From assembly GCA_949294845.1 (NCBI GenBank), contig CASFJH010000045.1:1-49215 (forward strand): DNA of 49,215 nt, given 5' to 3'. The DNA is from an uncultured Bacillota bacterium. GTDB taxonomy: Bacteria > Bacillota > Clostridia > Christensenellales > Pumilibacteraceae. Under the pieces are notes generated by a model that was not told the origin of the DNA, did not search any database, and worked only from the letters and a program-made list of their open reading frames with translations. The position numbers were made by a program, and so were the translations under genes. Below are positions 1 through 49,215 of this stretch, piece by piece. Numbering within the stretch: position 1 is the first letter of the stretch; each line of letters begins with the position of its first letter.

Positions 1-1
1 T

Positions 2-1216
2 ACTCCCGGCGACATCTGGTCTCCCGAATTTCCCGGTCTTAAGCGTGAAGTTCCGGAAGAAATAAGACGCTCGGCGGAGGATTTTTACTTTCTCATGCAG
101 AGCTATCGGGCCGATTGCGGCGGATACGTTTCCGCCGTCGAATGGAATATGGGCTATGTGCGCGACCTTTACGGGGCGTCGCGCGGTATGCTGGCTGCCG
201 GCTGGTACCCGATGGTGAAGGAAATTCTTGCCTTTTTCAGAAACGGGTTTGAAAAGAACGGCTTTCTGGCGACAGCATACACTCTTGACGGACTGTATAC
301 GCCGCATATACACGAATGCGACCGTGCGGAAAATACAGGCTATATAGTTTTACTGCTGTTTGAATATCTTAAGGTCACCGGAGACCGCGAGTTCTTCGAA
401 GAACTGTTGCCGTTTGCGCGCAGCTGCGTCAGAGCGCAGAGCGAAGTCTGTTTCGGCGGAATGTTGCCTTTTTCGGGCGACGAGACGTATGTCGCCGGCG
501 GTATGCTGCCGAAAGTCCATATCGACGACGGATCGGCCGAAGCGACTATGCTGTTTATAAAGAGCGCGGAGCTTATGGCGCCTTATATGAAAGGCGACGG
601 CGCGCTCGATAAAGCAAAAGAAGCGGCTGCCGCTTTCCGCGATAATTTTGTTCGTGACGGGAGGCTGATAACCAACAATCCCGAGCGGCGCAAGATCGCG
701 GCGTTTCCGCCGTCGAAACACGGATGCTGCATTTATTGCTATAATCACCGCGACATCACGCCTAACGAATTCGGGCTTTATCGCTGCGCGGAATGTGCCG
801 CCAAACCTCAGGCCGACGTGCGTGACGGCAGGATATACGAACTGCCCTGCGTCGGAATGGAGCCGGTATTTTTCGGCAGCAACGTACTGACGGAAAAGGA
901 ACAGCTTGAATTTTTTGAACGGCTGGCGGAACAGACGCTTGCAAACGGGTATTTTGAAAGCGAGCTGAAAAATACCGGATACGAATTCGGCCTGCTTTTG
1001 TACGGGCTTACGCTTTTAGGCAGCCGCTATGCGCAAAAAGCCGCGGAGTTTACGCTTTCGATGCGCGACGAAGAAGGCGTATGGGCCGAATACTATTTTG
1101 GGGCTAAGCCGTCCGGTATGCGCTGGCGCTCATGGGAAACGGGAGTTAACCTCTGTGCGCTGATGAAATTTTGCGAAAAAAAGTCTTGCTTTGGAGGCAA
1201 CGGATGCGAAAAATAA
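2..1216 (+). CDS. (alpha/alpha)6-barrel glycosidase-like protein, 5' end cut
   Basis: The reading frame is open from base 2, so the true start lies left of the window; the first internal ATG is at 95. About 404 residues are visible. The helix-rich sequence, with motifs such as EWNMGYVRDLYGASRGML and the C-terminal WRSWETGVNLCALM, resembles the six-hairpin (alpha/alpha)6 glycosidase fold, but I cannot assign a GH family. An unusual insert has Cys codons at 728/737 and 785/794 (CIYC, then CAEC, 15 residues apart), which looks like a small zinc ribbon. The gene overlaps the next one by 13 nt, and that gene is also a glycosidase, so the two probably act on the same oligosaccharide. No export signal can be judged because the N-terminus is missing. 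Confidence 0.6.
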   Translation, partial: TPGDIWSPEFPGLKREVPEEIRRSAEDFYFLMQSYRADCGGYVSAVEWNMGYVRDLYGASRGMLAAGWYPMVKEILAFFRNGFEKNGFLATAYTLDGLYTPHIHECDRAENTGYIVLLLFEYLKVTGDREFFEELLPFARSCVRAQSEVCFGGMLPFSGDETYVAGGMLPKVHIDDGSAEATMLFIKSAELMAPYMKGDGALDKAKEAAAAFRDNFVRDGRLITNNPERRKIAAFPPSKHGCCIYCYNHRDITPNEFGLYRCAECAAKPQADVRDGRIYELPCVGMEPVFFGSNVLTEKEQLEFFERLAEQTLANGYFESELKNTGYEFGLLLYGLTLLGSRYAQKAAEFTLSMRDEEGVWAEYYFGAKPSGMRWRSWETGVNLCALMKFCEKKSCFGGNGCEK

Positions 1217-2454
1217 TAATCGCGATACTGACGCTTTTATTGACGGCAGGCGCTTTTGCCTGCGGCGGAGGCGGTGAGGAAGAAAGCATGAAAGGGGACG
1301 ATGTGTCGCTTATTTACGGCGAAAATTACAGGCAGGAATTCGAGCAGCCCGAAAAGGGCCGGCTTGAGGGTATGTGCTATCTGGCGTTCGAGGGAGTTTC
1401 AAACGGCATCGATTATGTTAAAGCCTACGAATTGCTTCACAATCTGGGCGTAAAAAGTATGCGGCAATGGATGCACTTCGGCTATTTTATGTCCGATCCG
1501 GATACCTTTCTGCCCGAAGAAACGGCGCTCATGCATGAGATTATAAGGGAAGGGCAGCGCTACGGCATATTTATGATAGGTATGTCGCATCAGAACTGGT
1601 CGGTAACCGATGAAAGGTTCGTAATAGGAAAGCCGAGAAGAGGTACCAGTCAGTACGAGCTGTGGCTCGATACCTACGAGAGAACGTGGTATAACGTTGT
1701 TAAAGAATTTCCCGAAATAACATATTGGGAGATAGACAACGAAGTCAACAACCCCGACTTTATGTATACCCACGGCGAATTCGGCCGGAAGCTCTCCACG
1801 GAGGAAATGGCAGCCATTACCGCCGATATGCATTTCCGCGCCAGCCGCGGCATCCATGCCGCAAATCCCGACGCCGTTACCGTATTAGGAGGGGTAGTCG
1901 ATCCCGTAGGACTGGGACTGCCTACCGCCGATATAGGCACGACAATGGTCAGTTTCATGGAGGCGCTGTACGATGCCATCGAGAGCGGGGAGCACGGAAG
2001 CTACTATCCCGACGACTTTTTTCAGACTGCGGCATGGCATCCTTACTACTATACGGGCAAGCCGGACGATTATTTCGTGGAACAGAATAACGCCGTCTAC
2101 GAAGTGATAAAACGCCGTGAAGGCAAAGACAAAAAGGTATATCTGACAGAGTTCGGATGGAACGAGAATTTATACGATATGGACGAAATCGTCGACGCGA
2201 TAAGCTCGCTTTTTACGGTGGTGGGCGAGCGTATGCCTTATGTGGAATCGCTCATGTATTTCCGTATGTTTGACAACGTGGCCGACAATATGAACACTGC
2301 GGGACTGTTCTGCGATCCCAATCCCGACCGCTCCGATATATTCGGCGGCGTGCGCAGAGATCCCGGTTCGCCCAAACCCTCGGCTTACGCTTTTCAGGAG
2401 GCGTGCTCGGGCTCCGGAAGCCTCAACGTACTAAAGACCGAACTTGTCGACTGA
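1204..2454 (+). CDS. Lipoprotein clan GH-A glycoside hydrolase (GH39/GH5-like)
   Basis: This is a predicted surface-anchored TIM-barrel glycosidase of 416 aa. I chose ATG 1204 because GGAGG at 1193-1197 lies 6 nt upstream and because it gives a clean signal peptide ending in AGAFAC with Cys20 as the lipid anchor. An upstream ATG at 1171 would put charged residues before the signal. Clan GH-A catalytic motifs are visible: WEIDNE (acid/base Glu180) and YLTEFGW (nucleophile Glu316), on strands 4 and 7 of the barrel. The substrate is unknown; similar proteins occur among beta-xylosidases and related retaining enzymes. It is co-transcribed with the partial glycosidase upstream. A strong hairpin at 2649-2681 ends the unit. 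Confidence 0.75.
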   Translation: MRKIIIAILTLLLTAGAFACGGGGEEESMKGDDVSLIYGENYRQEFEQPEKGRLEGMCYLAFEGVSNGIDYVKAYELLHNLGVKSMRQWMHFGYFMSDPDTFLPEETALMHEIIREGQRYGIFMIGMSHQNWSVTDERFVIGKPRRGTSQYELWLDTYERTWYNVVKEFPEITYWEIDNEVNNPDFMYTHGEFGRKLSTEEMAAITADMHFRASRGIHAANPDAVTVLGGVVDPVGLGLPTADIGTTMVSFMEALYDAIESGEHGSYYPDDFFQTAAWHPYYYTGKPDDYFVEQNNAVYEVIKRREGKDKKVYLTEFGWNENLYDMDEIVDAISSLFTVVGERMPYVESLMYFRMFDNVADNMNTAGLFCDPNPDRSDIFGGVRRDPGSPKPSAYAFQEACSGSGSLNVLKTELVD

Positions 2455-2648
2455 AAGAGACTTCTTTTAACCGCGCGCCCGCTTTTATGCGTAAGCTGCA
2501 AACTCTGTCTGAGATTATTCATTATTATCTGTAAACGTTATGTTTGCGATTTCTCGTTGTTGTCCGTAGTGCGGGGTTTACTACTATTATGCGTATGCGG
2601 TATGCGCTGTTTCGGATCTGTCGGCGAGCCGCGTTCGGTAGCCGCAAT
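2455..2648 (+). other. Non-coding spacer before queH
   Basis: No convincing gene is visible. The stretch holds three close copies of TATGCG (2588, 2594, 2601) and ends at the terminator hairpin. Confidence 0.5.
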
Positions 2649-2690
2649 ACTCTATCCGCGGACAATATCCGCGGATAGAGTTGATTTTTT
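2649..2690 (+). terminator. Rho-independent terminator of the glycosidase pair
   Basis: A perfect 13-bp inverted repeat (2649-2661 with 2669-2681, 7-nt loop) built on CTCTATCCGCGG is followed by TTGATTTTTT. The U-tract doubles as the -35 element of the queH promoter. Confidence 0.8.
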
Positions 2691-2709
2691 AATCGCGCTG
2701 TGATATAAT
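2681..2709 (+). promoter_or_regulatory. queH promoter, predicted leaderless
   Basis: TTGATT (2681-2686), a 17-bp spacer, then TATAAT (2704-2709) with an extended -10 TG at 2701-2702. The -10 ends 6 nt before the ATG at 2716, which puts the expected +1 on the A of the start codon. The GGAG at 2711-2714 is 1 nt from the ATG and would not work as a normal ribosome binding site. Confidence 0.8.
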
Positions 2710-2715
2710 CGGAGC

Positions 2716-3243
2716 ATGGATCGGAAAAAGAAGCTTTTACTGCATTGCTGCTGCGCTCCGTGTTCGAGCGCGGTGCTCGAGCGTCTTGACGGATACGAGC
2801 CGACGCTCTGTTTTGTCAATCCCAATATCGACACAAAAGAGGAATACTATAAGCGCGCGGCGGAACTCGAGAGACTCAATGCGCTCACTCTGAAAGCGCC
2901 GATAATTATACCCGACTATAAGCCGGAGACTTTTACTGCCGTCTGCAAGGGACTGGAGCGCGAACCCGAAGGGGGGCTCCGCTGTCGTGAATGTATAAAG
3001 CTGCGCCTGAAAGCTACGGCGGAGCTCGCCGGGGACTACGACGCCGTTACTACAACGCTGACCGTAAGCCCTCATAAGAACGCGGCAATGATCAACTCTA
3101 TAGGCGCCGTGCTTACCGACAAATGGCTGTATTCGGACTTTAAGAAAAAGGACGGGTTTAAGCGTTCGGTCGAGCTGAGCCGCGTTTACGGGCTTTACAG
3201 GCAGAATTACTGCGGATGCGTGTTTTCCAAGCGCGATGAATAA
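2716..3243 (+). CDS. queH: Epoxyqueuosine reductase QueH
   Basis: This 175-aa protein should catalyse the last step of queuosine tRNA modification, reducing epoxyqueuosine to queuosine. It belongs to the non-cobalamin QueH (DUF208) family rather than QueG. The family's Cys motifs are all present: LLHCCCAPCSS near the N-terminus, CREC in the middle and QNYCGCVFS near the C-terminus, which together ligate an Fe-S cluster and metal site. The length is normal for the family. The mRNA is predicted to begin at the start codon. The 3' end overlaps uvrC by 8 nt, so both are probably translated from one transcript. Confidence 0.88.
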   Translation: MDRKKKLLLHCCCAPCSSAVLERLDGYEPTLCFVNPNIDTKEEYYKRAAELERLNALTLKAPIIIPDYKPETFTAVCKGLEREPEGGLRCRECIKLRLKATAELAGDYDAVTTTLTVSPHKNAAMINSIGAVLTDKWLYSDFKKKDGFKRSVELSRVYGLYRQNYCGCVFSKRDE

Positions 3244-5050
3244 GCTGCTGGAGGAGAAAATTGCCGGACTGCCCGAAAATCCGGGCGTATATATAATGCG
3301 CGACTCGCGCGGCGGCATAATATACATCGGGAAGGCAGTCGTACTTAAAAACAGAGTACGGCAGTATTTTTTTAATACGCAGAAGCAGCCTAAGGTGCAG
3401 GCGATGGTGGATAACATCGCCGACTTCGATTATATAATCACGCTGAGCGAGCGCGATGCTCTCGCGCTTGAAGCGAATCTTATCAAAAAGTATAAGCCGC
3501 ATTATAATATTCTTCTTAAGGACGATAAGGCTTTTCCGTATATAAGGATAAACACCAAAGAGGACTTTCCTGCAATAGAAATAACGCGCCGCGTCAGGCG
3601 TGACGGCGCAAGATATTTCGGGCCGTATTTCAACGGTATTCTCGTAAAGGACGTGATCGATATAGTACGCAGCGCATACCGTTTGCGCAGCTGCACGGGC
3701 AATCTGAGCAGAAAGGGCAGGGAGTGCCTTAATTATCATATCAATCTGTGCCTTGCGCCCTGTAGCGGCAAAGTGACGAAAGAGGAGTATGCCGCGGCGG
3801 TAGCCGGAGCTATAGCTTTTTTGTCCGGGTACGACGACGCTCCCGCCAAGGTCATCGAGCGCAAGATGAACGAGGCTGCAGCCGCCGAGGATTTCGAGAG
3901 GGCGATCTTTTACCGCGACAGGCTGGAAATGCTCAGGAAAATGAAAGAACGCACGCTTGCGGATCTGGGCGGCGCTTTTGATATAGACGCGTTCGCTTAC
4001 GTCACTAACGGCATTGACAGCGCGGTAAGCGTAACGCTGGTGCGCGGCGGTAAACTCATGGGAGTGAAAAACTATATGTTCACCGACGCGGCGTTGAGCG
4101 AAGCAGACGCTCTTAACGCTTTTCTGCTTCAGTATTACGGCTCGCTCGGCAACGAAGTGCCGGGAGAAATATGTCTGCCGGTAGAGACAGATACCGACGC
4201 AATTGCCGATTATCTCGGTACTATGTCAGGCGTAAGAACAAAAATAACATTTCCTTCGCGGTCCGCGCGCAAAAAACTGCTTGAAACCGCTCGCCGCAAC
4301 GCCGCCGATTACCTGGAAAAGAACGTTGACAAAGCGAGAAGAGCATACGACAGTACAGAGGGCGCGAACGAGCTGCTTAAACGTATTCTTCGGCTTGATT
4401 TTCTCGTGCGCATGGAATGTTACGACATATCCAACATAAGCGGCACGGATAAGGTGGCGTCTCAGGTGGTTTTCAGGCACGGAGCGGCAAGTAAAGCGGA
4501 TTACAGGCGCTTCAGAATAAAGACGGTGGAAGGATCGGACGACTTTGCGAGCATGGCGGAAGTGATCCGAAGGCGGTGCGAGCGTTATCTTTCAGGCGAC
4601 GATAAATTCAACGAAAAGCCTGACCTCATTGTAATAGACGGCGGCAAAGGTCAGCTTTCGGCGGCTTACGCTTCCATGCGCGCGTGCGGTCTGGATATCC
4701 CGATGATAGGCCTTGCCAAGCGCGAGGAGGAGATATACACGGTTTTCGATCCGGAGCCGATAGTGCTGCCGCGCGACAATTCCGCGCTTAAGCTTTTGCA
4801 GCGGATACGCGACGAAGCCCATCGGTTCGCCATCACTTACCACAGAAATCTCCGCTCCAAAAGATACGGCAGCGAGCTGGAAAATATCCCCGGCATAGGC
4901 CCCAAAAAACGCGCCATGCTGCTCAAGAAGTTCAGCGTAAAGCAGTTGAAGGAAATGACCGAAGGCGAGCTTGTAAGCGCCGGACTGGACAAAAAAACGG
5001 CTGCAAACGTCCGCAGCTACTTTAATCGCAATAAAAAAACGATTGATTAA
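3236..5050 (+). CDS. uvrC: Excinuclease ABC subunit C
   Basis: UvrC makes the dual incisions flanking bulky DNA lesions in nucleotide excision repair after UvrA2B loading. The protein is full length at 604 aa. Domains in order are: an N-terminal GIY-YIG nuclease (PGVYIM, then YIGKA), a Cys-containing region, a UVR motif (around EDFERAIFYRDRLEML) that contacts UvrB, the RNase H-like endonuclease half (IDGGKGQLSAA), and a C-terminal helix-hairpin-helix (IPGIGPKKRAMLLKKF). It starts inside the last codons of queH, indicating translational coupling. Its stop codon lies inside the -35 element of the following gene's promoter. Confidence 0.97.
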   Translation: MNKLLEEKIAGLPENPGVYIMRDSRGGIIYIGKAVVLKNRVRQYFFNTQKQPKVQAMVDNIADFDYIITLSERDALALEANLIKKYKPHYNILLKDDKAFPYIRINTKEDFPAIEITRRVRRDGARYFGPYFNGILVKDVIDIVRSAYRLRSCTGNLSRKGRECLNYHINLCLAPCSGKVTKEEYAAAVAGAIAFLSGYDDAPAKVIERKMNEAAAAEDFERAIFYRDRLEMLRKMKERTLADLGGAFDIDAFAYVTNGIDSAVSVTLVRGGKLMGVKNYMFTDAALSEADALNAFLLQYYGSLGNEVPGEICLPVETDTDAIADYLGTMSGVRTKITFPSRSARKKLLETARRNAADYLEKNVDKARRAYDSTEGANELLKRILRLDFLVRMECYDISNISGTDKVASQVVFRHGAASKADYRRFRIKTVEGSDDFASMAEVIRRRCERYLSGDDKFNEKPDLIVIDGGKGQLSAAYASMRACGLDIPMIGLAKREEEIYTVFDPEPIVLPRDNSALKLLQRIRDEAHRFAITYHRNLRSKRYGSELENIPGIGPKKRAMLLKKFSVKQLKEMTEGELVSAGLDKKTAANVRSYFNRNKKTID

Positions 5051-5071
5051 ATATATATTTTATGGTATAAT
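5043..5071 (+). promoter_or_regulatory. HAD phosphatase promoter, predicted leaderless
   Basis: TTGATT (5043-5048) overlaps the uvrC stop codon. After 17 bp comes TATAAT (5066-5071) with extended -10 TG at 5063-5064, then 6 nt to the ATG at 5078. Hexamers and both spacings are identical to those of the queH promoter. No Shine-Dalgarno sequence lies before the ATG. Confidence 0.8.
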
Positions 5072-5077
5072 TTTCGT

Positions 5078-5896
5078 ATGAAGTACAGAATGATAGTATC
5101 GGATTTTGACGGCACGCTTTTACGCAGCGACAATACCGTAAGCGCGGCTACACGCCGCGCGATAGCCGCTTTTATCGCGGCAGGCGGGATTTTTACCGTA
5201 TCGACCGGAAGGAACTATCCGTCTATAAAACGTCGCATACCGGACGTCGGGCTGGAGAAACTGGATATCCCCGTCATGTCGTTGCAGGGCTCTTTTGCGG
5301 TCAACAATCTTACGGGCGAGGAGATTTTTGCCGAATTTATAGACAAGAACGTTCTCGCCGAGTTTTGCGAGCTGTGCAGGCGCGACGGCATTTACGTCCA
5401 TATATATAATAAATATGAAGTTTTTACCGAGCGCAAGGACGCCCATTCTCAAGCATACGAGCGCCTCACGTCGGTGGAGGTAAAGGAAGTAGGCGATCTG
5501 TCGCGCTTTATATCGGAAAACGACGGATTTATAAAGGCGCTGGCGGTATGCGACGGAGGAAAATCGGATTATTACGCGTCGAAATGGGGCGAGGCCATGC
5601 GCGGCAAGGCGTCCGTTCTCACTACGGCGCCCGATTTTGCCGAGTGTATACCGCTTTCTTCGGGTAAAGGGCCCGGTCTTGCGCGCGTGGCGAAAATGCT
5701 CGGCATCGACGTGAGCGGAGTGATAGCCGTAGGCGATGAGATGAACGACGTCGGAATGATAGAAACGGCCGGATTGGGCGTTGCCGTCGCCAATGCGAAA
5801 CCGCGCGTAAAAGAGGCGGCCGATTATATAACGGCGTCCAACGACGAGGACGGAATCTGCCGCCTGATCGAAAAGTTTTGTCCGGAGGTCTTATGA
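5078..5896 (+). CDS. Cof-type HAD-IIB family phosphatase
   Basis: This 272-aa cytosolic hydrolase belongs to the HAD superfamily, class IIB (Cof/YbiV-like), which dephosphorylates sugar phosphates and related metabolites. Motif I is SDFDGTLL with nucleophile Asp and the DxD pair; motif II is VSTGRN; motif IV is VGDEMNDVGMI, supplying the Mg-binding acids. A C2 cap lies between them. The exact substrate cannot be read from sequence. It has its own promoter, with the predicted +1 on the start codon, and its stop overlaps the hprK start (ATGA). The shared transcript with hprK hints at a link to carbon control, which is an inference. Confidence 0.9.
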   Translation: MKYRMIVSDFDGTLLRSDNTVSAATRRAIAAFIAAGGIFTVSTGRNYPSIKRRIPDVGLEKLDIPVMSLQGSFAVNNLTGEEIFAEFIDKNVLAEFCELCRRDGIYVHIYNKYEVFTERKDAHSQAYERLTSVEVKEVGDLSRFISENDGFIKALAVCDGGKSDYYASKWGEAMRGKASVLTTAPDFAECIPLSSGKGPGLARVAKMLGIDVSGVIAVGDEMNDVGMIETAGLGVAVANAKPRVKEAADYITASNDEDGICRLIEKFCPEVL

Positions 5897-6843
5897 AAGC
5901 TAAGAATAAAGAGATTCAGGAGAATGAGATCGATATAAAGATCGAGGATTTCTGCTCCCGTCTCGATCTGGAAGTATTGCATAAAGGCAGCCGGGAGTTC
6001 ATGCATATATCGACATTTAATATCAACCGCCCGGGGCTGCAGCTGGCCGGCTATTACGAACATTTTTCCGCAGAACGCGTTCAGGTAATAGGCGAGATGG
6101 AAACCGCGTTTCTTAAAACTCTGCCTATAGAAAAGCGTCTTGAGACGGTGGAAAAACTTTTCAGATACGATTTTCCGTGCCTTGTTATTTCGACGGTGCT
6201 CGAGCCCGGGGAAGAAATAATGCAGTGCGCCGTAAAATACGACAGAGTCGTGCTGCGCAGCAAGCTGCGTTCGACCATGATCATGAACGAGCTGTCTATA
6301 TTTCTTAACGAGCTGCTCGCGCCTACAGAAACCATTCACGGCGTGCTCGTCGATATTTACGGCGTCGGCACGCTGCTTATCGGCAAGTCCAGTATCGGCA
6401 AGTCGGAGACAGCGCTCGAGCTTATTCAGCGCAACCACCGTCTTGTAGCGGACGACGCTGTGTCGATAAAACGCGTTTCAGACAGGCTTATCGGCTCTTC
6501 GCCTTCCATAATACGTTATTTTATGGAGGTGCGCGGTATAGGAATTATCGACATCAGGCAGATGTACGGTATAGGCGCGGTAAAGCTTACCAAAACGATC
6601 GACATGGTCGTTAAACTCGAGACGTGGGACGAAGAGAAAGAATACGACCGTATGGGCGACGTGAAAGAGTTTTATACTATACTCGACGTTGAGCTGCCCA
6701 TGTACACGATACCGGTAAAACCCGGGCGTAACCTTGCGGCGATTCTGGAGGTTGCGGCGAGAAACCACAGACTGAAAGATCTCGGTTACGATACGCTGGC
6801 GGAACTTGACAGGCGGATACGCGCCTCGCACGAGGATGACTGA
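5893..6843 (+). CDS. hprK: HPr kinase/phosphorylase
   Basis: HprK phosphorylates and dephosphorylates Ser46 of HPr and so controls CcpA-dependent catabolite repression in Firmicutes. ATG 5893 was chosen: GGAGG is 4 nt upstream and the codon overlaps the previous stop as ATGA, whereas a TTG at 5878 has no such support. The product is 316 aa, normal for the family. The N-terminal domain covers about residues 1-130. The kinase domain has a P-loop (GKSSIGKSETALEL), VADDAV, and the HprK signature VRGIGIIDIRQMYGIGAV. A cre-like operator before uxaB in this window is a plausible target of the pathway. Confidence 0.95.
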   Translation: MKAKNKEIQENEIDIKIEDFCSRLDLEVLHKGSREFMHISTFNINRPGLQLAGYYEHFSAERVQVIGEMETAFLKTLPIEKRLETVEKLFRYDFPCLVISTVLEPGEEIMQCAVKYDRVVLRSKLRSTMIMNELSIFLNELLAPTETIHGVLVDIYGVGTLLIGKSSIGKSETALELIQRNHRLVADDAVSIKRVSDRLIGSSPSIIRYFMEVRGIGIIDIRQMYGIGAVKLTKTIDMVVKLETWDEEKEYDRMGDVKEFYTILDVELPMYTIPVKPGRNLAAILEVAARNHRLKDLGYDTLAELDRRIRASHEDD

Positions 6844-7772
6844 TGCCTCTTTGGGGGATCGTCACGATAAGCGCCGCTGTCGCCGTGCTGACGGCTATTG
6901 CGGCTTTAGAGGCGTTTGCGCGTCGGAATTTCGCAAAATTGTTTTCCAGGCGCAATGACGAAGTTGTTTTCAGAAACGAGTTTAAAATCAAGGAGGCCGA
7001 GCTTAACCGCGATTCTGCCGAACGCATTATGTCGAATCCGCACGAAGAGGTCTCGCTTACGGGAGAGGGCGGCGTCGAGCTGTACGGAATATATGCGGAT
7101 AACGGTTCTTCGGTTACGGTCGTGCTTGTGCACGGGTATGCCGTAGACTGGAAGAGCAGGGCTTACGACGCCGAGCAATATCTGTCGCGCGGATATAATG
7201 TGTTGCTTACGGACAATACCGGACACGGCCGCTCGGGCGGCAAGTTTATTACTATGGGATATCTGGACGCGCGCAACGTGCTTTACTGGTGCGACTGGCT
7301 TGTCCGTGCAAAGGGCGCACGAAATATTATTCTCGACGGCGTTTCGATGGGCGCTGCAACGGTGCTGGCTACGTCGAATTACGAGAGGAGAGAAGCGGTT
7401 CGCGGAATTATTGCCGACTGCGGATACACGTCGGCGCGCGACGTACTGGCTTTTCAGATGAAAAAGCGGCACATTCCGGTGTTTCCCGTATTGCCGAGGA
7501 TATGTGCTTTAGCGCGTAAAAACGGATTTGACCTGAAGGCGTGTTCTCCCGTTGAGGGCGTAAGAAAGTCGTCGGTGCCCACGCTGTTTATCCACGGTTC
7601 GGGCGATCGCGTCGTGCCTGTGAGCATGACCGGCAGGCTTTTTAATGCCAACGCTTCCGAAAGAGAACTCCTGATCACCGAGGGCGTGGGACACGGGCTT
7701 TCGCATATACAGGCAAAAGAGCGGTACGGCGCCGCAATCGCCGATTTCGTAAAGGAGGTTACCGCCGAATGA
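6843..7772 (+). CDS. Membrane-anchored alpha/beta hydrolase
   Basis: This 309-aa protein starts with one hydrophobic segment (about residues 5-23) followed by an alpha/beta hydrolase domain. Visible elements are VLVHGYAVDW (oxyanion region), DNTGHGRSGG, the nucleophile elbow GVSMGA, FIHGSGDRVVP carrying the acid, and a C-terminal GVGHGLS with the catalytic His. It resembles the YqkD/BAAT-like esterase group; the substrate is unknown. Its ATG shares a base with the hprK stop (TGATG), so it is co-translated. Confidence 0.82.
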   Translation: MPLWGIVTISAAVAVLTAIAALEAFARRNFAKLFSRRNDEVVFRNEFKIKEAELNRDSAERIMSNPHEEVSLTGEGGVELYGIYADNGSSVTVVLVHGYAVDWKSRAYDAEQYLSRGYNVLLTDNTGHGRSGGKFITMGYLDARNVLYWCDWLVRAKGARNIILDGVSMGAATVLATSNYERREAVRGIIADCGYTSARDVLAFQMKKRHIPVFPVLPRICALARKNGFDLKACSPVEGVRKSSVPTLFIHGSGDRVVPVSMTGRLFNANASERELLITEGVGHGLSHIQAKERYGAAIADFVKEVTAE

Positions 7773-8371
7773 TTTCATCGCTACACACCATGATTTTTTC
7801 TTTCACGGCGGCCGTAAGCTCTTTTGCCGTTTCGGTAGCGCTTGCCGTCTACGGAGCGGTGCTGCTGAAGAGACAGATAAGACTTTACCGCTCCATACGA
7901 CTGGTTGAGCTTAAAAGTTCAAAAATCAAATACTGGGTGTTTGCAGCCGCGGCGGTGTTGGCGGAATTTTATCTGATTACCCAGATTTTCGATCCTGCCG
8001 CGCCTGAAGCGGTTCTGCTGCAGGGAGGATTCGGTCTGACCGAATGGCAGTACAATCTGGCGCTTTCGTCGGTAGCGGTAATGATCGCTGTGCTGATATT
8101 TTATCTTCTGATACTGGCGTTTTCCAAGTCCGCCGTCGTCGACAGGGGTGTTTACTGCGGAAGCAGGTTTCTTGACTGGTACCATGTGCACGATTATCTG
8201 ATAGACGAAAGTAAGGGAGTGGTGGTTCTGTCCGCCAACAAATACACCTTCCAGACGCTTATGGCGACCACTCCGCCTATGAAAGTCGCAAAAAACGATA
8301 TTCCCAAGCTTAAATTTATATTGAGTAAGAACAAAAATAAATTTTCCGGTTTCGTGAGCGAAACGCTTTGA
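7769..8371 (+). CDS. Three-TM membrane protein, unknown function
   Basis: I do not recognise a named family with confidence. The 200-aa product has hydrophobic segments near residues 5-32, 50-72 and 95-118, then a cytosolic C-terminal domain starting at DRGVYCGSRFLDWYHV that could be PH-like (DUF5673-like). It starts in an ATGA overlap with the hydrolase stop, and AAGGAGG lies upstream. It belongs to the hprK operon by position. Confidence 0.7.
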   Translation: MISSLHTMIFSFTAAVSSFAVSVALAVYGAVLLKRQIRLYRSIRLVELKSSKIKYWVFAAAAVLAEFYLITQIFDPAAPEAVLLQGGFGLTEWQYNLALSSVAVMIAVLIFYLLILAFSKSAVVDRGVYCGSRFLDWYHVHDYLIDESKGVVVLSANKYTFQTLMATTPPMKVAKNDIPKLKFILSKNKNKFSGFVSETL

Positions 8372-8385
8372 GAGGAGCAGACCGA

Positions 8386-8595
8386 ATGGACGATACGCAG
8401 TCGAAAAGAGAACGCATCCGCTCGTTAAAGAACAAATTGGATGCGCCCAGAATGGTCGGCGAAGGGGACATTGTTCCGTTCGCCTGGCGTCAGCCGCTTA
8501 CCGATCCGGGAAAGCGTATGAACAAAGTATACAAATCCATATGTAACGCCGAACGAGGGAGATCGTCGTTACCCGTTGTTTCAGACGACAAGTAA
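8386..8595 (+). CDS. Small hypothetical protein (69 aa)
   Basis: ATG 8386 has GAGGAG at 8372-8377, 8 nt upstream; a TTG at 8368 would be the alternative. The product is short, basic and hydrophilic, with no membrane segment and no recognised motif. Its place 14 nt after the membrane protein and the good ribosome binding site argue that it is translated as the last gene of the hprK operon. Confidence 0.5.
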   Translation: MDDTQSKRERIRSLKNKLDAPRMVGEGDIVPFAWRQPLTDPGKRMNKVYKSICNAERGRSSLPVVSDDK

Positions 8596-8629
8596 CGGTT
8601 TTATCGAGCCTTTTTGCAATCTTAATGTA

Positions 8630-9931
8630 CTATGTCAGACGTATTAAGGCAATATCTGCATCTCCGATCTGATTGCCGCAGTCTTCTCCGTAGAGCGCTT
8701 CCGCAACGATTACGAGCCCGTCGCGGGTTTTCAGCCACAAACATTTAAGCGTTTCGACCTTCAGTTCGAGCGTTTGTGCGGTCGGTCCGAGCGAGAGTAT
8801 TACCGTTTTATCGGCGGACGAGCACAAAAGGTTAGTGTACTCGCCCCGATTGTATTGCGCGTGCGCAGCCGTTAAAGTATTTGCTTGGGGTACCGAGCCG
8901 ATATAATTGAGCGCGCCGTCAAGCGTATACAGCTTGGACATATCGTCCTGTTTATGAACGTAAGCGTAGATATTTTCGTCCGAGACGAAAAGCTTGCCGG
9001 AGGAGCATTCGGCCGAATTGAGATATATCTTTTTAGCGGCTTCGTATTTTTCGTTTACGGTTAAAATATCCGCGTTTCCGTCTGAAAGTATCAGTGCGGC
9101 GAAGCCGTTTTCGTAAGGTATTACGTCGCAAGCGCGATAACCTCCTTCTGTAGTGATATCGTAGTAGAGCGGACTTCCTGTCGCCGCGACAATGAGCGAC
9201 ATACACTGCACCGCGCCGAAGTCGAAGTTTACGGCGACGACCGTTCTATCGGGGAAAGCGAACGAATCGATATATTGAATACGCGCCGATCTGGCCAGAA
9301 CCCGTGAAGAAATTTTTTTGAGCGACCGGTCGTATTTTATTATTTTAAGCGAGTCTGCGCCGGTTTCGCCGTCGTTTACCGCTGTGATCACGGTATACCC
9401 GTCGTCGGTCAGTAATATGTCGCGCACGCGTTCGTTTTCGTCTCCGTAGAGTGGAGTTTCGTTTACCGCGGCGAGATCGAAATCTATAAGGCGCAGTCGT
9501 ACAGGATTTGCCAGCCCCAACAGAAAGCCGTCGTCATGGAGCGAAACGGCAGTTATTTCCGCCGTTTCGCAGAAACTTTCGGTGACGCCCTTATCGGACA
9601 GCGTCGCTATAAATCCGCGAAGGCCGGAGCCTTGCGCGAAATCGCAGTCGGAAGATTCGGTGTTGCCGAAGATCACGATTCTGTCGTCGAGACTGAATGC
9701 GGCTAAGAGAGATTCTTTGCCTGTTCCGCCTATTCTGGTCTCCCACAGAATGTTCTCGTTAAGGGACGGCCGCGGATCGCGCGATGTTTCCCATGCTTGC
9801 GCTTCGTTTCCCGACGCGGGTACAGAAGCGCTGAAAACGCCCGCCGCCCACATACAAAGCGCAAGAGTTGCCGTAATGATCGACATTACCGACAGAATTA
9901 TTATCTGTCTTTTGTTAAGCAGTTTGTTCAT
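8630..9931 (-). CDS. Secreted or membrane-anchored beta-propeller-like protein
   Basis: The 433-aa product has an N-terminal hydrophobic segment (residues about 10-34) with no lipobox, so it is a signal anchor or Sec signal. The rest is rich in short beta-strand repeats with DDG and GG turns (for example ILLTDDGYTVITAV), typical of a WD/PQQ-like propeller. No enzymatic motif is visible and no function can be assigned. It is convergent with the hprK operon, 34 nt away, and lies 53 nt downstream of murG. Its start codon sits 6 nt after a TATAAT box, predicting a leaderless transcript separate from murG. Confidence 0.7.
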   Translation of the reverse strand: MNKLLNKRQIIILSVMSIITATLALCMWAAGVFSASVPASGNEAQAWETSRDPRPSLNENILWETRIGGTGKESLLAAFSLDDRIVIFGNTESSDCDFAQGSGLRGFIATLSDKGVTESFCETAEITAVSLHDDGFLLGLANPVRLRLIDFDLAAVNETPLYGDENERVRDILLTDDGYTVITAVNDGETGADSLKIIKYDRSLKKISSRVLARSARIQYIDSFAFPDRTVVAVNFDFGAVQCMSLIVAATGSPLYYDITTEGGYRACDVIPYENGFAALILSDGNADILTVNEKYEAAKKIYLNSAECSSGKLFVSDENIYAYVHKQDDMSKLYTLDGALNYIGSVPQANTLTAAHAQYNRGEYTNLLCSSADKTVILSLGPTAQTLELKVETLKCLWLKTRDGLVIVAEALYGEDCGNQIGDADIALIRLT

Positions 9932-9937
9932 AATCCG

Positions 9938-9943
9938 ATTATA
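9938..9943 (-). promoter_or_regulatory. -10 element of the secreted propeller gene, predicted leaderless
   Basis: On the minus strand, TATAAT is followed by CGGATT and then the ATG, exactly 6 nt. The -35 region is weak. There is no Shine-Dalgarno sequence before the ATG. Confidence 0.65.
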
Positions 9944-9984
9944 TACCGTATTACACGATACATAATCGGGTATTTTGCCGAAAT

Positions 9985-11040
9985 TCAGCGTTTTGTGTCC
10001 AAAATTTCGATGATTCTATCCGCTATGTCTTTTGTTCCGTCAATGCCTTTTGCGTGGGACAGTGCGGCGGTATATGCGCTCCTCCCGCGGTAAAGTTTGT
10101 CTACGGCGCGCACCAGGGTCTCCGGGGTAAGCTCTGACTGATCGAGTTTATATCCGTAGCCTCTGGCTTCAAAATACCGTGCGTTGGCCACCTGATCGCC
10201 GCGCGACGCACCGCCGGCCGGCAGCGGTATGATGAGAGAGGGGATCTTAAGCGCGGCAAGCTCGAAAAGCACTCCCGATCCGCCTCGGGTAACCGCTATG
10301 TCGGAGAGGGCGAACAGGTCTTCAATACGTTCGGTGAAACCGATCGGCCTGTAGCGCGGATTGACCGCGGCGCTTGGCGGATTTCCCGCGCCTGTGACGT
10401 GTATAACGTTGAAAAACTCGCACAGCACGTCTACGCAGCCGTATACGCATTCGTTTATCGCCTTGGCGCCGGTTGAGCCGCCTATTATTAAAAGAGTGGG
10501 CGCGTCAGCGGAAAGCTTCATGTCCGCTCGCGCTCGGTCGGCGTTACCGTTATACAGCGAGCGTCTGATGAGCGAGCCGGTAAACACGCCGTTTTTTATT
10601 TTGGCCGCGGTATCGGAAAATGACGTGAAAACCGCTTGGGCTTTGCCTGCGGTCAGCCTGTTTGCAAGGCCGGGAGTCAGATCGCTCTCGTGCGCGAAAA
10701 CGGGGCATTTTGCCGCCATTGTCACCGGCAGCGCGACGTAGCCGCCTTTGGAAAAAACCGCAGACGGGGCGATTTCGCGCAGGATTTTTCCGGCCGCGGC
10801 TTTCGCTTTGAGCAGCTTGAACGGAACGCCGACGTTTGACAGCTTGCGGCTGCGGTCAAGCTTGACCGTCGGTATCGGGTGGTATACGAATCCCGCGTTT
10901 TCCGCCAGTTTTTTTTCAATGCCGTCTATGCTGCCGATATAGTGCAGCTCGAATTTGTCTTTCAGATAATACGCCAATGCGATATTGGGTATGACGTGAC
11001 CGGCCGTGCCGCCGCCGGTAAAAACAAACGTATCTTTCAT
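9985..11040 (-). CDS. murG: UDP-GlcNAc:lipid I GlcNAc-transferase MurG
   Basis: MurG adds GlcNAc to lipid I, making lipid II for peptidoglycan at the inner face of the membrane. The product is 351 aa, normal length, GT28 family, GT-B fold. Visible landmarks are the N-terminal glycine loop TGGGTAGHVIPN, SKGGYVALP, HESDLTPGLANRL, and the C-terminal donor-site block IGGSTGAKAINE with VTRGGSGVLFELAAL. The HESDLTPG form differs from the classical HEQNxxPG version and is seen in a Firmicutes branch of the family. It stands apart from any mra/div cluster. A short leader of about 14 nt contains GAGGA. Confidence 0.9.
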   Translation of the reverse strand: MKDTFVFTGGGTAGHVIPNIALAYYLKDKFELHYIGSIDGIEKKLAENAGFVYHPIPTVKLDRSRKLSNVGVPFKLLKAKAAAGKILREIAPSAVFSKGGYVALPVTMAAKCPVFAHESDLTPGLANRLTAGKAQAVFTSFSDTAAKIKNGVFTGSLIRRSLYNGNADRARADMKLSADAPTLLIIGGSTGAKAINECVYGCVDVLCEFFNVIHVTGAGNPPSAAVNPRYRPIGFTERIEDLFALSDIAVTRGGSGVLFELAALKIPSLIIPLPAGGASRGDQVANARYFEARGYGYKLDQSELTPETLVRAVDKLYRGRSAYTAALSHAKGIDGTKDIADRIIEILDTKR

Positions 11041-11068
11041 TGACTTTTCCTCACAATGCGATTATACT
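11040..11068 (+). promoter_or_regulatory. Divergent promoter for the 11123 hydrolase
   Basis: TTGACT (11040-11045), 17 bp, TATACT (11063-11068). The -35 overlaps the murG start codon, and the -10 overlaps the murG -10 on the other strand. Confidence 0.75.
11061..11066 (-). promoter_or_regulatory. -10 element of murG
   Basis: TATAAT on the minus strand, predicting a start near 11054 and a 14-nt leader. No clear -35 is visible. It occupies the same bases as the forward TATACT. Confidence 0.6.
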
Positions 11069-11122
11069 AATATTAATATGGATGTACGGCGCAAAATAAA
11101 ACCGCGAGGAAAGGATAAATAA

Positions 11123-12022
11123 ATGGAAAAGCTTTTGTATGAGGGTTTCGATGGCAAAAAAATAAGTATGGCGGTCTGGGGCGGCGTGGAGCGGCCGATC
11201 GGAACGATCCAGATCATACACGGAATGTCCGAGCATATTGCGCGTTACGGCAAAGCAGCAGAATTTCTTAATTCGCGCGGATTTATTGTTGCAGGCGACG
11301 ATCACCGCGCTCACGGCGAGACCGACCGCGACGCGCTGGGGCTTGCCGGAGAAGGCGACCTGTTTGAGAAAACCGTATCGGACGAGCGCGGTATATCGCA
11401 GCTGCTGAAGGAGAGATACGGACTGCCGCTTGTCGTCTTGGGGCACAGTTACGGTTCGTTCGTATTGCAGAGATATCTTACCGGAGGGAGTAACGGATTA
11501 GCCGGGTGCGTGCTTTGCGGTTCCGCGTTCATGAGCGGAATTCAGGTAACAGCCGGAAGGATTCTTGCGGATATGAAATCGCGTTCGCATAAAGACGAGC
11601 CTGGCACACTGTTCGTCAGAATGACGTTCGACGCCTACGATAAGAAATTCGGTAAAGAGGCGGGCGCATGGCTCAACCGCGACGGCGTCGAGGTGGAGGC
11701 TTACAAGTCCGATCCGCTGTGCGGTTTCGCGTGTTCCAACGGATTTTACAAATACTTCTTCCGCGGGCTTAAAAGCATTGCCGACGAAGGCTTCGCTTCT
11801 GCGGGCGCGCATCTTCCCGTTATGATATTATCCGGTTCGGACGACTGCGTGGGCGGCCGCGGCAAGCTGGTCAAAAAACTGGCGGAAAAACTGCGTAAGG
11901 ACGGTCTCAATCCGGAAGTTAAACTGTATCCGGAGGCAAGACACGAGCTTGCTTTCGAATTGTGCCGTGAAACGTTCTTAAATGACGTCGCCGATTTTGC
12001 GACGCGGTGTTGTCGTTGCTGA
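11123..12022 (+). CDS. Alpha/beta hydrolase, monoacylglycerol lipase/lysophospholipase type
   Basis: The 299-aa cytosolic protein has a serine aminopeptidase S33 (Hydrolase_4) layout: IIHGMSEHIARY near residue 35, DDHRAHGET, nucleophile elbow GHSYGS, LSGSDDCVGG carrying the acid, and EARHELAFE with the catalytic His. This points to a lipase or esterase acting on monoacylglycerols or lysophospholipids; the natural substrate is not determined by sequence. AGGAAAGGA before the ATG is a good ribosome binding site. It is monocistronic, with its own consensus promoter facing murG. Confidence 0.85.
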   Translation: MEKLLYEGFDGKKISMAVWGGVERPIGTIQIIHGMSEHIARYGKAAEFLNSRGFIVAGDDHRAHGETDRDALGLAGEGDLFEKTVSDERGISQLLKERYGLPLVVLGHSYGSFVLQRYLTGGSNGLAGCVLCGSAFMSGIQVTAGRILADMKSRSHKDEPGTLFVRMTFDAYDKKFGKEAGAWLNRDGVEVEAYKSDPLCGFACSNGFYKYFFRGLKSIADEGFASAGAHLPVMILSGSDDCVGGRGKLVKKLAEKLRKDGLNPEVKLYPEARHELAFELCRETFLNDVADFATRCCRC

Positions 12023-12122
12023 ATATTATTCATTTATGTGCATAAAAATTCGCAAATATCGGAGAGAGGCTGCGACAGTTAAAAAAAACGAAAAGTTTTT
12101 GCATAAATATAGATAAAAATAC

Positions 12123-12151
12123 TTGTTTTAAAACCCCCTTTATGGTATAAT
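12123..12151 (+). promoter_or_regulatory. parE-parC promoter
   Basis: TTGTTT (12123-12128), 17 bp, TATAAT (12146-12151) with extended -10 TG at 12143. The expected start is near 12158, giving a 45-nt leader. Confidence 0.8.
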
Positions 12152-12175
12152 ATTGATTATACGGAAGGGGGTTTT
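12130..12175. promoter_or_regulatory. Nested dyad over the parE promoter
   Basis: Outer arms AAAACCCCCTT (12130-12140) and AAGGGGGTTTT (12165-12175) are a perfect 11-bp inverted repeat. Inside them GTATAAT (12145-12151) and ATTATAC (12156-12162) form a second perfect 7-bp repeat that contains the -10 box. Only the right half is transcribed from the predicted start, so for parE this is a DNA-level signal. It could also end transcripts arriving from the upstream hydrolase, since the outer stem is followed by T-rich sequence. Confidence 0.65.
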
Positions 12176-12202
12176 CCTTTCGTCAATCACGGAGGTAGAG
12201 CA

Positions 12203-14170
12203 TTGGCGGCACAACATGATTATAACGCCGGCGATATACGCGTTCTCGAAGGCCTTGACGCGGTCAGACTGCGGCCGGGTATGTATATCGGCACGACCGG
12301 CGTAAAAGGTCTGCATCACATTCTTTGGGAAATCGTTGACAATTCAATGGACGAATTGGCTAACGGCTACGGGTCGACGATATGGGTTACGCTTCATGTG
12401 GACGGGTCCGTATCCGTCGGCGACGACGGACGCGGAATACCGGTCGATCTTCATCCGCAGCTCGGCGTATCGGGTGTGGAGGTCGTATTTACACAGCTGC
12501 ACGCGGGCGGCAAATTCGATAATGAGAATTATGCTCATTCGGGCGGTCTGCACGGCGTAGGCGCGTCGGTCACAAACGCGCTTTCCGAATGGGTTACGGT
12601 GGAAGTATATAAAAACGGCACGACATACCGCATCGAGTTCGAGACTCGGGAGGTGGACGGCAAGCTTAAGGGCGGCGTTCCCAAATACCACCTTTTCGAT
12701 ACCGGTATAAAGACGGATAAGCACGGCAGTTATGTGCGGTTCAAGCCGGATAAGCGCATTTTCGAGACTACCGTATTCAATATAGATACCATTGCGCGCC
12801 GTCTTAAGGAACTGGCTTTTCTTAACAAGGGCGCGCGCATCGTCCTGACTGACGAAAGGACAGCCGGCAGTCCGCCGGTCAAGCGCGAATATTGCTATGA
12901 GGGCGGCCTGATAGATTTTGTCAAATACCTTAACGAGACCAAGCAGCCGGCTTTTCCCGAACCGGTGCTTATAGGCGGCGAAAAGGACAATATCTCCATG
13001 CAGCTCGCTTTTCAGTATACCGACGCGTACACTGACAACATATTTTCATATGTTAACAATATTCCTACGACGGAGGGCGGCACGCACGAAACGGGGTTCA
13101 AAACCGCGCTGACCAAGGTGTTCAACGATCTTGCGCGCAAAACGGGCGTTCTGAAGGAGAAGGACGCAAACCTTCTGGGCGACGACTACCGCGAAGGACT
13201 TACTGCGGTTTTATCTGTGCAGATGCAGAACGTGCAGTTCGAGGGGCAGACAAAGACAAAGCTGGGCAATCCGGAAGCCCGTATTGCCATCGAGTATATA
13301 GTCAACTCGGAACTGGCGGCATTTTTCGACGACGCAAAAAATAAGACCATAGCCGAAACGATTCTCAAAAAAGCGGTGCTGGCCGCCAAGGTGCGCGAAG
13401 CCGCGCGTAAGGAAAAAGAGATCACGCGGCAGAAAAACAGTATCGAAAACTTCAATCTTGTGGGCAAACTGTCGAGCTGTACCGGCAAGAAACCCGAACT
13501 TAACGAGCTTTTCATCGTTGAGGGCGACAGCGCCGGCGGCACTTGTAAACAGGCGCGCAACAGGTCTTTTCAGGCGATACTGCCGCTGCGCGGCAAACCG
13601 CTTAACGCGGAGAAAAAACGTATCGATCAGGTTCTCGTTAACGAGGAAATCAGGACGATTATCTCCGCTTTGGGAAGCGGCATAGGCGAGGATTTCAACG
13701 TCGAGAACCTTAACTATCATAAAGTGATAATACTGTCCGACGCGGACCAGGACGGCGCGCATATTCGCGCTATACTTCTGACGTTCTTCTTCAGGTACAT
13801 GAAAGATCTGATAAACGAAGGCCATGTGTATATCGGTATGCCGCCGCTTTACAAGATTGAGCGTAAAGACAAGGTGGAATACCTTTACGACGACGATGCG
13901 CTCGAAGAGGCCAAAACGCGTTTCGGCCGCGGAGCTTTAATTCAGAGATACAAAGGACTGGGCGAGATGAACGCAGAACAGCTTTGGGAGACGACTATGG
14001 ATCCGTCAAGGCGCACGCTCGTACAGGTTACGATAGAGGACGCGGCTACTGCCGAAATGCTGGTATCCACGCTGATGGGAGACGCGATCGATCTGCGCAA
14101 GGCGTATATTGTCGAGCACGCCAATTTCAACCGCGAGGACAACTTCAAAGCAGCGGAGGATGAAAGATGA
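12203..14170 (+). CDS. parE: DNA topoisomerase IV subunit B (ParE/GyrB family)
   Basis: This is the ATPase subunit of a type IIA topoisomerase, 655 aa. The start is TTG, supported by GGAGG (12191-12195) 7 nt upstream; the nearby ATG at 12216 is out of frame. GHKL motifs visible are [17 protein letters not shown] and [18 protein letters not shown]. The TOPRIM metal site is EGDSAGG and [10 protein letters not shown] call it ParE rather than GyrB because its partner gene lacks a canonical GyrA box; a GyrB label cannot be fully excluded without comparison to the rest of the genome. The gene overlaps parC by 4 nt and is driven by the promoter with the nested dyad. Confidence 0.85.
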
Positions 14171-16605
14171 GCGAAGACAATACCCGGATTATAGTCCGGA
14201 ACATGGAAGAAGTGATGCACGATTCGATGATGCCGTATTCGGAGCACGTTATACTCGATCGTGCGTTGCCGCGCGTTGAGGACGGACTCAAGCCCGTTCA
14301 GCGCCGCATACTTTACACTATGCACGAGCTGGGTATCACGCCGGATAAGCCTTACAGGAAGTCTGCGCGCGTCGTCGGCGACTGCTTAGGTAAATATCAT
14401 CCTCACGGCGACACGTCGATATATTACGCAATGGTGCGTATGGCGCAGCCTTTCTCGATGGGGGCGACGCTCATAGACGGACACGGAAACTTCGGCTCGG
14501 TCGACGGCGACGGCGCGGCGGCTATGCGTTATACTGAAGTGCGCATGACTCCGCTCGCGCTCGAATTGCTGCGCGATCTTGAAAAGAACACTGTCAAATG
14601 GCGCTGCAATTTCGACGATACCAGAATGGAACCGGATATTCTTCCGGGGAGGTTTCCCAACCTGCTCGTAAACGGCGCCAGCGGCATTGCCGTAGGTCTT
14701 GCGACGAACATCCCGCCGCACAACCTTGCCGAAACCATAGACGGAGTAGTGGCTTACATCGACAATCCGCGCATAAAGCTCAAGGATATGATGAAGGTCA
14801 TAAAAGGGCCGGATTTTCCTACCGGAGGCTATATAATAGGCGTCGATGAGCTGACTAAGGCATACGAAACCGGTCGCGGCAAGATAACGCTTCGCGCCAA
14901 AGTTCATATAGAGAATGGCGACAACGATAAAAAGATAATAGTAATAGACGAGCTTCCTTATCAGGTAAATAAAGCGCAGCTGCTGGAAAACATACTTAAA
15001 TTGCGCGAGGACAAAAAGGGGATACTGACCGGAATAAGCGAGATTGCCGACGAGTCCGACCGCGGCGGTATGCGCGCGGTAATAAAGGTTAAACGCGACT
15101 GCGATCCCAAGCCGATACTGGATATGCTGTTCAAGCATACAAATCTTTCGGTATCTTTCGGCATAAATATGGTGGCGATAGCCGACGGCAAGCCTCAGCA
15201 GATGGGGCTGCTCGATATAATATCGTATTACGTCGATTATCAGAGACAGGTCATCTTAAGGCGAACCAGATTCGAGCTTGACGAAAAGAAGGAGCGCGAG
15301 CACATTCTGGAAGGGCTGGTGATAGCCGTCCGCAACATAGACGAAGTCATTAAAATTATCAAGACCAGTCAGTCCACTACCGAAGCGCGCGACAGATTGC
15401 GTAAGCGTTTCGAGCTGTCCGAGCGTCAGGCTCAGGCGATCCTCGATCTCCGTTTGGCGCGCCTGACGCATCTCGAGGTGTTCAAGCTGGAGAAGGAGCT
15501 CGAAGACGTGCGCGCGGAAATTGCCCGCCTTACCGCCATAGTCGGAAGCAAGACTTTGCAGATGAATCTGGTAAAGTCCGAACTTCTGCAGATACGCAAG
15601 GCGTACAAATCGGCGCGTCGGTCGAATATTCTGGGCGCAACGGAAGATTACAGCGTTCCCAGCGACAGCGACGAAAAGCCGATTGAGGATTTCATGGTGG
15701 CATGCAACGCGCTCGGCAATCTTAAGAGAATGCCGCTCAAACATTTCTCCATGGCGACGAAAGAGTTCACCGAGTCGTCCAGCAAAAACGAGATATGCAG
15801 CTGCATAGTAAAAGCCAGGACAAACGACAGGGTGTACTGCTTTACCAATCTCGGAAATTGCTATAAAGTCGACGTCGACTCCATACCCGACGGTAAGTGG
15901 AGAGAAAAAGGACTGCCTTTTAAATCGGTCGTAAAGGAAGCTTTGCCCGACGAGCGAGTGGTTTATATGGCGACAATCGAGGACGCTCTTCCCAAAGGCA
16001 ACCTGCTTTTCTATACGCGCGACGGAATGGTTAAAAAATCGCCTTGGAGCGAATACGGCGTGGTCAAAAGTTCTTTCCAGGCAATAAAGCTGCGCGAAGG
16101 CGACCAAGTCATCGGAATGGAAGAGGAGCAGCCCGGATGCACGCTGCTGTTCGTTACGCATAACGGAATGTGTCTCAACGCCGATATGTCCGATATTCCC
16201 TCTCAGGGAAGAGTCGCCGGCGGCGTAAAGGGAATCTCTTTAAGCGACGGCGACAGCTGCGCGTTTATAAGACAGGTGACAGGCGACGGGGAAGTCGCTC
16301 TGCTTACCGACAGGGGATACTGCAAGCGCGTGCTCGTAGCGCAGCTCGACGTTATGGCGCGTTACCGTAAAGGCGTTAAGATTATCGACTTCGGAAAAAA
16401 GACAAACGGATCCGGCCTTGTGTTCGTCGGATATGTAAAAGAGCCGTATACGGTTATAATCGAACTGGACGGAGATTATATGTCGGCATATTCTACAGAG
16501 CTCTTCCCTATAGAAAACCGCACTAACTCCGGCCGCGCCCTGATAAAGGGCAAGTCGACGGTTACGTCCTGCATGATATACAGGGACAAGGCGTTCAACG
16601 GCTGA
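14167..16605 (+). CDS. parC: DNA topoisomerase IV subunit A (ParC/GyrA family)
   Basis: This is the DNA breakage-reunion subunit, 812 aa, starting in an ATGA overlap with parE. It begins with the clostridial ParC-type block ([20 protein letters not shown]). The catalytic Tyr is in AAMRYTE. The C-terminal beta-pinwheel has [10 protein letters not shown] where gyrase has QRRGGxG, so chromosome decatenation rather than supercoiling is the likely role. At the quinolone-determining region [17 protein letters not shown], Thr and Tyr stand where E. coli GyrA has Ser83 and Asp87. A strong terminator follows at 16721. Confidence 0.87.
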
Positions 16606-16720
16606 TGACTGTAAACGCGTAAGCCGTTGCGCCTTTTGCACAGGTATATCCGCTTTGCGCACGGTTTCCTGACATAAGCGGACTTATACGGTAAAAGCGC
16701 GGCGACAGCGTCGTGCCGCC

Positions 16721-16765
16721 AAAAGCACAGGGGCAAGCCGAAAAAGGCTTGTCCCTGTGCTTTTT
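16721..16765 (+). terminator. Rho-independent terminator of parE-parC
   Basis: A 19-bp stem (16721-16739 with 16746-16764, one G-U pair) has the 6-nt loop GAAAAA and ends in TTTTT. It begins with AAAA, so it may also work in the other direction. Confidence 0.9.
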
Positions 16766-16778
16766 AATCCCGATGAAC

Positions 16779-16984
16779 GAGTAAAATATCTGTTTAAAAC
16801 AACGTTTCGCGTTTTTGAATAAAATCAGTTTTTAAGAAATTGTTTTACGGTTGCGGGAGAAACCGCTTATAAAAAGACGTTTCTCGGTTTAGGTAAAATC
16901 ATCTTCAAGACATCTTTTCGCGGTTCGGCGTAAAATCAAAGTCTAACATATCGTTCCGCGGAGGAAAATTGCGGTTTTAAGCTT
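16779..16984. repeat. Degenerate tandem repeats, period about 35-39 bp
   Basis: Five recognisable units start near 16801, 16838, 16877, 16912 and 16950, with a weaker trace before them. They share a pattern close to CGTTTCGCGGTTT, then GGTAAAATCA, then a CTTTAAGA-like tail. The copies have diverged strongly. No open frame of note runs through the region, which lies between two convergent operons. Confidence 0.5.
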
Positions 16985-17006
16985 TCAAAATCGGGATATT
17001 CCGATT
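16985..17006 (-). terminator. Probable terminator of marR-cysE-cysS
   Basis: On the minus strand AATCGG (17006-17001) and CCGATT (16994-16989) form a 6-bp stem with a 6-nt loop, followed by a short T-run. It lies 20 nt after the cysS stop. Confidence 0.5.
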
Positions 17007-17026
17007 ATTCGGCGCCGGAGAGGGAA

Positions 17027-18415
17027 TTACAGTTTGCTCAGCGTGTAGCCGTCTTTAGAATCGGCAATTGCCCAGCCTTCGGCCTTGAGCCTGTCGCGCA
17101 GTCTGTCGCTCGTTGCCCAGTCTTTATTCTTTCTTGCCGTTAAGCGCTCCTCCGCAATTTTGCGGATTTCTTCCGGTACGTCGTCGCTATGCTCCTGAAC
17201 GGGCGCGGCCGCGTCCAGCGAGAGCCCCAGCACCTTGTCGAATTCGAGCGCGGCGGTATAGAGATCCCTTGCCGGCTCGTTTTTGAGCATTGTCCAAAGC
17301 ACTCCGAGCGCGAGCGGAATATTGAGATCGTCGTTGATAGCGTCGTAAAACTCGGCGCGGTATTTTTCCGTCAAGCCGTTCGAGTCGGTTTTTTCGGAGA
17401 TCTTGCAGGCGTAAACGAGTGCCAGCAGCCTGTCGTATGCGGTCTGCGCCGCGCTGAGCCCTTCAAAAGTAAAGTTAAGCTTTTTACGGTAATGGGCGTT
17501 GAGGCAGAAGTATCTGAAAGAGAGCGGACGGTAGCCGCGCTCGGCAAGCTGGGAGAGGGTGTAGGTATTGCCGAGCGATTTGCTCATCTTGCCTCCGTCG
17601 ACAAGCATAAATTCGCCGTGCATCCAGTAATTGACGGTTTTATGCCCAACAAGCGATTCACTCTGGGCGATCTCGTTTTCGTGATGAATGGGGATATGAT
17701 CGACTCCTCCGGTATGAATATCGAGCGTGTCGCCGAGAAACTTCCGGCTCATAGTCGAACATTCTATATGCCAGCCGGGGTAACCCATGCCCCAAGGCGA
17801 CGGCCACTGCATGATATGTTCTTTCGGCGCCTTTTTCCACAGCGCGAAATCGGCGGGGTGACGCTTTTCGGAGTTGACTTCGACGCGCGCGCCGGCGATC
17901 TGATCGTCGAGGTTAAGGCGGCTGAGACGTCCGTAAGAAGGAAATTTGGATATATCGAAATAAATGCCGTCGCTTGTTTCGTAGGCATAGCCTTTCTCTT
18001 CCAGTCCCTTTACGAATTCGATCATATCGGGGATATTATCGGTGGCCTTCGCAACGATTTCGGGCGCGGCGATATTGAGCGACGCTATATCTTTCATAAA
18101 CACGTCGGTATAAAAAGCGGCTATCTCCTCGGGCGATTTCTTCTGCTCTGCGGCGGCCTTGGCCATCTTGTCCTCGCCGTCGTCGGCATCGGACATAAGG
18201 TGTCCTACGTCCGTAATATTCATTACGCCTTTCAAAGCGTACCCGTCGGCGGCCAGCACTCTGCGCAGAATGTCCATAAAAATGTATGTGCGCAGGTTTC
18301 CTATGTGCGCGAAATTATAGACGGTAGGGCCGCACGAATACATGGTGACGATATGCGGATCAATCGGTTTGAACTCTTCTTTCTGTCTGGACAGCGTGTT
18401 ATAAATTTTCAGCAT
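17027..18415 (-). CDS. cysS: Cysteinyl-tRNA synthetase
   Basis: Class I aminoacyl-tRNA synthetase charging tRNA-Cys, 462 aa. The start was set at ATG 18415 (MLKIYNTLSRQKEEF), which has AAGGA 8 nt upstream; a longer frame begins at 18511 but adds a basic, non-homologous stretch inside cysE. Visible motifs are CGPTVYNFAHIGNLRT (Zn ligand Cys and the HIGH-type HIGN), HIECSTM and HTGGVDHIPIHHENE (Zn site), and KMSKSLGN. It overlaps cysE by 7 nt. The cysE-cysS pairing is common in Firmicutes and ties cysteine synthesis to its use. Confidence 0.97.
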   Translation of the reverse strand: MLKIYNTLSRQKEEFKPIDPHIVTMYSCGPTVYNFAHIGNLRTYIFMDILRRVLAADGYALKGVMNITDVGHLMSDADDGEDKMAKAAAEQKKSPEEIAAFYTDVFMKDIASLNIAAPEIVAKATDNIPDMIEFVKGLEEKGYAYETSDGIYFDISKFPSYGRLSRLNLDDQIAGARVEVNSEKRHPADFALWKKAPKEHIMQWPSPWGMGYPGWHIECSTMSRKFLGDTLDIHTGGVDHIPIHHENEIAQSESLVGHKTVNYWMHGEFMLVDGGKMSKSLGNTYTLSQLAERGYRPLSFRYFCLNAHYRKKLNFTFEGLSAAQTAYDRLLALVYACKISEKTDSNGLTEKYRAEFYDAINDDLNIPLALGVLWTMLKNEPARDLYTAALEFDKVLGLSLDAAAPVQEHSDDVPEEIRKIAEERLTARKNKDWATSDRLRDRLKAEGWAIADSKDGYTLSKL

Positions 18416-19077
18416 GAGATATCCTTTTTTGCGGCTTTTTCGGCTGATGCGCTTTCGAGCTTTTCTATTCTTGCGGTAAGCTCGGCTATTTTTTCGCAAA
18501 GGTTGTTGCATTCTTCCGTTACGGGATCGGGCAGGGTCTGGTCGAGATCGTCCACGCGCTCGCCGCCGATACGGACCACCCGTCCGGGAACGCCTACGAC
18601 GGTGGCGTTAGGTGGGACTTCCTTGAGTACGATTGAACCGGCGCCTATTTTAGCGCCCTTGCCGACGGTGAAGGGGCCGAGCACTTTTGCTCCCGCCGAT
18701 ATCATGACGTTGTCGCACACGGTAGGGTGGCGTTTGCCCTTATCCTTGCCTGTGCCGCCCAGTGTGACGCCCTGGTATATGAGAACGTTATTGCCGACTT
18801 CTGCCGTTTCTCCGATGACGACGCCCTCGCCGTGATCGATGACGACGCCCGTTCCGATTTTTGCAGCCGGGTGGATTTCGACGCCGGTCAGAAATTTTGC
18901 GAGCTGACTGATAATGCGCGCGACCAGTCTCCAGCGATGCAGATACATGAAATGAGCGAAACGATACATTACCAGCGCGTGAAAACCGCTGTAAGTGAGA
19001 ATCACTTCCAGTTTATTGCGCGCCGCGGGATCGTGTCTGAATACGGCGTTAAGATCTTTTTTTACCTTTTCGAGCAC
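18409..19077 (-). CDS. cysE: Serine O-acetyltransferase
   Basis: CysE makes O-acetylserine from serine and acetyl-CoA, the first committed step of cysteine synthesis. The 222-aa product has a helical N-terminal domain and a left-handed beta-helix of hexapeptide repeats (VEIHPAAKIGTGVVIDHGEG, where the His is catalytic, then TVCDNVMISAGAKVLG). The start is GTG at 19077 with AGAGGA 5 nt upstream. A hydrophilic C-terminal tail of about 40 residues forms a short coiled coil. It follows marR by 12 nt and overlaps cysS. Confidence 0.93.
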   Translation of the reverse strand: MLEKVKKDLNAVFRHDPAARNKLEVILTYSGFHALVMYRFAHFMYLHRWRLVARIISQLAKFLTGVEIHPAAKIGTGVVIDHGEGVVIGETAEVGNNVLIYQGVTLGGTGKDKGKRHPTVCDNVMISAGAKVLGPFTVGKGAKIGAGSIVLKEVPPNATVVGVPGRVVRIGGERVDDLDQTLPDPVTEECNNLCEKIAELTARIEKLESASAEKAAKKDISC

Positions 19078-19089
19078 AATATATTCCTC

Positions 19090-19500
19090 TTATCCCAAGA
19101 AAGACAGCAGATTAATGATTTCGTCGATTTGTCCGCAGGCCTCTTCATAATCCTTTTGGTCAGTAAGAATGTTATCGAAGCCGCGTTCTATTACTTCCAG
19201 TCTTTTTTCAAGGTATTTGCGGCCGGCGTCTGTTATCGACAGCGACACTTCGCGCCTGTCGTGCAGTCCGCGCGTTTTTTCTATCAGCCCGTCTTTCTCC
19301 AGCGCGTTCGCAAGGGCGGTGGCGTTCGGCTTGGCGACGCACAGCGCCGTTATTAGTTCGCCGGCTTTGAGCGGTCTGTCTTTAAGGAGAAACAGCACTT
19401 TGGTCTTGAGACTCAACGTGCTTTTCTTAGAAGTTTCTCCCTCGCACATACACGCGCGGCGCAATAAAATTTTAAGCTCGACAAGCTTATCCGAAATCAT
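19090..19500 (-). CDS. MarR-family transcriptional regulator
   Basis: A winged helix-turn-helix regulator of 136 aa. ATG 19500 is preferred over GTG 19506 because the AAGGTAGGTG ribosome binding site would abut the GTG. The wHTH region runs from about residue 35 to 95 (KAGELITALCVAKPNATALANALEK as helices, then DRREVSLSITDAG as the wing). It contains a CMC motif near residue 20 that could sense thiol oxidation, but this is only a suggestion. It leads the cysE-cysS operon, and a palindrome overlies its own -10 box, indicating autoregulation. Confidence 0.85.
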   Translation of the reverse strand: MISDKLVELKILLRRACMCEGETSKKSTLSLKTKVLFLLKDRPLKAGELITALCVAKPNATALANALEKDGLIEKTRGLHDRREVSLSITDAGRKYLEKRLEVIERGFDNILTDQKDYEEACGQIDEIINLLSFLG

Positions 19501-19516
19501 TTGCACCTACCTTATT

Positions 19517-19549
19517 AATCAGTATATTACTTATTCGTCCGTTTGTCAA
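19517..19549 (-). promoter_or_regulatory. marR-cysE-cysS promoter with operator
   Basis: On the minus strand TTGACA (19549-19544), 17 bp, TATACT (19526-19521). A 19-bp palindrome (19517-19535) with core AGTA-TAT-TACT covers the -10. The predicted leader is about 13 nt. Confidence 0.75.
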
Positions 19550-19598
19550 TTTATTATGATATAATAACCTGTTTTTAAATAAAAAATATAAAAACCTT

Positions 19599-19630
19599 TT
19601 GACATTTACTTCGCGATGTAGTATTATAAT
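19599..19630 (+). promoter_or_regulatory. Promoter of the phosphoribosyltransferase gene
   Basis: TTGACA (19599-19604), then TATTAT (19622-19627) at 17 bp, or TATAAT (19625-19630) at 20 bp. It lies back to back with the marR promoter. Confidence 0.7.
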
Positions 19631-19636
19631 AGCAGA

Positions 19637-19732
19637 CGCTTTTGCCGGGCAAAGCGCCCTGCGCATAATGTCCGCGCGCAGACGTGCGCGGCTGCTCGGA
19701 CGCATTAAAGCGGGGAAAAGAGAGGTAAGCAA
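19637..19732 (+). promoter_or_regulatory. Structured 5' leader of the phosphoribosyltransferase gene
   Basis: This leader of about 95 nt is GC-rich. An 8-bp hairpin CCGCGCGC-AGAC-GTGCGCGG (19672-19691, one G-U pair) sits inside possible outer pairing of TAATG (19666-19670) with CATTA (19703-19707). An alternative TCCG/CGGA pairing (19671-19674 with 19697-19700) would compete with the central hairpin. No known riboswitch consensus is recognised. Confidence 0.45.
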
Positions 19733-20275
19733 ATGAAAGATTTTCTGACTATTGACATCTGCGGAGTAAAGGCCGATCTGCCCATTCTGCCGCTGCCCAG
19801 CGGAATACGCATCGCGTTTTTCAATCTGCACGGCAACCAGACTCTTACCGAACACTGCGGCAAAAAAATTGCCGAACGTATCAAAGATTCCGGAGCGGAA
19901 GTAGTCATTACGGCCGAAAGCAAGGGGCTGCAGCTGGCGCATGTCGTAGCGCGCGAGCTCGGACAGCCTTATTACGCCGTGGCGCGCAAGACGCAGAAGC
20001 TGTATATGCAGGACGGCATAAGCGTGACCGTTCAGTCCATAACAACAGGAGGCGAGCAGAAGCTTTACCTTTCGCATCACGACGTAATGCTGCTGAAAGG
20101 GCGTAAAGTCGCCATCGTCGACGACGTTATTTCGACGGGCGGCTCGCTGCGCGGACTTGAGGCGCTGGTGCGCGAGGCCGGCGGGGAAATAGTGGTAAAA
20201 GCCACGGTTTTGGCCGAAGGCGACGCCGCCGACCGTAAGGACATACTCTATCTGCAGAAAATACCGCTGCTGTAA
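19733..20275 (+). CDS. Purine-type phosphoribosyltransferase
   Basis: A 180-aa type I phosphoribosyltransferase of the Apt/Xpt-like group, which converts a purine base and PRPP to the nucleotide. The PRPP loop is VAIVDDVISTGGSL; TAESKGLQLAHVVA is the PPi loop region; LHGNQTLTEHCGKKIAERI is the hood. The base specificity (adenine or xanthine) cannot be decided from sequence. GAGAGG before the ATG is a good ribosome binding site. It is preceded by a structured leader and followed 20 nt later by an esterase gene. Confidence 0.8.
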   Translation: MKDFLTIDICGVKADLPILPLPSGIRIAFFNLHGNQTLTEHCGKKIAERIKDSGAEVVITAESKGLQLAHVVARELGQPYYAVARKTQKLYMQDGISVTVQSITTGGEQKLYLSHHDVMLLKGRKVAIVDDVISTGGSLRGLEALVREAGGEIVVKATVLAEGDAADRKDILYLQKIPLL

Positions 20276-20295
20276 TTTAAGGTAAGAAGCGTCCT

Positions 20296-20919
20296 ATGCT
20301 TGAGAAACATAATAATATAACGTATCTGATAGAATATCCGGAAAACTTTGACGAGTCGTTGAAATATCCGGTTCTGTTTTATATACACGGCGCGGGCGGC
20401 CGCGGCACCGACAGGAAGAAACTCGGCGAGTACGAGGTTTGCGTTTACCGCAGAGAGCACCCGGATAAATTTCCTTTTATACTTGCGGTGCCGCAGTGCG
20501 AATATAATTCGTGGTTCGATATTTTCGAACAGCTTCAGGAATTCGTAAGATATATTGCCGGATTGCCGTATGCCGACGGTAAAAACGTTTTTCTTACCGG
20601 TTCTAGCATGGGCGGCTATGCGTCTTACCAATTGCTGATGTCGATGCCCGATGTTTTTGCCGGAGCGGTTATCTGCTGCGGCGGAGGTATGTACTGGAAC
20701 GCGGGGAGTATTATGGCGCCGGTACGCATTTATCACGGAAAAAACGATATTTCCGTATTTCCCGATGAAAGCGTTAAAATGTATAACGCGCTTATAAATA
20801 ACGGCAAGAAAGCCGAGCTTTTCCTGCTCGACAATACTGCTCACAACTGTTGGCACGCGGCATATTCCGGCGACGAAACATACGAGTTTTTCAAATCGAT
20901 TATGGCCGGCAAAATCTGA
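20296..20919 (+). CDS. Esterase-like alpha/beta hydrolase
   Basis: A 207-aa cytosolic hydrolase similar to the phospholipase/feruloyl-esterase-like group. Visible elements are LFYIHGAGGRGTDR (oxyanion hole), nucleophile elbow TGSSMGGYASYQ, YHGKNDISVFP with the acid, and NTAHNCWHAAY with the catalytic His. No signal peptide is present, so it would work on imported or internal esters. It lies between the phosphoribosyltransferase and the transporter, probably on the same transcript. The AAGG at 20279-20282 is rather far from the ATG. Confidence 0.8.
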   Translation: MLEKHNNITYLIEYPENFDESLKYPVLFYIHGAGGRGTDRKKLGEYEVCVYRREHPDKFPFILAVPQCEYNSWFDIFEQLQEFVRYIAGLPYADGKNVFLTGSSMGGYASYQLLMSMPDVFAGAVICCGGGMYWNAGSIMAPVRIYHGKNDISVFPDESVKMYNALINNGKKAELFLLDNTAHNCWHAAYSGDETYEFFKSIMAGKI

Positions 20920-20935
20920 TCGGCTTACCCTTTTT

Positions 20936-22387
20936 ATGCGAAGCAAATATACTTCTACCAGATACGCTTGTTACGCAACTAATTTTTCCATGTCGGTGTG
21001 CGCCAGTCTGTCGCCGTTACTTTTTCTTACGTTCCGCAACTCATACGGAATTTCCTTTTCGCTGCTCGGAATGTTGGTGCTTATCAATTTCTGCACGCAG
21101 CTTGCTATCGATCTGGTATTTTCGTTTTTATCGCACAAATTCAATATAAAAAAGACGGTAAGGATTATGCCTTTTCTTACAGTGGCCGGACTGGTAATAT
21201 ATGCGCTCTGTCCGCTGTTTTTTCCTTCGGCGGCGTTTGCCGGAATACTCGTCGGCTCCGTCGTGTTTGCTGCGTCGTGCGGTCTTTCCGAGGTGCTGAT
21301 AAGCCCCGTTATTGCCGCAATACCTTCGGACAATCCCGAAAGGGAAATGAGCAAGCTTCATTCGATATACGCATGGGGCGTTGTGGCTGTTGTAATAGCG
21401 AGCACCGTGTTCCTGTATATTTTCGGCAACGAAAACTGGCCGTATCTGGCGCTTATATGGGCGCTCGTTCCTGCGGCGGCCAGCGTGCTGTTCCTTAAGT
21501 CGGAGATTCCCGAGCTTAAGACGCCTGAAAAAACTTCAAAGGCGTTCGGCCTGTTCAAAAACAAGGCGCTTGTGCTGTGCGTAGCTGCGATTTTTCTCGG
21601 CGGCGCCAGCGAATGTACCATGTCGCAGTGGAGTTCGAGCTATATTGAGAACGCTCTCGGAATTTCCAAGATATACGGCGATATTTTCGGCGTGGCAATG
21701 TTCGCGCTGATGCTCGGACTGGGACGAACGCTTTACGCTAAATTCGGCAAAAAAATCGAGCGCGTGCTTTTGGCTTGTTTTATAGGCACGGTCGTTTGCT
21801 ATCTGGCGGCGGCGCTGTCGGGCAATGCCGTCGTAGGACTGATTGCCTGCGCTCTGACGGGCTTGTGCACGTCAATGCTGTGGCCGGGCAGCCTCATCGT
21901 TTCCGCCGACAAATATCCTGCGGGCGGAGTAGCCGTATATGCGCTTATGGCGGCAGGGGGAGATCTGGGTGCTTCCGTGGGACCGCAGCTTGTGGGACTG
22001 GTGTCCGACGCCGCTGCCGGAAGCGGTTATTTTACTCAATTGGCGCAAACGCTCGGTATGTCGGCCGATGCGATCGGTATGCGCTTCGGGCTGCTGGTGG
22101 CGGCGCTTTTTCCCGTTATCGGCATTGCGATCGTCGTTGCTCTGACGCGTACTGCAAAAAAGCCGCGTGCAGACGTCCTGCTTGGCGAAGCTGCGGCGAG
22201 TCTGGCGCGGTGTGACGCTGAAGCAATTGCCGCAAACGCCGGTTTCCGGCCCGACGTAACGGTGTGCGAACCGAAAAGCCGGACCGATAACGATATAGAC
22301 GATACGGAAGATGCCGACAGAACCGGTACGGACGTTGTCGATACGGAAGATGCCGACAGAACCGGTACAGACGTTGCCGGTCCGTAA
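20936..22387 (+). CDS. MFS transporter, FucP-like
   Basis: A 483-aa major facilitator with about twelve hydrophobic segments. Features such as GASECTMSQWSSSYIENALG and the C-terminal half GLCTSMLWPGSLIVSADKYP resemble the fucose permease-like branch, so a sugar is the likely cargo, though this is an inference. The start is uncertain: no ribosome binding site is visible before 20936, and a second in-frame ATG lies at 20990. The last 70 or so residues form a charged cytosolic tail containing a tandem DTEDADRTGTDV repeat. A clean terminator follows. Confidence 0.82.
   Translation: MRSKYTSTRYACYATNFSMSVCASLSPLLFLTFRNSYGISFSLLGMLVLINFCTQLAIDLVFSFLSHKFNIKKTVRIMPFLTVAGLVIYALCPLFFPSAAFAGILVGSVVFAASCGLSEVLISPVIAAIPSDNPEREMSKLHSIYAWGVVAVVIASTVFLYIFGNENWPYLALIWALVPAAASVLFLKSEIPELKTPEKTSKAFGLFKNKALVLCVAAIFLGGASECTMSQWSSSYIENALGISKIYGDIFGVAMFALMLGLGRTLYAKFGKKIERVLLACFIGTVVCYLAAALSGNAVVGLIACALTGLCTSMLWPGSLIVSADKYPAGGVAVYALMAAGGDLGASVGPQLVGLVSDAAAGSGYFTQLAQTLGMSADAIGMRFGLLVAALFPVIGIAIVVALTRTAKKPRADVLLGEAAASLARCDAEAIAANAGFRPDVTVCEPKSRTDNDIDDTEDADRTGTDVVDTEDADRTGTDVAGP
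22301..22378 (+). repeat. 39-bp tandem duplication in the MFS tail
   Basis: Two nearly identical 39-bp units (22301-22339 and 22340-22378) each encode an acidic 13-residue stretch beginning DTEDADRTG. The frame is preserved. Confidence 0.9.
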
Positions 22388-22425
22388 AAAAGAACCGCAA
22401 ATCGGCTTTTTATAAACGCTTAGGG

Positions 22426-22451
22426 GCGCGTTCTGCGGAACGCGCTTTTTT
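22426..22451 (+). terminator. Terminator after the MFS gene
   Basis: An 8-bp stem GCGCGTTC/GAACGCGC with a TGCG tetraloop is followed by six T. Confidence 0.9.
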
Positions 22452-22577
22452 ATATGGGCAAGGCGTGGCGATTTGAGGGAGACGCTTATAAAAATCACAT
22501 TTATAAACAAACGTGAAATAAAAATGTGCAACCGAGGGAAAGGGAGTGAAAATACAAAAAATTTGCACCCGAAAGAA

Positions 22578-22614
22578 AAAACATGAGTCCGGCGAGCGTC
22601 CGGACTCATGTTTT
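22578..22614 (-). terminator. Terminator of galE, probably bidirectional
   Basis: A perfect 15-bp stem (22578-22592 with 22600-22614, core ACATGAGTCCGG) has a 7-nt loop. It is flanked by an A-run on the left, which is a T-run on the minus strand, and TTTT on the right. The spacer between the two terminators (22452-22577) shows no gene. Confidence 0.85.
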
Positions 22615-22666
22615 AAAAAAGCTGCAGAATGATTTTACGGCGGCAAATGTACGGCCGTATTGTCAA

Positions 22667-23686
22667 TCACTCGGAAAAGCCGTTGGGATTGAGTGTCTGC
22701 CATTTCCACAGACTCGCGCACATTTCGTCTATGCCAAGCTCGGCCTGCCAACCGAGCTCTTTTTTCGCCTTTTCCGCGCTGGCATAGCACGCCGCGATAT
22801 CTCCGGGACGGCGAGGCGCGATGACGTAAGGCAGTTTTTTGCCGCAGGCTTTTTCAAAGGCGTGTATCATTTCGAGCACCGAATAGCCCTTGCCTGTGCC
22901 GAGGTTGTAAATATGAACTCCGGCCGTATTCACGTTGTCCAACGCTTTGACGTGTCCTTTTGCGAGGTCGACTACATGGATATAGTCGCGCACTCCGGTG
23001 CCGTCGGGTGTGGGATAGTCGTTTCCGAAAACGCTGATCTGTTTCAGCTTGCCGCTTGCCACCTGAGCTATATATGGGGTGAGGTTGTTGGGTATGCCTT
23101 TGGGATCCTCGCCTATAAGCCCCGATTCGTGAGCGCCGACTGGGTTGAAATAGCGGAGCAGAATGACCGTCCAGCCCTTGTCCGAGACGTAAAGGTCTTT
23201 AAGTATCTGTTCGAGCATGAGTTTTGTGGAGCCGTAAGGGTTGGTGGTGGATAGCCTGCAGTCTTCGTCGATAGGGAGCCTTTCGGGATCGCCGTAAACC
23301 GTGGCGCTGGAAGAAAAGACGATCTTTTTGACGCCGAATTCCGCCATCGTTTCAAAAAGCACCAAAGAACCGTAGATATTGTTATCGTAATAGGTAAGGG
23401 GAATGGATACGCTTTCGCCTACCGCTTTCAGTCCGGCGAAATGTATAACGCTGTCAAATTTATTGTCGGCAAAAACTTTTTTAAGAGCGTCTCTGTCACG
23501 CAGATCGGTTTTGTAGAACTTTATCTGCTTGCCCGTAATTTTTGCAACGCGCCGCAAGCTTTCTTCGCTGGCGTTGACGAGGTTGTCGACTACTATCGGC
23601 TCATAGCCCGCGCCGATGAGTTCGATAAGAGTATGCGAACCGATATAACCTGCGCCGCCTGTAACCAAAACTTTTTTATTGGCCAT
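22667..23686 (-). CDS. galE: UDP-glucose 4-epimerase
   Basis: GalE interconverts UDP-glucose and UDP-galactose (some members also the GlcNAc/GalNAc forms) using NAD. The 339-aa product is an extended short-chain dehydrogenase: [10 protein letters not shown] (NAD binding), a catalytic Tyr-Lys pair in YGSTK, and SSATVYG before it. AGGAGGT lies 8 nt before the ATG. It is monocistronic with its own promoter. UDP-galactose could feed the adjacent glycosyltransferase cassette or galactose breakdown. Confidence 0.95.
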
Positions 23687-23716
23687 AGAATCATACCTCC
23701 TGTTTTCTGAGTTCTT

Positions 23717-23745
23717 ATTATAGCATATTCCGCCGATATAATCAA
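23717..23745 (-). promoter_or_regulatory. galE promoter
   Basis: On the minus strand TTGATT, 17 bp, TATAAT with extended -10 TG. The leader of about 25 nt carries AGGAGGT, so this gene is conventionally led, unlike the leaderless set. Confidence 0.8.
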
Positions 23746-23813
23746 GTATTACGGATAAATATTCGGTTTAATTTGATTTCAGGATTATTTAAGTATGTAA
23801 AGTTTACAACGCG

Positions 23814-26360
23814 TCAGTGCAGTATGCGCCGCCGCAGGGCGGAAACGGTTTCCGCCGCGTAAAGGACGGTAGCGGCAAACAGTATGCCGGTAGCCGCCGC
23901 GCTCACCGCCGAGCCGAGACCGAAATATTCGGTCTCGTATTCAAAACGCACGGTATGGTCGCCGGCCGGCACGGCAACTGCCATAAGTCCTTCGTCGGCC
24001 TTCAGCACGCTCGTTTCGTTGTCGTCTATATAAGCTTTGAAGCCCGAATGCCACGCTACGGGAATGAGCATATAGCCGCCGTCGGAGGAGATTTTGCCCG
24101 TAAAACCCGATTTTTTGAATACCGTATCCTGAAGATGCGGCCGTTCGGCAAGCGCGCTTTCAAAAGCCGAATACGGATAGTAAGCGATATAAACGTCTTT
24201 AAGCTCCACGTTTCCTTCGACGGTTATTTCTCCCGGCAGCTCTCCGAAGTTATAAAGATATTCGGTCTGTCCGGTATAAAACTGACCGCCTTTTGCAAAG
24301 AATCTCTGTTCATAAGTATAATTATCCGATTTTATCGTAACGGTAAAATCTTCATCGGGAACGTCGACGGTAAAGCCGAGATACGTTTCGCCGCCGGAGC
24401 CGCAGCCGCTGAATGAATAACTGCCGGTCACGCTTATGTCTCCCGACCGTCGGTATTCGAGCGCGTAATCGTAATCGACGGGGTCCGCGCCGTCTATTGC
24501 CGTAAAGCTTAAGGCGGCGTGCTGCTTTTCGGCCGCCGGAAGAGCTTCGTACTGGGCGGCGGACATTGCCGACGAATATACCGTTCCGAACGGTATCGCG
24601 TTTTCGGTAACGTAAAGCCCTTCGACGCCGGCGGAAGTAAAACCGTAAGGGATGTAACCGTCTGTGACGTAATACGATACGGAGAGCAAAGCCTGCACGG
24701 CTATACGGCCGTTGAGACCGCTCATGCCGAGCGATCCCTGCGTGTTGTAAAGCAGATTCCCCGTAACGAACGAATATTCGCTTTCCGCGGTTACGGTATT
24801 GTAATGAAAGGTTCCGGGTATGCCGTTGTTAAGCGGACGGTTATTGTAGTTGCCGTACCAGTCCGCCGAGTTCGGATAATCGACGCGCCTGAAGCCGGCC
24901 GTTGCCGCGACGTAAGCTTCGGCGGGGGATACAAGCGCGGTGTAACGCTCCTGCGCGCCGCCGTACTCGGCCGAATAGTAAGAAGTAAGAGTCAGCGCCC
25001 ATATAAAGGCGAACGCCGAAAAGGCGGCAAGCGCGCGCTTGGGCGTGACTGCGGCGCACAGCTTACCGAACGACGGTTTTCTGCCGATAAAGTAAAACAG
25101 CATAAACGCATATGCCGCGGTTACGGGAACAGCCAGTACGACGACTGTGACCGACAGCGCTTTGCCGACCAGTCCCGAAAAGCCGAAGTACCACATTCCG
25201 ACTACAATTATAAACCCTGCGGCGCAACAGACGGTTTTAACGGCAGTCCTCACCTGAGACGGCTCTATTTTGTCTGCGTCCATGACGAAAGCCGCGGCGT
25301 ACAGCGCTGAAAAAGACAGCAGATAAACGAACCGGTTATTGACGTAATTGAAAAGGTTGAAAAAATATCCGCCCAACGGCATGAGCACCGCGGCGGTGAG
25401 AATAAGCGCGCATACGGAAGCCGCGCGCGATTTTCTGACGGTAGCCGAAGCGACGGCGAGCGCAACGGTCACCGGAGTAAACATCACGGGAGTGAATGAA
25501 GGTCCGGTTGAAGGTATAAAGAACGTCGCCATTACGGCAATAAAGGCGTCGATGCCGTAGGGGCTGAAGCCTTTTGCGGCGCTCCGCGCGGCGGAGACGT
25601 AACCGTAAGCTACCGGCAGCAGCATAAAGCACGCCAGCAGTATGGCGGTCATATACCAGCCGGCGGCTCTCAGCATGGTCAGAATGAACGGTTTTGCGGC
25701 GCGTTCGCAAAAGCACAGGTAATATACGACGGCGTAAAACACGGCGAACACCGACGTCATATAAAATGTATAGAAATTGCTTATAAGAGTGAAAAAGGCG
25801 AAAAAGATTAAAATAAACGGCTTTTTTTTGTTTATCACATCCTCCAGCCCGCGTATAACGAAAGGCAGATACATCGCTCCTGCGGCGAGATCGGGGTGCC
25901 TTAAATAAGTATACAGCACATATCCCGAAAGCATATACGCAACAGAAACGGCCGTTCTGACTTTAAAGGACCGTATTTTGTCGCCGAGGAAGAAATACAT
26001 TGCCGAGGCAGTTACTAAGAGCTTAACGACGGTCAGCGCCGAGTATGCGGCGAGGAAATTGCCGGTAGGAATGATGTATAGCAGAAGATTGACGGGGTCG
26101 TACATCATGTAGTACGCCATGGACGTCATTGCGTCGGCGCCCAGTCCCATGTTGATGTCGAAAACGTTACCTCCCGAAAACAGGAGTCCGTTTTCAAACA
26201 TATACTGCAGAAAAGTCGCGTGCTGAGTCAGCCCGTCAGCGCCCATTGCCGTCCAGACAAGAGGATTGCCTCTTATGACGAAGGGGATGAGCGCGGCAAA
26301 CAACGCAACCGCCGAAATAAGCAGAAAGATGCCGGCTCGTTTCGCCGCAAAAAAGTTCAT
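23814..26360 (-). CDS. YfhO-family membrane glycosyltransferase-like protein
   Basis: An 848-aa multi-spanning membrane protein of the YfhO family (GT-C fold in known relatives), which acts in glycosylation of cell-surface polymers from lipid-linked sugars. Many hydrophobic segments fill residues 10-450; the early loop TAMGADGLTQHATFLQYM, with its acidic residue, matches the family pattern. An extracellular beta-rich domain covers about 460-810, and a last membrane segment precedes a short basic tail. Its start overlaps the upstream glycosyltransferase stop by 4 nt. With that enzyme and GtrA it forms a three-gene surface glycosylation unit. Confidence 0.85.
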   Translation of the reverse strand: MNFFAAKRAGIFLLISAVALFAALIPFVIRGNPLVWTAMGADGLTQHATFLQYMFENGLLFSGGNVFDINMGLGADAMTSMAYYMMYDPVNLLLYIIPTGNFLAAYSALTVVKLLVTASAMYFFLGDKIRSFKVRTAVSVAYMLSGYVLYTYLRHPDLAAGAMYLPFVIRGLEDVINKKKPFILIFFAFFTLISNFYTFYMTSVFAVFYAVVYYLCFCERAAKPFILTMLRAAGWYMTAILLACFMLLPVAYGYVSAARSAAKGFSPYGIDAFIAVMATFFIPSTGPSFTPVMFTPVTVALAVASATVRKSRAASVCALILTAAVLMPLGGYFFNLFNYVNNRFVYLLSFSALYAAAFVMDADKIEPSQVRTAVKTVCCAAGFIIVVGMWYFGFSGLVGKALSVTVVVLAVPVTAAYAFMLFYFIGRKPSFGKLCAAVTPKRALAAFSAFAFIWALTLTSYYSAEYGGAQERYTALVSPAEAYVAATAGFRRVDYPNSADWYGNYNNRPLNNGIPGTFHYNTVTAESEYSFVTGNLLYNTQGSLGMSGLNGRIAVQALLSVSYYVTDGYIPYGFTSAGVEGLYVTENAIPFGTVYSSAMSAAQYEALPAAEKQHAALSFTAIDGADPVDYDYALEYRRSGDISVTGSYSFSGCGSGGETYLGFTVDVPDEDFTVTIKSDNYTYEQRFFAKGGQFYTGQTEYLYNFGELPGEITVEGNVELKDVYIAYYPYSAFESALAERPHLQDTVFKKSGFTGKISSDGGYMLIPVAWHSGFKAYIDDNETSVLKADEGLMAVAVPAGDHTVRFEYETEYFGLGSAVSAAATGILFAATVLYAAETVSALRRRILH

Positions 26361-27280
26361 TCGTCTTTCTCCGTCTCTTTAACGATGTATACCGGTCTGT
26401 TTTTGACTTCGCGGTGCAGCTTGGCAATATACTCGCTTATTACGGCAAGGCCGCAGAATACGAGGCAGAAGCACAGTGACAGAAAAGTAAACAGCAGCAG
26501 AATAAACGGTGCGGACGAAATGCACGCAAGCACGATGTCGGCGACGGCAAGCCCCAGAAACACCAGCCCGAAAACGAACGCCGCGATGAGATTGAATTTG
26601 AGCGGCGCAGTGGAAAAATCCTCTATACCGGATACCGCGTATTTGGTAAGTTTGGTGAAGCTCCATTTGGTTTTACCGGCGGCGCGGTCGCGGTTTTTGT
26701 ATTCCAGCCATTTCGTTCTGAATCCTACCCAGCCGAAAATTCCCTTTGAAAAACGCTCTCTTTCGCCCAAAGAAAGCACCGCGTCGCATACTCTGCGTGT
26801 CATAAGACGGAAATCTCTGGCGCCGTCGGTAATATCAGCGTCGCTCATGCCGTTTATTATCTTGTAAAACAGTCTTGCGAAAGCGCTTCTCAGTCTGGGC
26901 TCGCCGCGCCTGTCGGTGCGCCTGCAGGCCGCGATATCGTAGCCTTGGTTTAGCGCGTCGAACATTTCCTTAATAAGCTCGGGAGGATCCTGCAAATCGG
27001 CGTCCATAAGGCCGACATAATCGCCGTCAGCCGCCTGCAGACCGGCGTAGATAGCCGCTTCCTTGCCGAAATTACGGGAGAATGAAACATACCTGACGTC
27101 TTTGTCCCTTTCCCGTAACAGCTTGATCTTTTCCAGCGTGCCGTCGCGGCTGCCGTCGTCGACGAAAATTATCTCGTAACCGCCAAGGGAGGACAGCACG
27201 GGACGCACGGCGCCGTAAAACAGGTCGATACATTCCTCTTCATTGTAACAGGGTACGACAATACTTATTTTCACGCGCAT
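26357..27280 (-). CDS. GT2 glycosyltransferase, GtrB/DPM1-like
   Basis: A 307-aa enzyme expected to transfer a sugar from a nucleotide donor to undecaprenyl phosphate on the cytosolic face. The GT-A domain shows VVPCYNEEE, FVDDGSRDGT and DADLQDPPE (metal-binding acids). Two C-terminal transmembrane helices (about residues 230-290) match the GtrB/YkcC arrangement. GAGG lies 4 nt before the ATG, and the gene overlaps gtrA by 10 nt. It would supply the lipid-linked sugar used by the YfhO protein. Confidence 0.9.
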   Translation of the reverse strand: MRVKISIVVPCYNEEECIDLFYGAVRPVLSSLGGYEIIFVDDGSRDGTLEKIKLLRERDKDVRYVSFSRNFGKEAAIYAGLQAADGDYVGLMDADLQDPPELIKEMFDALNQGYDIAACRRTDRRGEPRLRSAFARLFYKIINGMSDADITDGARDFRLMTRRVCDAVLSLGERERFSKGIFGWVGFRTKWLEYKNRDRAAGKTKWSFTKLTKYAVSGIEDFSTAPLKFNLIAAFVFGLVFLGLAVADIVLACISSAPFILLLFTFLSLCFCLVFCGLAVISEYIAKLHREVKNRPVYIVKETEKDE

Positions 27281-27948
27281 TTACCTCTACAATTTTCTTT
27301 TGCCTCTTGCCGCGCCGCCGTTGTTCCGTCGTGAGACGCTACGTCCGCGGCGCTTTCGCGGGAAATGTCTTCCTTGATAACTCGGTTACCGCCGGATAAA
27401 CTTTCTTCGGGAACGCGGTTACCGCCGGCGGCACATCCGTCCGCAGTACGGTCATTAGTGTCTTTTGCCTTGTCGCGGAAAAGCAACAGCCGCTTTGAGA
27501 CGTAATTGTATATAAGCACCACGAAGGTCATGACGATCTTTACTATCCATTCGTTAATGCCCATAACGTCGTAGCCGAGATACATACCGCCCAGATGCAG
27601 CCCCAGACCTACCGCGCTGAGCGCCGTAAACACCGCGAAGCCGCCGACCGTTCTGGAATTGCCTTTATGATTGAACACGAACAGTACGGAAAAAACGTAG
27701 TTTATTATAAGTCCCGTAACAAATCCGGCGCCGGTACCCGTAACCGCGGCCGCCGCCGTCGGATTGCCGCCGCCGTACCAGACGTTATAAAATTTCGGAT
27801 AGAGCGAAGAGTCGAACAGATAAAGAACGACGCCCATCACGAACATATCGACTATTGTCGCTATGCCGCCGGCTATAAGAAAACGCACGACTTCGGCAGG
27901 GCCGGGATATTTTTCGGCAAGACTTCTGAGCTTCTCTATGAGTTTCAT
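27271..27948 (-). CDS. GtrA-family membrane protein
   Basis: GtrA-like proteins have four membrane helices and are thought to help flip undecaprenyl-phosphate sugars. Here the helices lie at about residues 20-45, 70-95, 105-125 and 130-150 (RFLIAGGIATIVDMFVMGVV at the first). The start was set at 27948, not the ATG two codons upstream at 27954, because TATAAT ends exactly 6 nt before 27948 and directly abuts 27954. A hydrophilic tail of about 60 residues after RLLLFRDK is unusual and contains two copies of a GNRV motif. Confidence 0.85.
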   Translation of the reverse strand: MKLIEKLRSLAEKYPGPAEVVRFLIAGGIATIVDMFVMGVVLYLFDSSLYPKFYNVWYGGGNPTAAAAVTGTGAGFVTGLIINYVFSVLFVFNHKGNSRTVGGFAVFTALSAVGLGLHLGGMYLGYDVMGINEWIVKIVMTFVVLIYNYVSKRLLLFRDKAKDTNDRTADGCAAGGNRVPEESLSGGNRVIKEDISRESAADVASHDGTTAARQEAKENCRGKCA

Positions 27949-27954
27949 ATGCAT

Positions 27955-27982
27955 ATTATAACATTAATTTATTAAAAGTCAA
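27955..27982 (-). promoter_or_regulatory. gtrA operon promoter, predicted leaderless
   Basis: On the minus strand TTGACT (27982-27977), 16 bp, TATAAT (27960-27955) with extended -10 TG. The next six bases are ATGCAT, then the ATG at 27948. No ribosome binding site is possible in this spacing. Confidence 0.75.
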
Positions 27983-28042
27983 TGGAAAAGCGCTCCGGTC
28001 GGCTTATTAAAAACAAATGTAAAAACTGCGCCGCCGTTTCTG

Positions 28043-28071
28043 TTGACAAAATTGCTTCTTCACGATATCAT
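28043..28071 (+). promoter_or_regulatory. Uronate operon promoter
   Basis: TTGACA (28043-28048), 17 bp, TATCAT (28066-28071). The start is expected near 28078. Confidence 0.75.
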
Positions 28072-28086
28072 AATTGTATGAATATG

Positions 28087-28100
28087 TGTAACCGCTTACA
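28087..28100 (+). promoter_or_regulatory. cre/LacI-type operator before uxaB
   Basis: TGTAACCGCTTACA matches the cre consensus TGWNANCGNTNWCA at every position. It lies about 10-23 nt downstream of the predicted start, a usual place for repression by roadblock or occlusion. CcpA with HPr-Ser-P, or a local LacI-family regulator, could bind it. Confidence 0.75.
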
Positions 28101-28116
28101 TATTTATAAAGCGGTT
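28090..28116 (+). promoter_or_regulatory. Hairpin in the uxaB leader
   Basis: AACCGCTT (28090-28097) pairs with AAGCGGTT (28109-28116) across an 11-nt loop. The left arm lies inside the operator. AAGGGG follows as the ribosome binding site. Confidence 0.55.
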
Positions 28117-28136
28117 GCGGCAAGGGGTAATCGGGT

Positions 28137-29525
28137 ATGAGGATAGACGAAGTTTACGCAAAACCGGTTCGTCCGGAAAAGGTATTGTGTTTCGGGGAAG
28201 GGAACTTTCTCAGGGCGTTTGCCGCGGCGGTAGTTCAGAAGCTTGACGATAACGCCGGATTTGACGGCGGTATCGTTATGCTGCAGGGAGTGGAGAGAGG
28301 AAACGCCGCTCTCATCAACTCTCAGAACGGGATGTACACGGTGGTCGAACGGGGCAGCGATGACGGCCGCGCCACGGAAAATTTCATGCGCGTCGACTGC
28401 GTAAGCAGATGCATCGATCCGTACTCCGATTACGAGGCGTATATGAGCGTAGCGGACAGCGCCGATCTGCGGTTTATAGTTTCCAATACGACCGAGTTCG
28501 GCATTTGTTACGACGACGGAGAAAAAGTGGGGGGAACGCACCGTAACTTTCCCGCCAAGCTGACCGATTTTCTTTACAGACGTTACAGGCATTTCAAAGG
28601 TGCATTGGACAAAGGACCAGTTATACTGCCGTGCGAGCTTATAGAGCATAACGGCCGGACGCTTAAGACTTATGTGACGCGTTACGCCGCGGCGTGGAGG
28701 CTGGAGAGCGGCTTTACCGAGTGGCTGGAAAAGGCGGTCGTGTTCGCCGACACGCTGGTCGACCGCATAGTATCGGGTTATCCTGCCGACGCAGGCGAAA
28801 TCTGCGGCAAGCTGGGATACGAGGATCGGCTGCTCGACGTATGCGAGCCGTTCTTTCTTTGGGTTATAGAGTCGGACGACGAACGGGTAAAAAATATTCC
28901 TTTTGCGTCTTGCGGGCTTGACGTGGTGATAACCGACAATCTGGAGCCTTACAGGACGCGCAAAGTGCGCATACTTAACGGCGCGCATACTATGAGCGTT
29001 GCGGCCGCGCTTATGTGCGGACTGGATACGGTGGAGCACATGATAAAGGATGAGACTTTCAACGCTTATGTCAGAAAGGGACTCGGCGAAGTCATTCCCA
29101 CGTTCGAAGGTGAGGACTTGTACGAGTACGCCGACAGCGTCACGGAGCGTTTCCGCAATCCTTATCTTAATCACCGGCTGGCGTCCATCGCGCTCAATTC
29201 CATATCAAAGTTCAGGGCGCGCGTGCTTCCCAGTATTGTCGGTTATGCGGAAAGATTCGGAGAGGCACCCGACGTGCTGTCGTTTTCGCTTGCCGCGCTG
29301 TACTTTTTTTACCTTAAAGGCGGCGAAAACGTGCGCGACGAGAAGAAATTTACCGACGAGACGGCTTCATGCCGCGATATATCGGATTTCTTAAGCCGCG
29401 CCACTTTATGGGGGAGCGATCTTACGCAGGTAAAGGGGCTTAAGGAAAAAGCCGAAAAGAGCTACGGCGATATAGCGACTTTCGGAATGCGCGCCGCAGT
29501 CGGTAAAGTGACTTATGGAAAATAA
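28137..29525 (+). CDS. uxaB: Tagaturonate reductase (altronate oxidoreductase)
   Basis: UxaB reduces D-tagaturonate to D-altronate with NADH in galacturonate breakdown. The 462-aa product is a polyol-specific long-chain dehydrogenase. Family landmarks are CFGEGNFLRAF (nucleotide-binding loop), VSNTTEFGI, KGPVILPCELI, DRIVSGYP and the catalytic-region ILNGAHT, all close to the UxaB rather than the UxuB pattern. AAGGGG precedes the ATG by 9 nt. It overlaps uxaA by 11 nt and is the first gene of the uronate operon, behind a cre-like operator. Confidence 0.92.
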   Translation: MRIDEVYAKPVRPEKVLCFGEGNFLRAFAAAVVQKLDDNAGFDGGIVMLQGVERGNAALINSQNGMYTVVERGSDDGRATENFMRVDCVSRCIDPYSDYEAYMSVADSADLRFIVSNTTEFGICYDDGEKVGGTHRNFPAKLTDFLYRRYRHFKGALDKGPVILPCELIEHNGRTLKTYVTRYAAAWRLESGFTEWLEKAVVFADTLVDRIVSGYPADAGEICGKLGYEDRLLDVCEPFFLWVIESDDERVKNIPFASCGLDVVITDNLEPYRTRKVRILNGAHTMSVAAALMCGLDTVEHMIKDETFNAYVRKGLGEVIPTFEGEDLYEYADSVTERFRNPYLNHRLASIALNSISKFRARVLPSIVGYAERFGEAPDVLSFSLAALYFFYLKGGENVRDEKKFTDETASCRDISDFLSRATLWGSDLTQVKGLKEKAEKSYGDIATFGMRAAVGKVTYGK

Positions 29526-30933
29526 GCGTTTATACAAAGCGGACGTATCGGACAACGTGGCTGTGGGTCTGGATAGCGGAATGAAGTACGCCGCTCAGGC
29601 TATCCGCTGCGGCGAGGATATAATAAAATACGGTGCGGCGATAGGCAGGGCGTCACGCGATATAGTCGAGGGTGAAGCCGTGCATGTCGGCAACGTGCGG
29701 TCTTTGCTGGAGGGCGTCGGCGGTTACGCGCCGTTCAGACCCTTCGGCGGCGAAACGCGAACGGTAGCGGATGAAACGCAAGCTGCGGCGACTTTCGGCG
29801 GCTACCGTCGGACCAACGGCAAAACGGGCATAAGGAACGATATATACGTTATTCCGACCGTCGGCTGTGTCAACGGCATATGCGAGCGGATAGCGGCCGA
29901 AAGCGGCGCTTTACCGCTTACTCATCCTTACGGCTGCTCGCAGCTTGGCGACGATCACGAGCGCACGGTGGACGTGCTTTGCGGACTGGCGTCCAACCCT
30001 AATGCCGGCGGCGTGCTGATAGTGTCGCTCGGGTGCGAGAACAATACTCAGGATAGCTTTAAGGAGGCGCTTGAAGCGGGTGGGTGCGATATGAGCCGCG
30101 TGCGTTTTATGACGGCGCAGCGCGAGACCGACGAAATAGCCTGCGGATTGCGGCTTACCGAAGAGCTTAAAGAGATCGCTTCCGGCGACAGGCGCACGCA
30201 GCGTCCGGCGTCGGAGCTGGTTATAGGACTCAAATGCGGCGGTAGCGACGGACTGTCGGGCATAACGGCCAATCCTCTGGTGGGAAAAATAACCGACAAG
30301 GTCGTGTCTTACGGCGCGACGGCCGTTATGACCGAGATACCCGAAATGTTCGGAGCTGAAGACATTCTGCTGTCGAGGTGCGCCGACCGCGGCACATACG
30401 ACAGTCTTGTAAACGCCATTGACGGATTTAAGAACTATTATATTTCGCACGGCGAGCGGATAGACGAGAACCCGTCGCCCGGGAATAAGGCGGGCGGAAT
30501 AACCACTCTCGCCGAAAAATCGATGGGCTGCGTGCAGAAGGGCGGCACGTCGGCGGTAACCGACGTGATCGCATACGGCGGCCGCGTCATGAAAAAGGGA
30601 CTTAACGTATTGATCGGGCCGGGCAACGACATAGTGGCTTGCACGGCGCTTGCCGCCGCCGGCGTGCAGGTGATACTGTTTACAACCGGTCGCGGAACGC
30701 CGCTCGGATGCTCCGTTCCGGTCGTTAAGATATCGACCAATACGGCGCTTGCGCAGAGAAAACCTCGTTGGATAGATTTTGACGCAGGTAGGCTTTTAAG
30801 CGGAGCGGACAGACAGACTGTTGCCGACGAGCTTTTCGGGCTGGTTATGCGCGTTGCCGGAGGCGAAGCGACGCGCTCCGAAAGCAACGGTTTCCGCGAG
30901 ATAGCGGTATGGAAAAACGGAGTCACTTTATAG
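29515..30933 (+). CDS. uxaA: Altronate dehydratase
   Basis: UxaA dehydrates D-altronate to 2-keto-3-deoxygluconate. The 472-aa product has the small N-terminal SAF domain (about residues 1-70) and the large catalytic domain with Fe/S-type Cys motifs (PTVGCVNGI, HPYGCSQLGDDH, LGCENN, LKCGGSDGLSGITANP). Against the E. coli enzyme as I recall it, the SAF domain lacks about 22 residues between DNVAVGL and IIKYGAAIG; the catalytic part is full length and ends in the usual FREIAVWKNGVTL. Translation is coupled to uxaB. Confidence 0.92.
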   Translation: MENKRLYKADVSDNVAVGLDSGMKYAAQAIRCGEDIIKYGAAIGRASRDIVEGEAVHVGNVRSLLEGVGGYAPFRPFGGETRTVADETQAAATFGGYRRTNGKTGIRNDIYVIPTVGCVNGICERIAAESGALPLTHPYGCSQLGDDHERTVDVLCGLASNPNAGGVLIVSLGCENNTQDSFKEALEAGGCDMSRVRFMTAQRETDEIACGLRLTEELKEIASGDRRTQRPASELVIGLKCGGSDGLSGITANPLVGKITDKVVSYGATAVMTEIPEMFGAEDILLSRCADRGTYDSLVNAIDGFKNYYISHGERIDENPSPGNKAGGITTLAEKSMGCVQKGGTSAVTDVIAYGGRVMKKGLNVLIGPGNDIVACTALAAAGVQVILFTTGRGTPLGCSVPVVKISTNTALAQRKPRWIDFDAGRLLSGADRQTVADELFGLVMRVAGGEATRSESNGFREIAVWKNGVTL

Positions 30934-30943
30934 GAGACGGAAA

Positions 30944-32433
30944 ATGCGACTTTTTGACGAGCATACGGTGCGCGAATGTAAGAGCCTTGACGGAACGTGG
31001 AAATTCCGCGTCGACGAAAAAGACGAGGGAATATCCTGCGAATGGGAAAAAGGACTGCCGGACGGCGCCGGAACGGTCGTTCCTTCGGTATGGAACAGCG
31101 ATAAAGGTTTGCTTAATTACGAGGGCGCCGCGTGGTACGAGAAGAGCTTTTACAGTTCGGGCGGAACGCTCAGGTTCGTTTTCGGCGCAGTAATGACGGC
31201 TGCGCGGATCTGGCTGGACGGGGAGCTGCTCGGAGAGCATTACGGCGGATTCTGCGAGTTTTCATTCGTCAGGCGCGGAGTTAAAAGCGGCGTTCATACG
31301 CTGACGGTGCGCGCCGACAACCGTTTCGACGAGGATTCGATACCGCAGAAATACGTCGACTGGTGGCACTACGGCGGAATAATCCGCAGCGTAACGGTCG
31401 AGCGCCTTGAAGGGATATGCGTATTGTATGCAAAGACTGAGTAACGGTGACTCTTTCCACGACCACCGACGACCTGGCCGACCGTATCGGATTCAGGAAA
31501 ACGGAGGTCAGACCGGACGGAATATACATAAACGGCCGCCGCCGCGAAATACGCGGAGTTAACCGTCACGAGGAGCATCCCGAGTGGGGCTTTGCGTTTC
31601 CTGCCGGACTGATGCGCAGGGATCTGGATATAATTGCCGACATGGGCTGCAACGCCATACGCGGCTCGCATTATCCCAATTCGCGTATGTTTGTCGATTT
31701 ATGCGACGAGCGCGGTCTGCTTTTCTGGAGCGAGATACCGATATGGGGGTGCGGCTTCGAGCCGGAAACCCTCGGCCGCGAAAAGGTGTTGAACAGGGGA
31801 TTGCAAATGCACCGCGAAGCGGTAAGGCACTATTACAATCATCCGTCGGTCATTATCTGGGGTATGCACAACGAAATTTATTCGGACAGCGAGCAAGGCT
31901 ACGCCATGTCCGAGCTTTACTACGGCTTTCTCAAAGAGAACGGCGGAGACCGCATAGTAACATACGCTTCGAGATTGCCGATGACCGACATCTGCTTTAA
32001 GTTTTGCGACGTGATATGCCTTAATATATATAAAGGCTGGTACGAGGGCGAGCCCGAATCGTGGGAAGGGTTTCTCGAGGAGTTCAGACGGCACAGGCAC
32101 GAACTGGGTTTTGACGGAAAGCCCGTCATAATGGCGGAGTTCGGCGCGGCCGCCGTTTACGGGTATTCGACTTTCGACAACGTGAGATGGACGGAGGAGT
32201 ATCAGGCGCGGCTGTTGTCGCATTGTCTGGAGCTGTTCCGTTCGGACCCCATGATATGCGGCGCGTATATATGGCAGTTTGCGGACATACGCTCGCAGAA
32301 TCAGCTTAACAGAGCCAGAGGCTTCAACAATAAGGGCGTAGTTAACGAATACCGTAAGCCTAAGCTTGCGTACTATGCCGTAAAGGAAAAATATACGCGT
32401 TTTGCTTTGCAGGACGCCGAGGAGCGCGAATGA
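30944..32433 (+). pseudogene. GH2 beta-glucuronidase-type gene, broken by deletion and frameshift
   Basis: The first frame (30944-31444, 166 aa, AGGAGA before the ATG) is a normal GH2 sugar-binding jelly-roll domain ending WWHYGGIIRSVTVERLEG. It stops at TAA 31442. A second frame, shifted by one, is open from 31441 (possible GTG 31447) to 32433. It holds the catalytic barrel: GMHNEI (acid/base), IMAEFGA (nucleophile) and GFNNKG, matching the NxK carboxylate-recognition motif of beta-glucuronidases. About 60 residues of the central Ig-like domain are missing between the parts. The 8-bp GTAACGGT occurs on both sides (31391 and 31441). An assembly error or a functional split enzyme are alternatives. 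Confidence 0.75.
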
Positions 32434-33596
32434 AAGGCTTTGTCAGCGACGTATATTCGCAGAACGATCTGAGAATACTTACGCCGGACGACGGCGGCAA
32501 CTATTTTTTCGGCTATTACGATATGCCGGCTACAGACTCAAAAGGCAGACATCTGGCTCACCGCACGGCGTTTGCCGACCGGCTGCCCGACATAAGCGAT
32601 ATCGCCGAGATAGGCTATCTTGAGGACGGACGTTTTTATAAGATAGCCGAGACCTCCGCATGGAATTTTCAGCAGGGCGCAATGCTGCGGTATCATCCGA
32701 CGGCCGCCGATACCGTTTGCTACAATGCGGTTAAAGACGGCAATTACGTTACCGTAACTAATAATTATGTCACCGGAGAAAAGCGCTTTACCGACAGAGC
32801 CGTCGCAAGCGTCTCGCCCGACGGCGCGAAAGGACTTGCCGTCAATTTCGGCAGAATATTCGCTTTCCGACCGGGTTACGGCTATGCCGGCTGCGCGGAC
32901 CGATACGCCGAAGAAGCGGCTCCCCGGCGCGACGGAGTGTTTCTCACGGACATGAAAAGCGGCTCGTCCGAATTGCTGCTGTCGTATGCTGATATGCTGG
33001 AAGAAAGCGGATTCGGCGCCGGCGACAAAATACTCGTCAATCATATAACGTTCGCTCCGGACAGCTTTAAATACGTCATGCCGGTAAGACAGTTTCCCAA
33101 GCCGGGCGAAAGTGACTGGCGCACGTCGATGATGATAGGCGACGTCAACGGCAACTGCAAAACGCTCATCCGCCGCGGATTCTGCTCGCATTATCAGTGG
33201 GTTGACGAAAACGCTGTTATGGCATACTGCTCGCCCGACGGGGAAAAAGCTGATCTTTACCGGATAGATACCGACGGCAACAGCAGAATGTTCGATATGG
33301 CGTATTTTAGCGGCGAGGGCAACAGGGACATCCATTGCAGCCTTTCGCCCGACGGAAGCTGCATAATAGGAGACGGCTATCCGCTCGACGGCGGAAAATA
33401 CAGATATCTTATGTTCAGATCCGTCGACGGAAGCAAAGAACAATGCCTTTTCAAAGTGCTTACCGACTCGGACTGTCCGTGGGACGCAAGATGCGATCTC
33501 CATGCCCGATTCGCTTTCGGCGGCAGATACATAAGCTTCGATACCACGCATAACGGTATGCGCCAGATAGCCGCCGTTCCGGCGCCGCAATTGTGA
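32430..33596 (+). CDS. Beta-propeller protein, possible uronate oligosaccharide enzyme
   Basis: A 388-aa protein without signal peptide, starting in an ATGA overlap with the GH2 gene. It reads as a TolB/WD-like propeller: repeated SPDG-type turns (ASVSPDGAKGLA, HCSLSPDGSCIIGDGYP) and a conserved C-terminal block CDLHARFAFGGRYISFDTTH. The N-terminal FFGYYDMPATDSKGRHLAHR is distinctive. The His residues in the last blades would allow a metal site like that of PL22 oligogalacturonate lyases, but I cannot show membership. Position in a uronate operon supports a role on uronic-acid oligosaccharides. Confidence 0.65.
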   Translation: MKGFVSDVYSQNDLRILTPDDGGNYFFGYYDMPATDSKGRHLAHRTAFADRLPDISDIAEIGYLEDGRFYKIAETSAWNFQQGAMLRYHPTAADTVCYNAVKDGNYVTVTNNYVTGEKRFTDRAVASVSPDGAKGLAVNFGRIFAFRPGYGYAGCADRYAEEAAPRRDGVFLTDMKSGSSELLLSYADMLEESGFGAGDKILVNHITFAPDSFKYVMPVRQFPKPGESDWRTSMMIGDVNGNCKTLIRRGFCSHYQWVDENAVMAYCSPDGEKADLYRIDTDGNSRMFDMAYFSGEGNRDIHCSLSPDGSCIIGDGYPLDGGKYRYLMFRSVDGSKEQCLFKVLTDSDCPWDARCDLHARFAFGGRYISFDTTHNGMRQIAAVPAPQL

Positions 33597-33960
33597 CCGA
33601 CAGTCTGCCGGCGCACGGAAATTGTACCGTCCGGCGTAAAAGCTTCTTCGGCTGAAGACGGCTTTGACAGCTTTGTGGTCGGCAGGAGCGCAATTACTGC
33701 ACCGACCGCCGCCTGCCGTTTTCCGTCCCGCACTCTGTAACCGCGCCGAAAAAATCTCCGCCGGCATATATGATATGTATTTATATGATATGCGCCTGTA
33801 AAAGTTTGTTCGGACTTCTGCGTTCGCTTCGGCAATCAGACGGCGTTTAATTTATATTAATAGATTTTAATGGCTTTTTTCTGACGTCGCACAAAAAGAG
33901 TTTTCGGTCCGAGCAACGTAGAGAACGGTTGCGCGGGCGCTTTTTTAGTTTTCGCGCCGC
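33597..33960. other. Non-coding spacer after the uronate operon
   Basis: No supported gene. An 11-bp direct repeat TATATGATATG occurs at 33767-33777 and 33782-33792 (15-bp period). A short GC-rich stretch followed by TTTTTT near 33936-33947 could be a weak terminator. Confidence 0.4.
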
Positions 33961-34090
33961 AACAATCACGCAGAGCTGCAGCGCGGGCAGAAGCGCAGAG
34001 AAACAATCACGCAGAGCTGCAACGCGGGCAGAAGCGCAGAGAAACAATCACGCAGAGCGGCAGACGCGGGCAGAAGCGCAAAGAAACAAT
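33961..34090. repeat. 41-bp tandem repeat, about 3 copies
   Basis: Units start at 33961, 34002 and 34043, with a fourth beginning at 34084 that turns into the 16-bp array. Each begins AACAATCACGCAGAGC and then contains CGCGGGCAGAAGCGCA. Copies differ at few positions. Confidence 0.9.
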
Positions 34091-34282
34091 CACGCAGAGC
34101 GGCAACCGCGCAGAGCAGCAACCGTGCAGAGCAGCAACCGCGCAGAGCGGCAACCGCGCAGAGCAGCAAACGTGCAAAGCAGCAACCGCGCAGAGCGGCA
34201 ACCGTGCAAAGCAGCAACCGCGCAGAGCGGCAACCTTGCAAAGCAGCAACCGCGCAGAGCGGCAACCGTGCAGAGCGGCAAC
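34091..34282. repeat. 16-bp tandem repeat, 12 copies
   Basis: Twelve contiguous units of CGCGCAGAGCGGCAAC or its variants (CGTGCAAAGCAGCAAC and others). Later units tend to alternate between the GCGG and GCAG forms. Several junctions read GCGG-CAA-CCGC, a 4-bp mini-hairpin. The core CGCAGAGCGGCA also occurs inside the neighbouring 41-bp unit, so the 16-mers probably arose from it. The period is not a multiple of three. Confidence 0.92.
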
Positions 34283-34480
34283 CGCGCCTCGAAAACCGTA
34301 CCGCCGGGCCTTAAAACGCCGTGCCGTAAAAACCGCCGTAAAGAGCGCAGCCGCGGCGCGAGCCGTTTAAAGTTTGCAAATGCCCGCCGCGGCGCCATGC
34401 CGTAATAACTGCCACCGGCGCGAGGAAATAACTTCGGTGTTCCACAATATCAAAAAAAATTTCTCAATATATCGTATGTT

Positions 34481-34535
34481 TTGACATATAATTATGAAGT
34501 TATAGGTAGAAAAAGCAAATTCAATCGTTTATAAT
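34481..34535 (+). promoter_or_regulatory. AT-rich promoter region of the araC-led operon
   Basis: TTGACA at 34481-34486 runs directly into TATAAT (34487-34492), and another TATAAT lies at 34530-34535. Neither pairs with a well-placed partner hexamer, so the start site is unclear and activation by a regulator is plausible. AAGGAAA at 34546-34552 is 16 nt from the ATG, longer than usual. Confidence 0.4.
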
Positions 34536-34568
34536 TTTAGCATATAAGGAAAACTTACGGTTAAAAAT

Positions 34569-35396
34569 ATGTTAAGACAGGGATATTTGGAAGAGAGCAA
34601 CTGCAAGGGCGATATTTTTACATTGCTTCGCGTATACGATAAAGTGAGGTGCATTTCCGACCGACACTATCACGAAGCGGTGGAAATAGGTATAATGCTC
34701 AAAGGCAGGAACGGATTCATAGTCAACGGTGAGGTTAAATATCTCAGCGCGGGCCAGATTTCTTATATAAGCGGATGGGATATACATAATTTCGATATCT
34801 ACGAAGGCGCAGAGTCTATAACATTAATGATAGGCAAACAGTATCTTCGGGACTTTTATTCTTTTTACGGAGTGGGGACGAGAATACCGTATTTTGACCG
34901 TGTGCTTGACGATCTTGACGCAAATAAAAAGATACTCGACATCGTGCTGATGATAGAGAACGAGCTGCCCAATCTCACGCCGCTCAAAACCAAAGGCTAC
35001 ATCGATCTGCTTTTCGGCGAAATGGCGCGGCATTATACCGTGCTGAACAAGCAGGATAACGAGGCTAACATCGACGTTCTTGGCGCGATGCTGGAGTATA
35101 TAAATAAAAACTACAAATCGGACATAACGTTCGCCGGCGTTGCCGAATATGTGGGGCTTACGACAAATTACTGTTCAATGCTGTTTCATAATTTCATAAA
35201 GCAGGACTTCCGCAATTATGTAAACGATCTGAGAATAGAAGAAGGAAGGAAAATGATGGAGAAAAACCCGACAATGCGCATACTTGACGTAGCGCTTGAC
35301 TGCGGATTCCGCAGTCTCAACTCGTTCTACCGCGCATACAAGCGCGTTTACGGACAGATACCCAGAGCGGGCAGAGGAGCGGAAAATGATGACTGA
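34569..35396 (+). CDS. AraC-family transcriptional regulator
   Basis: A 275-aa regulator with an N-terminal cupin ligand-binding domain (HYHEAVEIGIMLKGRNGFIV, then the YLSAGQISYISGWDIHNF strand pair) and two C-terminal helix-turn-helix motifs (ITFAGVAEYVGLTTNYCSML and ILDVALDCGFRSLNSFYRAYK), ending GQIPRAGR. It heads the transport and glycosidase block and probably activates it in response to a sugar. Its 3' end overlaps the first permease by 11 nt, so the regulator is produced with its targets. Confidence 0.92.
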   Translation: MLRQGYLEESNCKGDIFTLLRVYDKVRCISDRHYHEAVEIGIMLKGRNGFIVNGEVKYLSAGQISYISGWDIHNFDIYEGAESITLMIGKQYLRDFYSFYGVGTRIPYFDRVLDDLDANKKILDIVLMIENELPNLTPLKTKGYIDLLFGEMARHYTVLNKQDNEANIDVLGAMLEYINKNYKSDITFAGVAEYVGLTTNYCSMLFHNFIKQDFRNYVNDLRIEEGRKMMEKNPTMRILDVALDCGFRSLNSFYRAYKRVYGQIPRAGRGAENDD

Positions 35397-36333
35397 GGCC
35401 TTCCGTCCGCAAAAGAAAAGGCGCATCCGTATCGGCTCGCTCGAGATGAGGCCCAACCGCGTCGTTTTCATAATAGCGACGCTGTCATTGCCGCTTATAA
35501 GCTGGGCGGTTTTTTGGCTGTATGTCAATCTTGACGGTATTCTTCTTTCGTTCAAAAATCCGCGCACGATGGAATGGACGATGGATAACTTCAAGCAGGT
35601 GTACGAGCTGATTTCGGCGCCTGGCGGCGAACTGGCGATAGGCTTCCGCAATACGGCGCTGTATTTTGTCGAAGGCATGGTGCTGCTGGTTCTCAATCTC
35701 GTAGTCGCGTTTTTCCTTTATAAAAAAGTAATGGGGTATAAAGCGTTCAGGATCATATTCTACCTTCCGGCGATAATTTCGGGCGTTGCGCTCACTACGG
35801 TTTTTCAGGAATTTATCAAGCCGCAGGGGCCGCTCGGCACCATAATGAAGATGCTCGGGCATCCGCTTGACGAAGTCGGACTGCTCGGAAGCGCGAAAAC
35901 CGCGACCGGCACGATTATGGCGTATTGTTTCTGGACGGGATTTTCCGGACAGGTTCTCATGTTTACCGCTTCCTTTTCGCGTATACCTATAGACGTGCTG
36001 GAGGCCGCGCATATAGACGGCTGCAAGCCTTTCCGCGAACTCGTTTCTCTAGTGCTTCCGCTCATAATGCCTATGTTCTCCACGATGCTGCTGCTGTCGT
36101 TTACCGGAATGTTCAGCTCCAGCGGCCCGATACTGCTTTTCACTCAGGGCAATTTTGAAACGACGACGGTAGCGTATTGGCTGTTTACTCAGGTCTACGG
36201 TTCGGGCGGTTACGGAGGTACCGGTTCTTACGGACTGGTTTCGGCGCTGGGACTTTGTCTGACGGTAGTCGCCGTTCCGCTTACCATCATAGTACATAAG
36301 CTGGTCGATCTGATTCCGGCTGTGGAATATTAA
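35386..36333 (+). CDS. Carbohydrate ABC transporter permease (LplB/UgpA-like)
   Basis: First integral membrane subunit of a CUT1 sugar importer, 315 aa. The start was placed at ATG 35386 (MMTEAFRPQ) because GAGGAG is 6 nt upstream; a longer frame from 35296 runs back through the araC gene. Six hydrophobic segments are visible, and the EAA loop reads EAAHIDGCKPFRELVSLVLP, which docks the ATPase. The partner permease follows 11 nt later. Confidence 0.92.
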   Translation: MMTEAFRPQKKRRIRIGSLEMRPNRVVFIIATLSLPLISWAVFWLYVNLDGILLSFKNPRTMEWTMDNFKQVYELISAPGGELAIGFRNTALYFVEGMVLLVLNLVVAFFLYKKVMGYKAFRIIFYLPAIISGVALTTVFQEFIKPQGPLGTIMKMLGHPLDEVGLLGSAKTATGTIMAYCFWTGFSGQVLMFTASFSRIPIDVLEAAHIDGCKPFRELVSLVLPLIMPMFSTMLLLSFTGMFSSSGPILLFTQGNFETTTVAYWLFTQVYGSGGYGGTGSYGLVSALGLCLTVVAVPLTIIVHKLVDLIPAVEY

Positions 36334-36344
36334 GGAGGCGGATC

Positions 36345-37226
36345 ATGCGTAAGAATATTCCCATGCTGGACAGACGCTACGGCGTGCAGAAAGTGCTTTT
36401 CGGCTTTATATGCGTTTTGTTCTTAATTTATGCAATTACACTGATATATCCTTTTATATGGCTGATAATGTCCTCGCTTAAGGATTTTGTCAGCTATCAG
36501 CTCGACATGGCGCAAGGGCGCACTTTCCAACTGCCCGAAGTATTTATGTTTTCCAACTATGCCGAAGCTTTCAAGCTGATGAAATACGAAAACACGACGT
36601 TTATCGGAATGTTTATAAACAGTCTGTGGCAGGCGTTTCTCAGCATTGCGGTGGGAACGCTGGTGTCGACGGCGTTCTCCTATACGATGGCGCGGTTTCG
36701 TTTTCCCGGCAAGGAGTTTATATACGGTCTTGTCATAACCGTAATGATCATGCCCATTATGACCGGCAGCGGCGCGACGTTCAAGCTGTATGTTGATCTG
36801 GGACTGTACGACAATCCGCTGCTGTTCGTCGCCACCTCGCTGGGCTGGGGCAACTTTCTGTACTACTACGCCTTTTTCAAGGGCGTTTCGCCCAGCTACA
36901 ACGAGGCGGTATACATAGACGGCGGAGGAGAGTGGACGGCGTTCTTACGAGTAGTGTTGCCTCAGGCGGTATCCATAATGTTCGCTCTGGGCGTCATGTC
37001 GTTCATAGGGAAGTGGAACGATTACCAGTCGATACTGCTGTATATGCCGTCGTATCCCACCGTGGCTTCCGGCATGTATCTCGTAAAAAACACGCTGTTA
37101 AGGTCGGGAAAAGATCCGATATATTTTTCCGGCATAGTCATTTCCATAATTCCGGTGCTTGTGCTGTTTATATGCTTTTCCAATCTGATAATGCAGAACA
37201 TGGCGCTCGGCGGGCTTAAAGGCTGA
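36345..37226 (+). CDS. Carbohydrate ABC transporter permease (LplC/UgpE-like)
   Basis: Second membrane subunit of the importer, 293 aa, with six predicted helices and the EAA loop EAVYIDGGGEWTAFLRVVLP. AAGGAGG precedes the ATG. The typical MalG/LplC-type N-terminus (IYPFIWLIMSSLKD) is present. No ATP-binding subunit is encoded in the operon within this window, so it probably shares an MsmX-type ATPase made elsewhere, as known for several CUT1 systems. Confidence 0.92.
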   Translation: MRKNIPMLDRRYGVQKVLFGFICVLFLIYAITLIYPFIWLIMSSLKDFVSYQLDMAQGRTFQLPEVFMFSNYAEAFKLMKYENTTFIGMFINSLWQAFLSIAVGTLVSTAFSYTMARFRFPGKEFIYGLVITVMIMPIMTGSGATFKLYVDLGLYDNPLLFVATSLGWGNFLYYYAFFKGVSPSYNEAVYIDGGGEWTAFLRVVLPQAVSIMFALGVMSFIGKWNDYQSILLYMPSYPTVASGMYLVKNTLLRSGKDPIYFSGIVISIIPVLVLFICFSNLIMQNMALGGLKG

Positions 37227-37271
37227 TAATAACACCGCTTTTACAACGAAAATTCAAATAGGAGAAATTGT

Positions 37272-38885
37272 ATGAAACTGTTGGCAAAAATTATATCCGT
37301 AGCTATGGCTTTATCCGTATCTGTCGGCATTTTCGCCGGCTGCGGACAAAAGTCGATCGATACCGAAAACTATCTCGAGGTTTACGTCTGGGACGCCGGC
37401 TACGGCACGGCGTGGCTTGACGCGCAGCTAGAGGATTTCATTTCGCAGGACTGGGTGCAGGAGAAATATCCCGACTGCGATTACGGACTAAGGTTTAACG
37501 ACGACAACTCTTTTGCCGCCGGCCGCATCGCTCAGGGCAGCACGAACACGATCGATCTGTTTTTTGCCGGCGATATGCAGGGAACTTTCGAGTCCTACGC
37601 ATACGATCTGACCGAAGTCCTGTACGAGCAGCAGGTGCCGGGCGAAGACATATTGTATAAGGATAAAATGATCGATACGATGTACGACGCTATGGCGCAC
37701 CACAGCGATACCGGAGAAGTCAGGTATTACAGCACGCCGTATATGTTCGGCATGATAAGCTACATATACAACGTCACGCTTTTCGAAGATCTCGGACTGA
37801 CCGTGCCCAACACCACTGTCGAGCTTGTCGAGCTGTGCAAAAAGGTCAAGGGTATGGAAGGAAAGAACCCTGCTTATCCTTATACGCATACCATAATTTC
37901 TTCAAAGATCGCCTACAGCAACAGGCTTTTCGATCTGTTCTGGGCGCAGTACGACGGAATCGACGGCGTCAGCAATTATTTTAACGCGATAGCGCCCGAC
38001 GGCACGAGGAATTCGGTCGATATATTCAAAGAGAAAGGGCGCGAAGTTTCCGCTCGCGTTTATGAAAATCTTTATAAAGAATCTCTGGGATATTTCGACC
38101 GTTCGTCGATAACGTATGAGTTTATGGCGGGACAGACGCGTATGCTTACGGGCGAAGGTCTTATAATGTGCTGCGGCGAGTGGTTTTCGAACGAAATGGC
38201 GGAGCTTGCCGAGGCATACGTCGAGCGCGGCTACGATTACGAGATAGGCATGATGCGTCCTCCGATCGTCAGCGAGATTACCGATAAAACGCCTTCGATC
38301 AAAAACAACGGCGGCGATAAGAAGCTTTCGGAGGTTATCGACGATATCGACGCGGGACGCACCGCTCCGACGGATCCTGCCGTTACGCAGGAAGACTTTG
38401 ATCTGATACGCAAGGCGCGCGGAGTAATGGTCTGTCCCGACGCTATCAATGCAACAGCCGTTGTAGCCAAGGACGCTACTGCGCGCGACATGGCGGTGGA
38501 TTTCCTGCTCTATCAGGCGACCGACCGCGCCAACAGCATATACGCCGAAAACACCAGCGGCGGAATGCAGGCGTTCAAGTTCGTGCTCAAGGACGACGAT
38601 CCCGAGCTTTACGAAAAGATGATGAACGAATCGCGCAATACTTTCCGCATGCAGGCGGACGCGTCGGAGATCACGCACGGAGACAACACCGAAATAGTTT
38701 ACGGATACTATCCGTTGGTCGAGTACGGAAATTTCACTGCGATAGAAAGCAAGGGGCTCGAGTCGCTGTTCATGTCTGACGAAAGCGCTACCGCCGCCGA
38801 TATTATCGCGGAGCACGACAATTACTGGCTGGAAAACAACGCGAAGAGATTCCACAATGCGCTGCAACGCGCGGGGCTTGAATAA
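37272..38885 (+). CDS. Extracellular sugar-binding lipoprotein (SBP family 1)
   Basis: The receptor of the importer, 537 aa, longer than common maltose-binding proteins and similar in size to LipO/LplA-type receptors. The signal peptide ends in the lipobox IFAGC with Cys24. Family features include an early beta-strand VYVWDAGYGTAWLD and the hinge region TPYMFGMISYIYNVTLFEDLGL. Large size suits binding of oligosaccharides. AGGAG lies before the ATG. It is followed 11 nt later by the cytoplasmic DUF4091 enzyme, which may process the imported ligand. Confidence 0.9.
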   Translation: MKLLAKIISVAMALSVSVGIFAGCGQKSIDTENYLEVYVWDAGYGTAWLDAQLEDFISQDWVQEKYPDCDYGLRFNDDNSFAAGRIAQGSTNTIDLFFAGDMQGTFESYAYDLTEVLYEQQVPGEDILYKDKMIDTMYDAMAHHSDTGEVRYYSTPYMFGMISYIYNVTLFEDLGLTVPNTTVELVELCKKVKGMEGKNPAYPYTHTIISSKIAYSNRLFDLFWAQYDGIDGVSNYFNAIAPDGTRNSVDIFKEKGREVSARVYENLYKESLGYFDRSSITYEFMAGQTRMLTGEGLIMCCGEWFSNEMAELAEAYVERGYDYEIGMMRPPIVSEITDKTPSIKNNGGDKKLSEVIDDIDAGRTAPTDPAVTQEDFDLIRKARGVMVCPDAINATAVVAKDATARDMAVDFLLYQATDRANSIYAENTSGGMQAFKFVLKDDDPELYEKMMNESRNTFRMQADASEITHGDNTEIVYGYYPLVEYGNFTAIESKGLESLFMSDESATAADIIAEHDNYWLENNAKRFHNALQRAGLE

Positions 38886-38896
38886 TATTCCCGATC

Positions 38897-41236
38897 ATGA
38901 GTGAGAAAACGAAAAATTATGTAATAAGGGGCGACGGGTTTGAGGCGTTCTGTCTGGACGCATCCTTTAAACTGCGCGCTGACGGAACGGAAAGCGAGTA
39001 CGGCGGCTTTATCTCCGACGGAATAAAGTTGCTGGCCATGCGCAACAGCTATGCATGCGCGCAGGTGGCGGTACGCGCTACGTCGGACAGCAGACTCGCG
39101 GTGACGTTCGGGCTGGACGCGCCCGAAAGCACGAGCGCCAAGTATCCGACCGATTGCTTTTCGGTATTTGCCGAGAAGTACATCTATGTAGACAAAAACT
39201 GGCAGCGAAACGGCTTTGCTCCCGACTGGTATCCCGACGCGCTGATTCCCATGGACGCAGCCGCCGAATACGGCGAAAATCTGATAGAAAGCGGCGCGGT
39301 CAGAAGCTTCTGGCTGGAATTCAGAATCCCGGTCTGGCTGCCGGCAGGAACGTACAGAGGCGCCGTGCGGCTCAATGCGGATAAGGTGTTTTCCGGCAAG
39401 ACGAGCTTGAACATACCGGTCAGCATAGAAGTGCTGTCGGCCGTTCTGCCCGACGAGACGGGAGTTAAATCGCTTTTTCACACGAATGCCGAATACATGA
39501 AGCGATACGAACGCGGAAACGAGTCGGCGATGTACGATAAATACATCAATTATCTTATGGCGCACGGCATCGCGCAGACCAACCTGACGGCAGGGAACGG
39601 TCCGAAAGTCGGCACCGAAGAATGGTGCGACAAGGTACTTGCGCTTGCGCGCAACGGGCTTACGACGATAGGAATCCCGTCGGGGGAAACGGTTAAAGAC
39701 GGCTTCGCCACATACGACGACGGCAGTCTGGTCAAGACGGTGTTTGCTCTTGCGAAAAAGAGCGTCGAGTCAGGGTTTAATCTGATAGAAAGATGCGCGT
39801 TTTACGACTGGAAGATTGACGAACCCTTCTGCGTGCGCTATGCCGACGGGCAGGTGGAGAGCGCGATTGAGCGGTTCAGAGAATGTATGGACAAAGTTAC
39901 CGCGCTGTGCGAAGGCAATCTTCTGTTCGATTCGGATTTCGGGCGCGAAGTAATCGGTTCGGTGCAGTCGCTGCCGCACATAGTTACCGATTACTACGAG
40001 AAGCCGTATTTTCCGTCTTTCGAAAAGCGCGACAAAAACGGCAATCCTTATAAATATGACGTAAGAAAAGTAACATTATGTCCCAAATACGACGGGTACG
40101 ACAGTCCGCAAATGCGCGCGCAGTACGACAGCGGAAGCGAACGCTGGTGGTACGGGTGCAACACTCCCAACACGCCTTTTCCCGGATATCATATCGACGA
40201 GCCGCTGTTTACTCCGCGGCTGATCGGATGGCTGCAGAGTCTGTACGGGGTGACGGGCAACCTTTACTGGGCGAACAATTATTACTCCGAGTGTAACAGA
40301 ACGGGAAAGAGTCTGTTCGTTGAGGATCCTTATCAGACCGCGCACAGGGGAAGCGGAGCTAACGGAGAAGGCGCGATACTGTATCCCGGATCGCGGTTCA
40401 ATGTGGACGGACCGATCGGCTGCATAAGACTGAAGTCGATAAGAGACGGCAACCGCGATTACGATCTGTTTGAGTTGACCAAGTCCGCATATGCGATGCG
40501 AGGAAGGAGCTTCGGACCGATATTCGCGCATACGCTGTCGGCAGTTGTCGACGAGATGAAGACCGACGCCTTCAGCCGCGACTTCGAGGCGGTCAGAACA
40601 TCGCTTTACCGGTTGTGCGAGGCGGCGCTCGGCGCGCCGGCGCTGACGGTTAACGTAAGCAAAGCGGACGGCCGCATAAGCTTCAGGTTTGAAGCGGACG
40701 AGAAGTTCGCCGTCTACTGCAACGGCAGAGCGATCGGGCGAGGCCCGTTCGGAGTCTACGAGTGCTCGGTGCGGACGTTGCACCGCGGCTGGGCGGAGTT
40801 CGAGCTGCGAGGAGACGGCACGGTGTATCCGCTTCCGCTGTACATCGGCGGAGGACTGCACGTTTTGCTGCGCGAGACGGCGTACCGCGACGGAAAAATA
40901 CGGTGCGAAAAGGGCAGCATGAAGCTCAACGAAAGCGATATTTTCAGGGAAATACTGGTATCGTGCGAATCGGGCGGGAGCTGTTCGTGCGAGCTGCCTG
41001 CAAAGGCAGGCTGCGGCGACGGGCTCGGCTTGGAGCTGAGGTCGGAAAAGGATATCGGGCTTAATATTACGCTGACCGGCAAAGGGACGGAATCGTTTAC
41101 GGTTATGCTGAAAGGCGGCGACTGGAAGAGAGTGAGTTACATACCGACTCATACGGCGGCATTATACGACAGACTTACGATATCGTCCGAACGGCCGTTC
41201 GAGATAGGTTTCGGCGAAGTTTACGTCACAAATTAA
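38897..41236 (+). CDS. Cytoplasmic DUF4091/GH123-like glycosidase
   Basis: A 779-aa protein with no signal peptide. The middle and C-terminal parts show the DUF4091 pattern seen with GH123 (beta-N-acetylgalactosaminidase) enzymes: YDWKIDEPF, whose Asp308-Glu309 pair corresponds to the substrate-assisted catalytic pair in GH123, and GEGAILYPG with IRLKSIRDGNRDYDLFEL near residues 495-530. The N-terminal 180 residues are a beta-sandwich. Activity on N-acetylated sugars is an inference from family. It lies right after the binding protein, and its paralogue downstream is a lipoprotein. Confidence 0.75.
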   Translation: MSEKTKNYVIRGDGFEAFCLDASFKLRADGTESEYGGFISDGIKLLAMRNSYACAQVAVRATSDSRLAVTFGLDAPESTSAKYPTDCFSVFAEKYIYVDKNWQRNGFAPDWYPDALIPMDAAAEYGENLIESGAVRSFWLEFRIPVWLPAGTYRGAVRLNADKVFSGKTSLNIPVSIEVLSAVLPDETGVKSLFHTNAEYMKRYERGNESAMYDKYINYLMAHGIAQTNLTAGNGPKVGTEEWCDKVLALARNGLTTIGIPSGETVKDGFATYDDGSLVKTVFALAKKSVESGFNLIERCAFYDWKIDEPFCVRYADGQVESAIERFRECMDKVTALCEGNLLFDSDFGREVIGSVQSLPHIVTDYYEKPYFPSFEKRDKNGNPYKYDVRKVTLCPKYDGYDSPQMRAQYDSGSERWWYGCNTPNTPFPGYHIDEPLFTPRLIGWLQSLYGVTGNLYWANNYYSECNRTGKSLFVEDPYQTAHRGSGANGEGAILYPGSRFNVDGPIGCIRLKSIRDGNRDYDLFELTKSAYAMRGRSFGPIFAHTLSAVVDEMKTDAFSRDFEAVRTSLYRLCEAALGAPALTVNVSKADGRISFRFEADEKFAVYCNGRAIGRGPFGVYECSVRTLHRGWAEFELRGDGTVYPLPLYIGGGLHVLLRETAYRDGKIRCEKGSMKLNESDIFREILVSCESGGSCSCELPAKAGCGDGLGLELRSEKDIGLNITLTGKGTESFTVMLKGGDWKRVSYIPTHTAALYDRLTISSERPFEIGFGEVYVTN

Positions 41237-41248
41237 GACGAGGTGTTT

Positions 41249-43741
41249 ATGATAGCAAAAAAAGGGAAAAGAAAAGTAAGCTTACTGCAAAAATCGGTGC
41301 GGTTTCTGTGCGCGGCGGTTATAGCCGTAACCGTTCCGGCGTTTTCGGCGTGCGAAAAGGGAGGAACAGGTTCCTCTTCGGCGTATGACGTAACTGCCGC
41401 GGACGCGGATATATGGTGCGCTCCCGGCTCGATAAAGATACTTTCGACTCAGCCGGCGGACAGCTACGCCGACGTGCGCGCCGATTCGATAGAACTCGTT
41501 TCGGGCAAAAACGAGTATGAAACCGCGCAGATAATAGTTACCGCCAAGAAAGACCTCAAGTTTACCGTAGAGTTAAGCGATCTTGTGAACACGGCAGACG
41601 AAACCGAGGTGATAAGCAAGGACAATTTTACCGTTTATACGCAGCACTATATTGCAATCGCGCGCAACTGGCACGGCAACAACGCGCCGACGGGAGCATA
41701 TCCCGACGCGCTCTTGCCGCAGGAGAACGCGGTCAAATACGACGTCAACCTCGTTAACAAGGATCGTAACGGCGGCGCCTGGCTGGAATATTTCATTCCT
41801 TCGGACGCGGCGGCCGGCACTTATAAGGGAACGGCTACCGTAGATCTGGGCAAGGAAAAAGTAAACGTACCCGTTTCGCTTAAAGTGTACAACGTTACGT
41901 TGCCTGACGCTACCAGTTCAAAGTCGCTGTTTACGGTAAACAGCGGCTGGGTGGCTTACTACGAGCGCGACAATTCGCAGGAGATGGTTGAAAAGTATTA
42001 CGATCTGCTTATAAAGCACCGCCTGTCTCCGACCGGCTTCGGACTTACCGATGAGGAGAGGGAAGGCCGCGATTATTACGAGGCTTGGGCGGAAAAGGGC
42101 TACAAGCTGTATAATGAGGGCATGAGCACCCTGGCTTTAAACGCCGACGCCGAAGTTGTGGGCGGCAAAACCGTACCTAAAAGAGAAACGATCAAAGGGC
42201 AGCTGTCGGCGCTTGCGCGGCTGAGCCTTGAAGTGGGCGAGGATCTTGTGTGGCGCACGGCTCTTTACGATTATTTTATAGACGAGCCTTTCTATGTACA
42301 GTACTCGGGCGAACTTATCCAGTTCCATATAGATTACTTCGCCGAGACGATAGACGAGACGGTGTCTGAGCTGCGCGATTCAAACGAATTCCAATCCGAG
42401 CTGGGCGAGACCATACTGAACAGCGTGGCGAACGTACCGCTGGTGATAACCGACTATTTCGACGACGAGTTCCGCGTTACCGACAAGCTGATGAACCCTG
42501 ACGGAACGCCCTTCTCTTATGAGGGGCAGAGGGTAGCTCTTTGCCCCAAAGTGGACGGATACCATACCGCGGAGCAGCGCGCTATGTACGATACGCTGGC
42601 AATTGAGGAGAAGTGGTGGTACAACTGCAACGAGCCGTCGTATCCGTACCCGGGCTACCATATAGACGACACATGGGTGTCGGCCGCTCTCATGAGCTGG
42701 ATGATGGCCGATTACGGCATTACCGGCAACTTGTATTGGGGAACCAACATATTTATCGTGGGCGGCAAGCCGGTAGAGAATCCCTACACGCTGGCCGACG
42801 TGGGAGCCGGATCGAACGGCGAGGGTACGATTATATATCCCGGCAAGGAGTACGGCGTGGACGGACCGGTCGGATCGGTCAGACTGTCGGCTGTGCTTGA
42901 CGGAAACGAGGATTACGAAATAATCTGCGGAATAAAGGAGGCTTATGAAAAGAGCGGACTTTCTGCAGACGATATACTGGCGAGAATAACCGACAATCTG
43001 TATTCGGGTACGCACGTTGAAGGCGACAGCGCCGAATTCGAGGAGGCGCGCGAGATACTGCTGATGGTAGCGGAGGCGGCGGCTTCTCCCAGCAGCATAA
43101 TGATAAGCGACATCGAGGAAATCGTAGCCGAAAACGGCAAAAAGACGTTCCGTATTACCGCCAACGTTTCGGAGGGCAGCGAGCTGTACAGCGACGGCGA
43201 GAAGCTGACCGGCGAAGGCAACAGCTATGTGATAGAGAAGTCGCTTGACGAAAAAGCCAATTACATCAACCTGCGCGCGACAGGCAACGGCAGCGAGGCG
43301 ACGCTTACGCTGTATCTGGGCGGACTGCAGAAGATATATTCGGCTGACGATATGGCGGCGACCGACTTTGCGGGCAATTACGAGACGTGCGTACAGGGTG
43401 AAAAAGGCTGGGCTTTCACGTTCGGCGCGGATACCGAAAGACTTAAGGTGGAGATACGTCACGCGGTAGTAAAAGAGATAGACGCGAGCACGGCATTGTT
43501 CGGAATGACGGTATACAATCTGTCCGATACCGCGGTAGAATACAAGATATACATACAGTATTCTAAATTCGGACGCGTCGAGTTCTCTTCCGGAACCTTG
43601 CAGCCTGGCGCCAATAAACTCGAATACGACAACTTTGTATTGGTCAACTGGGAGCGTAACGGAACGATAGAGAGCATTTCGATAGAGAGCGACAGCGGCG
43701 CGTCGATCGCCGTAAACGACTTTGTATTATACGGGGTTTAA
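41249..43741 (+). CDS. Lipoprotein DUF4091/GH123-like glycosidase
   Basis: An 830-aa paralogue of the preceding gene, exported and lipid-anchored: the signal ends in the lipobox AFSAC with Cys35. ATG 41249 was chosen, 5 nt after GAGG; a GTG two codons earlier overlaps the ribosome binding site. The DEP catalytic pair is in YDYFIDEPFY (Asp345-Glu346), and the C-terminal DUF4091 block reads GEGTIIYPG with RLSAVLDGNEDYEI. A further C-terminal beta-domain of about 200 residues could bind carbohydrate. It probably trims glycans at the surface before import. Confidence 0.75.
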   Translation: MIAKKGKRKVSLLQKSVRFLCAAVIAVTVPAFSACEKGGTGSSSAYDVTAADADIWCAPGSIKILSTQPADSYADVRADSIELVSGKNEYETAQIIVTAKKDLKFTVELSDLVNTADETEVISKDNFTVYTQHYIAIARNWHGNNAPTGAYPDALLPQENAVKYDVNLVNKDRNGGAWLEYFIPSDAAAGTYKGTATVDLGKEKVNVPVSLKVYNVTLPDATSSKSLFTVNSGWVAYYERDNSQEMVEKYYDLLIKHRLSPTGFGLTDEEREGRDYYEAWAEKGYKLYNEGMSTLALNADAEVVGGKTVPKRETIKGQLSALARLSLEVGEDLVWRTALYDYFIDEPFYVQYSGELIQFHIDYFAETIDETVSELRDSNEFQSELGETILNSVANVPLVITDYFDDEFRVTDKLMNPDGTPFSYEGQRVALCPKVDGYHTAEQRAMYDTLAIEEKWWYNCNEPSYPYPGYHIDDTWVSAALMSWMMADYGITGNLYWGTNIFIVGGKPVENPYTLADVGAGSNGEGTIIYPGKEYGVDGPVGSVRLSAVLDGNEDYEIICGIKEAYEKSGLSADDILARITDNLYSGTHVEGDSAEFEEAREILLMVAEAAASPSSIMISDIEEIVAENGKKTFRITANVSEGSELYSDGEKLTGEGNSYVIEKSLDEKANYINLRATGNGSEATLTLYLGGLQKIYSADDMAATDFAGNYETCVQGEKGWAFTFGADTERLKVEIRHAVVKEIDASTALFGMTVYNLSDTAVEYKIYIQYSKFGRVEFSSGTLQPGANKLEYDNFVLVNWERNGTIESISIESDSGASIAVNDFVLYGV

Positions 43742-43744
43742 TGT

Positions 43745-44905
43745 ATGAAAAAAGTTATTGCAGCAATAATAGCCGTTATTCTTCTTTGCGCGGTTCCGAC
43801 CGGCTGCGCAAAGCAGAAACAGGGCACGTCAGACGAAGTCGTGCAGGTCTACTCGTTTGAAAAGACGATAAAACCGGTATGTATGCATAAGCAGTTCGGC
43901 GCGCTCAACCTGAACGATGATCCGGAGTATGTGTCTGAGGGCAAGCAGTCGCTTAAGATATCGCCTTCATGCACGATAGCCGACTACAATTATATATACC
44001 TGCCGTTTTTATCCGAATATCTCGGCTTCGATTATACGGACGCGAGCAAGGTCAAAAGGGTTACCGCGGATATTTACGCCGAAAGCGCGGCCGTAATAAA
44101 AATGGGTATGTATTTTTCCGAACAGGCGGAGCTTAAGGGCGAAGCGAACGTGTTTAACCTCAAAGCCGGCTGGAACGAGGTGTCGTTTGAACTGCGTCAC
44201 GCTATAATAGCGATACAGTACGACATCACGGAGTGCTACGGCGTATATCTGATATGCGACACCGCGATGTCCGATCAGGGCGTCAGCATATATCTCGACG
44301 ATCTGTCGATAGTGCGCGGAGATATTGAAGAGGAGGCCGAGCTGGGAATATTTCTCGATTCCACCGCCGATTATTTCGAGCTTGCCGACTTCGAGCACGC
44401 GTATCAGCAGATGCTGGTGACATCGGAGACGCAGCTCGGCGGCGCGCCGCTTGCCAGCGTTTCGGTAGTAAAGACGGCCGATTACGGAATTACGGCGCCG
44501 TCCGGAGAGCGCGCTCTGCGCATAGTAACTTTTCCCAAGAGCGAGGGCGTGACCAACCCCAGCACATGGACGCAGATCTTTTTCTCGGATAAGTGGCTGC
44601 AGGTATTAAATCCCAAGCGGTTTACCGATCTGGACAAATATCATCTTAAGCTGAGCATATACCAGCAAGACGACGTAAAGATAGGATTCGAGTTCAACTT
44701 TTACACGTCGTCAGGCGGAATGAGCTGGGATCAGGTAGTCACAGAGAAAGGCGAGTGGGTGGAATACGACGCGCCGCTCAGTAAGTTTACCGCATTTTTC
44801 GACGATCCCGGCAGGTTCGGGTTCGCATGGCTAGATTGGGACGCCAAGTACGGCGATTCCGCCGTGTTCTATCTCGATAACGTGCGCATCGAGCGCGTAG
44901 GTTAA
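43745..44905 (+). CDS. Lipoprotein with two carbohydrate-binding-like domains
   Basis: A 386-aa lipoprotein (lipobox VPTGC, Cys21). Two jelly-roll-like modules can be inferred, about residues 30-195 and 205-386, each ending in a YLDDLSIVRG or YLDNVRIERV strand typical of CBM-like sandwiches with a bound-ligand face. No catalytic motif is present. The start codon lies 3 nt after the previous stop, with only a weak upstream G-run, so translation is probably coupled. Its role is likely glycan binding at the surface. Confidence 0.65.
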   Translation: MKKVIAAIIAVILLCAVPTGCAKQKQGTSDEVVQVYSFEKTIKPVCMHKQFGALNLNDDPEYVSEGKQSLKISPSCTIADYNYIYLPFLSEYLGFDYTDASKVKRVTADIYAESAAVIKMGMYFSEQAELKGEANVFNLKAGWNEVSFELRHAIIAIQYDITECYGVYLICDTAMSDQGVSIYLDDLSIVRGDIEEEAELGIFLDSTADYFELADFEHAYQQMLVTSETQLGGAPLASVSVVKTADYGITAPSGERALRIVTFPKSEGVTNPSTWTQIFFSDKWLQVLNPKRFTDLDKYHLKLSIYQQDDVKIGFEFNFYTSSGGMSWDQVVTEKGEWVEYDAPLSKFTAFFDDPGRFGFAWLDWDAKYGDSAVFYLDNVRIERVG

Positions 44906-44915
44906 GGAGGAGAAA

Positions 44916-47456
44916 ATGACTGAAGCCAACAAGAAAAAATCAAGAGCAGCTCTGGTGATTTTTGTCCTGCTGTGCTGCGCCGCGCTGTGTGCGTGCGGCT
45001 CGGGCGCAAACGTAAAGGTGCTGCCGGAGAAAACCGAGGACGTGCAGCTCGGAGCCATGTATGAAACGGCTCAGACTTTCACCGACGGCACTACTGCATA
45101 CGACGTATCGTCGGTAACGGTTCGCCGCGAGTCTGACGGAAAGACCGTAACGCTGATATACGGCGCGTTCGACGTTGTCGAAAAAACAGGGTATACTGTC
45201 GAGTATACCGCGTCGACTGAAAGCGGAACAGTCAAACAGGTCGTAAAGCTGCGCGTGATCGATACTTCTGCGCCTGTAATATTCACTCCGAATAACGGTA
45301 TTGCATCGGTAGGAACAAAGTATTTGTTTCCCGAGACATCGCTGCAGGACGACTCGGGCGAACAGGTGACGCCGCAGATTTCGGTTAAATACAGAGCCGA
45401 CGGCAGCGCGGTCGAGTGCGACGGTTATGGATTTACTCCCACTGCCATAGGCTACTATGACATAACCATATCAGCCGAGGACAGCGCCGGGAACAGGGCA
45501 GAGGATACTTATTCCGTGTATGCGCGCACGGCGTTAAAGGTCAACGAGCTTGACGGCCTGGACGATGAAGGCCTGATACAGACCGTATACAGCAAAAACG
45601 GAACGGTAACCGTGCAAGCGTCGTTGTCGGCGTTGAGGAGAACCTCTCAGTCGGCAGGCTCGGCATATTTGCCCTCCGGCACGGGAGAAAGAACGGGATT
45701 TTATTTCACGCCGCGCAACGATTCGTCCGTAATGGATCAGTACGGTGACGACGGCTTTATATCGGTATGGGTGTATATAGCCGATTTTGCCGGATCGGTC
45801 AGAACGGCATATTTCGGCAACAGCGAGACCGAACTGAGAGCCAACGTCTGGCAGAACATAAAAATATCGTCGGCGCAGGTGGGCGATTATAAGCGCTTTT
45901 TCGACAGACTGTCTACCGGCGGACTGCCGCTGTTCGAGGTGGAAAACACCGGCGGCGACTATTCGCTGTTCGTCGACGGAATATTCGCGGAGCGCGGCGG
46001 CCTGACCGTTTCCGGTCTGAACGACTCGTATGCGGCCGGCGACGAGGTGAGCTTTACGGTAAGCGGCGCGCCGGTTACTAAAGCCGAGTACTGGTACGCC
46101 GGCGAGACAGCGGAAATTACCGGGCAGTCGTTTGTCGCGGAAAATGAGGGGACGTATACCGTAAATATTTACGCCGACGACCTTTCCGCAAGCTATGCCC
46201 GAACCTTTACGGTCGGCTCGCGCACATCGGAATTTAATGAGGAACCGTGGTACCGCAAGAGCACGGAGGGCGAGCTGCCTGAAGTGACCGTAAAGCAGGA
46301 CGGAGCCGCAGTAGCCGCTCAGGTATCGTTTGAGCAGGTCGATCTCGTTACCGGACAGAGCTATTCGGTAAACAAGGTAGTGCCTCCTTCCGAAGGCGCG
46401 TTCGGACTGGTGCTTATCTCCGTTTATAACGGCGTGGTCTGCCGCGAGCTGTACGTTCTGCCCGTCCGCGAATACGCGCGGGACGTATTCTACGACACCG
46501 ATTCCGCCGACGCGATAGAAAGTGCTCATGTCGGCGACAGCTCGATTACATTCAGCTTTATGGAAACCTTTGACGGCGAAACCGGCGTAGTTTGCATAAA
46601 CAACAATACGGGGGAAGAAGCATTCTTTAACAACAGAGCCGGCTGGCAGCCCATATATTCGAAAGAGCATTACGCCGAATACGATTATCTCATATTCCGT
46701 ATGAAAGCGAGCGTTCCCAAATGCCGTCTGTCATATATAGGCGAGGACGTCTGGAAGAGTATCACTGTTTCAAACAACATATCCACCGAGTGGACGGAAT
46801 ACCGCATAGACATCAATGAGATCATCGATAATTTCGAGTCCATGACGGCAACGCAGCTTTTCTGGACTGACAACATGGAAAAACAGCCTTATGTCATTTA
46901 CATTTCGGATATAAAGGTTGCATACGAGCCTGTTATTCCCGCGGATCAGATGACGGCGCCGTTCTTCGATACAGATTCGGCCGCTGCGGTATCCGACGTA
47001 AGCGTCGGCAGCAATACGCATATCTCCGTAAGTCATAAGGATTCTTACGACGGGGAGACCGGCGTAGTATGCATTAACAACAGCACGGGGATCGAGGCGT
47101 TCTTCAATAACCGCTCGGGCTGGAGGCCTGTTTACTCCAAGGAGAGCTATTCCGACTTCGACTATCTTGTGTTCCGCGTAAAGGCAAGCGTGCCTAAATG
47201 CCGTCTGTCGTATATAGGCGAGAACGGGTGGATAAATTTAACCGTTTCAAACAATATTTCCACCGAGTGGACCGATTACTATATAAACATCAACAAGATA
47301 ATAGACAACTTTGAATCCATGACTGAAGAGCAACTGTTCTGGACTGATAACATGGATAAGCAGCCTTATACTATTTACATTTCGGATATAAGAGTGGAGA
47401 AGAAGTTCAGCCCGCCCGAAACGGGACTGCCGTTCCCTGACGACTGGCTTCAGTAA
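44916..47456 (+). CDS. Large lipoprotein with Ig-like domains and a tandem C-terminal domain
   Basis: An 846-aa lipoprotein (lipobox LCAC, Cys27) with AAGGAGG before the ATG. Residues 30-205 look like two Ig/HYR-type modules (the second ends ITISAEDSAGNRAEDTYSVY), 206-360 a sandwich, and 361-440 another Ig-like module. Residues 523-669 and 682-828 are two close copies of a domain of about 147 residues with conserved GETGVVCINN, AFFNNR-GW, YSKE-Y, KASVPKCRLSYIGE and YISDI. I do not recognise the domain; a carbohydrate-binding role is an inference from the setting. Confidence 0.7.
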   Translation: MTEANKKKSRAALVIFVLLCCAALCACGSGANVKVLPEKTEDVQLGAMYETAQTFTDGTTAYDVSSVTVRRESDGKTVTLIYGAFDVVEKTGYTVEYTASTESGTVKQVVKLRVIDTSAPVIFTPNNGIASVGTKYLFPETSLQDDSGEQVTPQISVKYRADGSAVECDGYGFTPTAIGYYDITISAEDSAGNRAEDTYSVYARTALKVNELDGLDDEGLIQTVYSKNGTVTVQASLSALRRTSQSAGSAYLPSGTGERTGFYFTPRNDSSVMDQYGDDGFISVWVYIADFAGSVRTAYFGNSETELRANVWQNIKISSAQVGDYKRFFDRLSTGGLPLFEVENTGGDYSLFVDGIFAERGGLTVSGLNDSYAAGDEVSFTVSGAPVTKAEYWYAGETAEITGQSFVAENEGTYTVNIYADDLSASYARTFTVGSRTSEFNEEPWYRKSTEGELPEVTVKQDGAAVAAQVSFEQVDLVTGQSYSVNKVVPPSEGAFGLVLISVYNGVVCRELYVLPVREYARDVFYDTDSADAIESAHVGDSSITFSFMETFDGETGVVCINNNTGEEAFFNNRAGWQPIYSKEHYAEYDYLIFRMKASVPKCRLSYIGEDVWKSITVSNNISTEWTEYRIDINEIIDNFESMTATQLFWTDNMEKQPYVIYISDIKVAYEPVIPADQMTAPFFDTDSAAAVSDVSVGSNTHISVSHKDSYDGETGVVCINNSTGIEAFFNNRSGWRPVYSKESYSDFDYLVFRVKASVPKCRLSYIGENGWINLTVSNNISTEWTDYYININKIIDNFESMTEEQLFWTDNMDKQPYTIYISDIRVEKKFSPPETGLPFPDDWLQ
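46482..47399 (+). repeat. Coding tandem duplication of the ~147-aa domain
   Basis: Copy 1 spans 46482-46922 and copy 2 spans 46959-47399, joined by a 12-residue linker. The proteins are very similar, while many third codon positions differ, so the duplication is not recent. Confidence 0.85.
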
Positions 47457-47511
47457 AGCAACTCGCAGTGCAGACTGTTGCATATAAAAATAATTAAAGG
47501 AGAGACAAACC

Positions 47512-49215
47512 ATGAAAAGGAAAGCAAAAATGCTGATTATGGCCGCTATCGGGTGCCTTATGGCGTTGTCGCTCTGCGCGGGACTGTATAACGCGTCCGC
47601 CGCAGAGGGAACCGATCCGGTGCTGATCACAGACAAAGCTTCCGTGCGCATCATGAACGCCGAGAAGAAGCACGTCGACGGAATACGGTTTCTCGTATCG
47701 ATGTCAAAATCCGATTTCGAAACGCTGACCGCCGCACAATCCGTCGAGGTGCACACGCTCATGCTGCCTGAAGAGGCTTTGGCGGGAACCGAGCTTACCG
47801 CGGACATTATCGGACAGGACGGCAAGTACAACGGCTACACCGTGCTCGACGTCACGCTTTACGCGAAAAGCGGAGGAAGCGAAACGGTAAACTCGTTCGC
47901 ATACGACGACGAAACGGACAGATATCAGGCTTACGCATATGTAAGCGACTGGCCGTTCGAGCAGGAGGACGGCGAATCGCAGGGCGAATACGAGCAGCGT
48001 CTGAAGGAGCTTTACCGCATGAACATCGCCTGCCGCAGTTATTATACCTACGGACAGGACAAAACGTATTCCGTGAACGATAACGGCGAAAGCACGGCTG
48101 CGGTGCGCAATATGGAATATCTTGCCGCGCAGGCCATAGCCGACGAAACCACTTTAAGCGAAGAAAAGCTGCTTCTCGAAAATTACCTGACCGATTACAA
48201 CGTTACAGTAGGTGGGGAAAATTACAGCGTCCGTTACGGCGTTTCGCTTAACGACGCCGGTATCGAGCTTACGCCGCCGACGGTCGAGGGCAAGGTTTTC
48301 AACACATGGAAAAACGGCGACGAGTTTCTCAATTTGTCCGCTCCTGTAACAAAGGATATGACGCTTACGCCGACGTACATCGACGAAAACGTCTGGTTCA
48401 ACACCGACAATCCGTCGGTGGCACAGGGCTCGAATACAAGTCTTACTTACGAATGGCTGCCCGAGCTTGACGGCGTTACCGGCGTTTATGCTGTTACGGC
48501 TTCGTCGGGACCGGTCGATTTGTTCTTCTCCAACCGCAATGGCTTCAAAATAGTATCGTCGAAAGACGTATACAGCAAGTACGACAAGCTCGTATTCCGT
48601 CTTAAGGCTTCCGAAGAATCGGTCAACCTGCAGTATATAGGTGAGAATCCTTGGAACGTGATCGATGTGACTGGCGGATCGCTCGGCACCGAATGGAAGG
48701 ACTTTACCATTGATATGTCGACGGTTCTGGCCGACTTTGACAACTTTGCAAGCACGTTCACATTCTATCTCAACTGCAGCAAGGCCGTTACCGTTTACAT
48801 AGGCGAGATTTTCGCTTACAGCTCGGGCGAGACCACATGGCTGGAAACCGATCTGATGGGTAACGATCTCGTTACATGGCAAGGCGACGGCAGTCAGGCC
48901 GAACCCACGACTTTCGAATGGCTGCCCGAGGTCGACGGGGAAAAGGGCGTTATCGCCATCACCTGCAACGACGCGAGAGAAGTGTATTTCAACCCGAGAA
49001 GCGGCAGTTGGGCAAAACCGGTATATTCCAAGGAATACTATACCGATTTGCTTAAACAGGGCTACAACAGCATAGTATTCAGGGTAAAGGCGACCGGCAA
49101 TATCGATTTCAGCTACGGACGCGAAAAAAATTGGGATGATAGCAATGATGTCGGGATCAGTTTGGCGCTTAAAGGTATTACTTCAGAATGGACCGATTGC
49201 GCTATAAGTCTTGAG
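47512..49215 (+). CDS. Secreted surface protein with the same repeated domain, 3' end cut
   Basis: The frame is open for 568 codons to the window edge; the start ATG 47512 has AAGGAGA 8 nt upstream. A Sec signal peptide without lipobox ends near ASAAEG (residues 28-33). Residues 40-230 resemble a module common in clostridial surface proteins (GIRFLVSMSKSDFETL, IACRSYYTYG). Residues 230-290 look like a Listeria/Bacteroides InlB-type repeat (KVFNTWKNGDEF, TLTPTY). Residues 293-437 and 441 onward are two more divergent copies of the domain repeated in the preceding lipoprotein (VYSKYDKLVFRLKAS, LQYIGENPW). A missing C-terminal anchor would lie beyond the window. Confidence 0.75.
   Translation, partial: MKRKAKMLIMAAIGCLMALSLCAGLYNASAAEGTDPVLITDKASVRIMNAEKKHVDGIRFLVSMSKSDFETLTAAQSVEVHTLMLPEEALAGTELTADIIGQDGKYNGYTVLDVTLYAKSGGSETVNSFAYDDETDRYQAYAYVSDWPFEQEDGESQGEYEQRLKELYRMNIACRSYYTYGQDKTYSVNDNGESTAAVRNMEYLAAQAIADETTLSEEKLLLENYLTDYNVTVGGENYSVRYGVSLNDAGIELTPPTVEGKVFNTWKNGDEFLNLSAPVTKDMTLTPTYIDENVWFNTDNPSVAQGSNTSLTYEWLPELDGVTGVYAVTASSGPVDLFFSNRNGFKIVSSKDVYSKYDKLVFRLKASEESVNLQYIGENPWNVIDVTGGSLGTEWKDFTIDMSTVLADFDNFASTFTFYLNCSKAVTVYIGEIFAYSSGETTWLETDLMGNDLVTWQGDGSQAEPTTFEWLPEVDGEKGVIAITCNDAREVYFNPRSGSWAKPVYSKEYYTDLLKQGYNSIVFRVKATGNIDFSYGREKNWDDSNDVGISLALKGITSEWTDCAISLE

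Follow-up and report, generated by a model that had tools for sequence, protein, structure and literature searches.

TATAAT boxes six nucleotides before start codons predict leaderless mRNAs in a Bacillota genome and recur across its family

In a window of 49,215 nucleotides (the whole stretch of DNA analysed here, which is contig 45 of a 1.69-Mb genome in 91 contigs, 90% complete), four genes carry a perfect, sigma-70-type TATAAT 6 nt before the ATG (4/4, read at the sites themselves): queH, a HAD phosphatase gene, the gene of a predicted secreted protein and gtrA. A box ending at exactly this distance is predicted to direct RNA polymerase to the A of the start codon as the first nucleotide transcribed, and the four genes very likely make leaderless mRNAs transcribed from that A. 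On such a message the ribosome would recognise the 5'-terminal AUG directly, as with leaderless mRNAs elsewhere; the transcription start, placed from the -10 box, and the mode of translation are both deduced from sequence. The layout itself is real and recurrent, and the pattern among orthologs indicates that it is under constraint. The genes, their promoters and two promoters used for comparison are as follows.

2681..2709, plus strand: queH promoter; TTGATT and TATAAT (2704-2709) separated by 17 nt, with TG preceding the -10
2716..3243, plus strand: queH, with a leaderless start predicted at 2716; the Pfam QueH match (5.4e-57) aligns residue 7 with profile position 1
5043..5071, plus strand: HAD-IIB phosphatase promoter; TTGATT-17-TATAAT with TG, TATAAT at 5066-5071
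5078..5896, plus strand: Cof-type HAD-IIB hydrolase, predicted leaderless start at 5078; TIGR00099 2.3e-49
9938..9943, minus strand: TATAAT of the secreted-protein (propeller) gene; -35 weak
8630..9931, minus strand: predicted secreted protein, called a propeller in the sequence-only reading; predicted leaderless start at 9931
27955..27982, minus strand: gtrA promoter; TTGACT-16-TATAAT with TG, TATAAT at 27960-27955
27271..27948, minus strand: gtrA, predicted leaderless start at 27948; Pfam GtrA_DPMS_TM 2.3e-14
11061..11066, minus strand: MurG-like gene promoter, for comparison; TATAAT 20 nt before the ATG, SD -5.6, ordinary leader
23717..23722, minus strand: galE promoter, for comparison; TATAAT 30 nt before the ATG, SD -11.6, ordinary leader

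The sequence-only reading had reported the four perfect boxes, and all of its coordinates and strands agree with those found here. Its account of the upstream elements was also confirmed: TTGATT-17 occurs twice (2681 and 5043) and TTGACT-16 once (27982), each with TG, and the -35 at 9931 is weak, the best candidate matching at 2/6 positions. A -35 at 16-18 nt or an extended -10 thus accompanies three of the four genes, the propeller gene having neither, with no TG before its -10. That gene's product had no match in Pfam or NCBIfam profile scans; by eye, its N-terminus is basic and then hydrophobic. By duplex energy, a Shine-Dalgarno (SD) sequence is absent upstream of all four genes, as had been claimed, the values being -1.1, -2.8, -3.0 and +1.5 kcal/mol against a median of -6.7 for 449 ATG genes. 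An SD was called at a duplex energy of -4.5 or below, with a generic anti-SD sequence, because the 16S 3' end, sought in 54 loci, was not found.

Several features adjoin these promoters. Next to queH, window positions 2649-2686 hold a terminator-like element, a 14-bp inverted repeat without mismatches and its T-rich tail; the repeat's last stem base doubles as the first of the queH -35, so the terminator tail overlaps the promoter. The genes queH, uvrC and HAD are tightly packed (3236-5896), with uvrC starting 8 nt within the end of queH and lacking an SD, and the HAD -35 runs one base into the uvrC stop codon (5048-5050), its last base being the codon's first. Where a leaderless-type gene lies close behind a same-strand gene, as with HAD behind uvrC and the secreted-protein gene behind the MurG-like gene, its promoter would supply a separate message.

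Ordinary leaders are found in the same window. Alongside the two comparison promoters listed above, marR has its -10 at a spacing of 20 (SD -8.6) and uxaB at 65 (SD -7.5), and parE, judged by eye, has TATAAT at 12146 and ggaggt before a TTG start at 12203. The earlier assignment of ordinary leaders to parE, galE, uxaB and marR therefore stands, by measurement for galE, marR and uxaB and by eye for parE. The parE -10 is also seen by eye to be flanked by inverted arms, aaaaccccctt ... aagggggtttt (window 12130-12175), a possible hairpin or operator.

In the window, TATAAT-N6-ATG was seen five times against 0.36 expected, and none of 100 shuffles reached five; the fifth occurrence (42110) is intragenic and the other four are gene starts. 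A generic promoter scan of positions 2400-12400 returned 9 pairs of -35 and -10 elements against 8.7 in shuffles, so that such pairs alone prove nothing and the evidence is the exact spacing. The looser form TANNNT-N6-ATG shows no such excess (15 in the window, 16.7 expected), which speaks for the explanation that these strings reflect start regions rich in A+T and free of structure, and do not act as promoters. Start regions do tend to be A+T-rich. This explanation is nonetheless strongly disfavoured, and we consider it extremely improbable, on the strength of the genome-wide counts. Across the whole genome the pattern occurs 62 times against 13 for its reversed form, compared with 45 against 24 at N7 and 29 against 17 at N10. 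A gene-anchored count was made on 622 kb (the window and further stretches, 37% of the genome), in which genes were called from codon statistics only, with upstream signals unused, giving 449 ATG starts with 80 nt upstream. Exact TATAAT was found at spacing 6 in 16 cases against a mean of 0.28 in dinucleotide shuffles of the upstream regions, at spacing 7 in 5, at spacing 8 in 3, and at spacings 9-17 in only 3 altogether; spacings 21-69 averaged 1.0 per position, and no spacing from 0 to 69 other than 6 exceeded 5. The comparison of -10-to-ATG distances with shuffled upstream regions that the sequence-only reading had proposed thus yields, on the sampled 37% of the genome, a sharp peak at 6. 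Chance origin was rejected by the shuffles, the reversed pattern and the N10 control.

The caller put queH (at the downstream GTG 2773) and gtrA at other starts; the 16 therefore include no more than two of the four genes of the window. When any in-frame ATG near the called start was allowed, the counts at spacings 6, 7 and 8 became 20, 8 and 3, and the 622-kb sample holds 27 TATAAT strings of any kind at spacing 6.

The sites at spacing 6 also have the composition of promoters. A -35 with at least 4 matches lies at spacer 17 in 50% of the 16 sites and at spacers 13, 14, 20 and 21 in 0%, which further opposes the A+T-rich explanation; TG precedes the -10 in 56%. A pyrimidine precedes the ATG in 14/16 against 60% overall (p 0.018), a weak support given that T before ATG is common in all genes. 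When position-specific hexamers were ranked (449 ATG starts, spacings 0-30, pairs with at least 5 cases), TATAAT at 6 was the top pair, above every SD word, with 16 seen and 0.9 expected. The top 25 also held GTTGAC at spacing 30 (5 seen, 0.18 expected), the position of a -35 lying 17 nt before such a -10, and TATACT likewise peaks at spacing 6 (4 cases).

The ranking bears on a further reading, in which the transcripts are nearly leaderless, with leaders of 1-3 nt, and another signal lies near the AUG. Spacings 7 and 8 are above background too (5 and 3 cases), and there this reading overlaps with the leaderless one: genes at these spacings could have leaders of 1-2 nt. The peak is at 6, however, and the top 25 hexamers among all starts resemble, by eye, SD, -10 or -35 words; as a general account, leaders of 1-3 nt are judged very unlikely, and transcription from the A of the ATG is preferred.

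Promoter-to-ATG distances in this genome are bimodal, and two initiation modes coexist, as had been proposed from the window. Of 202 transcription-unit heads with ATG, 22 have a promoter at 5-8 nt and none of these has an SD (0/22), against SD in about 35/44 (80%) of heads with a promoter at 18-45 nt. By this strict rule, about 11% of the sampled unit heads are leaderless-type. With a loose -10 at 6-8 nt, the box is found in 29/79 heads without SD versus 2/113 heads with SD, and among genes inside transcription units only 1/185 has a promoter at 5-8 nt. The same separation is seen over the 449 ATG starts, where SD was called in 0/16 at spacing 6, 1/8 at 7-8 and about 23/27 at 20-40. Most genes of the genome use SD-led starts.

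TATAAT at spacing 6-8 precedes 33 gene starts in the 622-kb sample, two of them GTG. NCBIfam scans named ten of the proteins: UvrB, NrdR, IspE-like, DnaX, DinB-like, HisH, RlmD, TtcA-like, SpoVB-like and RecF. The names IspE, DinB, TtcA and SpoVB are tentative because the matches fall below curated cut-offs. Pfam added two more, an MTHFR and a diacylglycerol kinase family protein. One sampled stretch (L052) holds two divergent pairs in which both genes are leaderless-type, at 9432/9513 (about 80 nt apart) and 13124/13265 (about 140 nt).

Orthologs were collected for queH, HAD, propeller, gtrA, nrdR and uvrB, at most the best 30 loci per gene (for nrdR and uvrB, the best 30 of 58 and 60 genomes with a match, respectively). 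Of these 166 loci, 142 were scored and 24 were dropped because the alignment started too far into the query, no start was found or the start lay too near the locus end. A row was classed as leaderless-type when TATAAT, or a form with one change, stood 6-7 nt before an in-frame ATG. SD was present in 1/41 leaderless-type rows versus 77/101 other rows. Leaving out the six own copies, which are leaderless-type by the choice of genes, the contrast has p 2.7e-15, and leaving out also the doubtful rows L066, L072, L254 and L279 it has p 7.7e-14, both with related genomes counted as independent.

The genes differ in how widely the layout is kept. The uvrB gene is leaderless-type in 15/29 scored loci, the doubtful L254 and L279 among them, and with L256, L263 and L259 (spacing 8 or GTG start) scored as misses. 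HAD is leaderless-type in 9/27 scored loci, propeller in 7/24 and queH in 7/28, of which L066 and L072 resemble chance occurrences inside coding sequence. For nrdR the layout is found in 2/30 loci (L221-L250), only in the window's own genus, with SD in 26/28 of the others, and for gtrA only in the window's genome (1/4 scored loci, 1/16 loci overall). We give somewhat less than even weight to a broader reading, that uvrB, queH, the HAD phosphatase and the secreted propeller flip between leaderless and SD-led as start codon and -10 join or part, with almost nothing at 9-17 nt and uvrB leaderless in about half of its relatives, so that the family may form a natural two-state experiment.

The orthologs also bear on the start codons themselves. 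The -10 boxes could be real and translation still begin at a downstream start with an ordinary leader, or longer transcripts could come from other promoters. The codon-statistics caller chose GTG 2773 for queH, HAD has a second in-frame ATG 12 nt downstream of the predicted start, and the gaps between HAD and propeller and the co-directional genes upstream of them are 27 and 53 nt. Against this, the predicted start and the beginning of the profile lie only a few residues apart for QueH, HAD, NrdR, HisH, DnaX, UvrB and RecF (for NrdR, HisH, DnaX, UvrB and RecF by agreement with curated profile N-termini). Three queH relatives (L061, L064 and L069) have their start 39 nt farther upstream, with the -10 displaced along with it and keeping its distance, and 40/41 leaderless-type ortholog rows have SD at no candidate start. 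The queH ATG at 2716 is the first start codon after an in-frame stop, and the next, GTG 2773, lies within the conserved domain. Wrong start codons were thus rejected, by profiles and orthologs, for the genes tested; this independent support is weaker for gtrA, which has an extra in-frame ATG at 27954 within the discriminator, and for propeller. Taken as a whole, ordinary leaders or longer transcripts at these genes are quite unlikely, and leaderless messages starting at the predicted ATGs are preferred.

The family shows the signal clearly, the order shows it unevenly, and genomes beyond the order mostly lack it. In 37 genomes of the family, N6, N10 and reversed N6 were counted 1915, 1347 and 684 times (N6/N10 1.42); in 24 further genomes of the order, each from a different family, 845, 808 and 464 times (1.05); and in 198 genomes from elsewhere in the phylum, 6101, 9121 and 4983 times (0.67), where N6 remains weakly above its own reversed pattern. 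N6 exceeds N10 in 29/37 family genomes and 15/24 others of the order, and not in the remaining 8/37 and 9/24. Elsewhere in the phylum it does so in only 21/198, which counts once more against a general product of A+T-rich start regions. Anchored on genes, spacing 6 was found in 4/250 starts of G002 (shuffle mean 0.10) and 3/85 of G052 (0.02); G038, from another family of the order, has 1/193 against 0.22 shuffled, which shows nothing, and G188, outside the order, has 0/279 (shuffle mean 0.18).

As to the lineage, the HprK and SpoVB-like proteins of the genome point to Bacillota. Fourteen HAD relatives, every one of them either short or of low identity, are in clostridial records and also in Gastranaerophilales, Cyanobacteria and Chloroflexi. 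An Oscillospiraceae record (L034) was rejected as a close relative, since the similarity is limited to 16 residues at a contig end and blastn gave no match to the window.

These findings would extend the known distribution of leaderless initiation in Bacillota by a further lineage, probably clostridial; the mapped clostridia show little of it. TATAAT-N6-ATG without an SD is a simple rule able to correct gene starts in these genomes. Since the ortholog sets show both modes for one gene, the change between modes is open to direct study.

Nothing on this lineage turned up in a search of open-licence literature, made partly under guessed family names. By a figure cited for GeneMarkS-2, 21.6% of bacterial species are predicted to have leaderless transcription (PMC9581028), and non-SD genes have been compared by phylum (Nakagawa 2017, PMC5397173). 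Zheng 2011 (PMC3160421) reported leaderless genes, marked by a -10 some 12 bp upstream, in 207/953 bacterial genomes, including 56/209 Firmicutes with a mean of 4.2%, concentrated in Lactobacillales and Mycoplasma; the word 'clostridia' does not occur in its main text. Among mapped clostridia, leaderless starts are described as rare in C. difficile (15 genes; PMC7438776), as 4% of starts in C. phytofermentans, where the genes generally have a further upstream start and keep their RBS (PMC5171806), and as 2-3% in three solventogenic species (PMC9045289). The earlier remark that frequent leaderless genes are unusual in Firmicutes thus fits these three clostridial papers and does not extend to the Lactobacillales and Mycoplasma of Zheng 2011 or to streptococci, with 8.6-9% of mRNAs leaderless (PMC6431027).

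The mapped clostridia, probably of the same broad group, share SD-led genes with the present genome and differ in the rarity of leaderless ones. Like the TA-led genes of Zheng 2011, the genes described here have a Pribnow-like TAnnnT whose first T lies about 12 bp upstream of the start (6+6 here); that survey also describes a full TAtaaT in medium-GC genomes and TG before the box in several low-GC genomes (PMC3160421). As in streptococci, transcription would start at or very near the AUG; the streptococcal starts, in a different lineage, were mapped by differential RNA-seq, whereas those here are predicted, and are largely conserved between species, and direct ribosome recognition of a 5'-terminal AUG is cited there from Moll 2004 (PMC6431027). 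In Deinococcus-Thermus, too, leaderless mRNAs arise from a -10 region situated a few bp ahead of the ORF, spacing matters and a -35 strengthens the promoter (PMC12340547). There the motif is TANNNT and about 30% of ORFs are involved, whereas here it is the full TATAAT, often with a -35 at 17, before a minority of genes. The present case therefore looks like a new lineage for a known initiation mode, not a new mechanism.
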